This document shows, in pieces, positions 1 through 64,000 of a stretch of DNA of 64,000 nucleotides (positions are counted from its first letter, which is position 1; each line of letters starts with the position of its first letter). Under the pieces are notes generated by a model. The model saw only the letters and a program-made list of their open reading frames with translations, did not search any database and was not told the DNA's origin. The stretch covers positions 992,001-1,056,000 of the forward strand of contig NZ_CP133261.1 in assembly GCF_030931715.1 (NCBI RefSeq), read 5' to 3'. The translations under genes and the position numbers were made by a program. Source of the stretch: Tissierella sp. MB52-C2. Lineage in GTDB: Bacteria; Bacillota; Clostridia; Tissierellales; Tissierellaceae.

Positions 1-219
1 GAAGAATTCATTATTCCAGCATCAACGTGGGCAATTTTTTATGGAGAAGGTACTATGCCACATTCTATACAAGAACTTGAAAAGAGAATTGTAACTGAAT
101 GGCTTCCTACATCAGGCTATGAATATGCCAATGCACCTGATATTGAAGTATATCTATCAGCAGATCCCCAAGATGCAAAGTTTGAAGTATGGATACCTGT
201 TATAAAAAAACATAATTAA
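1..219 (+). CDS. C-terminal end of a GyrI-like effector-binding domain protein (partial)
   Basis: This is the last 72 codons of a gene that enters from the left edge, open from base 1 to the TAA at 217-219. The residues around IPASTWAIFYGEG, the segment IVTEWLPTSGYEY and the end VWIPVIKK match the C-terminal half of GyrI-like (AraC effector-binding) domains, which bind small ligands or drugs. In family members this domain often follows an AraC or MerR-type DNA-binding domain, but that part lies outside the window, so whether it is a regulator or a stand-alone ligand-binding protein cannot be told. A second GyrI-like protein occurs at 946-1935. Confidence 0.75.
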   Translation, partial: EEFIIPASTWAIFYGEGTMPHSIQELEKRIVTEWLPTSGYEYANAPDIEVYLSADPQDAKFEVWIPVIKKHN

Positions 220-232
220 TATACAATTGCGG

Positions 233-385
233 TGTTGTCACTTTTGGCAATGCTTCCTCGTGGCACTTGTTGTACTTCTTGACAAGTCCACGGAACATAC
301 TGTCATAATTGACCGACACTTTAGGATAGCCTTTCTGATTGAGAAACAGAAAATTGCCATACCCGTCAACAATGATAGGTTTTGT
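233..385 (-). pseudogene. Relic of a tyrosine integrase (conjugative transposon type)
   Basis: Read on the minus strand, this stretch encodes IIVDGYGNFLFLNQKGYPKV, continuing to SMFRGLVKKYN and ending with LPKVTTP. In integrases of Tn916/Tn1549-type elements this kind of sequence lies just before the RHTF-type catalytic box. Here the frame is lost after the KVTTP residues, and an in-frame TGA stands about 8 codons before IVDG. No catalytic arginine or tyrosine box remains. It is a fragment marking a former conjugative element on the left of the window. Confidence 0.6.
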
Positions 386-457
386 CCCTCGGGGGCTTCA
401 TCCCCTTTTCTGAATTAGCCTTGAAAAAGCGGTTTTTCTCATTTATGAGAATAGGGG

Positions 458-664
458 TTGATGTTATCGAAAGTGCTAGAGAATCGAAGGTATTCGTGGT
501 ATGATTATAATGATGGTGTTGTTATGAAGGTAAACAGGAATATTGAGATTGACGCACTTGCCTTGTCTGATAGTGCGGTTGAGGTTTTGAAAAACAAGAC
601 ACTTAATAATCGGCTGATTGGTGAATTGCTATCCCATGTGGATTTTCAGCAGTTGAGGATATGA
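458..664 (+). CDS. Small unknown protein, possibly a mobile-element remnant
   Basis: A 68-codon frame, or 46 codons if translation begins at the internal ATG at 524. The protein is mainly helical in composition (NIEIDALALSDSAVEVLKN). Its TGA overlaps the ATG of the next frame in an ATGA arrangement at 661-664, which suggests translational coupling. I do not recognise the family. The position between an integrase relic and a MerR gene, and a base composition richer in GC than the genes after 3 kb, fit a leftover from a conjugative element. Confidence 0.35.
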   Translation: MMLSKVLENRRYSWYDYNDGVVMKVNRNIEIDALALSDSAVEVLKNKTLNNRLIGELLSHVDFQQLRI

Positions 665-846
665 AGGATTTTGTACAATCATATATGGAAAATAGAAAAA
701 CACAGTTTGAAGCCGTGGCAAAGTTTCATAAGTTATGCAAACAGCTACAGCTTAATGTCACGAAGCTGGCGGATGAAGAACAGCGAGTAATGATGAAGGC
801 TTTGGAGCGTTCTCCGTTGGCAAAGTGTGGTGGGCGGAGGAAGTAG
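661..846 (+). CDS. Small unknown basic protein coupled to the preceding frame
   Basis: A 61-codon frame whose ATG overlaps the stop of the previous small frame (ATGA), so the two are probably translated together. The product is lysine- and glutamine-rich with predicted helices (FVQSYMENRKTQFEAVAKF) and a basic end (KCGGRRK). No domain was recognised. The stop lies 43 bases upstream of a MerR-type promoter. It could be a real accessory gene of a conjugative element or a chance survivor of decay. Confidence 0.35.
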   Translation: MKDFVQSYMENRKTQFEAVAKFHKLCKQLQLNVTKLADEEQRVMMKALERSPLAKCGGRRK

Positions 847-889
847 GGGAAATAATCATAGCAAGCAAAACAAAAAATGGTTTTTCCTC

Positions 890-920
890 TTGACACGAAC
901 ACCGTGTCGTACTTTATACT
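890..920 (+). promoter_or_regulatory. MerR-type promoter with 19-bp spacer and operator dyad
   Basis: TTGACA at 890-895 and TATACT at 915-920 are separated by 19 bases, longer than the usual 17 and typical of MerR-activated promoters. The spacer region holds a perfect inverted repeat, GACACG at 892-897 and CGTGTC at 903-908 around AACAC. The promoter fires into the MerR gene starting at 946, so autoregulation by that protein is likely. Confidence 0.75.
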
Positions 921-945
921 TGTTTTGAAGGGAGATGCAAAGACA

Positions 946-1935
946 ATGAATCAAATGCAGACCGTCGGCACAGTATCGAAAAATCTTGGTATATCAAGCC
1001 GTATGCTCCGTTATTACGAGCAAATCGGCTTGATTGAAAGCCAACGCATGGAAAATTATGCCTACAGGGTTTACGATGAAGATACAATACGCCGACTTCG
1101 CCAAATCATCATACTGCGAAAACTCCGTGTACCTGTCAAGCAAATTCGCGAGATATTTAGCAATAGTGATGCTGTGAATGTGATAGAGATATTCGAGCGC
1201 AATATAAGCGAATTAGACGAGCAGATTACAGCCTTATCAACAGTTAAGTCTATACTTAGCCGTCTTGTTCATGAATTGCATGAAAAAGCGAATATGCGAT
1301 TACAGCTTGATTATTTAAGTGATAATTCTGTATTTGCCCTTGTGGACAGCATTTCCCTCCCAAAAAACATATTGCAGGAGGAAAAATCAATGGATGACCT
1401 TAACAAGGCAAATGAAAGTTTAAGCAAGCTAAAGGATAGCGACGTGCGGATAGTTTACTTGCCGCCAATGACAGTAGCTGCTGCATACGCTTCAGGGGAA
1501 GCCGAATACGGCGTGGGACCAGAAGCAACCGGCATGATAGAGCAATTTGTATACGGAACGGGATTGCTAAAAATTAAACCCGATGCCAGAGGGATGGGTT
1601 TTGACTGTTCTAGAGAAAATTTAAAAGTCGAAATCGGAGTTACTCCAACAGCATATGAGGCGTGGGTATCCATTCCAGATGATATGGAAGTAAAGCCACC
1701 TTTAGTTAAAAAGACTTTTGGTGGAGGAATGTATGCCGCCCATGTACTAAGAGATTGGAGTTTTCAGGACTGGCGTTTGCTCCAAGAATGGGTTAAGACA
1801 AGCAAAAAGTATGAAGAAGCCGAAGGGCCTTGCTTCGAGGAAGTATTAAATTATTATAACCTTATGGAAAACGGCGCGAAAATGGAAGATACGCAGCTTG
1901 ATTTGCTGTTACCTATTAAGGAAATAACAGAGTAA
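946..1935 (+). CDS. MerR-family transcriptional regulator with GyrI-like ligand-binding domain
   Basis: The start at 946 is chosen because GAAGGGA lies 12 bases upstream and because a longer frame from 877 would contain the promoter itself. Residues about 1-70 form a MerR winged helix (TVGTVSKNLGISSRMLRYYEQ region), followed by a dimerisation helix. Residues from about 165 to the end form a GyrI-like effector domain (VYLPPMTVAAAYASG, then EAWVSIPDD and GGGMYAAHV). Such proteins bind hydrophobic cations or other small molecules and untwist 19-bp-spaced promoters. The next gene begins 11 bases downstream, so it is probably in the same transcript. Confidence in the class is high; the ligand is unknown. 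Confidence 0.88.
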   Translation: MNQMQTVGTVSKNLGISSRMLRYYEQIGLIESQRMENYAYRVYDEDTIRRLRQIIILRKLRVPVKQIREIFSNSDAVNVIEIFERNISELDEQITALSTVKSILSRLVHELHEKANMRLQLDYLSDNSVFALVDSISLPKNILQEEKSMDDLNKANESLSKLKDSDVRIVYLPPMTVAAAYASGEAEYGVGPEATGMIEQFVYGTGLLKIKPDARGMGFDCSRENLKVEIGVTPTAYEAWVSIPDDMEVKPPLVKKTFGGGMYAAHVLRDWSFQDWRLLQEWVKTSKKYEEAEGPCFEEVLNYYNLMENGAKMEDTQLDLLLPIKEITE

Positions 1936-1946
1936 GGAATGATAAA

Positions 1947-2839
1947 ATGAGCATACATCACGGCGGGACAGTAGCGCTGAAACCAATCAGTGAAGTTGCA
2001 AAATTCCAAAAAAATTTGATACCAGCGAATATACCCGAGGTTTATGCACTGAAACCCATTTTTGAAAATGTTGCAAGGGAAGAAAATATACGAAACGGCG
2101 TTATTGCCTTTAGAGATTTTATATATTTATTTTTTGACCGCTTAATCTCAGACGGGCATTTATTTGCCAAGCCGCCAAAAAAACCGAAAAGCATGACAGA
2201 CTATCCGTTTTTGCATAATGTTACAAACCTGTTAGTTGACATAGGTTATCATAGCAAACTGGCTGAAAACGGCGATTCATTATTGATAACTGAAATACCG
2301 TTATTTACCGCCTCAGTTGATGAGAATGGGAAAAGAACAAAGCCTAAAATCCCTGCTTCTAATCAAATTGAATGTTTGCGGTTTTTAGCCCTTTGCGGTT
2401 TTGATTTTACTGGTATTGATTTAGAAGCAAAGACACTTAGTATTTCGGAAGTACAATTGTTAGAAGTGTCATATCCGAATAATCCCATCTTGCTGACTGG
2501 GTTAAAAGCCATGTCAATTGCAGATATAGAACTGCGAAGGGGAAGAAGGTATTGGAACGACAATAATCTTTTGCGGTGCGATTACAGGCTGTTAAAAGCA
2601 GAAGATACGGACATACTCCATGTTTTGAAAGATTTTTTACATCCGTTACCCGAAAAAATTCAAAAGTTTGCCTTAAAATTACATCAGCGTTATACAGATA
2701 TGGAGATGACTTGCGTAATGAATGCTGTCAGGGCGGGTGTCAGGGGATTCGTATACCTTTGGATGACTTAATACTTAATATCAGCAAGGATATTGAAACA
2801 TGGCTTGATAATGAGATGCCGAGTTCATTAAGAAAATAA
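1947..2839 (+). pseudogene. Frameshifted unknown protein downstream of the MerR gene
   Basis: The main frame (MSIHHGGTVALKPISEV...) runs 274 codons to 2771, but its last residues (AGVRGFVYLWMT) look out of frame. In a second frame the sequence GGCQGIRIPLDDLILNI through TWLDNEM continues to a stop at 2839, and this reads like the natural C-terminus of the family. The region between appears to have lost several dozen codons as well as a base. The product resembles an uncharacterised Clostridia protein that often follows MerR regulators, from memory of the family only. I call it a broken gene. It could still make a truncated protein. Confidence 0.55.
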
Positions 2840-3101
2840 ACAATCTGCCGTGAATTGCTTGCTTTTCTGTTCGCTTATGAATAGCGGGATTTTCTACAGA
2901 AATAAAAATGGATGTTTCCGATTGTAAAAATAAGACCAATAGAGTACTAATGCTTATTGCATATGTATTTTATTGGTCAATATATTTAGATATGGTATAA
3001 TCTATCTAATAGTACTTTGGGCAATATAGATGGCATATGTGGATGAAAGAGATGTATGAAGAGAATATAGAGTATGCTGTTTTAAGAAGGAGGATTGCTT
3101 T
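2840..3101 (+). promoter_or_regulatory. Promoter region for the CD3324-type gene, with an inverted repeat at the -35 box
   Basis: No gene is seen here. TTGGTC at 2973-2978 and TATAAT at 2996-3001 are 17 bases apart and form a plausible sigma-A promoter. GACCAATA near 2934-2941 and TATTGGTC at 2971-2978 form an 8-bp inverted repeat whose right arm covers the -35 box, so it may be an operator or an upstream hairpin. The transcript would start near 3008 and carry a leader of about 200 bases with a short leader ORF at 3102. Confidence 0.5.
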
Positions 3102-3128
3102 ATGAGAAAATATGTTATTTTTGCATAG
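3102..3128 (+). CDS. Leader peptide MRKYVIFA upstream of the CD3324-type gene
   Basis: An 8-codon frame, MRKYVIFA then TAG, with an excellent ribosome binding site (AAGGAGG at 3087-3093). Its last codons lie in the 5' arm of a long stem. A second leader with the same layout and the same last two residues (FA) occurs at 3617. Such short, well-translated frames in front of a hairpin-masked gene are the hallmark of translational attenuation (as with erm and cat leaders), but what would stall the ribosome here is unknown. Confidence 0.5.
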   Translation: MRKYVIFA

Positions 3129-3203
3129 CATTGGCTATTGCAATTTAATTGAAGAATTTAATTTGTTGTAGCTAGTGCTATTCCTAAAAAATATAATTTT
3201 AGG
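3125..3203 (+). promoter_or_regulatory. Attenuator hairpins masking the ribosome binding site of the CD3324-type gene
   Basis: Bases 3125-3143 can pair with 3163-3181 over 19 positions with a single mismatch if G-U pairs are allowed. Bases 3183-3189 (CCTAAAA) pair perfectly with 3197-3203 (TTTTAGG), which hides the start of the Shine-Dalgarno sequence AGGAGGG at 3201-3207. The 5' arm of the first stem overlaps the end of the leader frame, so a ribosome there would change the folding. Confidence 0.5.
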
Positions 3204-3211
3204 AGGGCAAA

Positions 3212-3496
3212 ATGAGCTATAAAAGAGCAGAGGATATTCTGCCGGCAGAAATCATAGAATTAATTCATAATTACGTTGATGGAGAATACATATATATTCC
3301 TAGAAAAGATAATAATAGACGGGAATGGGGAGAAAAAACCAATATTCGTAATGAACTAGAAATACGAAATCAACAAATATATGTTGATTATCAACAAGGA
3401 TATAAAATTATAGAATTAGCTGAGAAATACTTTTTATCTGAAAAAAGTATACAACGTATAATCCTTAAAATGAAAAAAACAGTTAGAGAAAAATAG
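3212..3496 (+). CDS. CD3324-type small helix-turn-helix protein
   Basis: A 94-residue protein. Residues about 55-90 (YVDYQQGYKIIELAEKYFL then SEKSIQRIILKMKK) form a helix-turn-helix like that of Mor and resolvase C-terminal domains. The N-terminal part (AEDILPAEIIELIHNYVDG and YIYIPRK) is the signature of a small family annotated CD3324 in Clostridia. It is presumed to bind DNA; target unknown. The gene lies behind a leader peptide and two hairpins, so its expression is likely conditional. A GC-rich inverted repeat with a T-rich tail follows the stop. Confidence 0.7.
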   Translation: MSYKRAEDILPAEIIELIHNYVDGEYIYIPRKDNNRREWGEKTNIRNELEIRNQQIYVDYQQGYKIIELAEKYFLSEKSIQRIILKMKKTVREK

Positions 3497-3535
3497 GTCA
3501 ATGCACTTTGAGTGCATTGGCTTATTCTTTTTTCT
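3497..3535 (+). terminator. Rho-independent terminator after the CD3324-type gene
   Basis: CAATGCACT and AGTGCATTG form a 9-bp stem with a 3-base loop just after the stop codon, followed by a T-rich stretch (CTTATTCTTTTTT). Confidence 0.7.
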
Positions 3536-3616
3536 AAAAAAGTTTGAGGTAGAAATACAATGTAAAAAAGATTAAGATAGACACAGAAATGAAAGAAGAC
3601 TTAAGGAGGGAAAAGT

Positions 3617-3643
3617 ATGGGTACACCTATCTACTTTGCATAG
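3617..3643 (+). CDS. Leader peptide MGTPIYFA upstream of the DUF1062 gene
   Basis: An 8-codon frame, MGTPIYFA then TAG, preceded by TAAGGAGGG. It ends in the same FA-stop and the same GCATAG bases as the leader at 3102, and the bases after it (GGCTATTGCAA) are also shared. The two leaders differ in the first residues, so the shared end and shared fold are what seem to be kept. Confidence 0.5.
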   Translation: MGTPIYFA

Positions 3644-3712
3644 CCAAGGCTATTGCAAATAAATAATATAAGACATGTAATAGCCTTTGAATATCTTTGA
3701 TAAACAAAGGAG
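3638..3712 (+). promoter_or_regulatory. Mutually exclusive hairpins before the DUF1062 gene
   Basis: AAGGCTATT at 3646-3654 pairs perfectly with AATAGCCTT at 3679-3687. CCTTTG at 3684-3689 pairs with CAAAGG at 3705-3710, hiding the ribosome binding site AAAGGAG. The two stems share bases 3684-3687, so only one can form. A local hairpin (GCATAGCC with GGCTATTGC, 3638-3656) overlaps the leader stop and competes with the first stem. The arrangement is a switch in principle; which state is on is an inference I leave open. Confidence 0.5.
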
Positions 3713-3718
3713 TGCAAA

Positions 3719-4279
3719 ATGGGCTATTTAAGAAAATTTGAATATAAGATTATGCAAAAAGATTCATATAAAATCATTCGCAATTGTTCTGGATGTGGAT
3801 GTAAAGCGACATATATAAATACAAATAAATTTAGAGTGAATGCTAATGGAAAATACTTAGATGTATGGTTGATTTATCATTGTGAAAAATGCAAGTATAC
3901 TTATAATTTAAGTATTTATGAACGAATAAAAGTAACTGATATTTCTAAGATTGAGTATGAAAAATTTTTAATGAATGATTTGCAGTTTGCTTTAGACTAT
4001 GGAAAAGACAAACAGTTATTTCTAAAGAATAAAGCTGATATTGATTGGGCAAGTATAGATTACTATATTGTTGGAGATGATATGAATTTTAAAAAAGGAG
4101 ATTATATAGCTATATATAATCCTCAGCAATTAAAGATTCGGACAGATAGGCTCCTTGCCAATATACTACACATACCAAGAAGTAAGGTCAAATTATTAGA
4201 AAGAGATGGAACTATAGAAATAATGTATAATTGTTTTGAAGGCAAGATAGAAATTTTAATTAAAGAAGAATTTATATGA
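3719..4279 (+). CDS. DUF1062 family protein with N-terminal zinc-binding cysteines
   Basis: A 186-residue protein with the layout of DUF1062: an N-terminal zinc ribbon with CSGCGC near residues 24-29 and CEKCKYTY near residues 55-62, followed by KFRVNANGKYLDVWLIYHC-type family residues and a C-terminal helix-turn-helix-like part (LLANILHIPRSKVKLLERDG). The family is uncharacterised; zinc binding is inferred from the paired cysteines. The gene has its own leader peptide and hairpins and follows the CD3324-type gene, whose terminator separates them. Both genes sharing the same unusual leader design suggests a common signal. Confidence 0.75.
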   Translation: MGYLRKFEYKIMQKDSYKIIRNCSGCGCKATYINTNKFRVNANGKYLDVWLIYHCEKCKYTYNLSIYERIKVTDISKIEYEKFLMNDLQFALDYGKDKQLFLKNKADIDWASIDYYIVGDDMNFKKGDYIAIYNPQQLKIRTDRLLANILHIPRSKVKLLERDGTIEIMYNCFEGKIEILIKEEFI

Positions 4280-4995
4280 ATATAGTTTTAATATAATCCT
4301 AATTCAATGTGATAGTAGGGGATATAATATATGGAAAAAAGTTTGAATTATTATTCCGACACTATAAATAGAGATAAATTGAGAGTATGGAAAGCTTATG
4401 CTAGCCATTCTCTTTTTTTATATGAAACTATTTTTGCTTTTAGGAGATGGGAGATAGATTTGGACTAGTAGGATAATTTAATAATACTGGTTTAAATCTA
4501 TGGAAATGGGAATAAACTTATTAAGGTCACAAATTATCTCTAATTAGAGGAAAACATATCTAGTTAGAGATAATTTAATGAGGAGAGATCAAAGATAATG
4601 AGGTGGCTTTGTGCCAAAGACAGAACTCAAGATGAACAAGAAAATATATTAAATTATATGAAAAAGTTTGGGGGCTAGAATATGAAAAGAAAGATAAAAG
4701 ATAGAGTAACAGGCTTTAGAAGGAAGGATGGAGCAGGAGTAAATTTAGTTAGGGTTTTAGGGCATAATACAATTGAAACTTTTGATTGCTAATAAATACT
4801 TAAACATTGAAAACAACAACCTTAGAGAGGATTAAATAGATGTTTAGTCCTCTCTAAAATTATATCTAAAAAATTTGTTAAAGGTAGTCATTATTGGAAT
4901 GAAAGAAAATATAAGCTATAATTAAAAAAGAGATAACTAAGTTATTTCTAAAGCAGTTTTTTCAAAAAATACATTATGATAATAAGAGGGATAAT
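4280..4995. other. Gene-poor stretch with decayed fragments
   Basis: About 700 bases hold no intact gene except the pirin fragment listed separately. A 45-codon frame at 4331-4468 (MEKSLNYYSDTINRD...) has no convincing family. Another short frame starts near 4599 (MRWLCAKDRTQ...). An inverted repeat of about 13 bp (AGAGAGGATTAAA with GTTTAGTCCTCTCT) near 4825-4855 resembles a terminator without a clear T tract. Confidence 0.4.
4682..4792 (+). pseudogene. N-terminal fragment of a pirin-family gene
   Basis: The 36-codon frame reads MKRKIKDRVTGFRRKDGAG then VNLVRVLGHNTIETFD and stops. This matches the first residues of pirin-family cupins, which continue with a DPFLLLD-type segment and HPHRG metal ligands. 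Both are missing here. Only the beginning of the gene survives, ending abruptly at TGC TAA. Confidence 0.6.
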
Positions 4996-5934
4996 ATGTG
5001 TACAGGTATAAAAATAAATTATGAAGATGGCTGTGTCATGGGGAGGACAATGGATTATGAAGTTCCTCTAAATTACAATGTAATCTATTTACCAAAAAAA
5101 TATAATATTTGTAATGATTTAATGGGCAATCCATTGTATTCAAAATATAAGACATTAGGTCTATGTTTTGAAAATCGAGACCCATTGAAAGACGGTATAA
5201 ATGAATATGGATTAATGGGGATTACCAATGCTTTTTCAGGGTTCAATCTTTATTCTAATCAAACTAAATCAGAAAAGCTTAATATTTCTAGCTTTAATTA
5301 CTTAAACTATGCACTTACAAACTACAAATCTGTAGAGGAATTAATTGAAGACTTACCAAATATTCATATGTCTGCTAAAGATCATAGGGGAGAAAATATA
5401 ATATCACCAGATTTTCATTTTATGTTTGCCGATTCTACTAAAAGGTGCATTGTTATTGAACCTAGAAAAGGGAAATTGATATACTATGAAAATCCATATG
5501 ATGTAATGACAAATTCACCGAGATTTGAATCTCATGTTAGAAGACTGAATCAAATTTTAGATTTAGATAATCTTGAAGATTTTAACTCTGCTAAAGATTT
5601 GCCAGGAGGTTATGATCCTATTTCTAGGTTTATTAAAGCATTTTATCTAACTAAAATGAATATTAAGCCCAATAGTGCTAAAGAGGCACTTTCATACTCT
5701 TATAATATAATGGGTGCAATGACTATGCCAAATGGATTTGTTAAAAATAAAAAGTATGATTACGCTACTTATACTAGATATATTTGCTCCTATGATTCAA
5801 AAAACAAACTACTAACTGTAAAATCTAATACTAATCCAACTGTTTATCAGTTAGGATTTGAAGATATAGAAGATAAGGATACAAGACAAGCGTTTTTTTT
5901 AGATACAGATTTTATCGTAGAAAAGTTAAAATAA
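4996..5934 (+). CDS. Choloylglycine hydrolase-family (linear amide) hydrolase
   Basis: A 312-residue enzyme of the N-terminal-nucleophile hydrolase family that includes bile salt hydrolase and penicillin V acylase. Removal of the initiator Met exposes Cys2 (MCTGIKI), the catalytic nucleophile; R17 and D20 in MGRTMDYE, the ITNAFSGFN segment and the MTNSPRFESH asparagine are the other expected active-site positions. It cleaves amide bonds of conjugated bile acids, acyl-homoserine lactones or penicillin V; the substrate cannot be read from the sequence. There is no signal peptide, so it is cytoplasmic. The length matches the family (about 320). AAGAGGG precedes the start. It appears to be transcribed alone. 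Confidence 0.85.
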   Translation: MCTGIKINYEDGCVMGRTMDYEVPLNYNVIYLPKKYNICNDLMGNPLYSKYKTLGLCFENRDPLKDGINEYGLMGITNAFSGFNLYSNQTKSEKLNISSFNYLNYALTNYKSVEELIEDLPNIHMSAKDHRGENIISPDFHFMFADSTKRCIVIEPRKGKLIYYENPYDVMTNSPRFESHVRRLNQILDLDNLEDFNSAKDLPGGYDPISRFIKAFYLTKMNIKPNSAKEALSYSYNIMGAMTMPNGFVKNKKYDYATYTRYICSYDSKNKLLTVKSNTNPTVYQLGFEDIEDKDTRQAFFLDTDFIVEKLK

Positions 5935-5970
5935 CAAAGAGTTCGGAATCAATAGAAAAAAGGTTCTAGA

Positions 5971-6108
5971 GTGTTGATAAACGAATTCGAATATTATGGA
6001 TTTCTAAGATTTATGTATCATTTTGAAGGTATAATTAAGGAAGATTATGTGAAATTAGAGGAAGAAATTTTCAAAGATATGTCCGTAGACAAAAAAATGA
6101 TGATGTAA
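5971..6108 (+). CDS. Short frame of unknown worth after the hydrolase
   Basis: A 45-codon GTG-started frame (VLINEFEYYGFLRFMYHFEG...) with an acidic helical C-terminal half (KLEEEIFKDM). There is no clear ribosome binding site and no recognised family. It ends 25 bases before a strong terminator. It may be a relic of a longer gene. Confidence 0.2.
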   Translation: MLINEFEYYGFLRFMYHFEGIIKEDYVKLEEEIFKDMSVDKKMMM

Positions 6109-6133
6109 AGAAATATTGAGAAAATAAAGATTT

Positions 6134-6162
6134 AAAAAGCTCTTTTTAGAAAGAGCTTTTTA
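6134..6162 (+). terminator. Rho-independent terminator
   Basis: AAAAAGCTCTTT and AAAGAGCTTTTT form a 12-bp stem around a TTAG loop; the 3' arm ends in a T run. Confidence 0.8.
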
Positions 6163-6226
6163 AAAATAGATAAATAGAATATACTATTGCAAAGAAATGA
6201 AATTGTAAAAACTGAGGTGAAATATA

Positions 6227-7129
6227 ATGTTTAATTCAGCATATGGAGTGATTATTAATGATGAGATTAATTGTCCCAATAATAAGTATATTAAGCATTT
6301 TCTTTGGACTAGCTATTTTCATGATAGCGAAATAATAAGCATAAAATTAGAAAGAAAATCTAATCAGCTTGTTTTGCTAATTGAATCTATTTATGATATT
6401 GATAAGGATTGGGGTAAGCTTGAAGGAAGTAGAAAAGAAAAAAGAAAATATATGCAAGATAATAACAATCGATATATATATAAATTATGTTTTAATGAAT
6501 GTATGTTTTTCAATCATGAATCTTATGATGGTTCTAATGATTTTATCTTTTGCTATTTTAAACGGTCAGCTAAACTTAAGATGATTGAGAAAAATACAGG
6601 TAAAGAAAAATATCATTTAAGAATTGTTACATCGGGTGGATATATAGATATCATATTTTCTGAATTTGTAATAAAAAAAGTCGAGGGAAGAATAGTTATA
6701 AAGGACAAGCAGATTAAGAATTATAAAATTCAGTGGTTAGAGAAATTAGCTAACTATTTAGAAGGCTACTTTATGAGAGAAAATAATGAAGTTGATGATG
6801 AAAAATTGAAAAGAAATCTATTTGAAGGAGACGATATGGAAAGGTGTATTGCACTATATTATTTTTTGAACTATACCAATGAATCTATAATTAAGTATGC
6901 TTATGACATATTAGATTTAGATAAAGATTATTACGAACTATCTAGAAGTTATGCTATTACTGCTATTGGGCAACAAGGAAGCAAAAAAGATATTCCTATA
7001 TTAATAGAAGAATATTTGGATATTGAAAGAAAGTATAGTAGAGAAGAAGAATATTATGGGAATGCACTTTTGAGCAAAAGACATGTAATGGATGCAATAG
7101 AAATGATAAATTATTGTAATATGGTATAA
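6227..7129 (+). CDS. Unknown 300-residue protein, possibly with HEAT-like C-terminal part
   Basis: No family is recognised with confidence. The N-terminal half has alternating beta strands with a HDSEI motif near residue 32 (FHDSEIISIKLE), a pattern often seen in small bacterial proteins of the immunity or DUF class. The C-terminal half (from about residue 205, DDMERCIALYYFL... through AITAIGQQGSKKDIPILIEEYLD) looks like two or three HEAT-type helical hairpins. The gene stands alone between a terminator and a long non-coding stretch. GAGGTG lies before the start. It is cytoplasmic and acidic to neutral. Confidence 0.55.
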   Translation: MFNSAYGVIINDEINCPNNKYIKHFLWTSYFHDSEIISIKLERKSNQLVLLIESIYDIDKDWGKLEGSRKEKRKYMQDNNNRYIYKLCFNECMFFNHESYDGSNDFIFCYFKRSAKLKMIEKNTGKEKYHLRIVTSGGYIDIIFSEFVIKKVEGRIVIKDKQIKNYKIQWLEKLANYLEGYFMRENNEVDDEKLKRNLFEGDDMERCIALYYFLNYTNESIIKYAYDILDLDKDYYELSRSYAITAIGQQGSKKDIPILIEEYLDIERKYSREEEYYGNALLSKRHVMDAIEMINYCNMV

Positions 7130-7458
7130 GTGTTACCAATATTTATCAGCATGAAGTATAATGTAAATCAGAAGGTGATTTAGTAGATCAATATATGGAA
7201 TGCAACAGCATTATCTGAAATAATTATGCATGGTATTGGTGATGTTTTTAGTGTGAACAGTAACATTTTATGATTAGAATAATTGTGAAACCGCTCTATT
7301 GTCAATTTATACTGTATTAACTTTCATGAAAATGTAAAACCTGAAAAAGATTGATTCTAAGCTATGTCAAAGAATTTTGACGGTCTAAAAACAGCTAATG
7401 GAAAAGCATTTTAATAATCAACTGTAGATTATTATAAACAAATTAGAAGTATTATAGC
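7130..7458. other. Non-coding stretch, no gene seen
   Basis: AT-rich sequence with stop codons in every frame. Fragments such as INIWNATALSEIIMHGIGD (near 7192) hint at a decayed gene, but no family was recognised. Confidence 0.4.
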
Positions 7459-7487
7459 AAAAACGGAGAATTAATTCTCCGTTTTTT
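7459..7487 (+). terminator. Rho-independent terminator before the ABC-F gene
   Basis: AAAACGGAGAA and TTCTCCGTTTT form an 11-bp stem with a TTAA loop, followed by further T residues. Confidence 0.8.
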
Positions 7488-7515
7488 GTTTTGTATGTCC
7501 AATATATGTTATAAT
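7486..7515 (+). promoter_or_regulatory. Likely promoter of the ABC-F / topB operon
   Basis: TTGTTT at 7486-7491 and TATAAT at 7510-7515 are 18 bases apart. The -35 box overlaps the tail of the preceding terminator, a compact arrangement. Transcription would begin about 30 bases before the start codon at 7552. Confidence 0.5.
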
Positions 7516-7551
7516 ATTAAGTTAGAAAAACTTAAACGAAAGGGTAATATT

Positions 7552-9435
7552 ATGAATTTAATATCTATAGAAAATTTATCAAAGGCATATAGTGAAAAGC
7601 AGGTACTTAAAGATATAAACTTGGGAATTAACGAAGGAGACAAAATAGGTCTTATAGGAGTAAATGGCACTGGTAAAACCACACTTTTAAAGGTTATAGC
7701 AGGAATAGAAGAAGCTGATACAGGAAGAATAGTAAAGGCTAACAACGTAAACATTGAGTATTTATCTCAAGACATAGATTTTGACCTGGATGTTACAGTT
7801 GTAGAGCAGGTATTTAGAGGTAATTCTAAAAATATTCAATTAGTCAGAAGATATGAAGAGGCTATTATGAATCCCAATACTAAAAATGAAGAAATATTAA
7901 AACTAACTGAAGAAATGGATGAGGCCAACGCATGGGACCTAGAAAATGAAGCAAAAGTGGTATTGACTAAACTTGGAATTACAAATTTTAATGAAAAGGT
8001 AGGCAATTTATCTGGTGGACAAAGAAAAAGAATAGCATTGGCATCTGCCTTAATCAATCCATCGGAACTACTAATATTAGATGAGCCAACTAACCATTTA
8101 GATAATGATACTATAGAATGGCTTGAAGAATATCTGGGAAGACGAAAAGGTGCTGTTCTTATGATTACCCATGATAGATACTTTTTAGATAGAGTAACTA
8201 ATCAAATAATAGAATTAGATAGTGGAAATCTTCATATATACAAAGGCAATTATAACTATTTTTTAGAGAAAAAATTAGAAAGAGAAGAAATAGAATTAGC
8301 CAGTGAAAGGAAAAGACAATCTTTGCTTAGAAAAGAATTGGCTTGGATAATGAGGGGAGCAAGGGCTAGAACTACAAAACAGAAAGCTAGAATAGAACGT
8401 TTCAATGAATTAAAAGAAGGAGGACTAGATATATCAAATGAAAAACTTGATATATCTGTAGGGGGAACAAGATTAGGTAAAAAAATAATCGAAATAGAAG
8501 ATATAGAGAAATCCTTTGATGGAAAGAAAGTAATAGATGATTTTAGCTATGTTCTTTTAAGAGATGATAGAGTAGGTATTCTTGGACCAAATGGAAGTGG
8601 AAAGTCTACTTTAATGAATATTATTGCAGGAAGACTTGAACCAGATAAAGGCGTAGTAGATGTAGGTGAAACTGTAAAGATTGGAATATTTGCTCAGGAA
8701 AATCTGAATATGGACAATAATATTAGAGCTATTGAGTTTATAAAGATGGGTGGAGAATTTATTCAAACAGCCGATGGAGAAAAAATCTCTGCTTCTCAGA
8801 TGATGGAAAGATTTCTGTTTCCTAAAGATCTCCAATGGACTCCCATAGGGAAACTTTCTGGTGGAGAAAAAAGAAGACTGCATCTGCTTAGAGTATTGAT
8901 GGAAGCACCTAATGTACTTTTATTAGATGAGCCTACTAATGATTTAGATATAGATACACTTACTGTACTGGAAGAATATATTGAAGAATTTCCAGGACCA
9001 GTAATTATAGTATCCCATGATAGATACTTATTGGATAAAATAGTTGAAAAATTATTTGTCTTTGAGGGTAATGGAAAAATAGTAGGATATACTGGAAATT
9101 ACCAGTATTTTAAAGAAGCATCAAAGATAGAAAAAGAAGACAATATAGTAGATCACAAACCTAAACATAGAGAAAGACAAAAAACAAATAGTAAGCTAAA
9201 GTTTTCATATAATGAACAAAGAGAGTGGAATGAAATAGATAATATTATTGCTGAATTGGAAGAAAATATAGTTGAAATAGATAAAAAAATAGAGGCGGCA
9301 GCCACAGATTATACTAAGCTTCAAGAATTATTGGAAGAAAAAGAAGAAGTTGAAAATAAACTTGAAGAAAAGATGGAGAGATGGATTTATTTAAGTGAAT
9401 TAGCAGAAAAGATAGAAGAGCAAAACCAAAATTGA
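7552..9435 (+). CDS. ABC-F family ATP-binding protein (Uup/YfmR type)
   Basis: A 627-residue protein with two ABC ATPase domains and no membrane segments, the ABC-F layout. Walker A motifs are GVNGTGKTT near residue 37 and GPNGSGKST in the second half. Signatures are LSGGQRKR and LSGGEKRR, and Walker B motifs are LLILDEPTNHLD and VLLLDEPTNDLD. A coiled-coil C-terminal extension (EEKEEVENKLEEKMERW) is typical of Uup/YfmR-type proteins, which act on ribosomes to resolve stalled translation. The start at 7552 is preferred over an upstream in-frame ATG at 7486 because GAAAGGG sits just before it and the upstream frame overlaps the promoter. topB begins 13 bases after the stop, so the two form an operon. 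Confidence 0.88.
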   Translation: MNLISIENLSKAYSEKQVLKDINLGINEGDKIGLIGVNGTGKTTLLKVIAGIEEADTGRIVKANNVNIEYLSQDIDFDLDVTVVEQVFRGNSKNIQLVRRYEEAIMNPNTKNEEILKLTEEMDEANAWDLENEAKVVLTKLGITNFNEKVGNLSGGQRKRIALASALINPSELLILDEPTNHLDNDTIEWLEEYLGRRKGAVLMITHDRYFLDRVTNQIIELDSGNLHIYKGNYNYFLEKKLEREEIELASERKRQSLLRKELAWIMRGARARTTKQKARIERFNELKEGGLDISNEKLDISVGGTRLGKKIIEIEDIEKSFDGKKVIDDFSYVLLRDDRVGILGPNGSGKSTLMNIIAGRLEPDKGVVDVGETVKIGIFAQENLNMDNNIRAIEFIKMGGEFIQTADGEKISASQMMERFLFPKDLQWTPIGKLSGGEKRRLHLLRVLMEAPNVLLLDEPTNDLDIDTLTVLEEYIEEFPGPVIIVSHDRYLLDKIVEKLFVFEGNGKIVGYTGNYQYFKEASKIEKEDNIVDHKPKHRERQKTNSKLKFSYNEQREWNEIDNIIAELEENIVEIDKKIEAAATDYTKLQELLEEKEEVENKLEEKMERWIYLSELAEKIEEQNQN

Positions 9436-9448
9436 AAGGATGTTTTTT

Positions 9449-11629
9449 ATGAGTAAGACATTAGTTTTAGCAGAAAAACCTTCAGTAGGCAGAGATATAG
9501 CCAGAGTACTTCATTGTAATAAAAAAGGCAACGGCTGCTTAGAAGGAGAAAAATATATTGTAACATGGGCATTAGGTCATTTAGTCACTTTAGCCGATCC
9601 AGAACAATATAATAAAAGATATAAAACTTGGAGTATGGAAGACCTTCCAATGCTACCAGAAAAGATGAAATTGGAAGTCATAAGACAAAGCCAAAAGCAA
9701 TTTTATGGAGTTAGAGAACAGATGTATCGTAAAGATGTGAAAGACATAATCATAGCAACAGATGCAGGGAGAGAAGGAGAACTTGTTGCAAGATGGATAA
9801 TAGAAAAGGCAAATGTAAAGAAACCAATAAAAAGACTATGGATTTCTTCTGTTACAGATAAAGCTATAAAGGATGGATTCAACAAATTAAGAGATGGCAA
9901 AGCATATGAGAATCTATATTATTCAGCTGTGGCTAGGGCAGAGGCAGATTGGATTGTAGGTATAAATGCTACTCGTGCTCTTACTGTGAAATATAATGCC
10001 CAGCTATCCTGCGGTAGAGTTCAGACCCCTACTTTGGCCATGATTGCACAAAGAGAAGAGGAAATTAAGAAATTTGTACCAAAAGAATATTATGGAATTA
10101 CAGCTAACACGAAAGGTCTAAAATTAAAATGGCAAGATAATAATACCAAAGATATTAAAACCTTTGATAAATCTAAATCTGATAAGACACTTGAATCCAT
10201 TAGAAATCAAGATGCTGCAATAATTGATATAGAAAAGTCTAATAAAAGATCATATGCACCAACATTATATGATTTAACTGATTTACAAAGAGATGCAAAT
10301 AGGATATTTGGTTTTTCAGCAAAAGAAACTCTGTCTATAATGCAAAGGCTATACGAAAATCATAAGATACTGACTTATCCAAGGACAGACTCTAGATATA
10401 TATCTGATGATTTAGTAGATACATTAAAGGATAGAGTAAGGGCTTGCGGCATAGGCCAATATCAAAAACTAGGATCAAAGGTACTTAATTCACCTATAAA
10501 GGCTAATAAGTCCTTTGTAGATAATTCCAAGGTAACAGACCACCATGCAATTATTCCAACAGAGCAAAGAGTATTATTATCAGAGTTAAATGATAAGGAA
10601 AGAAAAATATATGATTTAGTAGTTAAAAGGTTTTTAGCAGTACTTTATCCTCCTTTTGAATATGAAGAAACTTCTATTAAGGCTAAGATAGGAAATGAAA
10701 ATTTCATAGCTAAAGGAAAAAGAGTAATATCTTTAGGGTGGAAGGAAGTCTATGAAAATAATTATTACGATGAAGAGGAAGATAATGATGACCAGAATCT
10801 TCCAGTAATAAATAAAGGTGATACATTAAAAGTAATATCATTAGTACAAACAACAGGAAAAACAAAACCACCAGCACCATTTAATGAAGGAACTTTACTT
10901 CAAGCTATGGAAAACCCAGTAAGATATATGAATGATGAAAGTAAAACATTAAAGAAGATAATAGGTGAAACTGGTGGAATTGGTACAGTAGCCACTAGGG
11001 CAGATATAATCGAGAAGTTATTTAATACATTTTTAATTGAGAAAAATGGTAAGGATATATTCATAACCTCAAAGGGAAAACAATTGCTAGAGTTAGTACC
11101 AGAAGAATTAAAATCTCCAGCATTAACGGCGGAGTGGGAACAAAAGCTAGGGCTTATTTCTCAAGGTAAGCTAAATAAAGATAATTTCATAAAGGAAATG
11201 AAGGAATATTCTAAATCAGTAGTAAAAGAAATAAAAAATAGCGATGAAACTTTTAGACACGATAATATGACTAGAAATAAATGTCCTGAATGTGGAAAAT
11301 TTATGCTAGAGGTCAAAGGAAAAAAAGGAAAGATGTATGTATGTCAAGATAGAGAATGTGGTCATAAAAAAAGTATATCTAGAGAGACAAATGCAAGATG
11401 CCCAAATTGTAAGAAAAAATTAGAGCTACGTGGTGAAGGAGAGGGACAAATATTTACTTGTCAATGTGGATATAGAGAAAAGCTTTCTGCTTTTAACGAA
11501 AGAAAAGCAAAAGAAAAGAGTAATATATCTAAGAGGGAAGTATCTAATTATATGAAACAACAAAAAAAAGCAAAGACAGAGCCAATAAATACAGATTTAG
11601 CAGATGCATTGTCAAAATTAAAGTTTTAG
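9449..11629 (+). CDS. topB: DNA topoisomerase III
   Basis: A 726-residue type IA topoisomerase. The Toprim domain at the start holds LVLAEKPSVGRDIAR and the acidic IATDAGREGEL motif. The catalytic tyrosine is Y310 in LTYPRTDSRYIS. The C-terminus has two zinc-ribbon-like cysteine pairs (CPECGKF, CQDRECG, CPNCKKK, CQCGY). Such enzymes relax or decatenate DNA through a single-strand break. The start at 9449 lies 8 bases after GAAAGGA; a Met three codons earlier overlaps that site and is rejected. The gene is downstream of the ABC-F gene with a 13-base gap. Topoisomerase III also occurs on conjugative elements, but nothing else nearby suggests one. Confidence 0.93.
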   Translation: MSKTLVLAEKPSVGRDIARVLHCNKKGNGCLEGEKYIVTWALGHLVTLADPEQYNKRYKTWSMEDLPMLPEKMKLEVIRQSQKQFYGVREQMYRKDVKDIIIATDAGREGELVARWIIEKANVKKPIKRLWISSVTDKAIKDGFNKLRDGKAYENLYYSAVARAEADWIVGINATRALTVKYNAQLSCGRVQTPTLAMIAQREEEIKKFVPKEYYGITANTKGLKLKWQDNNTKDIKTFDKSKSDKTLESIRNQDAAIIDIEKSNKRSYAPTLYDLTDLQRDANRIFGFSAKETLSIMQRLYENHKILTYPRTDSRYISDDLVDTLKDRVRACGIGQYQKLGSKVLNSPIKANKSFVDNSKVTDHHAIIPTEQRVLLSELNDKERKIYDLVVKRFLAVLYPPFEYEETSIKAKIGNENFIAKGKRVISLGWKEVYENNYYDEEEDNDDQNLPVINKGDTLKVISLVQTTGKTKPPAPFNEGTLLQAMENPVRYMNDESKTLKKIIGETGGIGTVATRADIIEKLFNTFLIEKNGKDIFITSKGKQLLELVPEELKSPALTAEWEQKLGLISQGKLNKDNFIKEMKEYSKSVVKEIKNSDETFRHDNMTRNKCPECGKFMLEVKGKKGKMYVCQDRECGHKKSISRETNARCPNCKKKLELRGEGEGQIFTCQCGYREKLSAFNERKAKEKSNISKREVSNYMKQQKKAKTEPINTDLADALSKLKF

Positions 11630-11772
11630 TATAGTGACGTACTAATGAGAGGTATAATGAAAAAAGCATAACACATATATCGAAAATATATATCATATCT
11701 TGTTCCAAATAGTCGAATTATCTGTTATAATATGATTATTAAAATAATAAGGATTAATTGAGGGGGTAAACA

Positions 11773-13428
11773 ATGGCAACGATAGCAAACTATAGAAGAG
11801 AAGATATAAGGAAAGATAATCCAATCTTTTCTCCTATACGTACTACAATTGAATCTGCTTTTTATGGTAATAATGTAATTAAGGTTTCTTCATTATCAGA
11901 AGCATATAAATTAGCAAAAGCTTCATCTGGTACAGTAGTTACAGATATGCCTGTACATAGGCCAACAGAATTAGGATTAGATGAAGATTCAAAAATTCTT
12001 CTATTTAACGATGGTGAAATAACAGGGAGATTTGCAGGAGCTAGAGTTATTATTGGCGAAAATAATGTAGATGAAGGACAATTTGCAGCAATTTCAAGAG
12101 AAGCAGTTTTTAATACAAGATATAAAAAATTATATCATGCTCAGGTAGTTATAGGATTACATGAAGATTTTATGGTAAAAGCCCATTTGTTAATTCCAGA
12201 GGGTTATGAAAATACAATGTATAGCTGGATGTTAAACTTTCAGTATATAACAGAAGAGTATATTAAAATGTATAAAGATTCTACACAGTTGCCAGAGGGT
12301 GATATTTATATATTATCTGACCCAGAGTATTATCCACCTACTCATTCAAATGGATTAGCATTATTTGACCCACAACATAATTGTGCACTATTATGTGGAA
12401 TGAGATATTTTGGTGAACATAAAAAAGGAACATTGACCTTGGCTTGGGGTATAGCAAATAGAAATGGATTTGCTTCATGTCATGGTGGAATGAAAAGATA
12501 TAATTTCTCAGATAATGAGAAATACACTATTGGAGTATTTGGACTATCTGGATCAGGAAAATCTACACTTACCCATGAGAAACATGATGGAAAATATGAT
12601 ATAACAATATTACATGATGATGCTTATGTAATATCTACTGAAGATGGATATTCAGTAGCTTTAGAACCATCATATTTTGATAAAACTCAAGATTATCCAA
12701 CAGATCATCCAGCAAATAAGTATTTAGTAACAGTGCAAAATTGTGGTGTTACTTTAGATGATGAGGGAAACAAAGTTATAGTAACAGAAGACTTAAGAAA
12801 TGGTAATGGAAGAGCTGTTAAATCAAAGCTATGGGCAGAAAATAGAATAGATAAAATAGACGAACCAGTAGACTCTATAGCTTGGTTAATGAAGGACGCA
12901 ACTATTCCACCAGTAATTAAGATAAATAATCCTATACTTGCTTCTGTAATGGGAGCTACCCTAGCAACTAAAAGATCTACAGCTGAAAGACTTGCTAGTG
13001 GCGTAGATATGAATGCATTAGTTATAGAACCTTATGCAAATCCTTTTAGAACTTATCCTCTTGAAGATGATTATAATAAGTTTAAGGAATTGTTTAATAA
13101 TAGAAATGTAGAATGTTATATTTTCAATACAGGACATTTTCTAGATAAGAAGATCCCAAAAGAAGTTACGTTAAAATTATTGGAAGATATAGCAACTAAG
13201 AAAGCAGAATTTAAAAAACTAGGTAACTTTACTGATATTGAATATGTAGAAGTAGAAGGATTTACTCCAGATATGGATAATGCTGAATATCAGAAAATGT
13301 GGTTAAGCAGTCTAAACTATAGAAAAGAGTTTCTAAATAATATGGAAACCTTTAAGGGTGGTAGGGACAAGCTGCCACAGGAAACATTAGATGTACTTGA
13401 AAAATTAGAAAAAGAAATCTCTAAATAA
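11773..13428 (+). CDS. Phosphoenolpyruvate carboxykinase (ATP-type, divergent)
   Basis: A 551-residue protein whose middle region carries the kinase-1a loop GVFGLSGSGKSTLTHE (near residue 256-271) and an acidic metal-binding segment ILHDDAYVIS, aligned with GLSGTGKTTLS and GDDEHGW of standard ATP-dependent PEP carboxykinase. CHGGMKRYNFS before it and CYIFNTGHF near the C-terminus also match the family. The reaction interconverts oxaloacetate plus ATP with PEP, CO2 and ADP. The GRSPKDK motif of canonical enzymes is not evident, so this is a divergent branch and the exact substrate should be treated as likely rather than certain. GAGGGGG precedes the start; an inverted repeat follows the stop. 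It is a single-gene unit. Confidence 0.78.
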   Translation: MATIANYRREDIRKDNPIFSPIRTTIESAFYGNNVIKVSSLSEAYKLAKASSGTVVTDMPVHRPTELGLDEDSKILLFNDGEITGRFAGARVIIGENNVDEGQFAAISREAVFNTRYKKLYHAQVVIGLHEDFMVKAHLLIPEGYENTMYSWMLNFQYITEEYIKMYKDSTQLPEGDIYILSDPEYYPPTHSNGLALFDPQHNCALLCGMRYFGEHKKGTLTLAWGIANRNGFASCHGGMKRYNFSDNEKYTIGVFGLSGSGKSTLTHEKHDGKYDITILHDDAYVISTEDGYSVALEPSYFDKTQDYPTDHPANKYLVTVQNCGVTLDDEGNKVIVTEDLRNGNGRAVKSKLWAENRIDKIDEPVDSIAWLMKDATIPPVIKINNPILASVMGATLATKRSTAERLASGVDMNALVIEPYANPFRTYPLEDDYNKFKELFNNRNVECYIFNTGHFLDKKIPKEVTLKLLEDIATKKAEFKKLGNFTDIEYVEVEGFTPDMDNAEYQKMWLSSLNYRKEFLNNMETFKGGRDKLPQETLDVLEKLEKEISK

Positions 13429-13435
13429 TCAATTC

Positions 13436-13466
13436 AGGGCGAACTTTGTTCGCCCTTTAAAAATTT
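13436..13466 (+). terminator. Terminator-like hairpin after the PEP carboxykinase gene
   Basis: AGGGCGAAC at 13436-13444 and GTTCGCCCT at 13448-13456 form a perfect 9-bp stem with a TTT loop. The T tract behind it is short, so efficiency is uncertain. Confidence 0.65.
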
Positions 13467-13539
13467 CTAAAATTATTTAGATAAAATACAGTAATTGTGA
13501 TAGAATAATAGTAGAAAAAATAGGAAGAGGAAGTGAAAC

Positions 13540-14373
13540 ATGATAGAAGTAGGAAAAGTACAGAAATTAATAATAAAGCGATTTACCTCTGTAGGAGCCT
13601 ATTTAAATACTAATGAGGCTAGAGAAGATGATGTATTGTTGCCTAAATCTCAAATACCAGAAGGTACAGATGTGGGAGATGAGATAGAGGTAATGGTATA
13701 TAATGATTCAAGGGATAGGATCATTGCCACAACTAAAAGGGCTAAAGCTCAAGTTGGAGAAATGGCTCACTTAATGGTAATCAGTCAAACAAAAATAGGA
13801 TCATTCTTAGACTGGGGATTAGAAAAAGACTTATTTTTACCTTTTAGTGAAACAGTAGGCTCCGTTGAAAAGGGAAAAGAATATCTTGTAGGAATCTATT
13901 TAGATAAATCCGATAGACTTTGTGCTACTATGAAAATAAGAGATATGTTAAGTACAGAATCTCCATATAAAGAAAATGATAGGGCAAAAGGAACTATTTA
14001 TAGTATTAATAGAGATATTGGAGCATTTGTAGCAGTAGAAGATAAATACGATGGTTTGATTCCTAAAAAGGAATTACTAGGGGTCTATGAAGTAGGAGAA
14101 ATAGTAGAAGTAAGAGTAACTAAAGTGAAGGAAGATGGAAAGCTAGATTTAAGCTTGAGAGATAGGGCTCATATTCAAATGGATAAAGATTCAGAGCATA
14201 TTTTATTAAAGCTAGAGGAAAGAGATGGATTTTTACCTCTAAATGATAATACTGATCCAGAAAGAATAAAAAAAGAGCTTAATATGAGTAAATCAGGATT
14301 TAAAAGAGCAATAGGAAAATTATATAAAGAAGGATTAATTACAATAGAAGATAAAGGAATTAAATCAAAATAA
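13540..14373 (+). CDS. cvfB: CvfB family S1 RNA-binding protein
   Basis: A 277-residue protein with the order expected for CvfB: an N-terminal S1-like part (VGKVQKLIIKRFTSVGAYL), a second S1 domain (QTKIGSFLDWGLEKDLFLP), a third S1 domain near residues 145-205 (GTIYSINRDIGAFVAVEDK) and a C-terminal winged helix (MSKSGFKRAIGKLYKEGLI). In firmicutes the protein binds RNA and influences virulence and gene expression post-transcriptionally. GAGGAAG lies before the start. The next gene begins 24 bases after the stop, suggesting co-transcription with two small genes. Confidence 0.85.
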   Translation: MIEVGKVQKLIIKRFTSVGAYLNTNEAREDDVLLPKSQIPEGTDVGDEIEVMVYNDSRDRIIATTKRAKAQVGEMAHLMVISQTKIGSFLDWGLEKDLFLPFSETVGSVEKGKEYLVGIYLDKSDRLCATMKIRDMLSTESPYKENDRAKGTIYSINRDIGAFVAVEDKYDGLIPKKELLGVYEVGEIVEVRVTKVKEDGKLDLSLRDRAHIQMDKDSEHILLKLEERDGFLPLNDNTDPERIKKELNMSKSGFKRAIGKLYKEGLITIEDKGIKSK

Positions 14374-14396
14374 CTAAGGATTAGGAGACGATTTTA

Positions 14397-14930
14397 ATGG
14401 TAAAGACAATAAAGACTAATTTTGATACAGTGGAAATGATGTTATTTATATGGCAATCAATTGCTGATAGAGAAAAAGTAGTAGATTCTTTTTTTATGGA
14501 TGTTGCAAATAAAAGTGAAATGAAATACTTATATGGAGAAGAATTTAATGAGGAATCTGTTAGAAAAGTATTATCAGCTATATCAAATAGAGAAATGCTA
14601 AATAATTCAAGCAAAAAAGAAAGAAAATTTTGGAATAACAATATGTGGATGTTAGAAGACTTAGAAAATATGAACAATATGGTTAGACCTGTTAAAACAT
14701 TAAATTTGGATGGTATAAAAGAGAAACTAAATAGAGAAACTAAATTTGAAGAATTAGAAGTAATCTTTATACCAGGTCATGAAGAGGAATACTATATAGA
14801 TGGTAATAAGTTGGTGATTAATTTCTTCAGACTGATGGTAGACTTTATGGATCAAACTAAGGTAAATATATCTGGAAAACCACTGAAGGAATATGTAGAA
14901 GAAAAATTATCTGAAATTGTAAAAAAATAA
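14397..14930 (+). CDS. Unknown conserved-looking cytoplasmic protein (177 residues)
   Basis: The protein begins MVKTIKTNFDTVEMMLFIW and is rich in charged helices, with no signal peptide, cysteine clusters or recognised catalytic motif. It has good coding character and a ribosome binding site (TTAGGAGA), and it lies between cvfB and a ybjQ-type gene with short gaps, so it is probably the second gene of a three-gene operon. It may belong to the group annotated TDE2712 in Clostridia, but I hold that only weakly. Function unknown. Confidence 0.6.
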   Translation: MVKTIKTNFDTVEMMLFIWQSIADREKVVDSFFMDVANKSEMKYLYGEEFNEESVRKVLSAISNREMLNNSSKKERKFWNNNMWMLEDLENMNNMVRPVKTLNLDGIKEKLNRETKFEELEVIFIPGHEEEYYIDGNKLVINFFRLMVDFMDQTKVNISGKPLKEYVEEKLSEIVKK

Positions 14931-14947
14931 ATAGGAGGTAGAAGAGG

Positions 14948-15265
14948 ATGATATCAACTACTACACCAAGCATTGAAGGAAGAAAAATTGTTGAGTATAA
15001 AGGTATAATATTTGGAGAAGTAATATCAGGGGTAAATTTTATCAAAGATTTTGCAGCAGGTTTAACTAATATTTTTGGTGGAAGATCTGGTAGTTATGAA
15101 GGAGAACTTATAGAATCTCGTGAAAAAGCTATAGCTGAGATGGAGTCTAGGGCAAGGCAAATAGGAGCAAATGCAGTAGTAGGAGTAGACGTTGACTATG
15201 AAGTATTAGGTCAAGGTAATATGCTGATGGTTACTGCTTCAGGTACAGCAGTAGTTATAGAATAG
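14948..15265 (+). CDS. YbjQ/UPF0145 family protein
   Basis: A 105-residue protein with the family pattern: [20 protein letters not shown] at the start, then [19 protein letters not shown] and [11 protein letters not shown], ending in a beta strand [14 protein letters not shown]. Members form pentameric rings and have been called heavy-metal-binding-like, but no metal-binding cysteines are present here. The function is not established. TAGGAGGTAG precedes the start, the upstream stop is 18 bases away, and a strong terminator follows, so this ends the operon. Confidence 0.85.
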
Positions 15266-15268
15266 TTA

Positions 15269-15306
15269 TATAAGTACCCTTTAGTGCTAAAGGGTACTTA
15301 TATTTT
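15269..15306 (+). terminator. Rho-independent terminator after ybjQ
   Basis: ATAAGTACCCTTTA and TAAAGGGTACTTAT form a 14-bp perfect stem with a 4-base loop, followed by ATTTT. Confidence 0.8.
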
Positions 15307-15354
15307 AAAAGGATATATACTACAAGAAAAGTAGTTGGGATATAGGAGGTTTAA

Positions 15355-16704
15355 ATGGATAGGATTGTAGGAGATAGATTTGAAGGCAAAATAATTGACT
15401 TTACCCATGAAGGTAATGGAGTATTAAAAGTTGATAATTTTGCAATTTTTGTTTCTGGTGGATTGATTGGTGATAAAGTAGTGGGTAAAATAGATGAGGT
15501 TAAAAAGAATTTTGCCATAGGATCAATAACTAATATTATAGAACCTTCTGAAGATAGAATAACACTAGATTTCAATATAGAAGAAGCAAGGGGAGGAATA
15601 CCTCTTGTTGAATATAAATATTCTAAGCAGTTAGGGTGGAAAAGGAATAAGGTAAAGATGGATCTTGCCAAGATTGCAGGATTAGCGGATGTAGAGGTAA
15701 AGGATACTATCGGTATGGATAACCCCTATGGATATAGAAATCATGTTCAAATACCAGTAGGTGAAAAAAATGGAAAAACAATTATTGGATTTTATGAACA
15801 AAATACTAATGACATAGTCAATATGAGTGGAAGTATACTTCAACCTGAAATAGGAAATAAGATAATAAAAATAATTAGATCTTGGATGGATAAATTCCAT
15901 ATAAAACCTTATAATAAAAAAACTAAAAAAGGAATTATTCGACATATAGGTATAAGAATTAATAAAGATAACAAGTCCATGGTAATTTTAGTAACAGGTA
16001 GTGATAAAATACCTTATGAGAAAGAATTAATAGATATGTTAATAGACGAGAACGTTATAAGTATCTATCAAAATATAAATAAATTAAACTCATCTCCTAC
16101 ATATGGAAAAGAATATAGAAAAATTTATGGAGAAGATAAATTATTAGATTATATAGGAGAGTACGAATTTTATCTATCACCTAACTCATTCTTCCAAATA
16201 AATAGGATTCAAGCAGAAGTAGTATACAATAAGGCTATGGAGTACTTAAATATAGATAAAGATGATATTATCTATGATTTATATTGTGGAATAGGAACCA
16301 TCTCTTTGTATATGGCAAAAGAAGCTAAGAAAATATATGGTGTGGAAGTAGTAAAGAAAGCCATAGAAGATGCTAAGGAAAATGCAAAATTAAACAATAT
16401 AGATAATGTTGAATTTATAGTAGGAAAAGCAGAAGAAGTATTTCCACAATTAATGGATAAAGGAATAAAGGGTAACAAGGTAGTAGTTGATCCACCTAGA
16501 AAAGGCTGCGAAAAAGAAGTTATAGAAGCCATTATAAAATTAAGTCCAGAGAAAGTTGTATATGTGTCCTGTAATTCTGCTACTATGGCTAGAGATGTGA
16601 AATGTTTGGTGGAGAATGGATATAAGGTGGAGGAAGTGCAGCCGGTGGATATGTTTCCGCATACTGGGCATGTGGAGTGCGTGGTTAAGCTTGAAAAGCA
16701 ATGA
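15355..16704 (+). CDS. rlmD: 23S rRNA (uracil-C5)-methyltransferase RlmD, TrmA family
   Basis: A 449-residue RNA m5U methyltransferase. An N-terminal TRAM domain (about residues 1-60) is followed by the SAM-binding fold: DLYCGIGTISLYMAK, then VVVDPPRKGCEKEV and the catalytic cysteine C406 in VYVSCNSATMARD. The usual FeS-cluster cysteines of E. coli RlmD are not apparent, as in many firmicute homologues, so the exact uridine (1939 or 747) is not certain. The last residues, DMFPHTGHVECVVKLEKQ, are important: the DNA at HVEC is the point where the downstream island joins, and at least seven alternative copies of this 3' end lie up to 36 kb away. GGAGG precedes the start. Confidence 0.9.
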   Translation: MDRIVGDRFEGKIIDFTHEGNGVLKVDNFAIFVSGGLIGDKVVGKIDEVKKNFAIGSITNIIEPSEDRITLDFNIEEARGGIPLVEYKYSKQLGWKRNKVKMDLAKIAGLADVEVKDTIGMDNPYGYRNHVQIPVGEKNGKTIIGFYEQNTNDIVNMSGSILQPEIGNKIIKIIRSWMDKFHIKPYNKKTKKGIIRHIGIRINKDNKSMVILVTGSDKIPYEKELIDMLIDENVISIYQNINKLNSSPTYGKEYRKIYGEDKLLDYIGEYEFYLSPNSFFQINRIQAEVVYNKAMEYLNIDKDDIIYDLYCGIGTISLYMAKEAKKIYGVEVVKKAIEDAKENAKLNNIDNVEFIVGKAEEVFPQLMDKGIKGNKVVVDPPRKGCEKEVIEAIIKLSPEKVVYVSCNSATMARDVKCLVENGYKVEEVQPVDMFPHTGHVECVVKLEKQ

Positions 16705-16729
16705 AATTAAGTAATATCAATAGTTTAGA

Positions 16730-16768
16730 CCATTGAGTGTGTGGATGACATTCGGTGGCTTTTATTTT
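16730..16768 (+). terminator. Terminator of rlmD, repeated at 33.98-34.02 kb
   Basis: CCATTGAGTGT at 16730-16740 and ACATTCGGTGG at 16748-16758 form an 11-bp stem (with G-U pairs), followed by CTTTTATTTT. The same hairpin with a few changes follows the fifth att-like unit near 33,983-34,020. Confidence 0.7.
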
Positions 16769-16953
16769 AGAAAATATTTTATACATTGGGATGAGCTGGT
16801 TAGTGTATAGGAAGTAATAGTATATGAAAAGTAAATAAGAAAATCTGACGAATAAACAAGAGAGAGCTTTGCATGTCTAGTATGTTGAAAATTGAACATG
16901 TGGCACAATATAGTTACATATTGTAAAAAATAGAGGGTTGGAGGATACTATAT

Positions 16954-18090
16954 ATGAAAAGTATATTTAAGAAGAAATTGGACAAACAAAATCATAATGC
17001 AATAGGCAAAATTTCGTTGAACTATGAAGATTTTGTGCTGATTAAAGAAGACTCGCAGTTATGTCAAAAAGTGTTAAAACAATATAGAAATGAATTTAAA
17101 ATGGCACATGATCCTTCAAAAATGATAAATATTTTGGAGTTTGGCTTGTATACTAATTTTATGAATGAAATATTTAATTTTTATAATAATGATATATGTA
17201 TAGAGGTAGCAAAAATATATGCGATGACTGAGGGACAAGGAGATTATAATTTTAGGGTAATCATGAATCTGATAGATACAGTCACATTAAAGATATGCTC
17301 TTGTTGGGAATATATTTTCCAAATACTCAATCAATATTTTTCGCTTGAACTAAATAGTTTGAGAATAAATAAAAATACAATAGATAAGATGTATGAAAAG
17401 AAGATGATCTTTGTCAAACAGGAAAAAGGATATAATGTTGAGTATGTTGAATGGTCAGAAGAAGAGAAAAATGAATTAGAGGATACATTGAGAAAGAAGA
17501 AAAAAGTATTAGATGTTAGGGGGCATGCGAAAAAATTTAAGAAGGAAATAAAAGATTCGGGATTTATTGTTAGTGATAGAGTTAAACAGATTTCAAAGTT
17601 ATATTCTAGTTCTTGTGTAAAGCTTCTAAAGGAAGAGGTAAGAAATATCATAACTCATAAAAAATCAGCTACATTTGGAATTTCGGTGGGAGATATTGAT
17701 AGAATTTTACCAATAGAGGGTATTTCAATAAATAGAGAGGGCTGGATGAAAATAGATAATTTTAAGAAGATTGTATCTGAAAATTTAGAAATTTTGAAAT
17801 TAGCTATTCAAACTGCTTTTGATATTATTTGTTTAGAAGACAAACTGGTAAGTGTTGGCAATGAGGGAAAGGAATATAGGATTTTACTGGTGGAATGCGA
17901 TAATTGTCATCATTCTACAAATATAACAAGTGGGTTTTATGCATTGGAAAATGAGAGGCATTTAGGCGTAAAGTGTTCTAAGTGTGGAACTCTAATGGAA
18001 ATATTGGAAGAAGGGGAAACTAGTGAATATGAGCACAAGCAAGTTTTGCTTAGACAATTAGAAGAATACTTTTGTAGAGTGGATAAATAG
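16954..18090 (+). CDS. HEPN-like protein with C-terminal zinc ribbon (Cthe_2314-like)
   Basis: A 378-residue protein, the only gene between rlmD and the first displaced rlmD end. The central region holds VRNIITHKK, giving R230-x4-H235, the RNase-type motif of HEPN domains; these domains are common in toxins and phage-defence proteins. The C-terminus has two cysteine pairs, C315/C318 in CDNCHH and C341/C344 in CSKCG, a likely zinc ribbon. The N-terminal half is helical (LYTNFMNEIFNFYNNDI) and unassigned. Resemblance to the Cthe_2314-type HEPN family is from memory. I infer a possible RNA-cleaving defence role because of the motif and the island setting; it could also be a non-catalytic HEPN protein. 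GTTGGAGG precedes the start. Confidence 0.55.
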   Translation: MKSIFKKKLDKQNHNAIGKISLNYEDFVLIKEDSQLCQKVLKQYRNEFKMAHDPSKMINILEFGLYTNFMNEIFNFYNNDICIEVAKIYAMTEGQGDYNFRVIMNLIDTVTLKICSCWEYIFQILNQYFSLELNSLRINKNTIDKMYEKKMIFVKQEKGYNVEYVEWSEEEKNELEDTLRKKKKVLDVRGHAKKFKKEIKDSGFIVSDRVKQISKLYSSSCVKLLKEEVRNIITHKKSATFGISVGDIDRILPIEGISINREGWMKIDNFKKIVSENLEILKLAIQTAFDIICLEDKLVSVGNEGKEYRILLVECDNCHHSTNITSGFYALENERHLGVKCSKCGTLMEILEEGETSEYEHKQVLLRQLEEYFCRVDK

Positions 18091-18399
18091 AGAAATAAAA
18101 AAGATTGTTTTATAGCCAAGTAAGACGACATAGTTTAGTGAGGGATATTTAATGATAAAGTATAGTAATAAATAACAAATCTTTTTTGAAATCACATTTT
18201 GATCAATTACAAACTATAAATAGATGACGGAATGTAGTAATAAAATTAGAAAGTATTTTTATGGAAAACTGTTAAGGCAAAACACCCAGTATGCTAGGGG
18301 CTTTATTGCTGGGAGTTTTTATTATTACTAAATAATATATATAATCTATATCATTATGTTATAAAAAGTAAAGATTGAATGGTAAAATTATTGAAAATA

Positions 18400-18498
18400 C
18401 ACTTTTCCACTAGGAGAGTAATATATACCTACGATATCTTTATTGTACTCTCAAGGCATGTGGAATTTATGATTCTGTTGCAACATAAAAACAACTAG
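18400..18498 (+). repeat. att-like unit 1: element end plus displaced rlmD 3' end
   Basis: The element-end sequence (CCACTAGG..., then ATCTTTATTGTACTCTCAAG) leads into GCATGTGGA. From 18,457 the frame reads HVEFMILLQHKNN and stops at 18,498, matching the position and pattern of the RlmD C-terminus HVECVVKLEKQ. It separates the HEPN gene from the phosphoesterase-ATPase gene. Confidence 0.7.
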
Positions 18499-18537
18499 AT
18501 TATAAGAAGAAAAATCAATATAAATGAAGTAAAATTA

Positions 18538-18573
18538 AGGATGTGAGAGTTAAAGCTTTCATATCCTTTTTTT
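18538..18573 (+). terminator. Rho-independent terminator
   Basis: AGGATGTGA at 18,538-18,546 and TCATATCCT at 18,559-18,567 form a 9-bp stem (one G-U pair) followed by six T residues. Confidence 0.7.
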
Positions 18574-18888
18574 ATACGTAACAATTGGAGATTTGATGTT
18601 GTAAATTGACAGAAAAGGTTATACAATGAGAATAATCATGTTGGCTATATTGTTAATTGGGTTGTACAACAGTCAAGGAATTATTATATAGAATAGCGTG
18701 ACCAAAGTAGCTAATGATATTTAAATCGTAATCTTTGGTAATGAGGTATGAGGTAACCCAGATGATTTAACGGAAATTATATATTATGATTCTATCAGGA
18801 ACACGGAGATTGAACGTATGGAATTTATTTTAAGACAATAGAAATCTATAATCAAGATAACAGAAATACTATTCGGGGGGAAAATATA

Positions 18889-21800
18889 ATGGAATTTAGA
18901 GTTTTGCATTTATCAGATGTGCATATTGGAAAAACATATAAGCCTTCTGAAAGTATCGCTTACAGGATTGTTTCGGATATTGAGCATAATAAAATGGCAG
19001 ATATTGATTGTGTAATAACAACGGGCGATATTTTTGAGGGAACTATAGAAACTAGTGAGACACTCATTAGAGAAGCTGTTAATTTTTATGAAATTATATT
19101 AAAAGAGATAAATTATAATCAAACAAAACAATTAGGCAAAACAGATTTTATTTTTGTTCCAGGTAATCATGACATAATAAGAACCGATAATATAGATGAA
19201 CGTTGGGAAAAGTACCATAGCTTTATTCAAATGTTTTATGAAACAATTCCTGAAAGCTATAATACGGATTTTTCTGTCTATAAACCTTATCACGATAACA
19301 AGATTGTTTTTATAGGATTTAATTCTTGCCAAATAGAAAATAAAAAAATATTTGATAAAGAATTTATCTCTAAGCTTAAAAGTAATTTGAGTAGTGAAGT
19401 TTTAGGTGATTATAACATCGATAGAGATAAATTAATTGAGATATTAGAAGAACAAAAGACCTCTGAATTTGATGATTATGGTAATATTTCTTTGCAACAG
19501 ATTGCTGATATTAAGAGGAAATTGAAGCAAGTTACTGACTATAATATAATTGCTTTATTTCATCATCATTTTTATTTATTTCCGGAGGTTTCTAAAAAGT
19601 TTGGTGACTCAAGTTTGATTAGGAATTACAGCGAGTTTATACAAGAACTAAAATACATGGGTGTTAAAACTGTTTTGCATGGACATAAACATTTTGACTT
19701 GGAGAGACCGTATATCTCAGATGATTATTATGATACAACTGAGAGTATCATTAATATATTTGCTGGGGGTTCCGTAGGAACGTCTAGAACCGATAGACAT
19801 ACCTTTAGCATTATAAATTTTTATGATAAAAAAGAAGATGTTAAGTTGATCCAAAAGAAATTTATTTATAATGGTGAATCACTTGAACCTATACAAACTA
19901 AACGAATTCCCCCTAAAAACACTTTAATTAAGGTAGTAAAGTTACTAGAACTTCTGAAGGTAAATAATCCAGATAAATTTAATGAATATCAATCCGTTGC
20001 CGAAAAAAATTACAGTATTTATAATGACTGTAATAAAATTATAGAATGGTTGAGTGAAATATTTACTGGTTTTAATGAAACCTATAAAATTCTTTATGAA
20101 AATGAAAAGAATATACTTTTTATCCTATATGCTGTAAATTATAGGACGCTAAAATATAAAGAAATTATTGAAAAAAATGATACAGAGTTCGAATCTAAAT
20201 CTACTCTTTTACAAGCGTTTTATAATAAAATTCTTAATGGACCAGATTTTCAAGTCTGCTCTAAGGACTTTCATGAATTGTTTAATTCAAAAAACCTTTC
20301 TGAATGTGCAAAGTATTGTGATGAACTTTTAAACTCAATAAATAAAAAAACTTCGCAGTATTATTTAGCATTGACAATGATAGCAATATTTTTTAGCGAT
20401 CTTTATCTTATATTGACAAAGTATGCTGATGACTTTAAACATAGTATAAAATACAAAGTAAATATTAAGATTGAAGATAATAAATTTCATGAAAATGTTC
20501 CTGCACCTAGAATTATTATTAATTCAGATTCAGACAGACGTAGCGCATATATTCAGTTACTCTGCAATGATGCTACAGCACATAAAATGGCAGTGCTTTT
20601 TATAAAAGAGTTTGATCTGATGATAAATAAATATGAAGACTATTTTAAACTTATTGGATTGAAACTATATTACTTATTACCTCAGATTAATAGTGATAAT
20701 GTTGAAAAAGCCTTGGATAATTATAACTTTGAAGCTTATATTCCAACATTGCTTCCTCTATTAACTGGAGATAATATTTATCCAGCAAAAGAAGTATTTG
20801 CCAGAGAATTAATTCAAAATTCAATTGATGCGATAGCTGTAAGAGAAGCGAAAGATACTATACAGTTTGCAAATAAAATATATATTGAGATAAGTAAAGA
20901 TGTTCAAGGTAGAAGATTTTTTAAAATTAAAGATAATGGGACAGGCATGGATCGTTATAAAATAGAGCGTTATTTTACTAGTATAGGAAGGAGTTTTTAT
21001 TCGGATGAAGAATACCAAGATTTAAATATTAGATACAAACCTATCAGTAATTTTGGAATAGGTTTTTTGTCATCATTCATGGTTTGCAGAGAAATTGATG
21101 TTAAAACTAGATATTATACGGAAGAAAGTGAAGCGCTAAAATTGCATATTCCCAATTATGAAGGATGTTTTTTTATTGAAAAAGAAAAGGGGGTAGATAT
21201 TGGTACAGAAATAATTTTATATCTAAACCATAATATAGAAAATAAGAAAATAGTTGACTATATCCAGGATACGATGCTTGATGTTAAATATGAAATAATT
21301 CTTAATTACACAAGTGATAAAGCTATTCAAGAAACTATTATCCCTGCACATAATCTTAGAAAAAAAGCTTTAAAAAGTGATTTTAAATTATTTGTACCTT
21401 TGTCAGAAGACTATAGCGCCCTTAAACTTGATTATGAGAAGGATATAATTAGCGGAAATTTTATATCAGAATACAAATATGGAATATTAATTCATAATAA
21501 TATTTCAGAAAAAAGAAGCGTTTTTAATGTGCTGAACGCAGGAATCTTAGTGCAACAAGCTTCACTTTCAAAATTATTTGGTAGAGGATTTGATAATGAA
21601 TACCAATCGAATATAAGAGATAAATTTTATTATAAAAGCAATATACTTGCAAATTTTCCTGCTAATTGGATACAATTAGATGTATCGCGTGAAAAACTAG
21701 TTGGATTTTCTGAGGATTTAAAAAAGATAATTGGGAAAGACATCCATTTATCTGTAGGGGTACAGATAGCAGAAGTTTTATTAGATCAAATACGTTGGAT

Positions 21801-22503
21801 ACTAAATAATAGTGAAAGTTCTGTTAGCCAAAACCCTGTTATTAATTTGCAAGAGGCTATTCTCTTTGCCATTGATTTTTGCAACCGTAGCAACAATACA
21901 GAAATTTACAAAAAACTGTTAGTTCTAAAATATATATTACATATTGATTTCACGAAAGAAGAGATAGTTTTTGCTTTGGGGCATAAAGGCGACTGTAAAG
22001 AAAGAATTAATGTCACTTATAGCGCAGAAATGTCAAGAAAAAATATAAATGAACTACTTGAAAGAATTGGGACATTAGATTTTAGAGAAGATCTTTATAT
22101 TGATAGCATTCATAAAAATGACATAAGAGAAATTCATCCAATGCTAGTTAGAGAGTTCTACAGATTCCTTGAAGAGTTTGTAATAACTAGGGACATTAAA
22201 ATGAGTAAAAATTTTAGATATAAGTTTGAACAAATTATTCATACAACTAGTTTTAGTGAATCAGATCAAGCAGATGATATTTTAAAAATTATAGCTATTA
22301 TTATGTTATTATATTTAGATAAACAAGGAGAGTTACAAGAAAATTTAATTGAAAAGTCACCTATTGTTAGCATTATTGAGCGCATACTTATGGAGAGAAT
22401 AAATATCCGTGATGTAGAAGAAAAGTCTGCTAGTATAATTATAAAATATGAAGAACTTAATGAATTATTTGAATTAAGGAAACACATTGATAAATTGAAG
22501 TAA
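18889..22503 (+). CDS. Calcineurin-like phosphoesterase fused to an Hsp90-type (GHKL) ATPase
   Basis: A 1204-residue two-domain protein filling one att-bounded segment alone. The N-terminal domain (about 1-330) has all metallophosphoesterase motifs: D10 and H12 in LSDVHIGK, D47 in TTGDIFEG, N93-H94-D95 in PGNHD, H225-H227 in LFHHHFYL, and H266/H268 in HGHKH. A helical linker follows. From about residue 610 comes a GHKL ATPase: N-box N644 in RELIQNSIDAI, the D682-N-G-T-G motif, GIGFLSSF at 723-730 and a GTEIILYL motif, then an Hsp90-like middle region (WIQLDVSREKL). This suggests ATP-gated control of a nuclease or phosphodiesterase. Related HSP90-like/NACHT-free fusions appear in defence islands; its role here is inferred. 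GGGGGG lies before the start. All key residues are present. Confidence 0.75.
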   Translation: MEFRVLHLSDVHIGKTYKPSESIAYRIVSDIEHNKMADIDCVITTGDIFEGTIETSETLIREAVNFYEIILKEINYNQTKQLGKTDFIFVPGNHDIIRTDNIDERWEKYHSFIQMFYETIPESYNTDFSVYKPYHDNKIVFIGFNSCQIENKKIFDKEFISKLKSNLSSEVLGDYNIDRDKLIEILEEQKTSEFDDYGNISLQQIADIKRKLKQVTDYNIIALFHHHFYLFPEVSKKFGDSSLIRNYSEFIQELKYMGVKTVLHGHKHFDLERPYISDDYYDTTESIINIFAGGSVGTSRTDRHTFSIINFYDKKEDVKLIQKKFIYNGESLEPIQTKRIPPKNTLIKVVKLLELLKVNNPDKFNEYQSVAEKNYSIYNDCNKIIEWLSEIFTGFNETYKILYENEKNILFILYAVNYRTLKYKEIIEKNDTEFESKSTLLQAFYNKILNGPDFQVCSKDFHELFNSKNLSECAKYCDELLNSINKKTSQYYLALTMIAIFFSDLYLILTKYADDFKHSIKYKVNIKIEDNKFHENVPAPRIIINSDSDRRSAYIQLLCNDATAHKMAVLFIKEFDLMINKYEDYFKLIGLKLYYLLPQINSDNVEKALDNYNFEAYIPTLLPLLTGDNIYPAKEVFARELIQNSIDAIAVREAKDTIQFANKIYIEISKDVQGRRFFKIKDNGTGMDRYKIERYFTSIGRSFYSDEEYQDLNIRYKPISNFGIGFLSSFMVCREIDVKTRYYTEESEALKLHIPNYEGCFFIEKEKGVDIGTEIILYLNHNIENKKIVDYIQDTMLDVKYEIILNYTSDKAIQETIIPAHNLRKKALKSDFKLFVPLSEDYSALKLDYEKDIISGNFISEYKYGILIHNNISEKRSVFNVLNAGILVQQASLSKLFGRGFDNEYQSNIRDKFYYKSNILANFPANWIQLDVSREKLVGFSEDLKKIIGKDIHLSVGVQIAEVLLDQIRWILNNSESSVSQNPVINLQEAILFAIDFCNRSNNTEIYKKLLVLKYILHIDFTKEEIVFALGHKGDCKERINVTYSAEMSRKNINELLERIGTLDFREDLYIDSIHKNDIREIHPMLVREFYRFLEEFVITRDIKMSKNFRYKFEQIIHTTSFSESDQADDILKIIAIIMLLYLDKQGELQENLIEKSPIVSIIERILMERINIRDVEEKSASIIIKYEELNELFELRKHIDKLK

Positions 22504-22555
22504 AAAAATCATATGTACTGTAGATTTTTAAAGGTGATAAAAAAGCAAAGATTCC

Positions 22556-22690
22556 CTTCCGCCAAGGCTCTACTAGGCTCAAATGACATCATTATTGTAC
22601 TCTCAAGGCATGTTGAGTGTGTTACACTGATAGAGCGAATTTGGAGAGTTTAATATGTTCCCTCAGACTAATAAGTTTGAGGGAACTTTT
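22556..22690 (+). repeat. att-like unit 2: element end, displaced rlmD 3' end and terminator
   Basis: The element end (CCGCCAAGG..., then ACATCATTATTGTACTCTC) is followed by AAGGCATGTTGAG. From 22,609 the frame reads HVECVTLIERIWRV and stops at 22,653, a convincing RlmD C-terminus. A terminator hairpin follows at 22,657-22,690 (GTTCCCTCAGA with TTTGAGGGAAC, then TTTTGTTT). The same terminator recurs after units 3 and 7. Confidence 0.8.
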
Positions 22691-22929
22691 GTTTAGGGGG
22701 TCGTACTTTTGCGCAGAACTAAAAATATGTGCAGAAATGCCAGAGGTTTTGAATATAACTAAGAAAGAATATACATAACAAGTTTATATAAAATAATAGA
22801 GTATGCTCCGTAAGGGGTATACTCTATCTATATGATAACTCATGGTAAAGAAAAAGTCTATTAATTTATTTATTTTTACCTTATAATTTCTATTGTCGCA
22901 ACAAATAAAGATTTTGAGAGGAGAAAATT
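22691..22929. other. Leader region of the flavin reductase gene
   Basis: GGGGGTCGTACTTTTGCGCAG after the terminator recurs in degenerate form near 23,545 and 23,740. An inverted repeat, GAGTATGCTCCGT with a GGGGTATACTC arm near 22,800-22,828, resembles a terminator. No gene is seen. Confidence 0.35.
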
Positions 22930-23478
22930 ATGAATAAGAAGAAGATAGCAAATATTCCATTTGGTCCGTATATTACAGTTTTAGCAGGGGCAACTGTTAA
23001 TGGAAAAGCAAACTATACGACCATTGGAGCATACGGAGTTGTAAGTCAAAAAACTGTACTTTATATTTCATTGAAAAATACTCATTGTACAACTGCTGGA
23101 GTATTGGAGAATGGTTTTTTCTCTGTAAATATTCCGTCATCTGAGGCTGTTGAAAAAACTGATTATTGTGGCACTGTTTCTGGTAATAAGGTAGATAAAT
23201 CAGAGATTTTTGAATCGTTTTATGATGAATCAGGAAATGCACCAATGATAAAAGAATGCCCTGTAAATTACCTTCGCAAGGTAATACAAACTATACCTAT
23301 ATTTGATTTTACAATGTTTATAGGTGAGATTGTTGCTGCATACGCAAATGAAAACTGCTTAGAAAATGGAAGGCCCAATGCACTCAAAGTTAAGCCAACA
23401 GTATTGATGGACTCTGGATACTTTGATTTGAATGATAGAATAGGCTCCATATTCAAAACATGCAAGGGCAGTAGATAA
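22930..23478 (+). CDS. Flavin reductase-like (flavoredoxin type) FMN-binding protein
   Basis: A 182-residue protein of the flavin reductase-like split-barrel family. The segments PFGPYITVLAGATVNGK, NYTTIGAYGVVSQ and GFFSVNIPSSEAVEKTDYCG match the FMN-binding part of flavoredoxin-type proteins, which carry FMN in electron transfer or reduce flavins. There is no signal peptide. GAGAGGAG precedes the start. It is the only gene between att-like units 2 and 3, so it looks like an accessory cargo gene rather than part of a pathway. The substrate and electron donor cannot be deduced. Confidence 0.8.
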   Translation: MNKKKIANIPFGPYITVLAGATVNGKANYTTIGAYGVVSQKTVLYISLKNTHCTTAGVLENGFFSVNIPSSEAVEKTDYCGTVSGNKVDKSEIFESFYDESGNAPMIKECPVNYLRKVIQTIPIFDFTMFIGEIVAAYANENCLENGRPNALKVKPTVLMDSGYFDLNDRIGSIFKTCKGSR

Positions 23479-23584
23479 ACAATGATTATACTACCTGCAA
23501 AATATTGTTGCGTAAAAGAGCATGACAACAGAACTTAACGACCCCCTTAATTATGGGGGTACATCTTTACGCAAAATTAGATTT

Positions 23585-23740
23585 AATGCGTATTAGTATC
23601 ATTTTTCTATCAAAACACATGTTGAGTGTGTTATGTTGATCGTTAAGGAATAGGCTGGTTCTAAGAGTTTTGAAGTTTTTTAGATAAAAATTGAATTGTT
23701 TTTATGTTCCCTCAGACTAATAAGTTTGGGGGAATTTGCT
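23585..23740 (+). repeat. att-like unit 3: displaced rlmD 3' end and terminator
   Basis: The element-end part is eroded, but from 23,618 the frame reads HVECVMLIVKE and stops at 23,653. A terminator close to that of unit 2 follows at 23,706-23,736 (GTTCCCTCAGAC... GTTTGGGGGAA). After it, ACGCAGAA and TTCTGCGT (about 23,758-23,783) form an 8-bp hairpin. Confidence 0.7.
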
Positions 23741-24289
23741 TTAGGGTTCTAACTTGTACGCAGAATTAGGGATTTCTGCGTTAAGGTACGGTTTTTACAT
23801 AATTATGAGGTTAATGCATAGAAACAACTTGTCTAAGATATTACCTTTAATTAACCTTTGCGTGAATTTATTTTGGCAGCGATACAATAAATACTACCCT
23901 GTTAAATTACTTGAAAAATACCCTCCCACCAAGGGGATAATATCAACCTACGACATCTTTATTGACCTCTCAAGGCATGTTGAGAGTATAATTCTGATGA
24001 CGTATTGTGGGTTATAGGAGAAATAATAAGATTCGACAACAACATATAGTGGTTAGAGGACGAAAGTTGGGTCAAAAATCAGTGAAAAGCACCGTTTTTT
24101 GACCCTTAAAAATAGAGCATTTGACAGATGATATTGGGCAATTGGGGATATTTGAAGAGTAAATGGATAAATTTGGTTGATAAAATGGCAGGTGAATTAT
24201 ATACTATAGATAAACATTAGTAGAATGTTAAGATGGTATTTTCTAATGTGCTTTTTTGTAAACAACTAAATCATGATGGGGATGGTTTA
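23741..24289. other. Gene-free stretch between att-like units 3 and 4 and before the lipoprotein
   Basis: Only 240 bases separate unit 3 from unit 4, with no gene. An 87-codon frame can be read across 23,754-24,017, but it is simply the repeat unit plus its RlmD-like tail. The hairpin GGTCAAAAATC... GTTTTTTGACC near 24,070-24,103 may be a terminator or stem-loop. I see no gene before 24,290. Confidence 0.4.
23920..24017 (+). repeat. att-like unit 4: element end plus displaced rlmD 3' end
   Basis: CCCACCAAGGGGATAATATC begins the conserved element end, followed by ACGACATCTTTATTGACCTC and AAGGCATGTTGAG. From 23,976 the frame reads HVESIILMTYCGL and stops at 24,017. No terminator of the unit-2 type follows. 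Confidence 0.7.
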
Positions 24290-24856
24290 ATGAATAAAAA
24301 ATTTATTTTATTGATAGTAACTTTAATATTTTTATTAACTGCTTGTACAAATAGTAGTAGTGATAATGAGCAAGATAATCAAAAGGTTCAAAGTAGTACA
24401 CCATTATTAGAAGATACAATTGTAGAATTAGAAGATTTCTCATTTCAATTATTAGATTATTACTTAGTTAAATCTGAGAATGATGCCGTAAAAGATTCAG
24501 TTGCTATATATGAAAAGATTAGTAAGACAACTGTTGATAGTACTAAATTAGGATTTGATATAGGATTCCATGGCTCAAATTCTGAAGTTAGCAAGAGAGA
24601 CGGTTATCTCCTACTGACGCTTAATTATAATCCAAATAAAAACAATACCTCTCAGCGTGATTCTGTTATTCCTAAAATGGATATCAGTGCAGTAGATAAT
24701 GAAGGGGATGATTTAATTTTATTACATAATTCAATGGATGATAAATATATTCAAGTAGAAGATCCTATTGGAATACTTGTATTTAAAATATTTGGAGATA
24801 TAGAAACTATTGATTTTGTGTTTGATGGAAATATGTATAAACTTGAATTAAAATAA
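24290..24856 (+). CDS. Small lipoprotein of unknown function
   Basis: The start at 24,290 follows GATGGGGATGG and gives a lipoprotein signal peptide: MNKKFILLIVTLIFLLTAC, with the lipobox LTAC and the lipid-modified cysteine at residue 19. A longer frame from 24,233 would bury the signal and is rejected. The mature part is a serine/asparagine-rich linker followed by about 140 residues of beta-rich sequence (YLLLTLNYNPN..., KYIQVEDPIGILVFKIFGD), perhaps an Ig-like or DUF fold not recognised. It should be anchored on the outer face of the membrane. A perfect 16-bp inverted repeat follows the gene. Confidence 0.7.
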   Translation: MNKKFILLIVTLIFLLTACTNSSSDNEQDNQKVQSSTPLLEDTIVELEDFSFQLLDYYLVKSENDAVKDSVAIYEKISKTTVDSTKLGFDIGFHGSNSEVSKRDGYLLLTLNYNPNKNNTSQRDSVIPKMDISAVDNEGDDLILLHNSMDDKYIQVEDPIGILVFKIFGDIETIDFVFDGNMYKLELK

Positions 24857-24988
24857 GAATATAGATTCTATGAATACTAATTATTAAATCATAACTATTG
24901 AATATTATCTACATTTTGCCCATAGAATAGAATACATTATGAGTAGGATATGAAATTATATTCTAATAATCAAATAAAATTAAAATAA

Positions 24989-25023
24989 TAAATGCATTAA
25001 GATGTTACATCTTAATGCATTTA
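24989..25023 (+). terminator. Perfect 16-bp inverted repeat, probable terminator
   Basis: TAAATGCATTAAGATG and CATCTTAATGCATTTA form a perfect stem with a TTA-type loop. The 3' side is AT-rich (TTATTATATA) rather than a clean T run, so termination is likely but not certain. Confidence 0.55.
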
Positions 25024-25175
25024 TTATATATAGCTTCAAAGCTAAATATAAAAACTATAAGAGATAAGTTTTCGGTCGAACCAAAGACTAAATAAATTTC
25101 TCCATGAACAAACAGATGGAGGCAAAGTAGATCCAAAACGTAAACCAATACTAAGGACATAGAGGGTGGTTTTCT

Positions 25176-25436
25176 TTGAGCCTTTTTGGAATAATCTATA
25201 AAGAGGAGCTTCCATCTCGTGCTAAGTATGTATATATGTATCTGAAAGACAGATGTGATGCAAAGGGTGAATACTGGCCAGCTATTAATACCATTGCAAA
25301 AGACACATCCATGTCAAGAAGTACAGTAAAGAGAGCCATAGCTGATTTAATCCGTTGTGGTTTGCTTAGAAAAGAATCACGTTATAGGTAGAATGGAAGT
25401 AATTCATCCAATAGATATTTTTTAATTATAGAATAA
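25176..25436 (+). pseudogene. Helix-turn-helix replication-type protein cut by a nonsense codon
   Basis: TTG start after GAGGGTGG. The 71 codons to the TAG at 25,389 encode a winged-helix protein: LPSRAKYVYMYLKDRCD, then WPAINTIAKDTSMSRSTVKRA and IADLIRCGLLRKESRYR. Beyond the TAG the frame continues NGSNSSNRYFLII to a stop at 25,436. Homologues of this type read RYRENGS, so a GAG to TAG change is the simplest explanation. These small proteins typically sit in the replication or mobilisation module of integrative elements. The first 71 residues might still fold and act. Confidence 0.7.
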
Positions 25437-25790
25437 TTTTTGAATAAAAGAGATTAAGAACATAAAAAACATGTATTTTCACCAAGGGGAAATTACATGT
25501 TTTGTGGACTGAGGTGGGGGTCAGAATGAACCAACCAGAAGGACTCATTTTAAAAATATACTTAACATCAGAAAAGAACAAGTGGTAATATGTACAATAG
25601 ATAATATAAATATTTTCTTTTGTTTTTCCTGTTTCGTAGTTGATTATTTACGGTGATTTTTGAGATATTGAACGATTATGTTGAATTTATGAATTGTAAC
25701 TGTTATAATATTTTGAGATTGATATTTGTATTATAGTGGTGTGGAGTAAGGGATTGAAACGAAATCGACTATCTATGAAGAGGTGTTATT
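25437..25790. other. Gap with one iteron-like motif
   Basis: No gene. AGGTGGGGGTCAGAATG near 25,512-25,528 resembles the AGGTGGTCAGAA motifs at 48.5 kb and may be the remains of a similar origin region. GTGTGGAGTAAGGGATTG and GAGGTG upstream of 25,791 belong to the next gene's leader. Confidence 0.35.
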
Positions 25791-26000
25791 ATGGGCGTAA
25801 GCTATAAAAAACTATGGAAATTAATAATCGACAAAGACATGAGGAATGTTGAAGTAAGAAAATCAGCAAAGATCAGTCCGGCTACATTCACAAAGCTTAA
25901 GAAAAATGAAGTGGTATCTCTTGGTGTATTACTCAAGATCTGTAAAATGCTTGAATGCGATATTGGCGATATAGTAGAGGTAGTTAATGAAGTAGAATAA
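25791..26000 (+). CDS. XRE/Cro-type helix-turn-helix regulator (69 residues)
   Basis: A small single-domain DNA-binding protein. MGVSYKKLWKLIIDKDM starts a Cro/CI-type fold; NVEVRKSAKISPATFTKLKK is the helix-turn-helix, followed by VSLGVLLKICKMLECDIGDI, the usual dimer helix. GAGGTG precedes the start. It lies about 200 bases before the type I restriction operon, on the same strand. Small XRE proteins in this position often control restriction-modification genes, so a role as repressor of the hsd operon is a reasonable inference, not shown by the sequence. Confidence 0.85.
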   Translation: MGVSYKKLWKLIIDKDMRNVEVRKSAKISPATFTKLKKNEVVSLGVLLKICKMLECDIGDIVEVVNEVE

Positions 26001-26208
26001 TGTCCATTTTTATGGAGAGACATCCTATTATAGCTAAAATAGAAGCTGGGAATACTTATTAGGAATTGGTAGTTAATGTATTGAAAATATAGTAATATTA
26101 AGAAGAAAAAATATAAAACTTTGATAGAAATTAAAGCCAAAAGTGAAAGTCTTAAAAAAATACCCTCGGTCATTGAGGTGCTTATTATAACAATTGGAGG
26201 GATATAAA

Positions 26209-27756
26209 ATGACAAGTGCAGAGCAACGAGCGGAATTACAATCTCAAATCTGGAAAATAGCCAATGATGTCCGTGGTTCAGTAGATGGATGGGATTTTAA
26301 ACAATATGTTTTAGGAACTCTTTTTTATCGTTTCATAAGTGAGAACTTTTCTAGCTATATTGAAGCTGGAGACGAAAACATCAATTATGCAGAACTTGAT
26401 GATGATATTATAACTAAAGAAATTAAAGATGATGCCATTAAAACAAAAGGGTATTTCATATATCCGAGTCAGTTATTTACTAATATTGCAAAAAAAGCAA
26501 ATACAAATGAAAGCTTGAATACAGATTTGGCAGCCATATTTTCTGCTATTGAAAGTTCAGCAAATGGTTATCCATCTGAACTAGATATTAAAGGACTATT
26601 CACTGACTTTGATACGACAAGCAATAGACTTGGAAATACCGTAAAGGATAAAAACAGTCGTTTAGCCGCTGTAATTAAAGGCATTGAGGGACTTAATTTT
26701 GGTGAATTTGAAAATAGTCATATTGATCTTTTTGGTGATGCCTATGAGTTTTTAATTTCTAATTATGCTGCCAATGCAGGAAAATCTGGAGGTGAGTTTT
26801 TTACACCGCAGTGTGTATCTAAACTTATTGCACAGTTAGCGCTTCACAAGCAAACAACCATCAATAAAATTTATGACCCTGCAGCTGGTTCGGGTTCACT
26901 TTTGTTACAAGCAAAAAAACAGTTTGATGCTCATATTATCGAAGATGGCTTTTATGGACAGGAGATTAATCATACGACTTATAACCTTGCCCGTATGAAT
27001 ATGTTTTTGCACAATATAAACTACGATAAGTTTAATATTGCTTTAGGAAATACACTTTTAGACCCTCGATTTGGTGATGAAAAACCTTTTGATGCCATTG
27101 TATCTAATCCTCCATATTCTATAAAATGGATTGGCAGTGATGATCCAACCCTAATAAATGATGAGAGATTTGCCCCAGCAGGAGTATTAGCTCCAAAGTC
27201 AAAAGCTGATTTTGCCTTTGTGCTTCATGCCCTTAGTTATCTTTCAAGCAAAGGTCGTGCTGCTATCGTTTGTTTTCCTGGTATTTTTTACCGTGGCGGA
27301 GCAGAACAAAAAATCAGAAAGTATTTGATTGATAATAACTTTGTAGAAACAGTTATTTCATTAGCACCTAATCTTTTTTACGGGACTTCAATAGCAGTTA
27401 ATATTTTAGTACTTTCTAAGCATAAAAGCAATAATAAAACCCAGTTTATTGATGCAAGTGGCGAAGATTTTTACAAGAAAGAGAACAATAATAACATACT
27501 GACAGATAATCACATTGAGCAAATTCTAAAAATGTTTGACAGTAAAGAAGATGTTGATTATGTTGCAAAATCCGTTGAGTATGATGCAATCGTTCAAAAT
27601 GATTACAATCTGTCTGTAAGCTCTTACGTGGAAGCTAAAGACACAAGAGAAGTTATTGATATCAATGAGGTGAATGCAGAAATAAAAACGACCGTAGCAA
27701 AGATAGATAAGCTTCGAGCTGACATTGATGAGATTATTGAGGTGATTGAATCATGA
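26209..27756 (+). CDS. hsdM: Type I restriction-modification methyltransferase subunit HsdM
   Basis: A 515-residue adenine methyltransferase subunit. The N-terminal helical domain ([19 protein letters not shown]) is followed by the SAM motif [12 protein letters not shown] and the catalytic NPPY in [20 protein letters not shown] is the typical HsdM motif. It methylates adenine in the recognition sequence set by HsdS and is also part of the restriction complex. The start at 26,209 is chosen for GGAGGG just upstream; an upstream in-frame start at 26,194 would overlap that site. The stop overlaps the ATG of hsdS (ATGA), so the subunits are coupled. The operon order is hsdM-hsdS-prrC-hsdR, as in EcoprrI. 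Confidence 0.95.
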
Positions 27757-28874
27757 TGAAGCCGAATTTTATGGAGAAACTACTTGATGGTGTTGAAGTT
27801 GAATGGAAGGCGTTGGGGGAAGTATCTAATGTTTTACGCGGTAGAAGATTAACTAGAAATCAACTATCTGATGCTGAGAAATTTCCTGTGTTTCATGGTG
27901 GTTTAGAGCCATTGGGTTATTACGGACAAAGTAACAGACCAGCCCACAGTGTAATGGTTATAAATGTTGGTGCTTCTGCTGGTATAGTAGGGTACAGTGC
28001 TGTAGATTTTTGGTCTTCAGATGGATGCTTTTGTATTCAACATTCGGATTTATTAAATAATAAATTTATATATTACTTTTTAATTGGTCAGCAACATTTA
28101 TTGCGTTCGAAGGTACGTGTTGCTGGTATTCCAACTCTAGATGCGATAGTTGTGGAAAAACTCCAAATCCCAATCCCACCTCTAAAAGTACAAGAAGAAA
28201 TCGTCCGTATTTTGGACGCTTTCACGAAGCTTACAGCAGAGCTTACAGCAGAGCTTACAGCTCGTAAAAAGCAATATGAGTATTATCGTGATAAGTTGTT
28301 GACTTTTGAAGAGGGCGAAGTTGAGTGGAAGGCGTTGGGGGGGCTTGCCGAGAATCTTGACTCAATGCGTAAACCGGTTACTAGTGGTGTAAGAGAGTTT
28401 GGAGATATTCCATATTATGGTGCATCTGGTATTGTTGATTATGTAAAAGATTATATTTTTGAAGGAGATTTTTTACTTATTTCGGAAGATGGTGCAAATC
28501 TACTTGCTAGAAATACACCAATTGCATTTAGTGCCAGTGGGAGGATATGGGTAAACAATCATGCTCATGTACTTAAATTTAAGACTTATGAAGAACGTAG
28601 ATTTGTTGAATTTTATTTAAATTATATTGATTTAACTCCCTATATATCGGGGGCCGCTCAACCCAAATTAAATCAGAAAAATTTGAATAGCATCATGGTT
28701 CCAAATCCATTGCCTTTACAAAAAAAGCGTATAGTATCTATTTTAGATAAATTCGACGCCTTGACATCCTCAATTACCGAAGGTTTACCTTGTGAAATAG
28801 AATTGCGTCAAAAACAATACGAGTATTATCGTAATATGCTTCTTAGCTTTCCAAAAAAGGAGGTAGAGGATTAA
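27753..28874 (+). CDS. hsdS: Type I restriction specificity subunit HsdS, with TAEL repeats
   Basis: A 373-residue subunit with two target recognition domains, each introduced by EWKALG (near residues 16 and 191) and closed by a conserved helix ([13 protein letters not shown] and [13 protein letters not shown]). The central helix contains two TAEL repeats, encoded by 12-bp direct repeats at 28,230-28,253 plus a partial third. In EcoR124-type enzymes, two versus three TAEL units change the spacer length of the DNA target. This subunit therefore belongs to the type IC group. There are two adjacent ATG codons at 27,753 and 27,756. The recognition sequence cannot be read from the protein. Confidence 0.92.
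28230..28265 (+). repeat. 12-bp direct repeats encoding TAEL units in HsdS
   Basis: CTTACAGCAGAG occurs at 28,230-28,241 and again at 28,242-28,253, then CTTACAGCTCGT at 28,254-28,265. The copies encode the LTAE register of the central helix. Slippage by one unit keeps the frame and would lengthen or shorten the helix by four residues. Confidence 0.85.
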
Positions 28875-28875
28875 G

Positions 28876-30039
28876 ATGGGTGTTTCATTAACTGATATTG
28901 CAAAGCAGTTAAAAGATAATGATAAAAAGGTTCAACTAATTTATGCCTTTAATGGAACTGGTAAAACAAGACTTTCACGGGAATTCAAATTATTAGTGGA
29001 ACCGAAAGTAGATGGTGAAATGGAGTTAGTGGAATCAGAAGTAGTTAGTAAAAAAATCCTTTATTATAATGCTTTTACGGAAGATTTATTCTATTGGGAT
29101 AATGACTTAGAAAATGATACTGAACCAAAACTTAAGATTCACCCTAACTCATTTACAAGATGGATTTTTGAAGAGCAAGGACAAGATAGAAATATTATTT
29201 CTCATTTTCAACATTATACTGATGAGAAATTAACTCCACATTTTAATGAAGAATATGCTATTATAGATAAAAATGGGGAGAATATATCGGTTGGAGCGTT
29301 TACAGAAGTAACATTTTCATATGAACGTGGTAATGATGAGCGTTCAAATAATATTAAAATTTCAAAAGGAGAAGAAAGTAACTTCGTATGGTGCGTTTTC
29401 TATTCTCTACTTGAACAAGTTATTGATGTTTTAAATGTAGCTGAACCAAGTGGTAGAGAAACAAATCAATTTGACCAGATGAAATATATATTTATTGATG
29501 ACCCTGTAACTTCATTAGATGATAACCATTTGATGCAGTTAGCTGTAGACTTGGCTCAATTGATCAAAAAAAATGATTTTGAATCTGGACTAAAGTTTAT
29601 TATTACAACACACAATCCTATCTTTTATAATGTGCTCCATAATGAGTTGAAATCTAAGACTTGCTATATGCTAGGACGGCAAGAAGACGGTACTTTTGAA
29701 CTGCAAGAAAAAAGAGGAGATTCAAATAAGAGCTTTTCTTATCATTTGCATTTGAAGAAGACTATAGAGGAAGCAATTGAGAATAATCAAGTAGAAAGAT
29801 ATCATTTCACTCTTTTAAGAAATCTATATGAAAAAACAGCTAGTTTTCTTGGATTTCCAAAATGGTCAGAATTATTACCTGGCAACAAAGAAAGTTATTA
29901 TAATCGTATTATTCAATTTACAAGTCATTCTACACTCTCAGATGAAAGTGTAGCAGAACCATCTCCCCAAGAAAAGCAAACTGTTAGGCTATTACTTGAA
30001 CATTTGATAAGCAACTATAGCTTTTGGAAGGAGGCATAA
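28876..30039 (+). CDS. prrC: PrrC-type anticodon nuclease within the type I restriction operon
   Basis: A 387-residue protein between hsdS and hsdR, the position of prrC in EcoprrI. The ATPase half has Walker A FNGTGKT (G27-T31), an ABC-like signature ISKGEESNF and Walker [14 protein letters not shown]. The C-terminal nuclease half has R315 and E319 in [14 protein letters not shown] and H351 in FTSHSTLS. This spacing (R, +4 E, +36 H) equals the R320/E324/H356 triad reported for E. coli Prr[15 protein letters not shown] is the region tied to tRNA-Lys recognition. PrrC is held silent by the Hsd complex and cuts the tRNA-Lys anticodon when phage disables restriction. The gene starts 1 base after hsdS and has AAGGAGG upstream. 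Confidence is high. Confidence 0.9.
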
Positions 30040-30041
30040 AG

Positions 30042-33000
30042 ATGAGTGATTACAAAACCATTGCCGAATCAAAAAAATTTATAGTTTTAGATAAATATGA
30101 CAAATGTTTTCAGGTGTGTGAGGGCTATCAAAGTGAATACAGTTTAGAGCGGGAGTTTATCAGTGATTTAGTCAATCAAGGCTATGAACATCTGCCTAAT
30201 TTAACAACTCCTGAAAAAATGTTTGCTAATGTTCGTGTAGAGTTGCAAAATCTTAATCATGTAAAATTTTCAGAAGCTGAATGGATTAGGTTTTGTGAAG
30301 AGTTTTTAGATAAACCTAGTGACAATTATATTGATAAAACTCGTAAAATTCATAATGATTATATTTATGACTTTGTCTTTGATGATGGGCATATTCAAAA
30401 TATTTACCTGGTAGATAAAAATAATTTTGCCAATAATAAAGTGCAGGTAATTTCCCAATTTGAACAGAAAGGTACTCAAGCCAATAGATATGATGTTACC
30501 ATTTTAGTTAATGGCTTGCCCTTAGTACAAGTGGAGCTTAAAAAGCGTGGGATTGCTATTCGTGAAGCCTTTAATCAGGTTCATCGGTATAGTAAGGAAA
30601 GTTTTAATTCTGAAAACTCTTTGTTTAAATATTTACAGATTTTCGTGATTTCTAATGGCACAGATAGCAGGTATTTTGCTAATACAACGAGACGAGATAA
30701 GAATAGTTTTGATTTTACTATGAATTGGGCAAGATCAGATAATAGCCTGATTAAAGATTTGAAAGATTTTACAGCGACTTTTTTTCAGAAAAATACTTTG
30801 TTGAATGTACTGCTAAAATATTCTGTTTTTGATGTGAGTGACAATCTTCTGATTATGCGTCCTTATCAAATTGCTGCTACAGAAAGAATTCTATGGAAAA
30901 TCAAAAGTTCCTATGTATCCAAAAACTGGAGCACCACTGAAAGCGGAGGATATATTTGGCATACAACAGGTTCAGGAAAAACCCTGACAAGTTTTAAAGC
31001 AGCACGTTTGGCGACTGAACTGGATTTTATTGATAAAGTATTTTTTGTTGTAGATAGGAAAGATCTAGACTATCAGACGATGAAAGAGTATCAACGTTTT
31101 TCTCCGGATAGTGTTAATGGTTCAGAGAGTACCGCAGGGTTAAAGCGTAACATTGAAAAAGATGATAATAAAATTATTGTTACGACTATTCAAAAGCTTA
31201 ATAATTTAATTAAGAGTGAAACAGAATTGCCTATATATAATAAACAAGTGGTATTCATTTTTGATGAAGCTCACCGCTCGCAATTTGGCGAAGCTCAAAA
31301 AAATATTAAAAAGAAATTTAAGAAGTTCTATCAATTTGGATTTACAGGTACGCCTATTTTCCCAGAAAATGCTTTGGGTTCTGAAACTACTGCCAGTGTC
31401 TTTGGTCGAGAGTTGCACTCTTATGTAATTACTGATGCCATTAGAGATGAAAAAGTTTTAAAATTCAAAGTAGATTATAACGATGTACGTCCCAAATTCA
31501 AAAATATTGAAACAGAACAGGAGGAGGAAAAGCTATCGGCAGCAGAAAATAAAGAAGCTTTGCTACATCCTGAGCGAGTTAAAGAAATCTCTCAATATAT
31601 TCTTGATAATTTTAGAATAAAAACGCATCGCCTAAATACGAATGGAAAAGGATTTAATGCTATGTTTGCTGTTAGTAGTGTTGATGCAGCCAAATTCTAT
31701 TATGAAGCGTTAAATAACTTACAAAAAGAAAGTGATAAGCCTCTTAAGATTGCTACAATATTTTCCTTTGCTGCTAATGAAGAGCAAAATGCTATAGGTG
31801 AAATTCAGGATGAAACTTTTGAACCATCAGCAATGGATAGTAGTGCAAAAGAGTTTTTAAGTTTGGCTATTAAAGATTATAATGCCATGTTTAAAACCAA
31901 TTATGGTGTAGAAAGCAATGAATTTCAAAATTATTATCGTGATCTTGCTAAACGAGTGAAGAATAAAGAAATCGATTTATTGATTGTAGTAGGAATGTTT
32001 TTGACAGGTTTCGATGCACCTACATTGAATACTTTATTTGTTGATAAAAATCTTAGATATCATGGTTTAATACAGGCTTTTTCAAGAACAAATCGTATTT
32101 ACGATTCTACTAAAAACTTTGGAAATATTGTTACTTTTAGAGACTTAGAACAAGCAACTATAGACGCAATTACTCTTTTTGGAGATAAAAATACTAAAAA
32201 TGTAGTGTTGGAAAAAAGCTACAAAGAATATATGGAAGGATTCACTGATGTGGCAACTGGTGAAGCCCGCCGTGGATATGTAGATGTAGTCAAAGAATTA
32301 CAAGAACATTTTTCTAGTACGGATGATATTGTTACTGAAAAAGATAAAAAAGAGTTTGTTAAACTCTTTGGTGAATATTTGCGTATTGAAAATATCCTTC
32401 AGAATTACGATGAATTTTCAGCTTTAAGAGCTTTACAAACAATAGATATTACTGACTCTAAGACTTTAGAAAAATTTAAATCAACTTATTATGTAAGTGA
32501 TGAAGAGATAGCTACTATGCAAGAGATTAAAGTGCCTGAGGAAAGAACTATTCAAGACTATCGTTCTGCATATAACGATATTCGCGATTGGCTACGTCGT
32601 GAAAAAGCTGGAAATGAAAAAGAAAATTCCTCTATTGATTGGGATGATGTTGTCTTTGAAGTAGATCTTTTAAAATCACAAGAGATAAATTTAGATTACA
32701 TTCTTGAACTTATTTTTGAAAAAAATAAAAAAGTAAAGAGTAAAGAATTGTTGATTGAAGAAGTACGTCGTATAATTCGATCTAGTGTGGGGAACCGTGC
32801 AAAAGAAAGCTTAGTAGTTGATTTTATTCATCAAGCAGATTTAGACGAGATTCAAGATAAAGCAAGTATTATTGAGGCCTTCTTTTTATTTGCACAAGCG
32901 GAGCAAAAACGGGAAGCGGAAGAATTGATCAATGCTGAAAAACTAAATGAAGAGTCTGCAAAAAGGTATATTTTGAATTCGTTAAAAAGAGAATATGTCA

Positions 33001-33140
33001 GTGAAAATGGAACGGACCTTAATGAAATTCTTCCTAAAATGAGTCCGCTTAATCCTCAATATTTAGCAAAAAAGCAGAGCGTTTTTCAGAAGATTTCTGC
33101 TTTTGTAGATAAATTTAAAGGTGTGGGTGGAAAGATTTAA
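30042..33140 (+). CDS. hsdR: Type I restriction enzyme motor and nuclease subunit HsdR
   Basis: A 1032-residue subunit. The N-terminal nuclease domain has YDVTILVNG then VQVELKKRG, giving the D...ExK motif of PD-(D/E)XK nucleases. The helicase part has Walker [10 protein letters not shown] and the DEAH box FIFDEAHRS, followed by FTGTPIF and later QAFSRTNR motifs. HsdR translocates DNA and cuts at a distance when unmethylated sites are bound by HsdM2S. The start at 30,042 follows GGAGG and lies 2 bases after prrC; an in-frame upstream start would overlap prrC. The length is typical for EcoR124-type HsdR (about 1038). No defect is seen. Confidence 0.95.
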
Positions 33141-33172
33141 TAATATTAAAATATAAAGGATAATGTGGATAA

Positions 33173-33394
33173 ATGGCAGAATTTAAATATGAAGTAACTC
33201 AAAAACATGGTAAATTGTCAGAATCTTCAAAGGGTTGGACAACGGAACTTAGGAGTATAAGTTGGAACGAAAAAGAAGCTAAGTACGATCTTCGAGAATG
33301 GGCGCCTAATGGCGAGAAAATGGGAAAAGGCATTACCTTGTCAACAGAAGAATTAGTTAAGCTAAAAGAATTTTTAAATAATATGGAAATATAG
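33173..33394 (+). CDS. YdbC/PC4-like small ssDNA-binding-type protein
   Basis: A 73-residue protein matching the YdbC family (PC4 or p15-like fold): FKYEVTQKHGKLSESSKGW, then ELRSISWNEKEAKYDLREW and GITLSTEELVKLKEFL. Family members form dimers related to eukaryotic PC4 and bind single-stranded DNA. It follows hsdR by 32 bases and ends at a strong terminator, so it may be co-transcribed with the restriction genes. Its role in the operon is unknown. AAAGGAT precedes the start. Confidence 0.8.
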   Translation: MAEFKYEVTQKHGKLSESSKGWTTELRSISWNEKEAKYDLREWAPNGEKMGKGITLSTEELVKLKEFLNNMEI

Positions 33395-33416
33395 CGGCTA
33401 ATTAGCATCAAGGATA

Positions 33417-33455
33417 GGCACTCAAATAAATTTGTTTTATTTGAGTGCCTTTTTG
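33417..33455 (+). terminator. Rho-independent terminator ending the hsd operon
   Basis: GGCACTCAAATAAA at 33,417-33,430 and TTTATTTGAGTGCC at 33,436-33,449 form a 14-bp perfect stem followed by TTTTT. Confidence 0.88.
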
Positions 33456-33546
33456 AAGATGTATTTTGGTTGAAGTTTTTGTTATACTTTTAAGCTAATT
33501 AACAATCTGGAGCTGACAGAGCATTATGGAAAGTGAGGTGAGGTAG

Positions 33547-33675
33547 ATGATGCAAAGGCATATGCCGCTTGGCTATAAGATAGTAGATGGAAAAGTAATA
33601 GTTGATGAAGAAAAGGCAGCTGTGCCTAAAAAGATATTTGAGGAGTACCATAAAGGATGTACTTCGGCTGGGTAA
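33547..33675 (+). pseudogene. Fragment of a serine recombinase
   Basis: The frame reads MPLGYKIVDGKVIVDEEKAA then VPKKIFEEYHKGC and stops. GYKxVDGKxxIDEEKAxxVKKIFEEY is the beginning of the recombinase domain of large serine recombinases, seen also in the intact gene at 49,187 (GYDYDKEEKKLIINEEEAK). Only about 40 residues remain, and they lie some 250 bases before att-like unit 5. This is probably the remnant of that element's own integrase. Confidence 0.65.
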
Positions 33676-33679
33676 CAAC

Positions 33680-33790
33680 ATGAAAACATCAATGCAAATT
33701 GTAATAGATAAAGCCTTCAAATATAATAATTCTTTTGAGGGTTTTATTCATTACAATTTTGATACAAAAAGTATTAGAATTTATTTGTAA
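33680..33790 (+). pseudogene. Relic frame shared with 44.5 kb (FEGFIHYNFDT)
   Basis: A 36-codon fragment, MKTSMQIVIDKAFKYNN then SFEGFIHYNFDTKSIRIYL. Nearly the same ending, FEGFVAYNFDTNGIIKMY, is encoded near 44,520-44,577, and the start of the motif (AACAAAGCCTTCAAA) also occurs at 40,532-40,548, where the IS3 element now interrupts it. Both copies lie 100 to 170 bases before an att-like unit, so they are leftovers of a gene at the right end of one element family. The protein family is not recognised. Confidence 0.45.
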
Positions 33791-33869
33791 AAGGCAAGAG
33801 TCTAAATTACCAAAATGAGACTACATAATGCAGATGTAACTTTAGTAGTGAATTTTTCAGAAATATACT

Positions 33870-34020
33870 CTGCCACCAAGGGCATATCAGATACATACGA
33901 CATCATTATTGTACTCTCAAGGCATTGTGAGGTAGTTGTTAAGCTAGAAAAGAATGAAACTGAGTAATATCAATAGTTAGAGCCATTGAGTGTGTAGATG
34001 ACATTCAATGGTTTTTGTTT
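33870..34020 (+). repeat. att-like unit 5, with a full second copy of the rlmD 3' end and terminator
   Basis: The element end (TGCCACCAAGGG..., then ACATCATTATTGTACTCTC) leads into AAGGCATTGTGAG. From 33,923 the frame reads HCEVVVKLEKNETE and stops at 33,967. From 33,932 to about 34,015 the DNA follows the native rlmD end and downstream sequence closely, including TAATATCAATAG and the terminator CCATTGAGTGTGT... ACATTCAATGG. The 17 kb between 16.7 and 33.9 kb is thus flanked by direct copies. Confidence 0.85.
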
Positions 34021-34801
34021 GTGGGAATATGTCTACTTGATTTTCTAATCATTAAATAATCATAACAATCATTATATTTGTCAAATTATAGAATTATTAG
34101 TTGAGAAATGCTGGAAGATGCTATAGAATTAAGGTAATATTACAAACACGCGGATCAAAAAAATCTTTAAGAAATTTAATATACTTTAATTTTAAGAATA
34201 TTTGAAGCTATAGACTGTATTAGCAATTTCAGCATATTAAATTTGTCGCATAAATAATTTAGCCTAAGAGTCTACTAACTTGTTCAAAGTATTAGAAGGT
34301 ATATTTATTTCATTATGAAGCGCTAGATAGATTCTGAAATTGTCCAAGCATGAAATTCTAACCCATGCTGGCAAGATTAGTGCTAAGGCAGCTGAACTTA
34401 AGGCAAAGACAGAGTATAAGAAATATAAGGAGTTACATTTATATGATGTTTCCAAGGCAGAAAAAAATTATATCAAGGCCTTGGAAGATATGGAAGTGAA
34501 GTTATTAGGTGAAGGAGATAAAAAATAAGGATGTATTATATCTACAATGGGAAGTTCCGTAAAATGAAGAAGCAGTAATAGTACCTATTTTGGAATTTCA
34601 GTCCTGTACTGGTCCTGAGTGTGATTAAAAAGGTTCTTTGACTATGATAAAGAGCAAGACCCCTATGAAGATAAAATTTGAATAAAAGAAGTGTATTGGT
34701 AACACAATACGTAGCTTTTATTGGTTGCTGAATCTGCAACTGTTGGTGGTGAATGTGATAAAATCAAACATTTATTAAAATGAATTTGGGAGAGGTGGAC
34801 T
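34021..34801. other. Decayed stretch before the DUF4062-like gene
   Basis: Only the RhuM fragment (listed separately) was recognised. Other short frames have no family. GGGAGAGGTGG at 34,789-34,799 is the ribosome binding site of the next gene. Confidence 0.4.
34340..34528 (+). pseudogene. C-terminal fragment of a RhuM-family protein
   Basis: The frame reads LSKHEILTHAGKISAKAAEL then KAKTEYKKYKELHLYDVS. The segment ILxHAGKIS followed by an A...Y.KY helix is the usual C-terminus of RhuM-family proteins found near restriction and toxin genes. The N-terminal domain is absent and no good start exists, so this is a remnant. Its presence suggests an older defence module here. Confidence 0.6.
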
Positions 34802-37576
34802 ATGATTATACCTGAGCAAAAAATACAAATATTTATAAGCTCTGCATGTGGTAATGAGCCTGAAAAACAAAAATATAATTTCGTGCGTGAAGCACTTAAA
34901 GTATTAATTGAATCAACGGGTTTTGCAAAAGCTTATGTTTTTGAATCCGAAGGAGCTTCCACGACTTCGGCGGGACAGCACTATACATATGCATTGGAAG
35001 ATTGCGATGTATGTATATTTCTGATCGATAATAACGATGGTGTTCCAACAGGAGTTCAAAAGGAAATTGATACAGCTAAAAAGCATGGTATCAAATCACT
35101 TTTCTATTTTTGTGACCAATTCTCAAAAGCAGAAACGCCACTGCAAAAAAGCTTGAAGGGCGCAAAATACGCAAAAAGTGAAACCATACATGATTTTAAA
35201 AGCCTTATCAAAACCGGTGCAATAGATTTAATTAACGATTTAGTAATGATATATAAGCACTACTGCAAAGGACGCTTAACATGGCATGAAGAGTCATCGA
35301 TAGAGCAATCTGCTGATATTTCAAATATTGAATTATCTCTCTATTCAGATAGTATTGCACAAAAAGATGTACTTACTAATATTGACTGTTGTGTTGAATA
35401 TTTTACAAAGCTGATTCTTGAGCTTTCAAATGACGAAGTGAAAAAAACAGGAAACATAGACCAATTATGCGCTGCTTTTCTCCCCGTGTTATTTGAAGGG
35501 GCTACCGTCAATGAATATAACTTGAGTTCATTATTATTAGAAATTGAGAAACATCAAACTTCGCAGCATTTTACTGTAACAAAAAAGCGGTACGAGGCCA
35601 TCAAGGAATATTATTCCGGAAATCAAGAAGCTTGTATAAACAAACTAGATGAAGCATTGCAAATAGCAAAACAAAATTGCTTACCTGAATGGCTTATAAA
35701 AGATATACTCATTGATTTGCGGAATCAAGATATGTTCTTACAGGAAAGCCGAAATACTTACTCGCTAAAACCGAAATATCAAAACGAACTGGATAACAGT
35801 CAATCTTTGCTTTATTACCCATTATTGGACAGGCTAGACAGTAATTATTATGAAGGTATTATTCAACAGGATATTAGATATAAAACTGAAACTCCTGGGA
35901 CTGTTACTTACGGTCACGGGCTAGGTGCACATATTAAATCACTTACAGGCATTTATGTATTAGCGATGTATAATGGCTCACTTACTCATTTAGAGTTACT
36001 ATACGAACGTATAAAACTTATTTCATTTTATTGTGCAACTAGGTATTCAAATTGGAGCATAAAAAAACTGCTGCTAAAAACTACAATTATATTTGGTAAA
36101 CAAAAGGAAACTGACGGCATAATTCGATGTTTTGGTGATTTGCTAAGTAAGATGAATGAAAACGATGCATATGAAATTTATTCTTTTTCGAACAACAGAC
36201 CAATTGCTCATAAACGGTTTATTAGCAAGTTAGATGCGTTTAGAATTACTTGCTATTATATGGATGATGAAAGATTCAGTTTTGTTTGGTCTGAGTTATA
36301 TGAGCTTATTTCCAAATGGATTAAAGATGAAAATTCCGTAACTGTAATAGGTTATGAGATATTCCCTGCCCTTGAAGGGAGTTATTTGCGTATCTCTCAG
36401 AACCAACTAATTGAAATCATATGCAACTGTATTCATAATAACAAACGTCGATTTTACGACGAAATATTTAAACTGATTAGGAAATGCATAAATCTTGACC
36501 AAGCGTCTCCAGAAAATGTAGCTAATCTATTGGAAGTCATTATAAATATTGTACAAAATCCAGATGAAAGGACACATATTCATGGTCTAGAGGCAGCGCT
36601 GTTTACACTTAGGAAAAAGCATAGGGATCTAACAGAAGAACTTGATAAAATAATTGCTGATGAAATGCCTGATTTTTATGACAGCACTTACCGTTTGGAG
36701 ACAACTGTCGAAGAGAACACGGATATGCCAGTTTTTCTGAAGTCATATATAAATCAAGTGCAGAAAGACAACGAAGAACAAGGAAAAAATGGGACATTTT
36801 TTGATCGAGGGAATCTGCCGCATATTACTATCAAGAATATCTTACAGCAAAGTACGGCAAAGTTTTCTAATGACTTAATTGATTCTGCGTTTCAAGTCTC
36901 GAGTGAAACGTTATTAAGGGAAAAACAGACGATTGAAGCAAAAATAGATGCTATGGAATTGCTTGTTTACTTGCTCAAATCTCGAACTAGCGTACAAGAG
37001 CGTAACAAAAATAAGATAATAGAATTATTGTCGAGCAAACCGCAAGTGGAAAAGGCACAGGCTATCATGACGAATCTAAGTGAAACAAATCTCAGGTTTT
37101 CTGCACTTCTTTTATATAATTGTTTAGGCGAAGATATTACAGTGGAGTTACTTAATATATTAGCAGATATTGGCGATGATACTTTATCAAATAGAAAAGC
37201 TAGTGCAGCATTTTTGAATTATCTAGAAGCTAACAATTCCCCTGTGTCTGACATTCAGTTAGAACATATAATATTACAACAGGCGATAGAGTGGTGTGTG
37301 GAATCCGACTTGGATATTCGTTGGAATGCGGTTCAAATTCTGTTTTTATTATTGCAAAACATAGAGAATAAGAATGTTGTATGTAATCAATTAGTTAAGC
37401 TAATGGACACAGATAATTTCTACATAAAAAATAAAATACTTAGAAATATTTACCTATTAAAAGATGTTGATTTTGAAACATACAAATACATTATTCAAAA
37501 AGCATCTGTAGATACAAACTATGTAGTGCGTAAAGTTGCTAATGAGGTACAGGTGGAACTTGGGTCACTTGGATAA
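34802..37576 (+). CDS. Large DUF4062-like protein, candidate defence protein
   Basis: A 924-residue cytoplasmic protein. The N-terminal 130 residues (IQIFISSACGN at the start, YTYALEDCDVCIFLIDNNDG, GVQKEIDTAKKHGIKSLFYF) look like the Rossmann-type DUF4062 domain, related to TIR-like effectors and found in NLR-like or defence proteins. The rest is long and helical with no P-loop seen. The final 250 residues (ALLLYNCLGEDITVELLN, DIRWNAVQILFLLLQ, NYVVRKVANEVQVELG) look like HEAT repeats. A sensor-effector arrangement is plausible: helical repeats sensing, N-terminal domain acting. This is inferred from layout and island context. GAGGTGG precedes the start and it stands alone on the plus strand. 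Confidence 0.55.
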   Translation: MIIPEQKIQIFISSACGNEPEKQKYNFVREALKVLIESTGFAKAYVFESEGASTTSAGQHYTYALEDCDVCIFLIDNNDGVPTGVQKEIDTAKKHGIKSLFYFCDQFSKAETPLQKSLKGAKYAKSETIHDFKSLIKTGAIDLINDLVMIYKHYCKGRLTWHEESSIEQSADISNIELSLYSDSIAQKDVLTNIDCCVEYFTKLILELSNDEVKKTGNIDQLCAAFLPVLFEGATVNEYNLSSLLLEIEKHQTSQHFTVTKKRYEAIKEYYSGNQEACINKLDEALQIAKQNCLPEWLIKDILIDLRNQDMFLQESRNTYSLKPKYQNELDNSQSLLYYPLLDRLDSNYYEGIIQQDIRYKTETPGTVTYGHGLGAHIKSLTGIYVLAMYNGSLTHLELLYERIKLISFYCATRYSNWSIKKLLLKTTIIFGKQKETDGIIRCFGDLLSKMNENDAYEIYSFSNNRPIAHKRFISKLDAFRITCYYMDDERFSFVWSELYELISKWIKDENSVTVIGYEIFPALEGSYLRISQNQLIEIICNCIHNNKRRFYDEIFKLIRKCINLDQASPENVANLLEVIINIVQNPDERTHIHGLEAALFTLRKKHRDLTEELDKIIADEMPDFYDSTYRLETTVEENTDMPVFLKSYINQVQKDNEEQGKNGTFFDRGNLPHITIKNILQQSTAKFSNDLIDSAFQVSSETLLREKQTIEAKIDAMELLVYLLKSRTSVQERNKNKIIELLSSKPQVEKAQAIMTNLSETNLRFSALLLYNCLGEDITVELLNILADIGDDTLSNRKASAAFLNYLEANNSPVSDIQLEHIILQQAIEWCVESDLDIRWNAVQILFLLLQNIENKNVVCNQLVKLMDTDNFYIKNKILRNIYLLKDVDFETYKYIIQKASVDTNYVVRKVANEVQVELGSLG

Positions 37577-37821
37577 ATAATTATATTTACATGTATTTAA
37601 CGTTGAGTACATTTTGGATACAAAAATTTTGTCAAAAGCAAAATAGAAACCAAAACACAAATAAATAATAAGACATCAGAAATCAAAACAAAAATGTTAA
37701 TGCTGAGATGTTCATTAAGCTTTATGATGGGGTGAACTTCGCCTAATGTTTATTAGTGAAAGGCTTTTAATTCTTTCATAAAACTATCTTTTGGTTTTAA
37801 TAGGATTTAGTTTGTGGGGAT
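37577..37821. other. Spacer without a recognised gene
   Basis: AT-rich, with stops in all frames. A hairpin-like CTTTCATAAAACTATC... region precedes the small frame at 37,822. Nothing else is seen. Confidence 0.3.
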
Positions 37822-38016
37822 ATGTTTTCAAATTATATATCCGCTGAGACGATTGTATCTCTCTCCCATAAAAATGCAGATATACATATCAACATAAATG
37901 TGGAGTTTGGTGATGAGGAAGGACAGAGTCCTATTGATGAGATAGCGAGAAAAGCTGAAGATTTAAATCTTGCAAAAAAGCAATATAATGGAAATATTTT
38001 GTTGAAACATGTATAA
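37822..38016 (+). CDS. Small unknown protein
   Basis: A 64-codon frame with reasonable coding character (ADIHININVEFGDEEGQ, then SPIDEIARKAEDLNLAKK). The ribosome binding site is weak (GTGGGGAT). No family is recognised. It might be the C-terminal part of a larger lost gene, since the first residues (MFSNYISAETIVSLSHKN) are less protein-like than the rest. Confidence 0.35.
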   Translation: MFSNYISAETIVSLSHKNADIHININVEFGDEEGQSPIDEIARKAEDLNLAKKQYNGNILLKHV

Positions 38017-38105
38017 TAAAGGAAAAATCGGATATGAAGAAATATAAATAAAAGATGAGTAGCTTAGTGGCTATATCATCATTAAATAAGAGGGAGGACT
38101 AAAAA

Positions 38106-39011
38106 ATGAGTTTATACACAGAACGACATGGATTAAGAAAGCCTATTGAACGTACAAGTGAAATATCAATAGAAGTTTACACTTTGCTATTGAATATATG
38201 CGAAAAATACTATAAAAATCTAACGCATGAATTTACTCTTCAGCAGCATTGTTCTTTTGTGAATGAGGATTATATTGGATTTAACCGTAGTCAATTTGAA
38301 AATAGAATGGCAATAAAAATCCCTAATATTTTCAGAGATGAGCATGGTCGTATAGCTACCCCACAATACAATGATGATTATGACCAATATTCATTAATTG
38401 ACCTTATAGAATATGTTGCTAAAAATATAAAGGATATCTCTGAAGGATGGAATAATAAACTTTATAAAAATTATTGGTATATTCATTGTTTGGATACAAC
38501 AAATATTTTCTATGATTATCAAAATGAAGTAAACGAAATATTTCAAGAGTCTGGGTTACTGTTTACATTGACTAGTGAAAAAAATATTGAGCGTATTGTA
38601 GAAAACACTCCTCTTTCACCCAAAATAGAGACTCAAGTACAACAAATTTCTGAACTTGGTACAAGAGAATTGATAAAAGATGCAATTGCATTATATAAAA
38701 CTCCAGATCCAGCAGCCCGTCAATATTCAGTCGAAAAAATATGGGATGCTTTGGAACGATTGAAAACTTATTATACTAATTTTGACAAAAAGGACTCTGC
38801 AACTAAAGTGGTAAGTAATATGAGTAACGGACAAGCTGAATTTATTATGATTTTTGATGCTGAATTTAAGGCATTAACGAACATTGGCAATAACTTTAGG
38901 ATTCGTCATCATGAGACAAATAAAATTGATATTACAGATAATCGTCACTATGATTACTTTTTTAACCGCTGCTTGTCGTTAATTGCTTTAGCAATTCAAT
39001 ATTTACAATAA
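38106..39011 (+). CDS. HEPN-like (AbiJ-like) candidate abortive-infection protein
   Basis: A 301-residue protein with GGAGG upstream. The last 100 residues (ELIKDAIALYKTPDPAARQ, then KIWDALERLKTYY, and FRIRHHETNKIDI with YFFNRCLSLIALAIQYL) have the four-helix layout of HEPN-type domains seen at the C-terminus of AbiJ-like proteins. The RIRHH cluster occupies the place of the RNA-cleaving Rx4-6H motif but does not have its exact spacing. The N-terminal part is unassigned. The neighbour at 39,445 is AbiH, and a large DUF4062-like protein lies upstream, so a defence role is likely by association. The family assignment is tentative. Confidence 0.45.
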   Translation: MSLYTERHGLRKPIERTSEISIEVYTLLLNICEKYYKNLTHEFTLQQHCSFVNEDYIGFNRSQFENRMAIKIPNIFRDEHGRIATPQYNDDYDQYSLIDLIEYVAKNIKDISEGWNNKLYKNYWYIHCLDTTNIFYDYQNEVNEIFQESGLLFTLTSEKNIERIVENTPLSPKIETQVQQISELGTRELIKDAIALYKTPDPAARQYSVEKIWDALERLKTYYTNFDKKDSATKVVSNMSNGQAEFIMIFDAEFKALTNIGNNFRIRHHETNKIDITDNRHYDYFFNRCLSLIALAIQYLQ

Positions 39012-39444
39012 AAGAGGAGAACGTTAAGCCTGAGACTTCTATTGAAGAAAGAGTGAGGGAGTCTCCAGAGTGGTATGTGGGGTATTAATATTAGTATATT
39101 AATATATGACGGTGCCAGGCACTAACTTACTTAAGCCTGAGAGCTCAATTGAGCAAAATGTAAAGAATGGTAATTTGGCTTATTGTGGTAATAAATATTT
39201 AGTTGTAGCAATAAGTAATTTATCATCAATTCTTATAGAAATGTTAATTATAACATTTTGGTAGTATAAGCTGGGACAATGATTCTCATAAGGTAATTGT
39301 TTCATTAGATGAAAGCAAATGTTAAAATGATTCGATAAATAGGAAATTTATTGGGCAGTTTTTAATGACCTAATTACTTATATAATTTCCATAAAATACT
39401 TGCTTTTATAGCTGCAATAGTAATTCAACGAGGGAGGAATACTG
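39012..39444. other. Gap with direct repeats and a short palindrome
   Basis: TTAAGCCTGAGA occurs at about 39,026 and 39,130. GGTGCCAGGCAC at 39,112-39,123 is a near-palindrome of the type seen in small interspersed repeats. The frames VKPETSIEERVRESPEWYV and LKPESSIEQNVKNGNLAY near the two repeats look like diverged copies of one short coding remnant. Confidence 0.35.
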
Positions 39445-40359
39445 ATGAAAAAATTATTTATAATCGGAAATGGTTTTGATGTTGCTCATAAACTACCGAC
39501 TAAATATTCAGATTTTCAAGATTATCTAATGGAAAATTACCCTGAGGCTTCGGACGAATGTTTAGTAGTTCCCGAATCGTTTATGATGCCAGACGGAGAC
39601 GAAAGATACAATGACGATGAGGTTGTTGGATTTTTATTGAAGATTATTACTGAAACAGAAGCTACGGGTGAAGCATGGGGTGATTTGGAAAATACGTTGG
39701 GGCGACTGGATTTTGATGAGTGTTTTGACGATTGGAATGATGACGATGATGACAATAAATGGCACAAAGCAAACAGAAACGAGTATACTGCAGCTAATAT
39801 AAGTGGTGCAGTCAAGATGATAAAAGAATACTTCTCGGATTGGATTGAAACAATCGACATATACGACACGGAGCTGAAAATAAAGTTTTATCATTTGATT
39901 GACAATAACATCGACTTGTTTTTAACATTTAACTATACTGAAACGCTCGAAGAGATATATGAAGCAAAAAATGTTTATCATATTCATGGCAAACAAGGCA
40001 GCAAGGTGGTTTTCGGTCATGGAAATAATATGGACAATTATGATGAATATATGAACAGGAATATTGGGTCTGAAAACCATCTCAGTGAATTACAGGCGGC
40101 TTTGAAAAAAGATACTCAAACTGTTATCAACCAAAACAAGTCTTTGTTCAAAGAGCTTGGTGAAGTTGATGAAATATATTCATATGGGTTTTCATTTTCA
40201 GATGTAGATATAGTATACATAAAAGAAATATGCAACGCATCTCCAACTGAAAATATCGTATGGTACATCCACGATTACAATAGTGCAAAATTTGATGTTT
40301 TAAAAGAAAAAATTATAGATTGCGGTTTTAAGGGGAAATTTGATATGTTTACAGTCTGA
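39445..40359 (+). CDS. AbiH family abortive-infection protein
   Basis: A 304-residue protein with the signature of bacteriophage abortive infection protein AbiH: an N-terminal LFIIGNGFDVAHKLPTKYSD, a middle FLTFNYTETLEEIY with HIHGKQGSKVVFGHG, and a C-terminal IYSYGFSFSDVDIVYI. Lactococcal AbiH aborts phage infection; the mechanism is not settled, but the GNGFD start and SYGFS end point to a nucleotide-binding fold. GAGGGAGG precedes the start. It lies in a segment that also holds the DUF4062-like and HEPN-like genes. The gene is complete. Confidence 0.88.
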   Translation: MKKLFIIGNGFDVAHKLPTKYSDFQDYLMENYPEASDECLVVPESFMMPDGDERYNDDEVVGFLLKIITETEATGEAWGDLENTLGRLDFDECFDDWNDDDDDNKWHKANRNEYTAANISGAVKMIKEYFSDWIETIDIYDTELKIKFYHLIDNNIDLFLTFNYTETLEEIYEAKNVYHIHGKQGSKVVFGHGNNMDNYDEYMNRNIGSENHLSELQAALKKDTQTVINQNKSLFKELGEVDEIYSYGFSFSDVDIVYIKEICNASPTENIVWYIHDYNSAKFDVLKEKIIDCGFKGKFDMFTV

Positions 40360-40562
40360 CAGCAAAAGAAGTTAAATGAATATGGAGGTATTAGTGATGG
40401 TTGGTATGATTGGAGTATAGATAATAAGATGATTGGTGAAAATAAACTAATTGTTGTTGAAAATGAGAATCCTTCACATTACTATAGAAAAATATAAGTA
40501 TTAACAAAATGAACATAATGTAAAATTGTAATGAACAAAGCCTTCAAATTAATAAATTGATA
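40360..40562. other. Decayed frame between abiH and the IS3 element
   Basis: One frame reads EYGGISDGWYDWSIDNKM then IGENKLIVVENEN and stops at 40,497. It is the end of an unrecognised gene. AACAAAGCCTTCAAA at 40,534-40,548 matches the relic at 33,704-33,718, which marks the IS3 insertion point. Confidence 0.4.
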
Positions 40563-40641
40563 TGCTCCCCTTGTAGTAGACAGTTAAAATAATAAAACTG
40601 TGGAGATGTCAATGTTTTGTTGACACAAAGTTAAGAGGATT

Positions 40642-41140
40642 TTATGAATTTTGTTCCTCAAATTTGGACGGAGAGAGGTATCCTAATGAGGAATGTATTC
40701 TTTTCGTATTATAGTATAATTCAATATATTTAAATATTTCTTTTTGAGCTTGTTCAGGAGTTGCAAAATGAGCATCTTGAATAAGCTCTCTTTTTATTGT
40801 TTTGTAAAAGGATTCCATGACTGCATTATCATAAGGATTTCCCTTTCTACTGTTGCTATGGGTAGCGCCGTATTTTGCAAGAGTAGTACGAAAGTTGCCA
40901 CTCGTATATTGAGAGCCTTGATCCGTATGAACTATTAGCCCACAATTAGGCCGTTGTTTCCCATAAGCTTGAATAAATGCTTCAATCACAAGGGTATCTT
41001 TCATTCTACTTCCCATCCACCATCCAACTACCTTTCGAGAAAATATATCAATAAATACTGCAAGATAGAGGGTTCCTTTTCTAGTTGGTATATGTGTAAT
41101 ATCACCTACCCAAATTTTATTTTTGGTATCCGTAACGAAC
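40642..41140 (-). pseudogene. IS3-family transposase OrfB, C-terminal half
   Basis: The minus-strand frame encodes FVTDTKNKIWVGDITHIPTR, then HTDQGSQYTS and NPYDNAVMESFYKTIKREL, the D-D-E residues of the IS3/IS150-type rve integrase domain, ending with HSSLGYLSPSKFEEQ. The N-terminal half lies beyond the IS66 element at 43,774-44,130. The reading frame resumes at the 8-bp duplication, so the split is simple insertion. No functional transposase can be made from this half alone. Confidence 0.85.
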
Positions 41141-41148
41141 ATTTGATT
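41141..41148. repeat. 8-bp target duplication, left copy (ATTTGATT)
   Basis: ATTTGATT at 41,141-41,148 is repeated exactly at 43,766-43,773 on the other side of the IS66 element. Eight bases is the usual IS66 duplication. Confidence 0.93.
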
Positions 41149-41205
41149 GTAAGCGATAGACAATCACATGTATATAAGATAATGGCAGCCAAATGGCTGC
41201 CTAAA

Positions 41206-42807
41206 TTATTCTGATTGTTTGATTTTACATGCTTCCTGAATGTTTGAACTCCAAGGAAGTAAATTGTCTATTAATTTCTCATTCTTTTGAAACGGCTCTT
41301 TAGGTAGAGCTGTTAAGAGAATTTGTAAATATTTATATGGATTTAATCCATTGGATTTTGCTGTCTCAACCAGGCTATAAACTATGCTACTTGCTGTTGC
41401 TCCTTTTGGACTTCCTGCAAATAGCCAATTTTTCCTCCCTACAGTAAATGGCCTTATACTGTTTTCTGCAAGATTATTGGAGATATCACAGTTACCGTCT
41501 TCTAAATATGTCATTAATCCAGACTGCTGATTTTTTACATACTGTAATGCTTGACCAATCTTAGATTTGGGTAAGACTAAATTAATGTTTGAATCAACCC
41601 ATGACCAAAAAACCTCTAAGATTGATTTTTCCAACTTAAGGCGTTGTTCTTTTCGATCTTCAGGTAATAGATTCTTTAATTCCTTTTCAATTTCAAAAAG
41701 TTTATTGCAATATGCTACTCCTTGTTTTGGTAAGGTAGCATCTGCACTTTTTATGTCTTTAGGTAAGGCATCTGTAAAGTATCTCCTAGAATGACTCCAA
41801 CAAAGGCACCTAGTGATCCCTTTTACCTTTCCATAACCTTTATAGCCATCTGTGTGCAAAAAGCCAGTATATCCATCTAAGAAATCAGCTGCATTTGCAC
41901 CTGCACGACCAGATTTGTATTCAAAGATTCTGATCTGCTTGTTGCTATGGCTACCAGTTGTATATACCCACATGTATGATTTAGTAGTATTTTTCTTACC
42001 ATCTTCATTCATTACTTGAATAGGAGTTTCATCAGCATGAAGGTAATTGTCTTTAAGAAGCTCATCATAAAGCCTTGATACCACTTTACTTAACCATTCT
42101 TCTGATATCTTTACTATCCAATTTGATAGGGTGCTTCTTTTAATTTTCATACCAAGATTTTGCCAATCCTTTTCTTGATGGTATAGAGGAACATGATTTA
42201 CATACTTTTGGTACATTGTCCATGCAACACTAGATGAGGATGCCATAGAATGCTGTAAAAGAGCTGGATCCATCTTTGCTTGTTTAAGATAATCTCTTTC
42301 TTCTTTACGGCAAGTTCTGCATTCCCAATTTTCTTCATAGATATGTATAACTTTCATTGTAGCAGGAACATATTCAATTTCACTACGCATGTATTTCTTA
42401 CCTGCATAATGTAATGTGTCTCCATCAATTTTACAAATTTTATCTTCTTCTGATAAGGTATATACTCTATCTTCTTCTGGAAGATTAATTAGAGCTTTTT
42501 CTCTAGAATATCCCTTACGAGTTTTCTTCTTTGTAATTACAGCCTCAATTTCCTCTGGATTTGCTTCTACTTCTGCCTCATCAAACTGGCCATATTCTAA
42601 TCCCTCAATAACAGTTTGACCCGTTAACGTTGCTGTCTTTTCACTTTTTGTACCAAAGAGCTTTTTTGTTAAATAGTCAATCTGCTCCCTTAGAATTTTG
42701 GAGTCAGTACTTAACTCTTCAATAGTTTTTCTAAGAGAGGATATAGTTAGATTTTGTTCTTTAATTATCTCTATTAAAACTGAGGCATCAGTTGTAGTTA
42801 AATCCAT
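41206..42807 (-). CDS. tnpC: IS66 transposase TnpC
   Basis: A 533-residue transposase of IS66 type. It has an N-terminal coiled coil (IIKEQNLTISSLRKTIEEL), a zinc-finger-like region (ENWECRTCRKEE), and the DDE domain with LHADETPIQVMNE, DGYKGYGKV and CLCWSHSRRYF. Near the C-terminus, NLAENSIRPFTVGRKNWLF is the classic IS66 signature. The full length suggests activity. It is the last of three genes; tnpB ends about 110 bases upstream. Confidence 0.93.
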   Translation of the reverse strand: MDLTTTDASVLIEIIKEQNLTISSLRKTIEELSTDSKILREQIDYLTKKLFGTKSEKTATLTGQTVIEGLEYGQFDEAEVEANPEEIEAVITKKKTRKGYSREKALINLPEEDRVYTLSEEDKICKIDGDTLHYAGKKYMRSEIEYVPATMKVIHIYEENWECRTCRKEERDYLKQAKMDPALLQHSMASSSSVAWTMYQKYVNHVPLYHQEKDWQNLGMKIKRSTLSNWIVKISEEWLSKVVSRLYDELLKDNYLHADETPIQVMNEDGKKNTTKSYMWVYTTGSHSNKQIRIFEYKSGRAGANAADFLDGYTGFLHTDGYKGYGKVKGITRCLCWSHSRRYFTDALPKDIKSADATLPKQGVAYCNKLFEIEKELKNLLPEDRKEQRLKLEKSILEVFWSWVDSNINLVLPKSKIGQALQYVKNQQSGLMTYLEDGNCDISNNLAENSIRPFTVGRKNWLFAGSPKGATASSIVYSLVETAKSNGLNPYKYLQILLTALPKEPFQKNEKLIDNLLPWSSNIQEACKIKQSE

Positions 42808-42918
42808 TAATTTCAGCTCTTTCCGTTAGTCTTATTCTAAAAATATTATACCATGATATTTAGATAAACACACGAAAAGAATTACCAAAACCATTGTTTT
42901 TTCAATAGTTTCATTAGA

Positions 42919-43275
42919 TTACACTATTTTTTTATTCGACACCTCTTGGATGATTTTTTTCTGATCAATTGTTAGTCCTTCAATTAACCATCTGTATTGC
43001 TTCTCCGTAATTTCTCTTACATCCTCAGTAGTTTTTGGCCACTGAAAAACACCATTTTCAAGCCTTTTGTATAAAAGGAGAAATCCATCTCTTTCCCATA
43101 AGAGAGCTTTCATCCTGTCTCTCTTTCCTCCACAGAACAGGAACAATACATTGTCAAATGGATTTAGGTTAAAATTATTAGTTACTATTGTTGCAAGTCC
43201 GTCTATGGATTTTCTCATATCTGTTTTACCACAAGCAATATATATCCGTATATCATCAGGAAATTTAACTTTCAT
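42919..43275 (-). CDS. tnpB: IS66 accessory protein TnpB
   Basis: A 118-residue protein with the IS66 Orf2 signature: IRIYIACGKTDMRKSIDGLA, then NVLFLFCGGKRDRMKALLWE and RDGFLLLYKRLENGVFQWP. It is required for IS66 transposition, although its biochemical role is unclear. It begins 3 bases after the tnpA stop, consistent with coupling. Confidence 0.93.
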   Translation of the reverse strand: MKVKFPDDIRIYIACGKTDMRKSIDGLATIVTNNFNLNPFDNVLFLFCGGKRDRMKALLWERDGFLLLYKRLENGVFQWPKTTEDVREITEKQYRWLIEGLTIDQKKIIQEVSNKKIV

Positions 43276-43277
43276 AG

Positions 43278-43631
43278 CTATTTACCAATTAAATTAAGCA
43301 CAAGAGCTAATGTATTTGGATCTGCACCATTTAGAATTTCGATTTCATTACCATTTGAACGAAGGATAGCACAAGTTCCTTGCTGGTTGCTTCTAGATTT
43401 AATTTCAGTAATGCTTGGCTTTACTTCTACAAATTGAGTTTGACCTGTGACAGCTAATGTTCCAGCCTTAATTAAGGCCTCTTCCCTAATGACTCTCTGC
43501 CAGTAGTAGAATTTACCATGTGAAATATCATTTTCTTTGCACCATTCCCTTATGGACTGGCTACTGGTACTGTGTCTATTAATGATTTCCATCCATTGGG
43601 ACTTAAGCATTTCATGCTTTTCATTTTTCAT
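43278..43631 (-). CDS. tnpA: IS66 accessory protein TnpA
   Basis: A 117-residue protein with the N-terminal helix-turn-helix of IS66 TnpA (QWMEIINRHSTSSQSIREWC, then NDISHGKFYYWQRVIREE). The C-terminal part is less conserved. It is the first gene of the IS66 operon and lies about 130 bases inside the right inverted repeat. Probable DNA-binding protein. Confidence 0.85.
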   Translation of the reverse strand: MKNEKHEMLKSQWMEIINRHSTSSQSIREWCKENDISHGKFYYWQRVIREEALIKAGTLAVTGQTQFVEVKPSITEIKSRSNQQGTCAILRSNGNEIEILNGADPNTLALVLNLIGK

Positions 43632-43765
43632 AGTTGTAATGTTATCAACCTCCCTACACTTTTAATGTTGACAAAATGATTTTGTTGACATTAAAAGTAC
43701 TTTGTAGAGAGTATTATCCCATGTTACGTGATGTTTTTAAATCCATTAGATTATTGGCCGCTTAC

Positions 43766-43773
43766 ATTTGATT
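43766..43773. repeat. 8-bp target duplication, right copy (ATTTGATT)
   Basis: Exact copy of 41,141-41,148, immediately outside the CGCTTAC end of the IS66 element. Confidence 0.93.
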
Positions 43774-44130
43774 AAGTAGATTAGGCCTTTCTTCACCTCT
43801 ATTTTTTTGATTATATTTTTTATAACTATATCTGGTTCCTTTAGGACATAGATTCATTTCACGCATTAATCTAGATATCCGCTTACGATTTACATGAATT
43901 CCACGTTGCTCTAGTACTTTTCCTATACGAATAGATCCGTATCTACCTTTATTTTCATCAAAAATCTATTTGATTACTTCCTTCAATGCTTCATTTTCTA
44001 GATCACGTTTGGATGGTTTATGATTTAAATATTTACAATATCCAGCTCTTGAAACTCCCAGTGTTCTGCAGGCCTTCTTGATGTTCAAGGAATCTTGATT
44101 ATCTTTAATGTATTGAAATTTCACTTGTTC
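43774..44130 (-). pseudogene. IS3-family transposase OrfB, N-terminal half
   Basis: On the minus strand this encodes KFQYIKDNQDSLNIKKACR, TLGVSRAGYCKYLNHKPSKR, and the HTH_21-type part RKRISRLMREMNLCPKGTR. An in-frame TAG stands in EVIK-stop-IFDENKGRYG where homologues have glutamine, so orfB carried a nonsense change in addition to the IS66 insertion. It joins the C-terminal half at 41,140. Confidence 0.75.
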
Positions 44131-44411
44131 TTTCGCTTCAAGAAGGCCTGGTACTTTTTTAGCATATCCAATTCTTTTTTCAGTTCTGAATTTTCTTGGC
44201 GTAATTTTTTAATTTCATATTGATAAGAATATAGTGCAGTTCCATGTCCAGGGAATGTACTCTCTCCATATTCTTCATATTCATTTATCCAGCGGTATAA
44301 AGAATTGTAATGGATACTTAATTCTTTTGCAGCTTCTGTAACGGGCATATCATCCTCTAGTACTAACTTAACTGCTGAAATCTTAAATTGTTTGTCGTAT
44401 GAACGTCTCAT
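44121..44411 (-). CDS. IS3-family transposase OrfA
   Basis: A 96-residue protein with the helix-turn-helix of IS3 OrfA (YDKQFKISAVKLVLEDD, then VTEAAKELSIHYNSLYRWIN) and a leucine-rich C-terminal coiled coil (YEIKKLRQENSELKKELDML). It is complete. In active IS3 elements it is joined to OrfB by a -1 frameshift, but OrfB is broken here. Confidence 0.88.
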   Translation of the reverse strand: MRRSYDKQFKISAVKLVLEDDMPVTEAAKELSIHYNSLYRWINEYEEYGESTFPGHGTALYSYQYEIKKLRQENSELKKELDMLKKYQAFLKRKNK

Positions 44412-44510
44412 AAAGTAGTCATCCTCTCATATTTTCCTCTTATCTTTGTGTCTACTTTATTATACCACGTCCAGTTTTTTATTATTTACACTGTCTACTT
44501 GACAGGGGCA

Positions 44511-45250
44511 TGTTCAAATATTTGAGGGTTTTGTTGCTTACAATTTTGATACAAATGGTATTATTAAAATGTATTAGTAACATCAAGTATCAAAGTGCAA
44601 GGAAATACTTATCTATAGATATAGCGAGTAAGATAGTGGCAGAAATAAAAAAATATGTGTAATAATCGGTAGAGTTTCAGAAATATAGACTTCCGCTAAG
44701 GGGATAATACCAACTTATGACATCATTATTATCCCCTCAAGGCACTTAGAGTGCGTGGTGGGAATACAGAAGATTATCTAATAGGAAAATATAGAGAGAT
44801 GGCTAATTATCAAAGGAAACAACATGTTGTAATGAGGTTTATTCATGAGGAAAAATATATTGTTTTTAATGATATTGGAAAAGGCAGAAGAAAAAAGGAA
44901 GTATATGATGGGATTGAGGTTATTATAGCTATGAATTAATGTTAAAGTTAAAAAGAACTTGAGTGGGCATATAACGCATAAGCTGTACACATATTTTAAT
45001 GGTGATTATATAAAAAAACCATATTTAAAAGATTTTAAATTAGAGAAACAACTTAATAATACAAAAATAGGAAAATATATTTATTACCTCATTCTGTACT
45101 TTTAGGATGGATAAATGCAAGAGTACACTCAAAAGGGACACTGTTAATTATAATTATTTGATGATTCAAAAAATGACTAGAGAGTGATACAATGATATTA
45201 ATAAATTAATGACGTCTGGGTAATATAAGGCGAATTAAATGGAGGATATT
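44511..45250. other. Gap holding att-like unit 6 and decayed frames
   Basis: It starts with a relic frame ending FEGFVAYNFDTNGIIKMY (44,520-44,577), then SARKYLSIDIASKIVAEIKK (44,600-44,660). Att-like unit 6 follows. A frame near 44,830-44,939 (MRFIHEEKYIVFNDIGKGR then RKKEVYDGIEVIIAMN) may be a small gene or fragment; no family was recognised. Confidence 0.4.
44670..44781 (+). repeat. att-like unit 6: element end plus displaced rlmD 3' end
   Basis: TTCCGCTAAGGGGATAATAC starts the conserved element end, followed by ACATCATTATTATCCCCTC and AAGGCACTTAGAG. From 44,743 the frame reads HLECVVGIQKII and stops at 44,781. Upstream bases TTTCAGAAATATAGAC match those before unit 5. Confidence 0.7.
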
Positions 45251-45577
45251 ATGGTAGGAAAGTATAAAATAATAACTTTGTGCAGGAGTACGAGGTTTAA
45301 AGATGAGTTCTTGAAAGTACAAAAACAATTAACTCTAGAAGGGAATATAGTTATTTCAGTAGGATTGTTTGGACATGCTGATGGTGAGTTTAAAAATGTC
45401 ATCACTCCTGAAATTAAAGTAATGCTTGACGATATACATAAAAGAAAAATTGATATGTCTGATGAAATTTATGTGATTAACAAAAACGGATATATAGGCG
45501 AAAGTACAAAAGGTGAAATAGAATACGCTATAAAGACTAGAAAAAGAGTTAATTATTTAGAGTGCCATAATGCTTAG
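45251..45577 (+). CDS. Nucleoside 2-deoxyribosyltransferase-like protein
   Basis: A 108-residue protein (start at 45,251, just after GGAGG). KIITLCRSTRFKDEFLKVQ at the start, MLDDIHKRKIDMSDEIYVIN and GYIGESTKGEIEYA match small proteins related to nucleoside 2-deoxyribosyltransferases, which have a Rossmann-like fold and bind nucleotides. Family members usually read CGSTRF; here the glycine is arginine (CRSTRF), which could disturb the nucleotide-binding loop. Such proteins occur in phages and mobile elements. Function not established. Confidence 0.7.
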   Translation: MVGKYKIITLCRSTRFKDEFLKVQKQLTLEGNIVISVGLFGHADGEFKNVITPEIKVMLDDIHKRKIDMSDEIYVINKNGYIGESTKGEIEYAIKTRKRVNYLECHNA

Positions 45578-45870
45578 TCTGTTTCGCAATGTTTATAAAC
45601 TGCGAACCTAAACATTATTTATGATTAACATCATAAGGTCTGATTTTAGCGTTTCTGAGTTTTACTCATTAAGAATTAAGACAAACTCACTCTTTTATAA
45701 TAAATGAGAAAAATTTATAAGGAGAAGTACTTAAGTAAGTAATTTAAGGATGTAGTATAATAAATCTTTAAAAATATATGAAGAAAAGGTGATGAAAATG
45801 AGCAAGTAATAAAAAGTACCTAAATTATAATAGTGATAAATATAATACTATTTATTGAAAGGAAGATTTT

Positions 45871-46512
45871 ATGAAAAAGGTAGCTGTGATGATTTATCCA
45901 TATTTTTCTATGCAAGAAATTTCATGTTTAACAGATGCGTTAAAAGTGTTTTTCAATGTTGATATGGATGTATTTGCTTCTTCTAAAGAAATCATTAAGA
46001 GTGAAGATGGTTTTCAAGTTATTGCAAACAAAACATTTGATGAATTTAGTTTAGAAGAATATAATTGCTTAGTTTTACCTGGTATTTGGAATCCCATTCC
46101 CGCTTTATTTGATGAAAAAAACATTGAATTTTTAAAGTCTATAAAAGGGAAAGATATTTTAATTTCAAGTATATCTAGTTCACCGATGCTATTAGCTAAA
46201 GCAGGATTATTAGATGATGTTCATTTTACTAGTGGAGTTTTTGATGAGGTATGTCAACATCTTGATTTTATTCCTTATCAAAATATTATTCATCAACCGG
46301 TTGTAAGAGATAAAAACTTTATAACTGCAATAGGTTTTGCTTACAGAGATTTTGCAGTTGAGACAATAAAAGCTTTGGGAATTGATGAATGCGAAGGTGG
46401 ATTATTTAATGGAGTAACCAGAGAATATACAGAAGAGGAGCTAACTTTTAAAATGGGTGAAGATCATTTCAAAGAATTTATGAATGAATATAATAATTAT
46501 ATGAAGAAATAA
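45871..46512 (+). CDS. DJ-1/PfpI family protein with serine at the nucleophile position
   Basis: A 213-residue protein of the DJ-1/PfpI (class I glutamine amidotransferase-like) superfamily: VAVMIYPYFSMQEISCL at the start, CLVLPGIWNPIPAL in the middle and ISSISSSPMLLAKAGLL at the nucleophile elbow. Most members have cysteine in this elbow (C-x-G/S-P-x-L-A). Here the residues are SSSP, so cysteine-based hydrolase or glyoxalase activity is unlikely. It may be a regulatory or structural homologue. GAAAGGAAG precedes the start. It stands alone. Confidence 0.8.
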   Translation: MKKVAVMIYPYFSMQEISCLTDALKVFFNVDMDVFASSKEIIKSEDGFQVIANKTFDEFSLEEYNCLVLPGIWNPIPALFDEKNIEFLKSIKGKDILISSISSSPMLLAKAGLLDDVHFTSGVFDEVCQHLDFIPYQNIIHQPVVRDKNFITAIGFAYRDFAVETIKALGIDECEGGLFNGVTREYTEEELTFKMGEDHFKEFMNEYNNYMKK

Positions 46513-46932
46513 AAAATTATAGCCTGAGCTTGTCTTAATCTAAATTATTACAAACTTGGCCAAGTAGCTGTAACCATTTAAATTCAGCCACTTAAAGGGA
46601 TCCTGTAAAAATAATGCTTTGATTTATAATGTTAAGCTTGTCATAATATTTATATAAGTATCATTATGACAAATTTCGTGAGACCATTTAATGTAACTAG
46701 TCAAATATAACTTATATGTTGTGCATCAAAAATCCAACAAGTTGCTTGCTGAATTTTTATAGTATTAAAATATTATAGAGATATTTTAGAAGGTAGAGGC
46801 AAGATTGATTCAGAACGAATTAAACTAAGTGTATTGAGGTAGTATGCAATCCATAATACCAGAAGACTAAATACTACTATAGATGATGAAATATAGATGG
46901 ACTTCCCAAAATTAAAAATCAATTTTAAAGAT

Positions 46933-46966
46933 AATCTTGATAGATAAAAATATCAAGATTATTTTT
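46933..46966 (+). terminator. Rho-independent terminator-like hairpin
   Basis: AATCTTGATA at 46,933-46,942 and TATCAAGATT at 46,951-46,960 form a perfect 10-bp stem followed by ATTTTT. Confidence 0.7.
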
Positions 46967-47077
46967 CTCTGTATTTTTATTTATCTTTCAAAAATGGTTG
47001 TCAAAATGCCTTTCTTATTGCCTACACAGTAGGGAGTAAATTTTATTCTAATAAATAATTCTAAATTTAGACTTCAT

Positions 47078-47190
47078 AAATCACCCTCTAAATGTGGAAA
47101 CATATAGAGGGTGATTTTTATTTTAAATATTTTTAAATTACACTTCAAAATAGAGGCTCAAATGTGGAAACAAGTAAGGAGGTGAATTTT
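47078..47190 (+). promoter_or_regulatory. Leader hairpin and direct repeat before the RepA-like gene
   Basis: AAATCACCCTCTA at 47,078-47,090 and TAGAGGGTGATTT at 47,105-47,117 form a perfect 13-bp stem whose loop contains AATGTGGAAACA. The same loop sequence recurs at 47,161-47,172 right before the ribosome binding site AAGGAGGTGAATTTT. The second copy lacks the matching left arm. It may be an attenuator or a target for an antisense RNA that controls copy number. Confidence 0.45.
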
Positions 47191-47192
47191 AA

Positions 47193-48197
47193 ATGATAAA
47201 AAGATTTAACACCATTGATGGTGAAACTTTGATGACCATGCCACTAAAACCAATAAACTTCATTATTGAAGACATGTTATCAGAAGGACTTCATATCTTA
47301 GCTGGCTCACCTAAGGTAGGAAAATCATGGCTTGCTCTTTGGTTATCTGTTGCAGTATCAAAAGGAGAAGATGTATGGGCAAACAAAGTTAAGCAAGGTG
47401 ATACCTTGTATTTGTGTTTTGAAGATAGTCAAATCAGAATACAAGATAGACTCTTTGATATTACTGATGAAGCAACAAAGACTGTAAACTTTTGCACTGA
47501 AAATGCTTTACTTGGAGGAGAATTAGAAGATAGGATTGTAACGTTTATTACAGAGCATCCAGATACTGTTCTAATCATTATAGACACCCTTCAGATGATA
47601 AGAAATACAAGTAAAGATAATAACTATGCCAGTGATTATAGCGATTTAACTATACTAAAAAAATTGGCAGATAAATATGGGATTGCTATTCTACTAATCC
47701 ATCACTTAAGAAAAGAAAATGACAAAGATCCATTTAACCGTATATCAGGTACAACAGGAATACAGGGAGCTGTAGACAGTAGTTTTATTTTAGTAGAAGA
47801 AACTAGAGGTAGTGGAGTTGCTACTTTATCTTGTGTTGGTAGAGATATTGATTATCGTGAGATTAAGTTAAAACGTGGTGAAGATAATATTTGGCAAGTA
47901 ATATCTGATAGTTTTGAAAATCATGATTTATTGTTAGATGATATTGTTATTCTTCTTTCTGATTTTATGAAAGATAAAGATTATCATAAATCTACACCTA
48001 CAGAACTAGCTGATGAATTATCTAAAAACAGGGACGATAATATTTCTTCAAAGACCCTTACAAAAAAGATACTACAAAATACTATGGAGCTTGAGAAACG
48101 TTGTATCTCTGTAGTTATTCGAAAGAGCAATGGAAAAAGATTGATTGAAATTGCTAGAAATAGGGACGATAGGGTCGATGAAATGAGTACCCCCTAA
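47193..48197 (+). CDS. RepA-like AAA ATPase of an integrative element
   Basis: A 334-residue protein with an AAA_25/RepA helicase-type domain: Walker A AGSPKVGKSWLALWL near residue 37-51, Walker B VLIIIDTLQMI, the sensor-like LLIHHLRKE, and GTTGIQGAVDSSFIL. Proteins like this act as replicative helicases on mobilizable plasmids and integrative elements. The C-terminal part (TPTELADELSKNRDD...) may be a winged helix. AAGGAGG lies before the start. Iteron-like repeats and a palindrome follow within 500 bases, fitting a replication module. The end of the protein (DDRVDEMSTP) is a little abrupt but not clearly truncated. Confidence 0.82.
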   Translation: MIKRFNTIDGETLMTMPLKPINFIIEDMLSEGLHILAGSPKVGKSWLALWLSVAVSKGEDVWANKVKQGDTLYLCFEDSQIRIQDRLFDITDEATKTVNFCTENALLGGELEDRIVTFITEHPDTVLIIIDTLQMIRNTSKDNNYASDYSDLTILKKLADKYGIAILLIHHLRKENDKDPFNRISGTTGIQGAVDSSFILVEETRGSGVATLSCVGRDIDYREIKLKRGEDNIWQVISDSFENHDLLLDDIVILLSDFMKDKDYHKSTPTELADELSKNRDDNISSKTLTKKILQNTMELEKRCISVVIRKSNGKRLIEIARNRDDRVDEMSTP

Positions 48198-48708
48198 GTC
48201 CTCAAAATGATGACCCTCATGACCCTTATGATCCTGGAAAACTAATAACAAATGAACTAGTATGAATTTCAGCAATCGTCTGCCCCAGTGTCCCCTTGTG
48301 TGGCATTGAAACTGGAGAAGTGGAGTAGTAACACCTAATGGCTAATAAAATGACTTGTGGAGCAGATGTGCTTATAAAGTATAATTGGAACAATTGAAAT
48401 AAAAAAGATTAAAAAACAAATTAATATTACATTATTCTACCAAAATGGAAGCTGGACTTCCCAATCTATTTTGGTGCAGGATAAAGGAAGGTGGTCAAAA
48501 GATTCCACCTTCCAGCCACATCCCCCGGCAGTGCCGTGGGTTGAAAGAATAAAGATAGGTGGTCAGAATTAGGGTTTTGTGTCAGCTTAGGTGGTCAGAA
48601 ATGATAAAAACCACCATAAATAGGTATTTGTTGGTGTCACCTATATGTGGTCAAAGAAAGTTTAAGGGGGAATTATATAAAAGTTATAGATAAGATTGGA
48701 GGTTTTCA
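48198..48708. other. Possible origin region with iteron-like repeats
   Basis: No gene. The 12-base motif AGGTGGTCARAA occurs at 48,489, 48,557 and 48,589, with a weaker copy at 48,645 (ATGTGGTCAAAG) and an inverted ACCACC near 48,611. CCCCGGCAGTGCCGTGGG near 48,524-48,541 is a GC-rich near-palindrome. Position after a RepA-like gene suggests an origin of replication or transfer. Confidence 0.5.
48489..48656 (+). repeat. Four iteron-like copies of AGGTGGTCARAA
   Basis: Copies start at 48,489 (AGGTGGTCAAAA), 48,557 (AGGTGGTCAGAA), 48,589 (AGGTGGTCAGAA) and 48,645 (ATGTGGTCAAAG). All are in the same orientation, and spacing is 68, 32 and 56 bases. Confidence 0.6.
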
Positions 48709-48963
48709 ATGAAAAAGAAATTAAGATCACTGTGGAAGAAAATAAAAATAATTTTAAAAGATAATAAAGGTGAAGGAGATATAGAAACAGTTAAAAATAT
48801 TCTCTTCACTCCAATAGGGTATAAATTTCTAAAGAATAATATAGAAAAATATAGTTTACAAATAGGGATGTTAAATCGACTATTAAAAGAAGAATTAATT
48901 TCAGAAAAAGAACATTCAACTATAAGAAATGGTATAAAGAAGAAATATGAAATAAAAGAGTAA
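48709..48963 (+). CDS. Small SHOCT-like protein upstream of the recombinase
   Basis: An 84-residue basic protein. The C-terminal half, QIGMLNRLLKEELISEKEHS followed by IRNGIKKKYEI, has the SHOCT-like pattern (a short helix, L/I-S/T-E-x-E, then a second helix) common in small proteins of mobile elements. The N-terminal half is lysine-rich (KKKLRSLWKKIKIILK). GGAGG precedes the start. It probably acts with the recombinase or in element control, but this is guesswork from position. Confidence 0.55.
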   Translation: MKKKLRSLWKKIKIILKDNKGEGDIETVKNILFTPIGYKFLKNNIEKYSLQIGMLNRLLKEELISEKEHSTIRNGIKKKYEIKE

Positions 48964-49120
48964 TAAAGAAATAAAAAATAGGAAAAAAATAAAATATGTT
49001 ACAACAGGCTAACCTTCACTATTTTATTTTCTGCGTTTATTCTTTTAATTTCCTAGAATAAGTACAGAGATAGAAACTCTAAGACGCTGATAACTAGCTT
49101 GACTAAGAAGAATCTTCTAT

Positions 49121-49162
49121 CTATAATCCTTGTAATCCATGGTAGGGATACAAGGATTATAG
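49121..49162. promoter_or_regulatory. 14-bp perfect hairpin just before the recombinase gene
   Basis: CTATAATCCTTGTA at 49,121-49,134 and TACAAGGATTATAG at 49,149-49,162 are perfect inverted copies around a 14-base centre (ATCCATGGTAGGGA). The repeat ends 25 bases before the recombinase start. It has no T tract, so it may be an operator or a recombinase binding site rather than a terminator. Confidence 0.5.
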
Positions 49163-49186
49163 ATTAAAAGAAAGGTTGGTGAGAAA

Positions 49187-50881
49187 ATGAGTAAAGTGCA
49201 AATAATTCAAGCACAGAAAGAGAGAATTGATAGAAATACAGGCAAGGTAGTAAATAAATTGCGTGTAGCAGCTTATTGTAGAGTAAGTACAGATTCTGAT
49301 GAACAAATGAACAGCTATCAATCCCAAGTAAATCATTACACAGAATTAATTAAGAAGAATAAGGAATGGGAATTTGTAGATATCTATGCTGATTCAGGAA
49401 TATCAGGTACCCAATCAAATAATAGAGATGAGTTTCAAAGGATGATATCTGATGCCAATAATGGCTTAATAGACATAATAATTACTAAATCTATATCTAG
49501 ATTCGCTAGGAATACTATGGACACATTAAAATATGTTAGAATGTTAAAAGATGAAAATGTATCAATAATCTTTGAAAAAGAAAATATAAATACCCTAACA
49601 ATGAATGGGGAAATGCTATTAACTATACTGAGTTCCTTAGCACAACAGGAAAGTGAATCCCTTTCTGCCAATACTAAAATGGGTCTTAAAATGAAGATGA
49701 AAAGGGGAGAGTTAGTGGGACAAGCTTCTTGTTTAGGTTATGATTATGACAAGGAAGAGAAAAAGTTAATTATAAATGAAGAGGAGGCAAAAATAGTAAG
49801 ATATATATTCAATAGATATACAAGTGGAATAGGATGCTTTGTACTAGAAAGAGAACTTACAGAAATGAGAGCAAAAACCAAGAAGGGCAATACAACCTGG
49901 TCAGATTCATCTGTCAGAGGAATTATTAAAAATGAAAAATATGTGGGAGATATCCTTATGGGAAAGACCTTTACTCTAGATCCAATAAGTAAAAGAAGAT
50001 TAGATAACTTTGGTGAAGAAGAAAAGTATTATATTAAAAATAATCATGAACCCATTATATCAAGGGAACAATTCAATAAAGCAAAAGAAATATTAGAAAA
50101 GAGAAGTAGAAACCATAACCAAGGAAGAATGAAAAAACATAGCTTAAAATATGCCTTTTCTAGCATGATGAAATGTGCCTATTGTGAGGGAAATATTACC
50201 AGAAGAAGATGGCATAGTGGATCCAACAAACAAAAAGATGTCTGGTTCTGTACAACTGCAATAAGAAAAGGAAAGAAGTCTTGCCCTGAATGCAAGGCAG
50301 TAGAGGAAAAAATAATAGAAAATGCCTTTGTTAAAGCCTTCAATATTTTATGCACTGATAACAAAAGCATAGTAGAAGAATTCCTAGAAAATATAGAGAA
50401 AGAACTACAGTCAAAAGATAATAAAAAGCTACTAAATAGAATAGATGGGGATATAAGAAATATAGAGAATAAAATAAGTAAACTCCTAGATTTGCACTTA
50501 GAAGATAAAATAGATAAAGAAAACTATGAGGTAAAATATACCGAACTAAAGAAAGAACTCCAAGAACTAAAAATAGAAAAGGAAGAATTAGATATAGTAG
50601 AAGATGAAGAAAAAACTATTAAAGAAAGAATAGCATCCTTCAGGAAACTATTTGAAAGCAAAGAACCACTAATAGAATTTGATAGGGAAGTATTTAAAAC
50701 TGTAGTGGAGGAAGTTATAATAGGTGGGTATAAAGAAGATGAAAGTATAGATCCTTATATGCTGACCTTCATATTTAATACAGGCTTAACTAGCAAAATT
50801 AATGGACATAAACAAATTTCTAAAAGTGAGCAAAATGCAGGTTTACAAAAATGCACCTATCAAGAGGACAACCCAAGTTGA
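49187..50881 (+). CDS. Large serine recombinase (site-specific integrase)
   Basis: A 564-residue recombinase. The resolvase domain contains LRVAAYCRVSTD with the catalytic Ser34, then YADSGISGTQSNNRDEFQ and the arginine motif TKSISRFARNTMD. The recombinase domain follows (GYDYDKEEKKLIINEEEAK). A zinc ribbon comprises MKCAYCEGN with CPECKAVE, and then comes a long coiled coil (KKELQELKIEKEELDIVED). All expected parts are present. It is the only complete integrase in the window and lies in the last segment of the rlmD island, so it is the best candidate for the enzyme that recognises the repeated att-like units. GAAAGGTTGGTG precedes the start. Confidence 0.9.
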   Translation: MSKVQIIQAQKERIDRNTGKVVNKLRVAAYCRVSTDSDEQMNSYQSQVNHYTELIKKNKEWEFVDIYADSGISGTQSNNRDEFQRMISDANNGLIDIIITKSISRFARNTMDTLKYVRMLKDENVSIIFEKENINTLTMNGEMLLTILSSLAQQESESLSANTKMGLKMKMKRGELVGQASCLGYDYDKEEKKLIINEEEAKIVRYIFNRYTSGIGCFVLERELTEMRAKTKKGNTTWSDSSVRGIIKNEKYVGDILMGKTFTLDPISKRRLDNFGEEEKYYIKNNHEPIISREQFNKAKEILEKRSRNHNQGRMKKHSLKYAFSSMMKCAYCEGNITRRRWHSGSNKQKDVWFCTTAIRKGKKSCPECKAVEEKIIENAFVKAFNILCTDNKSIVEEFLENIEKELQSKDNKKLLNRIDGDIRNIENKISKLLDLHLEDKIDKENYEVKYTELKKELQELKIEKEELDIVEDEEKTIKERIASFRKLFESKEPLIEFDREVFKTVVEEVIIGGYKEDESIDPYMLTFIFNTGLTSKINGHKQISKSEQNAGLQKCTYQEDNPS

Positions 50882-50992
50882 ATCCATAATCATGTTGCAA
50901 AAGAAAGAGTGAAAAAGTACCAATTATTATATACTATATTTTCTATATGTATAATTAATAATTATTACATATAAGGAAAGGGGGAGATTAAT

Positions 50993-51705
50993 TTGTTTAA
51001 TTCACCAATGTTTATGCCAACAGCAATTTGTATAGGAATAATTCCAGTTAGTATATTCTTGTTAATAACAACTGTATTAAATATGAATGAAAATAGAGAG
51101 GAAGGTTATATCTTAGTTAATAAAGTTAATTACTGGATTGAATGTTTTGAAGAGTTTACTTTATCAATATTTACTATAATATCAGGAGCGTACATATACT
51201 ACTGTTTTGAAAGCAGTGATATTTTGCAAAATATTTTTTGGGTCCATATGCTACAATTATCATGTTGGTGATTATTGTAATATCTATATTAGTTATGAAT
51301 ATGATAAGTAATAACTTTAGCCTTACGATTAGTACAGAAGAAAAGACTAGCTTGAGATTGCTAGGGAGTATTTATGCAGTAATTAATTTGATTATTATTC
51401 GAATAATTGTATCTGATGCTGAATTAGATGCAATTACAATTTGTTATATCGGATTATTACTTGGAAGGTTTATATTTTTTGATACTTCTATTAGTTCCAT
51501 AATAATAGAATTCAAAAATATTGGAAGAAAAGCCATACTATTAATTGTAATGGGAGCATATGTGTCGGTTTTACTATTTTGGTATAAGAAAAATGGAGTT
51601 GATATAGTTGGCAATAATATGATATTTCAGTTTGCTATAATATATTGTGCGATGATTTTTGGATTAAAAGCTGCTAAGGATATAAATACCAAAATATATC
51701 TATAA
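50993..51705 (+). pseudogene. Membrane protein split by a frameshift in a T6 run
   Basis: Two overlapping frames (50,993-51,271 and about 51,238-51,705) each encode membrane segments, and together they would make a single protein of about 235 residues. The first ends EVSSDIL-type sequence into NIFWVHML, and the second continues GPYATIIMLVIIVISILV. The switch lies at TTTTTT 51,234-51,239, where a one-base change restores one frame. At least five hydrophobic segments are visible. No family is recognised. AAAGGGGGAG precedes the TTG start at 50,993. It could be a sequencing error, a true pseudogene or phase variation. Confidence 0.55.
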
Positions 51706-52571
51706 TGAATATATAAGTTTATTGTAAAAAGCAAATTGTATTGTAAGTTAATTATAACTCATAAAGTGATAAATAAGATTGAGGGTACAATAAGAATATG
51801 CTTATTTATGTTCCCTACATATGTTATAATTACCTCCTAAAAAATCGAGAATAGATAAAAATACAATTGAGGTATAGCTGAAATTTGAGAAATATTGCTA
51901 AGATAGTAATTACATTTAACACTATACGATATAGTAACAAAATTGACGAAACTTATTTTATTGACTATTCAATATTCTGTTATTTTATTGAAAGGTATAG
52001 GCTAGGCGTGGAGTTGTAATATAAAATAACAAGATATATTTATAAACTATCTAATTATACTGATAGTTAAAGAAGATAATTTATGATAAGAAGTTTAAAG
52101 ATTTAAATAGTCCTACATTGGTTGGTTTTATATTAAAGGCATGAGAAGAGTTATAGGAATTAACCTAGTAAACAGAATGAGTGTTGTATATGAAATTTAT
52201 GAAAATAGAAATTAACTTTGCATATCTGAATAATTATTGAGATAAATATTTAATAACTGTAGAAAAGGATATAATTTAAAGTTATTATAATTTTGAATAC
52301 CATACCATCAAGGGGGTAATATCAGCTCACGACATCTTTATTATTACTGTGGAGTGTGTTGTCCTGATAGAGAAGGAATAGGTTGGAATAGCAGGGTTGA
52401 GGGGGGGCAAGTAAATATGTAGGTGTGTTTTATGTTCCCTTAGATGATAAGTTTAGGGGAAATTTTGTTAGGGGTTTATTCAATATGCAAAAATGATACT
52501 ATTTGGCAAAAAGAATATGATATAATAATATTAACTAGTTTGGGTTAATAATAGGGTTTAGGAGTGATGGT
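51706..52571. other. Gap with att-like unit 7 at the right edge of the island
   Basis: From 51,706 to 52,280 there are no genes; AT-rich sequence with stops in all frames. Att-like unit 7 and its terminator occupy 52,300-52,470. A possible promoter (TATAATAATATTAAC region near 52,520) precedes the nuclease gene. Confidence 0.4.
52300..52470 (+). repeat. att-like unit 7: probable original rlmD 3' end with terminator
   Basis: The element end (CCATCAAGGGGGTAATATCA, then ACGACATCTTTATTATTACT) joins GTGGAGTGTGTT directly, having lost the CTCAAGGCAT bases. From 52,349 the frame reads VECVVLIEKE and stops at 52,381. This is the most RlmD-like ending of all copies. A terminator (GTTCCCTTAGATGATAAG, then TTTAGGGGAA and TTTTG) at 52,434-52,466 matches those of units 2 and 3. 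Confidence 0.75.
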
Positions 52572-53561
52572 ATGTATATAATTGAAGGAAGACAAGCATC
52601 CAGAATAGAACCTGTAACTTTTTCAGATCTAAATATGTTGGAAAATGATATTGAAGAAATTTTAAGAAATAGTATTGATATGCTTTGTGATGAAGAAGAA
52701 TCTATGCTTATTATTGGTAGGCAGGTTCAGAATGAAAAAAATGGAAGAAGTGATCTCACTGCAGTCGATAATAATGGAAATATAGTACTTATTGAAATTA
52801 AAAGGGATAAAAAAGATATAACATATCGTAAAGAAGGATTTGAATTTCAAGCCATTAGATATGCTGCAAGCTATGCAACAATAGAAAATATTGATGAATT
52901 GGTAAAAAAGACTTATGCACCATATATTGAAAAATATAAAGTTGAATTTGAACCTGGAGAATTAACATCTTATGAACTAGGAATTAGAAAGCTTAACGAA
53001 TTCCTTGTAGAAAATGGTGCGGTAAATAATTTTAATAAAAAACAAAGAATAATTCTAGTTGCATCTGATTTTGACGAACAGACACTTTCAGCTGTTTCAT
53101 GGCTTAATAGTAATGATGTAGATATTAGCTGCTATCGGTTAATACCATATCAATTGAAAGAAGATATATGCTTGAAAGTTGAAAAATTACTTCCAGTTAC
53201 AAACTATAATGATTACTATGTTAATTTAATGGATAAAAAAATATCCTCTTTTAATCAAGGTACGAAAAAAATTATAAGGCGGACATTACCTAAAATAAAA
53301 GATATGTTAGAGTGGGGCGTTATTAAGACAGGAGATATAATCACCGCAAAAGGTAAAGGGGATGAAGGAGAGCTTCTGGCCAATGGAAATGTACTAGTAA
53401 ACGGAGAAGAAAAATCTATGCAAGTATGGCTTAAAGGCATCTTTGGTTGGGCAAGTATTCAAACTTATGTATTTGCTGTTCATAAAGACACGGGAAAGAC
53501 ATTATCACAAATTAGAGAGGAATATATGGCCGATAAAGAGTCAGGAGGTATTGAATTATAA
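52572..53561 (+). CDS. NucS/DUF91-like nuclease with C-terminal RAMA-type domain
   Basis: A 329-residue protein. The N-terminal half has the PD-(D/E)XK pattern with D64 region GRSDLTAVDNNGNIVLIEIK, that is D...EIK, as in endonuclease NucS and DUF91 proteins. The C-terminal 90 residues (GVIKTGDIITAKGKGDEG, then LVNGEEKSMQVWLKGIFGW) look like a RAMA domain, which is found next to nucleases and methyltransferases and is thought to read modified DNA. Together this suggests a modification-dependent or modification-sensing nuclease. There is no neighbouring methyltransferase. TAGGAGTG lies upstream. It sits immediately after att-like unit 7. Assignment of both domains is by motif only. Confidence 0.7.
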   Translation: MYIIEGRQASRIEPVTFSDLNMLENDIEEILRNSIDMLCDEEESMLIIGRQVQNEKNGRSDLTAVDNNGNIVLIEIKRDKKDITYRKEGFEFQAIRYAASYATIENIDELVKKTYAPYIEKYKVEFEPGELTSYELGIRKLNEFLVENGAVNNFNKKQRIILVASDFDEQTLSAVSWLNSNDVDISCYRLIPYQLKEDICLKVEKLLPVTNYNDYYVNLMDKKISSFNQGTKKIIRRTLPKIKDMLEWGVIKTGDIITAKGKGDEGELLANGNVLVNGEEKSMQVWLKGIFGWASIQTYVFAVHKDTGKTLSQIREEYMADKESGGIEL

Positions 53562-53717
53562 AGAGCAATAACACAACAGATAATTATATGTACAAACTTT
53601 TGAAAATGGCGTTTTTACGATATTTTTTGGAGGTTATTGATATTTGATGAATTTTGGGTCCGTTTTAAGATAGATGATGATTGGACTGGACTCGATTAGG
53701 TAGATACGACAAATAGT
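53562..53717. other. Spacer between the nuclease gene and the decayed IS3
   Basis: About 150 bases with no gene. The left inverted repeat of the IS3 copy was not found here, so that end is probably lost or too diverged. Confidence 0.3.
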
Positions 53718-54353
53718 CTATTTAGTCAGATTTAGTTTTTCATATTCTAGGGGAGATAAATAGCCAAGCGAACAGTGTCTTCGCTTCCTATTATAAAATA
53801 GTTCTATATATTCAAATATAGCTTTCTTGGCTTCTTCACGTGTAGCAAAAACTTTATTATTATCCATCATTGCTAACTCTAATGCATCTAGTACTAATTA
53901 TTCTCTCATATTTTTATCCATAGACCAACCGACAATTTTACGAGTATATACATCCATATAAGCCATAAGGTATAGAAACCCTTCTTTAGTAGGAATATAT
54001 GTAATGTCGCCAACCCAAGTTTTATTTCTCATATCTGCAGAGAAATTTTGCATAAGAATATTATTCTTTATTAGGTCTTGTTGAATCTTTTTATAACTGT
54101 CGTGCTTCTTCCTGGGGTGTTTTCCAGATAAACCGCACTCTCTCATTATCCTATACACTCTTTTATGGTTAACAATTATACCCCTAACATCTAGTTCTAT
54201 TTTTACTCTTCTATATCCATAGCACATCTTAAATTGGTTATGTATATCTGTAATATATTCTTTTAAAGCCTCATTCTCAACTGATCTTTTACTCGGAGTT
54301 TGATTAATGTATTTGTAATAACCTGATCTTGAAACTTTGAGCAATTTACACAT
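53718..54353 (-). pseudogene. IS3-family OrfB with a stop and internal deletion
   Basis: The minus-strand frame encodes MCKLLKVSRSGYYKYINQ, the HTH_21 part, then NKTWVGDITYIPTKEGFLYL and GWSMDKNMRE followed by TAA. The frame then continues [17 protein letters not shown] and [20 protein letters not shown]. Compared with intact IS3 transposases, about 70 residues with the second D and the E of the DDE triad are missing. The gene is non-functional. Confidence 0.85.
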
Positions 54354-54400
54354 TGTTTGAACACAATACTCATTAGAGTGTTCTTTTATAAATCTAAACT

Positions 54401-54694
54401 TTACTTGCTTTGTACCTTGAGGAAGGCTGAGTACTTCTTTAGAATTTCACATTCCTTTTGCAAAGAATCCACTTTTTTATTAAGTTTTGTTATTTCAAAT
54501 TCGTGATCTCTGCGAGCGTTACCTTCACCAGAGAAAGCTTCACTTCCGTGAGCTTCATATTCATTTACCCATCTATATACCATATCTCTAGATAAGTCTA
54601 GCTCATTAGCTATATGTGATATTTTCTTACCTTCCTCAATAACTTGTTTAACAACTTGAACTTTAAATTCTTTACTATACTTTTTTCTAGACAT
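54401..54694 (-). CDS. IS3-family transposase OrfA (second copy)
   Basis: A 97-residue protein with the OrfA helix-turn-helix (YSKEFKVQVVKQVIEEGKK, then ISHIANELDLSRDMVYRWVN) and the coiled coil (ITKLNKKVDSLQKECEILKK). It is complete, but its OrfB partner is broken. It is related to, but clearly different from, the OrfA at 44,121. Confidence 0.88.
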   Translation of the reverse strand: MSRKKYSKEFKVQVVKQVIEEGKKISHIANELDLSRDMVYRWVNEYEAHGSEAFSGEGNARRDHEFEITKLNKKVDSLQKECEILKKYSAFLKVQSK

Positions 54695-54901
54695 AAAGTA
54701 CCCCTCCTAATAAAAGTATTGACTAAATCTACTAATCTATACGTCTACTAAAAGGGGTTCAGTCCAAATTTTTATTTTTTAAACCTGTCTACCATAAGGG
54801 GAGCATATCACGGTTAACTTATGATTGATAGACTTCGCCTTTTTTTCATATTAAAGTGAAAATGATAGTATTTTATATAATTAAAAAATTTGAAAATATG
54901 T

Positions 54902-54941
54902 ACAAAAGTTAGCTGACAAGAATTTTATTACATATTATACT
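54902..54941 (+). promoter_or_regulatory. Promoter with a 16-bp motif shared with the lanM promoter
   Basis: ACAAAAGTTAGCTGAC at 54,902-54,917 is followed after 18 bases by TATACT at 54,936-54,941. The identical 16-mer occurs at 59,627-59,642 with TATGAT at the same distance. The motif occupies the -35 region, so it may be the binding site of an activator or an unusual sigma factor. It drives the secreted-protein genes from 55,022. Confidence 0.6.
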
Positions 54942-55021
54942 TTTATTAATCTTTCCAGATATGAGATTAATAGTTAACTAAATAAAAATGATAGATATCT
55001 CTATGTGGTGGGATAGTTGGA

Positions 55022-55369
55022 ATGAATATTTTTGTAGTATGTGTAATGGTGTTTCTATTTGGAAGCATGTATACTTTTAGTTCTATCATAAATCCGAAGG
55101 GTTTTATGATAGAGATGGATTTTATATTTCCAGTTAACGAAAATGGTGAAACTTACGGAGAAAATATTTTTGAAGATGCTTTGCCAGATTTAATTGCTGC
55201 TATTGGTGATGACGGGACTGAAGGATACGTTAGGGAGGGAGACTTGAGAGGAGAAAATTTTAAAACACCGGAAGAAGCTTTGCAGCACATACCAAAAACC
55301 AAAATACTATTATATGAAAAAGATGGTAAGACTATCTTGGGGGAATTTACTTTAAATACTAGCCATTAA
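55022..55369 (+). CDS. Small membrane-anchored or secreted protein with a GDDGTEGYVR domain
   Basis: A 115-residue protein with one N-terminal hydrophobic segment (IFVVCVMVFLFGSMYTF), so it is exported or anchored with the rest outside. The C-terminal 70 residues contain NENGETYGENIF, LPDLIAAIGDDGTEGYVR and ILLYEKDGKTILGEF. The same motifs, in the same order, end the next protein (55,394). The family is unknown to me, although TYGxA...PDLIxAxGxDGTEGYVR is recognisable in other firmicute exported proteins. The two genes are 24 bases apart and surely co-transcribed. Confidence 0.6.
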   Translation: MNIFVVCVMVFLFGSMYTFSSIINPKGFMIEMDFIFPVNENGETYGENIFEDALPDLIAAIGDDGTEGYVREGDLRGENFKTPEEALQHIPKTKILLYEKDGKTILGEFTLNTSH

Positions 55370-55393
55370 TAAAATTAAATAAGGAGTAATAGT

Positions 55394-56158
55394 ATGAAGA
55401 AAATATATAAGAATATTTTGAGTATTTTATTAGTTTGTATTTTAGTATCGGTAAGTAGTTTAACAGCATTTGCAGGTATAGCATCAGATTGGAAGGAATC
55501 ATCTGTTAAAGGATATAATTACAAATATAGATCGGACATATGGACGATATATTATGTCTCAGGAAATACCATTGAAGGGGTGGGAATTGTGAAATCCACT
55601 GCTGGAAATGTACCTGCAGGTTATATGGGTGTACAAGCTAGGTTATATACTTCAAATGATACTTTAAAATATTCAAGTGCTTATGTTTATAATGAAATCG
55701 CCGTAATAAATGAATATGCATATACTTCAGCGACATCTTCATCAGGGTATTTTTATTCACAGAGCCAAGTAAAACTATATAATGGGGATGGTTATAACAC
55801 TTATAATGCATATCAGTCACCAAATGCAGCAGTTCCAACTTCCTTAGATATATCTATGGATTCCTATGGAGTTACTAGAAACAATGAAACCTATGGTTCT
55901 GCTCTATTAGCAGAAAAAATTGGACAAGAACCAGATTTGATTTTAGCTGTTGGAACTGATGGAACTGAAGGCTATGTTAGAGCTTTAGATTTAGCAAGGA
56001 CACCAAAAACGACAAAAGATGCCATTAATATTGGACTCATGAGTTCACAAGATCGAGATATTCCTTTGTATGATTTAGAAGGTAATGTAATAGGACAATT
56101 CATGTTAAATGCTGTAGAAAAAGAAAAGGTGGCTGAATTAGAGTTAAAAATGAAGTAA
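55394..56158 (+). CDS. Secreted protein sharing the DGTEGYVR domain
   Basis: A 254-residue protein with a classic signal peptide (SILLVCILVSVSSLTAFA, cleavage after AFA near residue 28). The middle is tyrosine- and serine-rich with beta character (WTIYYVSGNTIEGVGIV, SATSSSGYFYSQSQVKLY). The end repeats the domain of the previous protein: NNETYGSALLAEK, PDLILAVGTDGTEGYVR, IPLYDLEGNVIGQFMLNA. It is therefore a fusion of an unrelated secreted region to the same C-terminal domain, or the previous gene is a short paralogue. AAGGAG precedes the start. Function unknown. Confidence 0.65.
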   Translation: MKKIYKNILSILLVCILVSVSSLTAFAGIASDWKESSVKGYNYKYRSDIWTIYYVSGNTIEGVGIVKSTAGNVPAGYMGVQARLYTSNDTLKYSSAYVYNEIAVINEYAYTSATSSSGYFYSQSQVKLYNGDGYNTYNAYQSPNAAVPTSLDISMDSYGVTRNNETYGSALLAEKIGQEPDLILAVGTDGTEGYVRALDLARTPKTTKDAINIGLMSSQDRDIPLYDLEGNVIGQFMLNAVEKEKVAELELKMK

Positions 56159-56262
56159 ATTCTAAAACTGATTCCCTTGATGTTCGTGAAAAAGTGTACA
56201 CATAAACAAAATATTCTGTCGGATTATTACTCATGATAAAAACTTTAAAAAGGAGTGGTATT

Positions 56263-56958
56263 ATGTTTAAAATCAAAAAAATATTACCAGTTTTTTTAGC
56301 AATTCTAATGTTAATCCCAAGTGTTAATGTATTAGCACAAGAACATAACATGACTGAAAAAGATTTAAAACTAGAAGAATTAATATCATCAATAGATATT
56401 GACAGAGAATTAAATAATGCAATTAATGGAGTTATCGATAATGAAGTTCCTAAAGAAATAATAGACCAAATAAAAATTGAAGGAGATTTTATTTCTGAAG
56501 AATCTTTAATAAGAAATTTTTCTACATTACCTTCAGAAACCCCAGAAATAGAAACAGGTTATACAGTAAAAAAACTTGGAGAAATTGATGGTGAACCAGT
56601 ATATTCAATGACAGCATATGCTAAAACTAAAACAATAGACGATGAAGCAACAAAATTGGGAGTTACTGCACTTGTTGGACTGGTTTGGATAGATAATTTT
56701 GGACCAGAAAATGAACTAGAAAGTGTCTTTTATGGATGGAAAACAACCGGGAATTCCACAGTATCAAATAGGGAGCTTAGAATTCTCATAGATGAGACAA
56801 ATAAAGATGGAATAATTTATCCAAGAAGTAATGACTATAAACATTTTAGTTATTATAGAAAAGGATTTAGATTTAGTGCAAGTACAACTGCAGATGTTTC
56901 TGATGGTAGAAATAAAGGATTTATAAATGTTAAGGCAGAAACAAGATTATGGAATTAG
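56263..56958 (+). CDS. Secreted protein of unknown function
   Basis: The start at 56,263 follows AAAAAGGAGTGG and gives a signal peptide, KIKKILPVFLAILMLIPS then VNVLA, with likely cleavage after VLA. The upstream in-frame ATG at 56,233 lacks this support. The mature protein of about 205 residues has an acidic N-terminal helix-rich part and a C-terminal beta-rich part (SMTAYAKTKTIDDEATKLG, LESVFYGWKTTGNSTVSN). No family is recognised. It lies about 105 bases after the previous gene, and a separate promoter is not excluded. Confidence 0.6.
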   Translation: MFKIKKILPVFLAILMLIPSVNVLAQEHNMTEKDLKLEELISSIDIDRELNNAINGVIDNEVPKEIIDQIKIEGDFISEESLIRNFSTLPSETPEIETGYTVKKLGEIDGEPVYSMTAYAKTKTIDDEATKLGVTALVGLVWIDNFGPENELESVFYGWKTTGNSTVSNRELRILIDETNKDGIIYPRSNDYKHFSYYRKGFRFSASTTADVSDGRNKGFINVKAETRLWN

Positions 56959-56993
56959 GTTTAAAATATAATTATTAGAAGGGGTGAATTTTA

Positions 56994-57454
56994 TGAAAGC
57001 TAAAGATATTCTAAAAATATTTATCTCAATATTATCATTTTTTATAATTGGGATTATAATACTTCTAATAATTGCTAATACAATAAACCTATATAATTAT
57101 TTCAATATTTTTATAGTAGATTTCTGTAAAATAATCCTAAGTATTTTAATAGCATTTATTATATTTAGAATAAAATATAGTAAAGAATCAAAAAAACAAA
57201 ATTATAAGGACTATAAAAAACAATTAAGATTAAAAATTTTATTCACTATTTTTCTATCAGTAATATTCATATATAATGCAGAAAATCCAATAAGATTATA
57301 CTCATTAATGGATTATAAAGAGTTTTATCTCAACTGCATTTCAGTAATACGAGGCTCATTTACCTTAGTATTTATCCTTTCAATGATTACAACATATTTG
57401 ATACTTGAATATAGATACATAAAAAGGAGTTGTTTCAAAATAAATAGTCCTTAA
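56994..57454 (+). CDS. Four-helix membrane protein of unknown function
   Basis: A 153-residue protein starting after AGAAGGGG. Four hydrophobic segments are visible: IFISILSFFIIGIIILLII, FIVDFCKIILSILIAFII, KILFTIFLSVIFIY and GSFTLVFILSMITTYLI. A basic loop (KYSKESKKQNYKDYKK) separates segments two and three. The stop is followed by a strong terminator, and the IS1182 remnant begins within 70 bases, so the C-terminus (YIKRSCFKINSP) may have been altered by the insertion. It is probably the last gene of the secreted-protein run. Confidence 0.55.
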
Positions 57455-57462
57455 TAAAAGAA

Positions 57463-57503
57463 AAAGAGTTCAGAGAGCGGTTGCTCTTTGAACTCTTTTT
57501 TAG
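57463..57503 (+). terminator. Rho-independent terminator after the membrane protein gene
   Basis: AAAGAGTTCAGAGAGC and GCTCTTTGAACTCTTT pair in a long stem around a short GC-rich loop near 57,478, ending in TTTTTT. Confidence 0.75.
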
Positions 57504-57518
57504 TATGCTTTATCTGCT

Positions 57519-58903
57519 ATGAAAAACCATACTAAAGTTAATCATAAAGCAAAAATCAAAAAAATGCAACTAACTTTTAGTTTTGATTTGACTAATAATT
57601 TTGATATAGATGATGAGGTTTTCCTGGTGCACAATATTATTGAGGAGATGAATTTAAAGTTTTTAGATAGTGCCTACTCTAATAAAGGTAGAAAGCCAGT
57701 TGTAGAATCAAAGACCATGTTGAAAATTTTAGTTTTTGCATACATAAATAGAAAATATTCAGCTAGAGATATTGAAGATGCCTGTAAATATGATCTTCGA
57801 TTCAGATGGCTTTTAGATAATGGAAAATCCCCTGATCATGTAATCATCAATAGATTTAGGAATAAGATATATCCCTTCATGGATGAAATATTGCATCAAC
57901 TAGTAAATTTGCTAGTAGAACAAGGAGAAATGGATTTAAAAAGTATATACATAGACGGAACGAAAATTGGAGCAAATGCTAATAGATACACATTCGTGTG
58001 GAAAAAATCTATACTTAAATATCAAGAGAAATTAATACAGAAAATACTAGAATACTTCAGAATTAATGAAAATTTATCTAGTGAAGATTGTAAAAAGCTT
58101 GTTCTGCTTTTATGAGATTAAAAGATGATCATATGAAAAATGGTCAGTTAAAACCTGCTTACAATATTCAATGTGCAACGAATGGCGGATATATTGTAGA
58201 CATAGAGGGATTTAGTAATCCTGCAGATGTGAGAACCTTAACTCCTTTTATGGATAAACTTCTAAAAAAATATGATACAAGAATAAATAGAGTTGTAGCA
58301 GACTCAGGATATGAAAGTGAGGAAAATTATCTTTACCTAAGGAAAAAGAAAATAAAACCTTTCATAAAACCCTTAAATTATGAAGTGAAAAAGATAAGAA
58401 AATATAAGAATGAGATATCAAGAAAAGAAAATATGACTTACTGTAAAGCAGAAGATTACTATCTTTGTCATAATAATAAAAAGCTTAAGTTTGAAAAGAT
58501 GATATATAGAAAAAATAAATATGGATTTAAAAGTGAGTCTAAGGTTTAACTATGCAATGACTGTCTAAATTGTACATATTCTAGAGATTGCATCGATATG
58601 AAAAACAAAACTGGATTGAAACGCATATATATTTCTGAAGGATTTGAAGAATTAAGAAAAGAATCAGAAAAAAATATAATGACAAAAGAAGGAATTACAG
58701 AAAGACTTAATCGTTCAATTCAGGCAGAAGGAGTATTTTCATATATAAAATCAGGAATGCAATATTTAAGATTTAAACATAGGGGTATGGAAAAAGTTGT
58801 TTCAGAAATAAAGTTACTAAGTATTGCAATAAATATAAGAAAACTAAGTAGTAAAATAAAGGCAGACAAATTAGGTTTTATCCGATATAAAGAAGTGATT
58901 TAG
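57519..58903 (+). pseudogene. Decayed IS1182-family transposase in three fragments
   Basis: Fragment 1 (57,519-58,115) has the N-terminal DUF772 region (KTMLKILVFAYINRKYSAR, HVIINRFRNKI, IYIDGTKIGANANRYTF). Fragment 2 (58,112-58,549) has MRLKDDHMKNGQLKPAYN and VVADSGYESEENYLYL, part of the DDE domain. Fragment 3 (58,598-58,903) has the C-terminal ITERLNRSIQAEGVFSYIKS and QYLRFKHRGMEKVV. Compared with intact IS1182 transposases there are frameshifts and a deletion near 58,100, plus a TAA near 58,547 followed by another break. No functional product is expected. Confidence 0.85.
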
Positions 58904-59046
58904 AAATAGAAAACACCATAAATAAAATGAGGTTTAGAAAAATCTAAGCTTTATTTCCTGTACCCTAAATTAACTTAGAGAGAGTATATTTAATATTTAT
59001 AGGGACTCATATAACTTAGTTGTCAACTTTGATATAGAAAAAGAGG

Positions 59047-59089
59047 TGTTTCATAACTGATTTATCAGTTATGAAACAGCCCCTTTTTA
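59047..59089 (+). terminator. IS1182-type terminal hairpin (terminator-like)
   Basis: TGTTTCATAACTGA at 59,047-59,060 and TCAGTTATGAAACA at 59,065-59,078 form a 14-bp perfect stem with a TTTA loop, followed by GCCCCTTTTTAT. This sequence is typical of the end of IS1182-type elements. Confidence 0.7.
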
Positions 59090-59388
59090 TTTTTACTAAC
59101 TTTTTTTAGTACATAATTTTTTACTCTAATATTCCATTGATACCTTAAAACAATATTAGTTAAATCTTCTCTTAATTCTTCATTGTCAGTATTTGTCAAA
59201 TCTTCATCTTCAGCATCATCAAGATTTAATTTTTTATGAATCTCTTTAAACTTAAATCCAAAACTAGTTAATCTTTTCCTATGAAGTGCATTATCTAAAG
59301 TTTTAACTACTTCATCAGTTAAATTTTCTTTAATATTTCCTTTTTCATCTCTACTTATAACAAAGATAAAAATACATATCACCCTCAT
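59065..59388 (-). pseudogene. Minus-strand gene remnant cut by the IS1182 end
   Basis: A 107-codon frame on the minus strand with good protein character (DEVVKTLDNALHRKRLTSF, then EIHKKLNLDDAEDEDLTN and DLTNIVLRYQWNIRVKN). Its last codons (KKGLFHN) are made from the IS1182 terminal sequence, so the natural C-terminus was lost to the insertion. No family was recognised. The start (MRVICIFIFVI) is weak, so the 5' end may also be missing. Confidence 0.4.
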
Positions 59389-59435
59389 TTTTATTTGATT
59401 TTGCCAGTAAATAATAATTATTTTACTAATTTAAG

Positions 59436-59612
59436 AGTTTATTTATCACAAAATAAATAACTAAGATCACCATACTTGAAGTTAAAGCCATTGGAAATGC
59501 TATTTTTGCCTTGCCTCTAAAGTCTGTATGTTCAACTATTTTGAATATAACTGACTTTTTGTATAACTGAGATTCTCTTTCCAATATATTTTGAATTTGT
59601 ATATTTATTAAA
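59436..59612 (-). pseudogene. C-terminal fragment of a membrane protein (minus strand)
   Basis: Read on the minus strand: IQNILERESQLYKKSVIFK, IVEHTDFRGKAKIAFPMAL, then the hydrophobic MVILVIYFVINKLLN and TAG at 59,436-59,438. There is no start codon in frame. It overlaps the lanM promoter region, where its upstream part would lie. This is the end of an otherwise lost gene. Confidence 0.4.
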
Positions 59613-59626
59613 ACTAAAGAATTTAG

Positions 59627-59666
59627 ACAAAAGTTAGCTGACTATAAAATATAAAAGAGATATGAT
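59627..59666 (+). promoter_or_regulatory. Promoter of lanM with the shared 16-bp motif
   Basis: ACAAAAGTTAGCTGAC at 59,627-59,642, then 18 bases, then TATGAT at 59,661-59,666. It is the same layout as at 54,902. The leader before the TTG start of lanM is about 107 bases. Confidence 0.6.
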
Positions 59667-59779
59667 TAATAGGATTGAGGTAAAGAATTTATATATAAAA
59701 GAATCCAAATTATATTGGGTAATAAAGATAGTGGTAACTATAAATAATTTTAACTTATAAATGAAAGAAGGTAAAAATA

Positions 59780-62587
59780 TTGAATGAAAATAATAGAATA
59801 CAATTCAGTGGGTATATAACGAGTTATTTGGATAATTATTTTAAAGATAGAAATATGAATAAACAAGATTTTAATGTAGAGTTTTATGATTACTTGATAA
59901 ATCAAATCCTTTCTAATTCCATAAAAACAATAATAACGCTATTTTTTGCTTTTAAGAAAGAAAACCTATTAGAAGGAAATTCTTCGGAAGAAAGATATGA
60001 TTATTTCGATAACTATTCAGCTACAAAAGAGTTTCATGATTTAGTAAACAAAATCTATCTATTACTTAAATTGAAACTAGATAGGATTCTTAATAATCAT
60101 ATAGTAAATTATAATGATCTAAAAATGAGAGTTGTAAGTGATAAGGAAGAAATCTATAAAAAGTTTGGATTAAACTTAGAAGATACAGCAAATTGTCATA
60201 TAAGATATGGGTTATCAGATCATCATAGAGGACTAAAATCTATTTGTATAATTGAAAATAGTAATAGAAAAATCGTTTATAAACCTCGCTCAGGTAAGAT
60301 AGATGAATACTGGAGAATTTTCATGAACTGGTTTAATTCTAAAAGTCCTTCTTTAAAGCTAAATACAATTAAAATTCTAGACAAAGGAGAATATCAGTGG
60401 CAAGAGTATGTAGATAGCAAGTCTTGTAATTCACAATCAGAAATTAAGAGACTTTATTATAGAATAGGAATTTTAGCAGCAATATCTTATGTTTTAAAAA
60501 TGGGAGATTTGCATATGGAAAATATGATAGTAAATGGCGAGTTTCCTTACATAGTCGATATGGAAACAATTTTCCAAGTAGATGGATTTCAGAATGGTAA
60601 TTTGGAAGTAAAAAGTGCAACTGATATCTTGAATAAAAAAGTAAGACAATCTATTCTAAGTACACAACTTTTTCCAGTTCCCGGAAGATTTCAGGATTCT
60701 AATATAGACATTTCAGCTATAACGGGAAAAGGTGGACAGTTGATTAAAAATGGTAAGATAAAAATTAGTAATCAATTTACTGATGAGATAAAGGTAATTA
60801 AAGAAGATGGTATGACAGAAGATAAGAATAATATTGGACATATAGAAAATAATCTTATTAATCCTAAAGATTATATTAAAGAAATAGTAGAAGGATTTAG
60901 AGAAGGATATATCTTACTTGAAAATAATAAAGAAGAACTTTTAAAATTAATGAATTCTGGTGAGTTATTTTATGACGTTTGTCCAAGATATCTTTTTAGG
61001 AATACAAATGTATATGCTACAATCCTTGAAATGGGTAAAAACCCTAAATATTTAAAGAATAGATCAGAATTGGATAGATTATATCACCTTCTTTCTAAAA
61101 CAGATAGTAATCACAAGTTTAAAAAGGTATATCAATCGGAATTAGATGATTTATTTAATGATGATATTCCATATTTTTATGGAAATATCGATAATATAAC
61201 TATATTTAATTCCAATGGGGATAGTTGCTTTGTACTGGATAGAACCCCATTAATAGAAGTAAATGAAAGGATTAAATACCTAAATAAGAAAGATATGAGT
61301 ATACAAGTAGATTTTATATTAAAATCAATGGCAAGGCAAAAAAAGACCTGGAATGTAATAGGAGAAAGGACAGATTATAATTTTAAAAATACAGATGATG
61401 ATAATTCATTAATGGAAGCCGCTAAAGAGATAGGAGATATGTTGATTAATAAAGCCATAATTCATGAAAAAACAGGAACCATCAGTTGGTTAGATTTACA
61501 GAATACATATCCAACTTGGACCATTAGAGCCCAAGATGTTTCTTTATATAATGGGTTAGCAGGTAATGCTATATTTTTCTTCAGTCTTTATTTAGCGACC
61601 AATAATATAAAGTATCATGATATACTGCAAAAAATATTAAATACCATAAATATAGACAGGGATAGAATATACAATAATCATATATCAGCTTTTAATGGAT
61701 CAATTTCATTAGCTTATTTATATGCTTTCTTATATAATCAAACAAAGGATAGAGGTATGCTTAAGCAAAGTCGTGATATTATAAGCCAATATAAGGATAT
61801 GATTTTAGATAATACTTCATATGACATAATTGATGGGCTGTCAGGCGTTCTTATAGTAATTCTAAATATATATCAGCTAAGTAAAGATAAAGAATTGGAA
61901 GAGCTATCTATAGGAATTGGACAAGATATAATAAAAAATATCCAAATACAAAAAGACGCGGCTTGTTGGAAAAAGGGCGGTGATAATGAACTTATGATAG
62001 CAGGATTCTCCCACGGATTATCAGGTGTAATTTATGCACTCAGTAGGTTATATAAGCTGACTGACTATAAAGAAGACATATCAATTATTGATAATCTAAT
62101 ACAGATAGAAAACAATTATTACAATGATGATATTGAGAATTGGATAGACTTGAGAAGGGAAGATAAATCAAATCTAGATGAGACACCTATACATTGGTGT
62201 CATGGAGCAGTTGGTATAGGGTTATCGAGATTAAGATGTAAAGAGATAATAGATACCTCAAGTGATATAGGTAAGGCTCTAGAAGTTGTTAGGAAAAAAG
62301 GTTTATATCGTGACAGTGACTGTTTGTGTCATGGAAATTTAGGAAATATTGAATTATTATTAGAAGCATATAAAGAAAATGGCAATTCAAACTTATATAA
62401 TGAAGCTATTAACAGAGCAAAAGAGATAATAAGAGAAAGTAAATGCAGAAAAGAAGGATATAAAAATGGTATAGGGCAAGAGTTTGATAGTCCAGGGCTT
62501 ATGTTAGGCCTATCTGGAATTGGATATGAAATGCTAAGACTTTTAAACCCAACTAAATATCCTTCTATACTGCTACTGGAGGTTTAA
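59780..62587 (+). CDS. lanM: Class II lanthipeptide synthetase LanM
   Basis: A 935-residue bifunctional enzyme that dehydrates Ser/Thr and closes thioether rings in a precursor peptide. The N-terminal DUF4135 dehydratase has YGLSDHHRGLKS, IVYKPRSGKIDEYW, the kinase-like G242-D243-L-H-M-E-N and D260 in VDMETIF. The C-terminal LanC cyclase has the zinc ligands C807 in WCHGAVG and C850-H851 in CLCHGNLG, plus GFSHGLSGVIYAL and GLAGNAIFFF. Translation starts at TTG (59,780), 8 bases after AGAAGG; no better ATG is near. The length is somewhat short for LanM (often 1000 or more). A sensor kinase follows at once. The precursor gene and transporter are not in the window and may lie downstream. Confidence 0.9.
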   Translation: MNENNRIQFSGYITSYLDNYFKDRNMNKQDFNVEFYDYLINQILSNSIKTIITLFFAFKKENLLEGNSSEERYDYFDNYSATKEFHDLVNKIYLLLKLKLDRILNNHIVNYNDLKMRVVSDKEEIYKKFGLNLEDTANCHIRYGLSDHHRGLKSICIIENSNRKIVYKPRSGKIDEYWRIFMNWFNSKSPSLKLNTIKILDKGEYQWQEYVDSKSCNSQSEIKRLYYRIGILAAISYVLKMGDLHMENMIVNGEFPYIVDMETIFQVDGFQNGNLEVKSATDILNKKVRQSILSTQLFPVPGRFQDSNIDISAITGKGGQLIKNGKIKISNQFTDEIKVIKEDGMTEDKNNIGHIENNLINPKDYIKEIVEGFREGYILLENNKEELLKLMNSGELFYDVCPRYLFRNTNVYATILEMGKNPKYLKNRSELDRLYHLLSKTDSNHKFKKVYQSELDDLFNDDIPYFYGNIDNITIFNSNGDSCFVLDRTPLIEVNERIKYLNKKDMSIQVDFILKSMARQKKTWNVIGERTDYNFKNTDDDNSLMEAAKEIGDMLINKAIIHEKTGTISWLDLQNTYPTWTIRAQDVSLYNGLAGNAIFFFSLYLATNNIKYHDILQKILNTINIDRDRIYNNHISAFNGSISLAYLYAFLYNQTKDRGMLKQSRDIISQYKDMILDNTSYDIIDGLSGVLIVILNIYQLSKDKELEELSIGIGQDIIKNIQIQKDAACWKKGGDNELMIAGFSHGLSGVIYALSRLYKLTDYKEDISIIDNLIQIENNYYNDDIENWIDLRREDKSNLDETPIHWCHGAVGIGLSRLRCKEIIDTSSDIGKALEVVRKKGLYRDSDCLCHGNLGNIELLLEAYKENGNSNLYNEAINRAKEIIRESKCRKEGYKNGIGQEFDSPGLMLGLSGIGYEMLRLLNPTKYPSILLLEV

Positions 62588-62588
62588 A

Positions 62589-64000
62589 ATGAGTAAAACA
62601 TTATCAAAATCTTTAGATATAAAGATTGATAGAAAGACAATTCTTACAATCTATATTTTTATTCAGATGCTACTACATTTATTAGCATTTAAAACATTAA
62701 ATAATCATGGATACAATGTAATAGAGTATGTATCTATATTTTTAGCTTTGATTTATAGTTTTGTTGTTTATCTAGTTATATTATTGAACAATAAAAATAA
62801 GGGGACGATATCTTATTATTGTATATCAACGGTGCTGCTAAGCTTTTTCTTGATAATAGATTTAAATTATTTAAGAAGAAACCAGATTCATAATAATTAT
62901 GTTTATATTCAAATTATGATATTATTTGTTATGCTTGACATAACACTAAAGATTCTAACACAGAACATCAATAAAGGATCGTTTTATAAGTATATAGTAA
63001 TTACCTTATGGACTTTAGGTGTAGTGTTTGGAATTTCAAGAAGCGATGTATATATGTTAGTTTATCAAATTACATTTTTAATCATCAATATTTATCCAAT
63101 TATATTTTTAATATTTAATTATAAGAAAATAAGAAATTATGGTAAACATTTAATACCTACACTTTTATTATTATCTATTATAAATATCATATTTCTTTCT
63201 TGGTCAATTATTTTTAATGTCCCTAATAGCGGAAGTTATAATTATGACTTATATATTTTTTTACATCTAATAGAAGTTTTTCTAAGCTATTTGGTTTTAT
63301 CTGCACTGGGTTTCTGGAAATTAATAAAAGGCAAAAAAATAGGTATAAAAAGAAACTTAGTTATTGGATGTGTTTTTATTATTGGATACCTATATCTCAG
63401 GAGAGAACAAATAACATTAGGTATATTGTCTATTATTAGTTTGGCATTAATATTAAAACAATGTCAGTTATTAGATCACTATATTAAATTAACTGGTAGC
63501 AAAGATAACTATATAGGTGATGACATAACGAAGGATAATTTATTTAAGCATGTGCTAGAGAACAATATCTTGGATTTCAAAAAAGAGGAATTATATAAAG
63601 AGCGCGTTGCAGATTTCTTACATGATGAGATATTACAAGATGTCATATATATAAAGAGGGAGCTTCGCGACAATTATAAAATATCCGTAGATGATAAAGT
63701 ATTTAAAATTGCTGATAAGATGATAAATAATACAAGAGGACAAATAAGCTTGTATAAACCATATATAAATTATGAAATTAGTTTAGCAGATAATTATTAC
63801 GATCTTATTAAATCATTAAAAAATAGGTTTGGGATGGACAATATATTAGTGGATTTTGTTTGTGATGATAAATTATTTTTAAGCTCTCCATATGATCTGG
63901 TGATATATAGAATGATCCATGAGCTAGTTACTAATATTTTTAAACATTCTAAGGGAGAATATTCAGTTATAGAACTTGAAGTAAAAAATGATACAATTGT
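62589..64000 (+). CDS. Membrane sensor histidine kinase (NarL/LiaS-type), partial
   Basis: It begins 1 base after the lanM stop, with GGAGG inside the lanM end, so the two are coupled. At least eight hydrophobic segments fill the first 300 residues (ILTIYIFIQMLLHLLAF, IEYVSIFLALIYSFVVYLVI and others), and then a HisKA_3-type region follows. The phospho-accepting H345 is in DFLHDEILQDV, and the N-box N449 is in HELVTNIFKHS. The sequence runs off the window end before the G boxes are complete. A response regulator gene would be expected next. Position suggests control of lanthipeptide production or immunity, perhaps through the motif shared by the promoters at 54.9 and 59.6 kb. Confidence 0.85.
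   Translation, partial: MSKTLSKSLDIKIDRKTILTIYIFIQMLLHLLAFKTLNNHGYNVIEYVSIFLALIYSFVVYLVILLNNKNKGTISYYCISTVLLSFFLIIDLNYLRRNQIHNNYVYIQIMILFVMLDITLKILTQNINKGSFYKYIVITLWTLGVVFGISRSDVYMLVYQITFLIINIYPIIFLIFNYKKIRNYGKHLIPTLLLLSIINIIFLSWSIIFNVPNSGSYNYDLYIFLHLIEVFLSYLVLSALGFWKLIKGKKIGIKRNLVIGCVFIIGYLYLRREQITLGILSIISLALILKQCQLLDHYIKLTGSKDNYIGDDITKDNLFKHVLENNILDFKKEELYKERVADFLHDEILQDVIYIKRELRDNYKISVDDKVFKIADKMINNTRGQISLYKPYINYEISLADNYYDLIKSLKNRFGMDNILVDFVCDDKLFLSSPYDLVIYRMIHELVTNIFKHSKGEYSVIELEVKNDTI

What the first reader, a model, noticed from the sequence alone, without database searches (positions are those of the whole stretch)
16669..52381. Array of displaced rlmD 3' ends divides a 36-kb island into att-bounded defence and accessory segments
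After the native RlmD end (HVECVVKLEKQ-stop), seven short copies follow: HVEFMILLQHKNN (18,457), HVECVTLIERIWRV (22,609), HVECVMLIVKE (23,618), HVESIILMTYCGL (23,976), HCEVVVKLEKNETE (33,923), HLECVVGIQKII (44,743) and VECVVLIEKE (52,349). Each is in frame to a stop. All but the third are preceded by the same element end (ACCAAGGGG..., ACATCWTTATTGTACTCTC, AAGGCATGTTGAG). Established: the rlmD/rumA 3' end is an integration site for mobile elements in firmicutes. Inference: repeated integration by one recombinase family has stacked elements, most carrying one to a few plus-strand cargo genes, so the locus works like an integron-like cassette array at rlmD. Several segments hold a single cargo gene.
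Basis: partly seen in the sequence, partly recalled or inferred. Interest (0 to 1): 0.93.

Follow-up and report, generated by a model that had tools for sequence, protein, structure and literature searches.

The report
Serine-recombinase gene-cassette array at rlmD
Behind the rRNA-methyltransferase gene rlmD this bacterium carries a row of at least 18 DNA segments, about 270 kilobases in all, whose borders share one 50-base sequence followed by a spare copy of the rlmD tail; serine recombinases likely stacked them there, and the arrangement would let small genes, antiviral defences among them, pass between species much as integron cassettes do.

Summary
A matrix trained on other genomes finds 18 such sites over 273 kb behind rlmD, all in rlmD's orientation; sites score above 30, nulls below -18. 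A second cluster follows another RlmD paralog. In relatives, 45 of 46 sites on contigs with an RlmD-type gene lie downstream of it on its strand. Copy 7 matches the native-type rlmD 3' end plus terminator of relatives.

Best reading: accretion at rlmD by large serine recombinases, many segments being recombinase-free cassettes (53 of 63 lack any trace) that would move in trans. One cassette recurs, 98.6% identical, in another genus-level lineage with unrelated flanks. Elsewhere the arm goes with a recombinase triplet whose middle member lacks the catalytic domain; this genome has no triplet and one intact enzyme in the array. Excision and movement are inferred. Integration at rum/rlmD and short tandems are known in streptococci; my searches found no long cassette arrays there. 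New variant of a known kind.

The parts
15355..16704 (+). rlmD; its last codons (CATGTGGAG..., from about 16,669) are the present junction with the first segment
   Evidence: orthologs in relatives; tail resembles copy 5 over 83 bp, 80% (D5)
16705..18456 (+). Segment 0: one gene (16,954-18,090, 378 aa, no Pfam or PADLOC hit) and arm 18,401-18,456
18457..22608 (+). Segment 1: tail HVEFMILLQHKNN, one gene of 1204 aa (calcineurin-like phosphoesterase plus HATPase domain), arm 22,553-22,608
22609..23617 (+). Segment 2: tail HVECVTLIERIWRV with native-type terminator, flavin-reductase-like gene (22,930-23,478)
23618..23975 (+). Segment 3: tail HVECVMLIVKE with native-type terminator, degenerate arm before it, no gene; arm 23,920-23,975 at its end
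23976..33922 (+). Segment 4: TYCG-type tail, type I restriction operon with a PrrC-like gene (26,194-33,140), remnant of the middle recombinase B (33,550-33,663), arm 33,867-33,922
33923..44742 (+). Segment 5: tail HCEVVVKLEKNETE, a 924-aa gene without hits, AbiJ_NTD4/PDC-S32 gene, AbiH gene, minus-strand insertion-sequence genes, arm 44,687-44,742
44743..52348 (+). Segment 6: tail HLECVVGIQKII, DJ-1/PfpI gene, AAA_25 ATPase (47,193-48,197), large serine recombinase; arm 52,299-52,348 with the core deleted
49187..50881 (+). Intact large serine recombinase (564 aa: Resolvase, Recombinase, zinc ribbon), the only intact one in the array; 93% identical to two in G003
52349..64000 (+). Segment 7 (continues to about 79,967): tail VECVVLIEKE with the native-type rlmD terminator, PDC-S11-like gene (52,572-53,561), insertion sequences, LanM-type gene (59,780-62,587)

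Best explanation
It is a tandem array of segments at the 3' end of rlmD, likely stacked there by large serine recombinases that join an element's arm-and-tail site to the last codons of the gene, so that each arrival would give rlmD a new tail and push the old one downstream. Shown by sequence: the tails, the common ~50-bp arm, the single orientation, a native-type 3' end displaced downstream, a second cluster at another RlmD paralog, the scarcity of recombinase genes. Inferred: many segments are non-autonomous cassettes [rlmD tail - cargo - arm] excised and integrated in trans by recombinases of visiting conjugative elements or prophages (the triplet) or by the single enzyme at 49,187-50,881; the order outward from rlmD is roughly newest to oldest; the array acts as a store of defence and accessory genes whose units pass between species.
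For: 18 one-way sites far above all nulls. 45 of 46 sites in relatives behind RlmD-type genes on the same strand; in ten genomes of one or two contigs 17 of 18, null mean 1.3, maximum 6 of 18 in 2000 draws (the 200-kb limit was mine). Native-type 3' end plus terminator displaced to 52,349. Elements with identical right ends diverge just after CA, the centre of the arm-tail inverted repeat (16.2 of 23 matches for 20 TYCG-class tails, 10.8 for 89 others, 6.7 random). In 10 of 13 complete triplets (hand count) an arm lies 6-28 kb downstream on the same strand. 53 of 63 segments have no recombinase trace, 26 of 27 of those up to 3.6 kb. One cassette 98.6% identical in another lineage with unrelated flanks. 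The single-enzyme element sits directly at an RlmD paralog in G003.
Against: No circle or single-segment excision was seen. Only one unit shared end to end with unrelated flanks was found in the arrays I fetched, and a search of 248 genomes found no third copy. Its ends do not fall at the core: identity runs 50 bp into the neighbour's arm on the left and stops about 30 bp before the core on the right. This genome has no triplet and one intact array recombinase. Three of 13 triplets have no arm downstream, and streptococcal triplets are reported for other targets (mutT, traG, hsdM; PMC4701971, passages). Scores fall with distance only suggestively (rho -0.45, p 0.06, n 18).
Confidence: 0.7

Rival explanations
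1. Plain accretion and decay: successive ICEs, IMEs and prophages integrated at rlmD and lost their recombination and transfer genes, leaving att-bounded remnants (CIMEs) that no longer move alone. The small segments are leftovers, not cassettes.
For: Remnants are visible: a recombinase-B piece in segment 4 and recombinase pieces in 7 of the 63 segments beside the 3 with a long one; large segments; degenerate distal sites. This route is described for streptococci (PMC5704250, passages).
Against: 26 of 27 segments up to 3.6 kb show no recombinase trace; one two-gene unit recurs between lineages with unrelated flanks; short segments hold intact-looking single genes and toxin-antitoxin pairs.
Confidence: 0.23
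2. The tails and arms were multiplied by ordinary duplication or homologous recombination between repeats, not by site-specific integration.
For: Tails are related, and the shared cassette's breakpoints lie inside the arms rather than at the core, as exchange between arms might give.
Against: Tails differ strongly in DNA while arms are conserved across genera; identity in other pairs stops at the core; arms are linked to serine recombinases; cargo differs in each segment.
Confidence: 0.05
3. A true integron: cassettes captured by a tyrosine integrase at attC-like sites.
For: Layout: one-way array of small genes next to a fixed platform.
Against: None of the six tyrosine-recombinase hits in the genome lies in the array; the site is linked to serine recombinases.
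Confidence: 0.01

Closest known systems
rum/rumA/rlmD-targeting ICEs, IMEs and prophages of streptococci (phi-m46.1 type, ICE_rumA, Tn5252 type)
   Same: Same last codons of the same gene: attB GCATCACGTGGAGTGTGT in phi-m46.1 (PMC4288039, passages), flanking repeat CAGACGCATCACGTGGAG (PMC13214566, passages). An S. suis rum prophage record carries the same arm, inverted, as family-f4 elements. Serine recombinases.
   Different: There one element or a tandem with about three att sites (PMC5053989, passages) and single integrases whose gene overlaps attR (PMC4701971, passages); here no ORF of 150 codons or more overlaps any of 109 arms, and arrays reach 18 sites of mostly recombinase-free segments.
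CIMEs and accretion islands
   Same: Segments bounded by att sites without recombination genes (definition seen in PMC5704250, passages).
   Different: Number, small size and one recurring unit suggest reuse as cassettes rather than passive remnants.
Staphylococcal cassette chromosome (SCC) composite islands
   Same: From general knowledge: large serine recombinases (Ccr), 3' end of an rRNA-methyltransferase gene (rlmH), composite islands with defence genes.
   Different: Different target gene and recombinase subfamilies; many more, smaller units here. No SCC sequence was compared.
Chromosomal integron cassette arrays
   Same: From general knowledge: one-way arrays of one-to-few-gene cassettes next to a platform; similar kinds of cargo.
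   Different: Serine instead of tyrosine recombinases; a double-stranded dyad site with a gene tail instead of attC; each unit brings a new 3' end to the target gene.

Membership tests
Accretion array of site-specifically integrated elements (ICE/IME/CIME) at a gene 3' end | Tandem segments bounded by related att sites in one orientation at one gene | tested here: met
   18 sites + strand, 0 - strand; 45 of 46 in relatives
Accretion array of site-specifically integrated elements (ICE/IME/CIME) at a gene 3' end | Target gene 3' end replaced, old end displaced to the far side | tested here: met
   Copy 7 aligns with the rlmD 3' end and terminator of G015 and G004
Accretion array of site-specifically integrated elements (ICE/IME/CIME) at a gene 3' end | Elements excise as circles | not testable with these tools
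   Needs reads or PCR
Streptococcal single-integrase rumA ICE | attR lies inside the serine-integrase gene | tested here: not met
   0 of 109 arms overlapped by an ORF of 150 codons or more
Integron | Tyrosine integrase next to the array | tested here: not met
   Six PF00589 hits in the genome, none between 1.00 and 1.30 Mb or near 0.16 Mb
Integron | attC sites folding as single strands | not tested
   No folding or covariation test was run
Integron | Mobile cassettes of one to few genes without recombinase | tested here: inconclusive
   31 of 63 segments have 1-3 ORFs of at least 100 aa, 27 of these without recombinase trace; one unit recurs elsewhere; movement not shown
SCC | Integration at rlmH by Ccr recombinases | tested here: not met
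   The target is rlmD-type genes; Ccr identity was not compared

The most novel reading that the evidence does not exclude
A serine-recombinase counterpart of the integron: rlmD-type genes are the fixed platform, a ~50-bp arm plus a spare rlmD tail is the cassette site, and one-to-few-gene cassettes without recombinase circulate among Clostridia in trans on a recombinase triplet, one member of which has lost its catalytic domain and may act as a targeting or directionality subunit. Arrays of up to 18 sites and 273 kb serve as an ordered store of defence and accessory genes.
Probability: 0.42. Interest if true: 0.92.

Novelty: new variant of a known kind. Interest (0 to 1): 0.8.

Why it matters
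If recombinase-free units really circulate, Clostridia have an integron-like gene-capture system built on another recombinase chemistry and on a housekeeping rRNA-methyltransferase gene. That would explain how single defence genes and toxin-antitoxin pairs spread there, and it gives a searchable tag (arm plus tail) that delimits such cassettes: 44 of 249 genomes of the order and 21 of 398 sampled from the phylum carry it (both counts include this genome). The recombinase-like middle protein without a catalytic domain is a testable puzzle in serine-recombinase control.

Tried and rejected
Hairpin (attC-like) reading of the arm: I saw an internal dyad but ran no covariation or folding test; left open. 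Arm as the 3' end of a recombinase gene, as in streptococcal rumA ICEs: rejected. Tyrosine recombinase as driver: rejected for this genome. Native right-hand neighbour of rlmD: not found, since the DNA directly downstream differs in the relatives compared. Carriers of the arm among plasmids and phages: one match in a 2.6-Mb record of the plasmid collection, four weak matches (E 8e-3) in S. suis phage records, and two viral contigs. Crossover in the middle of the arm, suggested by the shared cassette: not general, as other pairs break at the core; unexplained.

Limits of the counts. One search used the 97 sites outside G000; 51 had no RlmD-type hit on their contig and were set aside. The triplet count was made by hand and leaves out two partial clusters (G003:C116, G032); the 20 genomes were chosen because they carry arms. 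The 63 segments come from arrays that I fetched, not from all genomes with arms. Pfam was run on 30 of the 48 ORFs of short segments listed; 28 of 30 had a family. In one search I wrongly set aside one 3.2-kb segment as recombinase-bearing; one search recounts without that. The output was cut, so I read only part of its 30 right-end and 267 left-end pairs, which also share sites and are not independent. The search pattern asks for CAYNTNGA after the arm, so HVE-like first codons of pattern-found tails are partly selected for; the rest of each tail and its stop are not. The strand excess of ORFs (348 kb against 47 kb) was not corrected for leading-strand bias. Species names for G001-G004 and G013 rest on equal contig lengths.
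Full report
Observation. The seven displaced rlmD tails are at the stated positions, each in frame to a stop. Six have the shared element end, here called the arm: about 50 bp, consensus CCACCAAGGGGATA...ACGACATCWTTATTGNNNNCTCAAGG, directly before CAYGTNGAG. On a position matrix trained on 95 sites of other genomes, five window sites score 65-94. The arm before 52,349 has lost the core by a short deletion and scores 7. The tail at 23,618 has only a degenerate arm. Minus strand, reversed and complemented sequence and five Markov simulations of the 404-kb region peak between -18.9 and -33.0.

Extent. The window lies in a 3.89-Mb chromosome of one contig. The array goes on beyond the window: 18 sites from 1,010,457 to 1,283,462, all on the + strand, none on the other. 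A pattern match without the outer half of the arm lies at 1,300,706. A second cluster (160,911; 164,091; 185,080) follows another RlmD paralog at 157,087-158,403, whose own C-terminus is a TYCG-type tail. An RlmD-like gene inside the array (1,221,408-1,222,514) ends in VVTLLVKE, a tail also seen after arms, and an interrupted RlmD-like piece lies at 1,116,142-1,116,503.

Distribution. With one mismatch allowed the arm pattern occurs in 44 of 249 genomes of the order and 21 of 398 sampled from the phylum, this genome included in both; the reversed control occurs in none of the genomes listed. Named records with exact matches include Tissierella, Sedimentibacter, Anaerocolumna, Lacrimispora, Maledivibacter, Fusibacter, Anaerotignum and Geosporobacter. 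Of 97 sites outside this genome, 46 share a contig with an RlmD-type gene, and 45 of these lie downstream on its strand within 200 kb (median 22.5 kb). The exception is an inverted site in G196. In ten genomes of one or two contigs 17 of 18 do so, against a mean of 1.3 and a maximum of 6 in 2000 random placements.

The displaced 3' end. The rlmD of G015, a relative without the arm pattern, ends in codons and a terminator that align with copy 7 over about 150 bp; G004 has the same end. Copies 2 and 3 and the sites at 1,118,630 and 1,244,795 also score above shuffles against it. The present rlmD tail scores little above shuffles (62, largest shuffle 58) and instead resembles copy 5. That G015 is an empty site is inferred. 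Upstream of rlmD the relatives compared are syntenic; directly downstream they differ.

Where the exchange happens. Elements of family f4 (G068, G175, G176) and, inverted, an S. suis prophage record have right ends identical up to the core and differ right after CA. The arm and TYCG-class tails are inverted repeats around this point: 16.2 of 23 positions match for 20 such tails, 10.8 for 89 other tails, 6.7 for random DNA. By general knowledge this is the form of a large serine recombinase attP. In streptococci the same codons of rum are a published integration site (PMC4288039, passages).

Recombinases. PF07508 finds four places in this genome: one intact enzyme in the array (49,187-50,881, near an AAA_25 ATPase), a broken piece at 164,112 in the second cluster, and two distant genes. 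The array enzyme has 93% identical relatives in G003, one of them behind an RlmD paralog that ends in a VVGIQK tail like that of segment 6. Elsewhere the arm goes with a triplet: A (520-547 aa) and C (524-556 aa), and between them B (305-308 aa, or 138 aa in G192). In the one triplet scanned, A and C have resolvase, recombinase and zinc-ribbon domains and B lacks the resolvase domain that holds the catalytic serine. Counted by hand, 10 of 13 complete triplets in 20 arm-bearing genomes have an arm 6-28 kb downstream on their strand, five of them at 7.8 kb; G221, G041 and G003:C54 do not. Both viral contigs found by the arm pattern have B and C before the arm (one also a complete A), with ABC-three-component or other ATPase genes between. 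A piece of B lies in the window at 33,550-33,663.

Segments. From the arrays fetched I delimited 63 non-redundant att-to-att segments, median 4.4 kb: 12 hold one ORF of at least 100 aa, 31 hold one to three, 21 hold six or more, one holds none. Recombinase-like stretches occur in 10 of 63, a long one in 3; 26 of the 27 segments up to 3.6 kb have none. Cargo of short segments (30 ORFs scanned): NUDIX, GNAT, methyltransferase, DUF1697, DUF218, DegV, GFA, amidase, alpha/beta hydrolase, ABC ATPase, AAA helicase, AbiEi/AbiEii, Fic, HepT with a nucleotidyltransferase, and one recombinase remnant. In the window: a phosphoesterase-HATPase gene, a flavin reductase, a type I restriction operon with a PrrC-like gene, AbiJ_NTD4/PDC-S32, AbiH and a PDC-S11-like gene.

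A recurring unit. In G004 the second gene is split into two ORFs. No third full copy was found in 248 genomes. On the left, identity runs through the neighbour's arm (50 of 50) and stops there; on the right it stops about 30 bp before the core, inside the arm. Pairs of arms at least 48 of 50 alike with unrelated upstream DNA are 12 of 5671, this pair included. So the unit is bounded by the arms but not cut at the core in this pair, which I cannot explain; a second exchange between arms is possible.

Shown and inferred. Shown: target, site, orientation, displaced native-type end, linkage to recombinases, one recurring unit. Inferred: integration by triplet or single enzymes, in trans for segments without one; newest next to rlmD; use as a gene store. 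Site scores fall with distance only suggestively (rho -0.45, p 0.06, n 18).

Known and new. Integration at rum/rumA/rlmD, tandem accretion with about three att sites, and CIMEs are in print (passages of PMC4701971, PMC5053989, PMC5704250, PMC13214566). Nine answered searches listed no paper that, by title and start of abstract, describes long arrays of small recombinase-free segments at rlmD; preprints and most subscription journals are not in that library. I rate it a new variant of a known kind and leave the integron-like reading open.

Noticed in passing
L240:1735-2661, L241:1168-2085, G004:C19, G192:C1: The middle protein of the recombinase triplet is recombinase-like; in L240 it has no resolvase (catalytic) domain, and in G192 it is only 138 aa.
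   Followed up: partly
G000:C1:1221408-1222514 and 1116142-1116503: An RlmD-like gene with its own P-type tail, and an interrupted RlmD-like piece, lie inside the array: elements may carry their own landing site.
   Followed up: partly
window 18889-22503: 1204-aa protein with a calcineurin-like phosphoesterase and an HSP90/gyrase-type ATPase domain, no PADLOC hit, alone in its segment; a 69% similar stretch lies in G199:C13. Possible unlisted defence gene.
   Followed up: partly
window 23976-24226: About 230 bp behind the TYCG-type tail are conserved next to rlmD-type genes in many genomes of the order; function unknown.
   Followed up: no
KT336321.1:51719-51755: An S. suis prophage record carries the arm in inverted orientation; annotated drug-resistance genes lie beside it.
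   Followed up: partly
G196:C1:1700398: The only arm found in inverted orientation relative to its RlmD-type gene, among 46 testable.
   Followed up: no
e.g. G002:C35, G226:C2, G003:C84: A second kind of serine-recombinase triplet, all three members about 500-570 aa, occurs in several of these genomes; no arm was listed near the ones I looked at.
   Followed up: no
window 37840-38017: Piece reading SHKNADIHININVEFGDEEGQ, like the long tails after some arms in other genomes (L071, L096, L241): probably a further decayed junction inside segment 5.
   Followed up: no
window 59780-62587: LanM-type lanthionine synthetase gene in segment 7.
   Followed up: no
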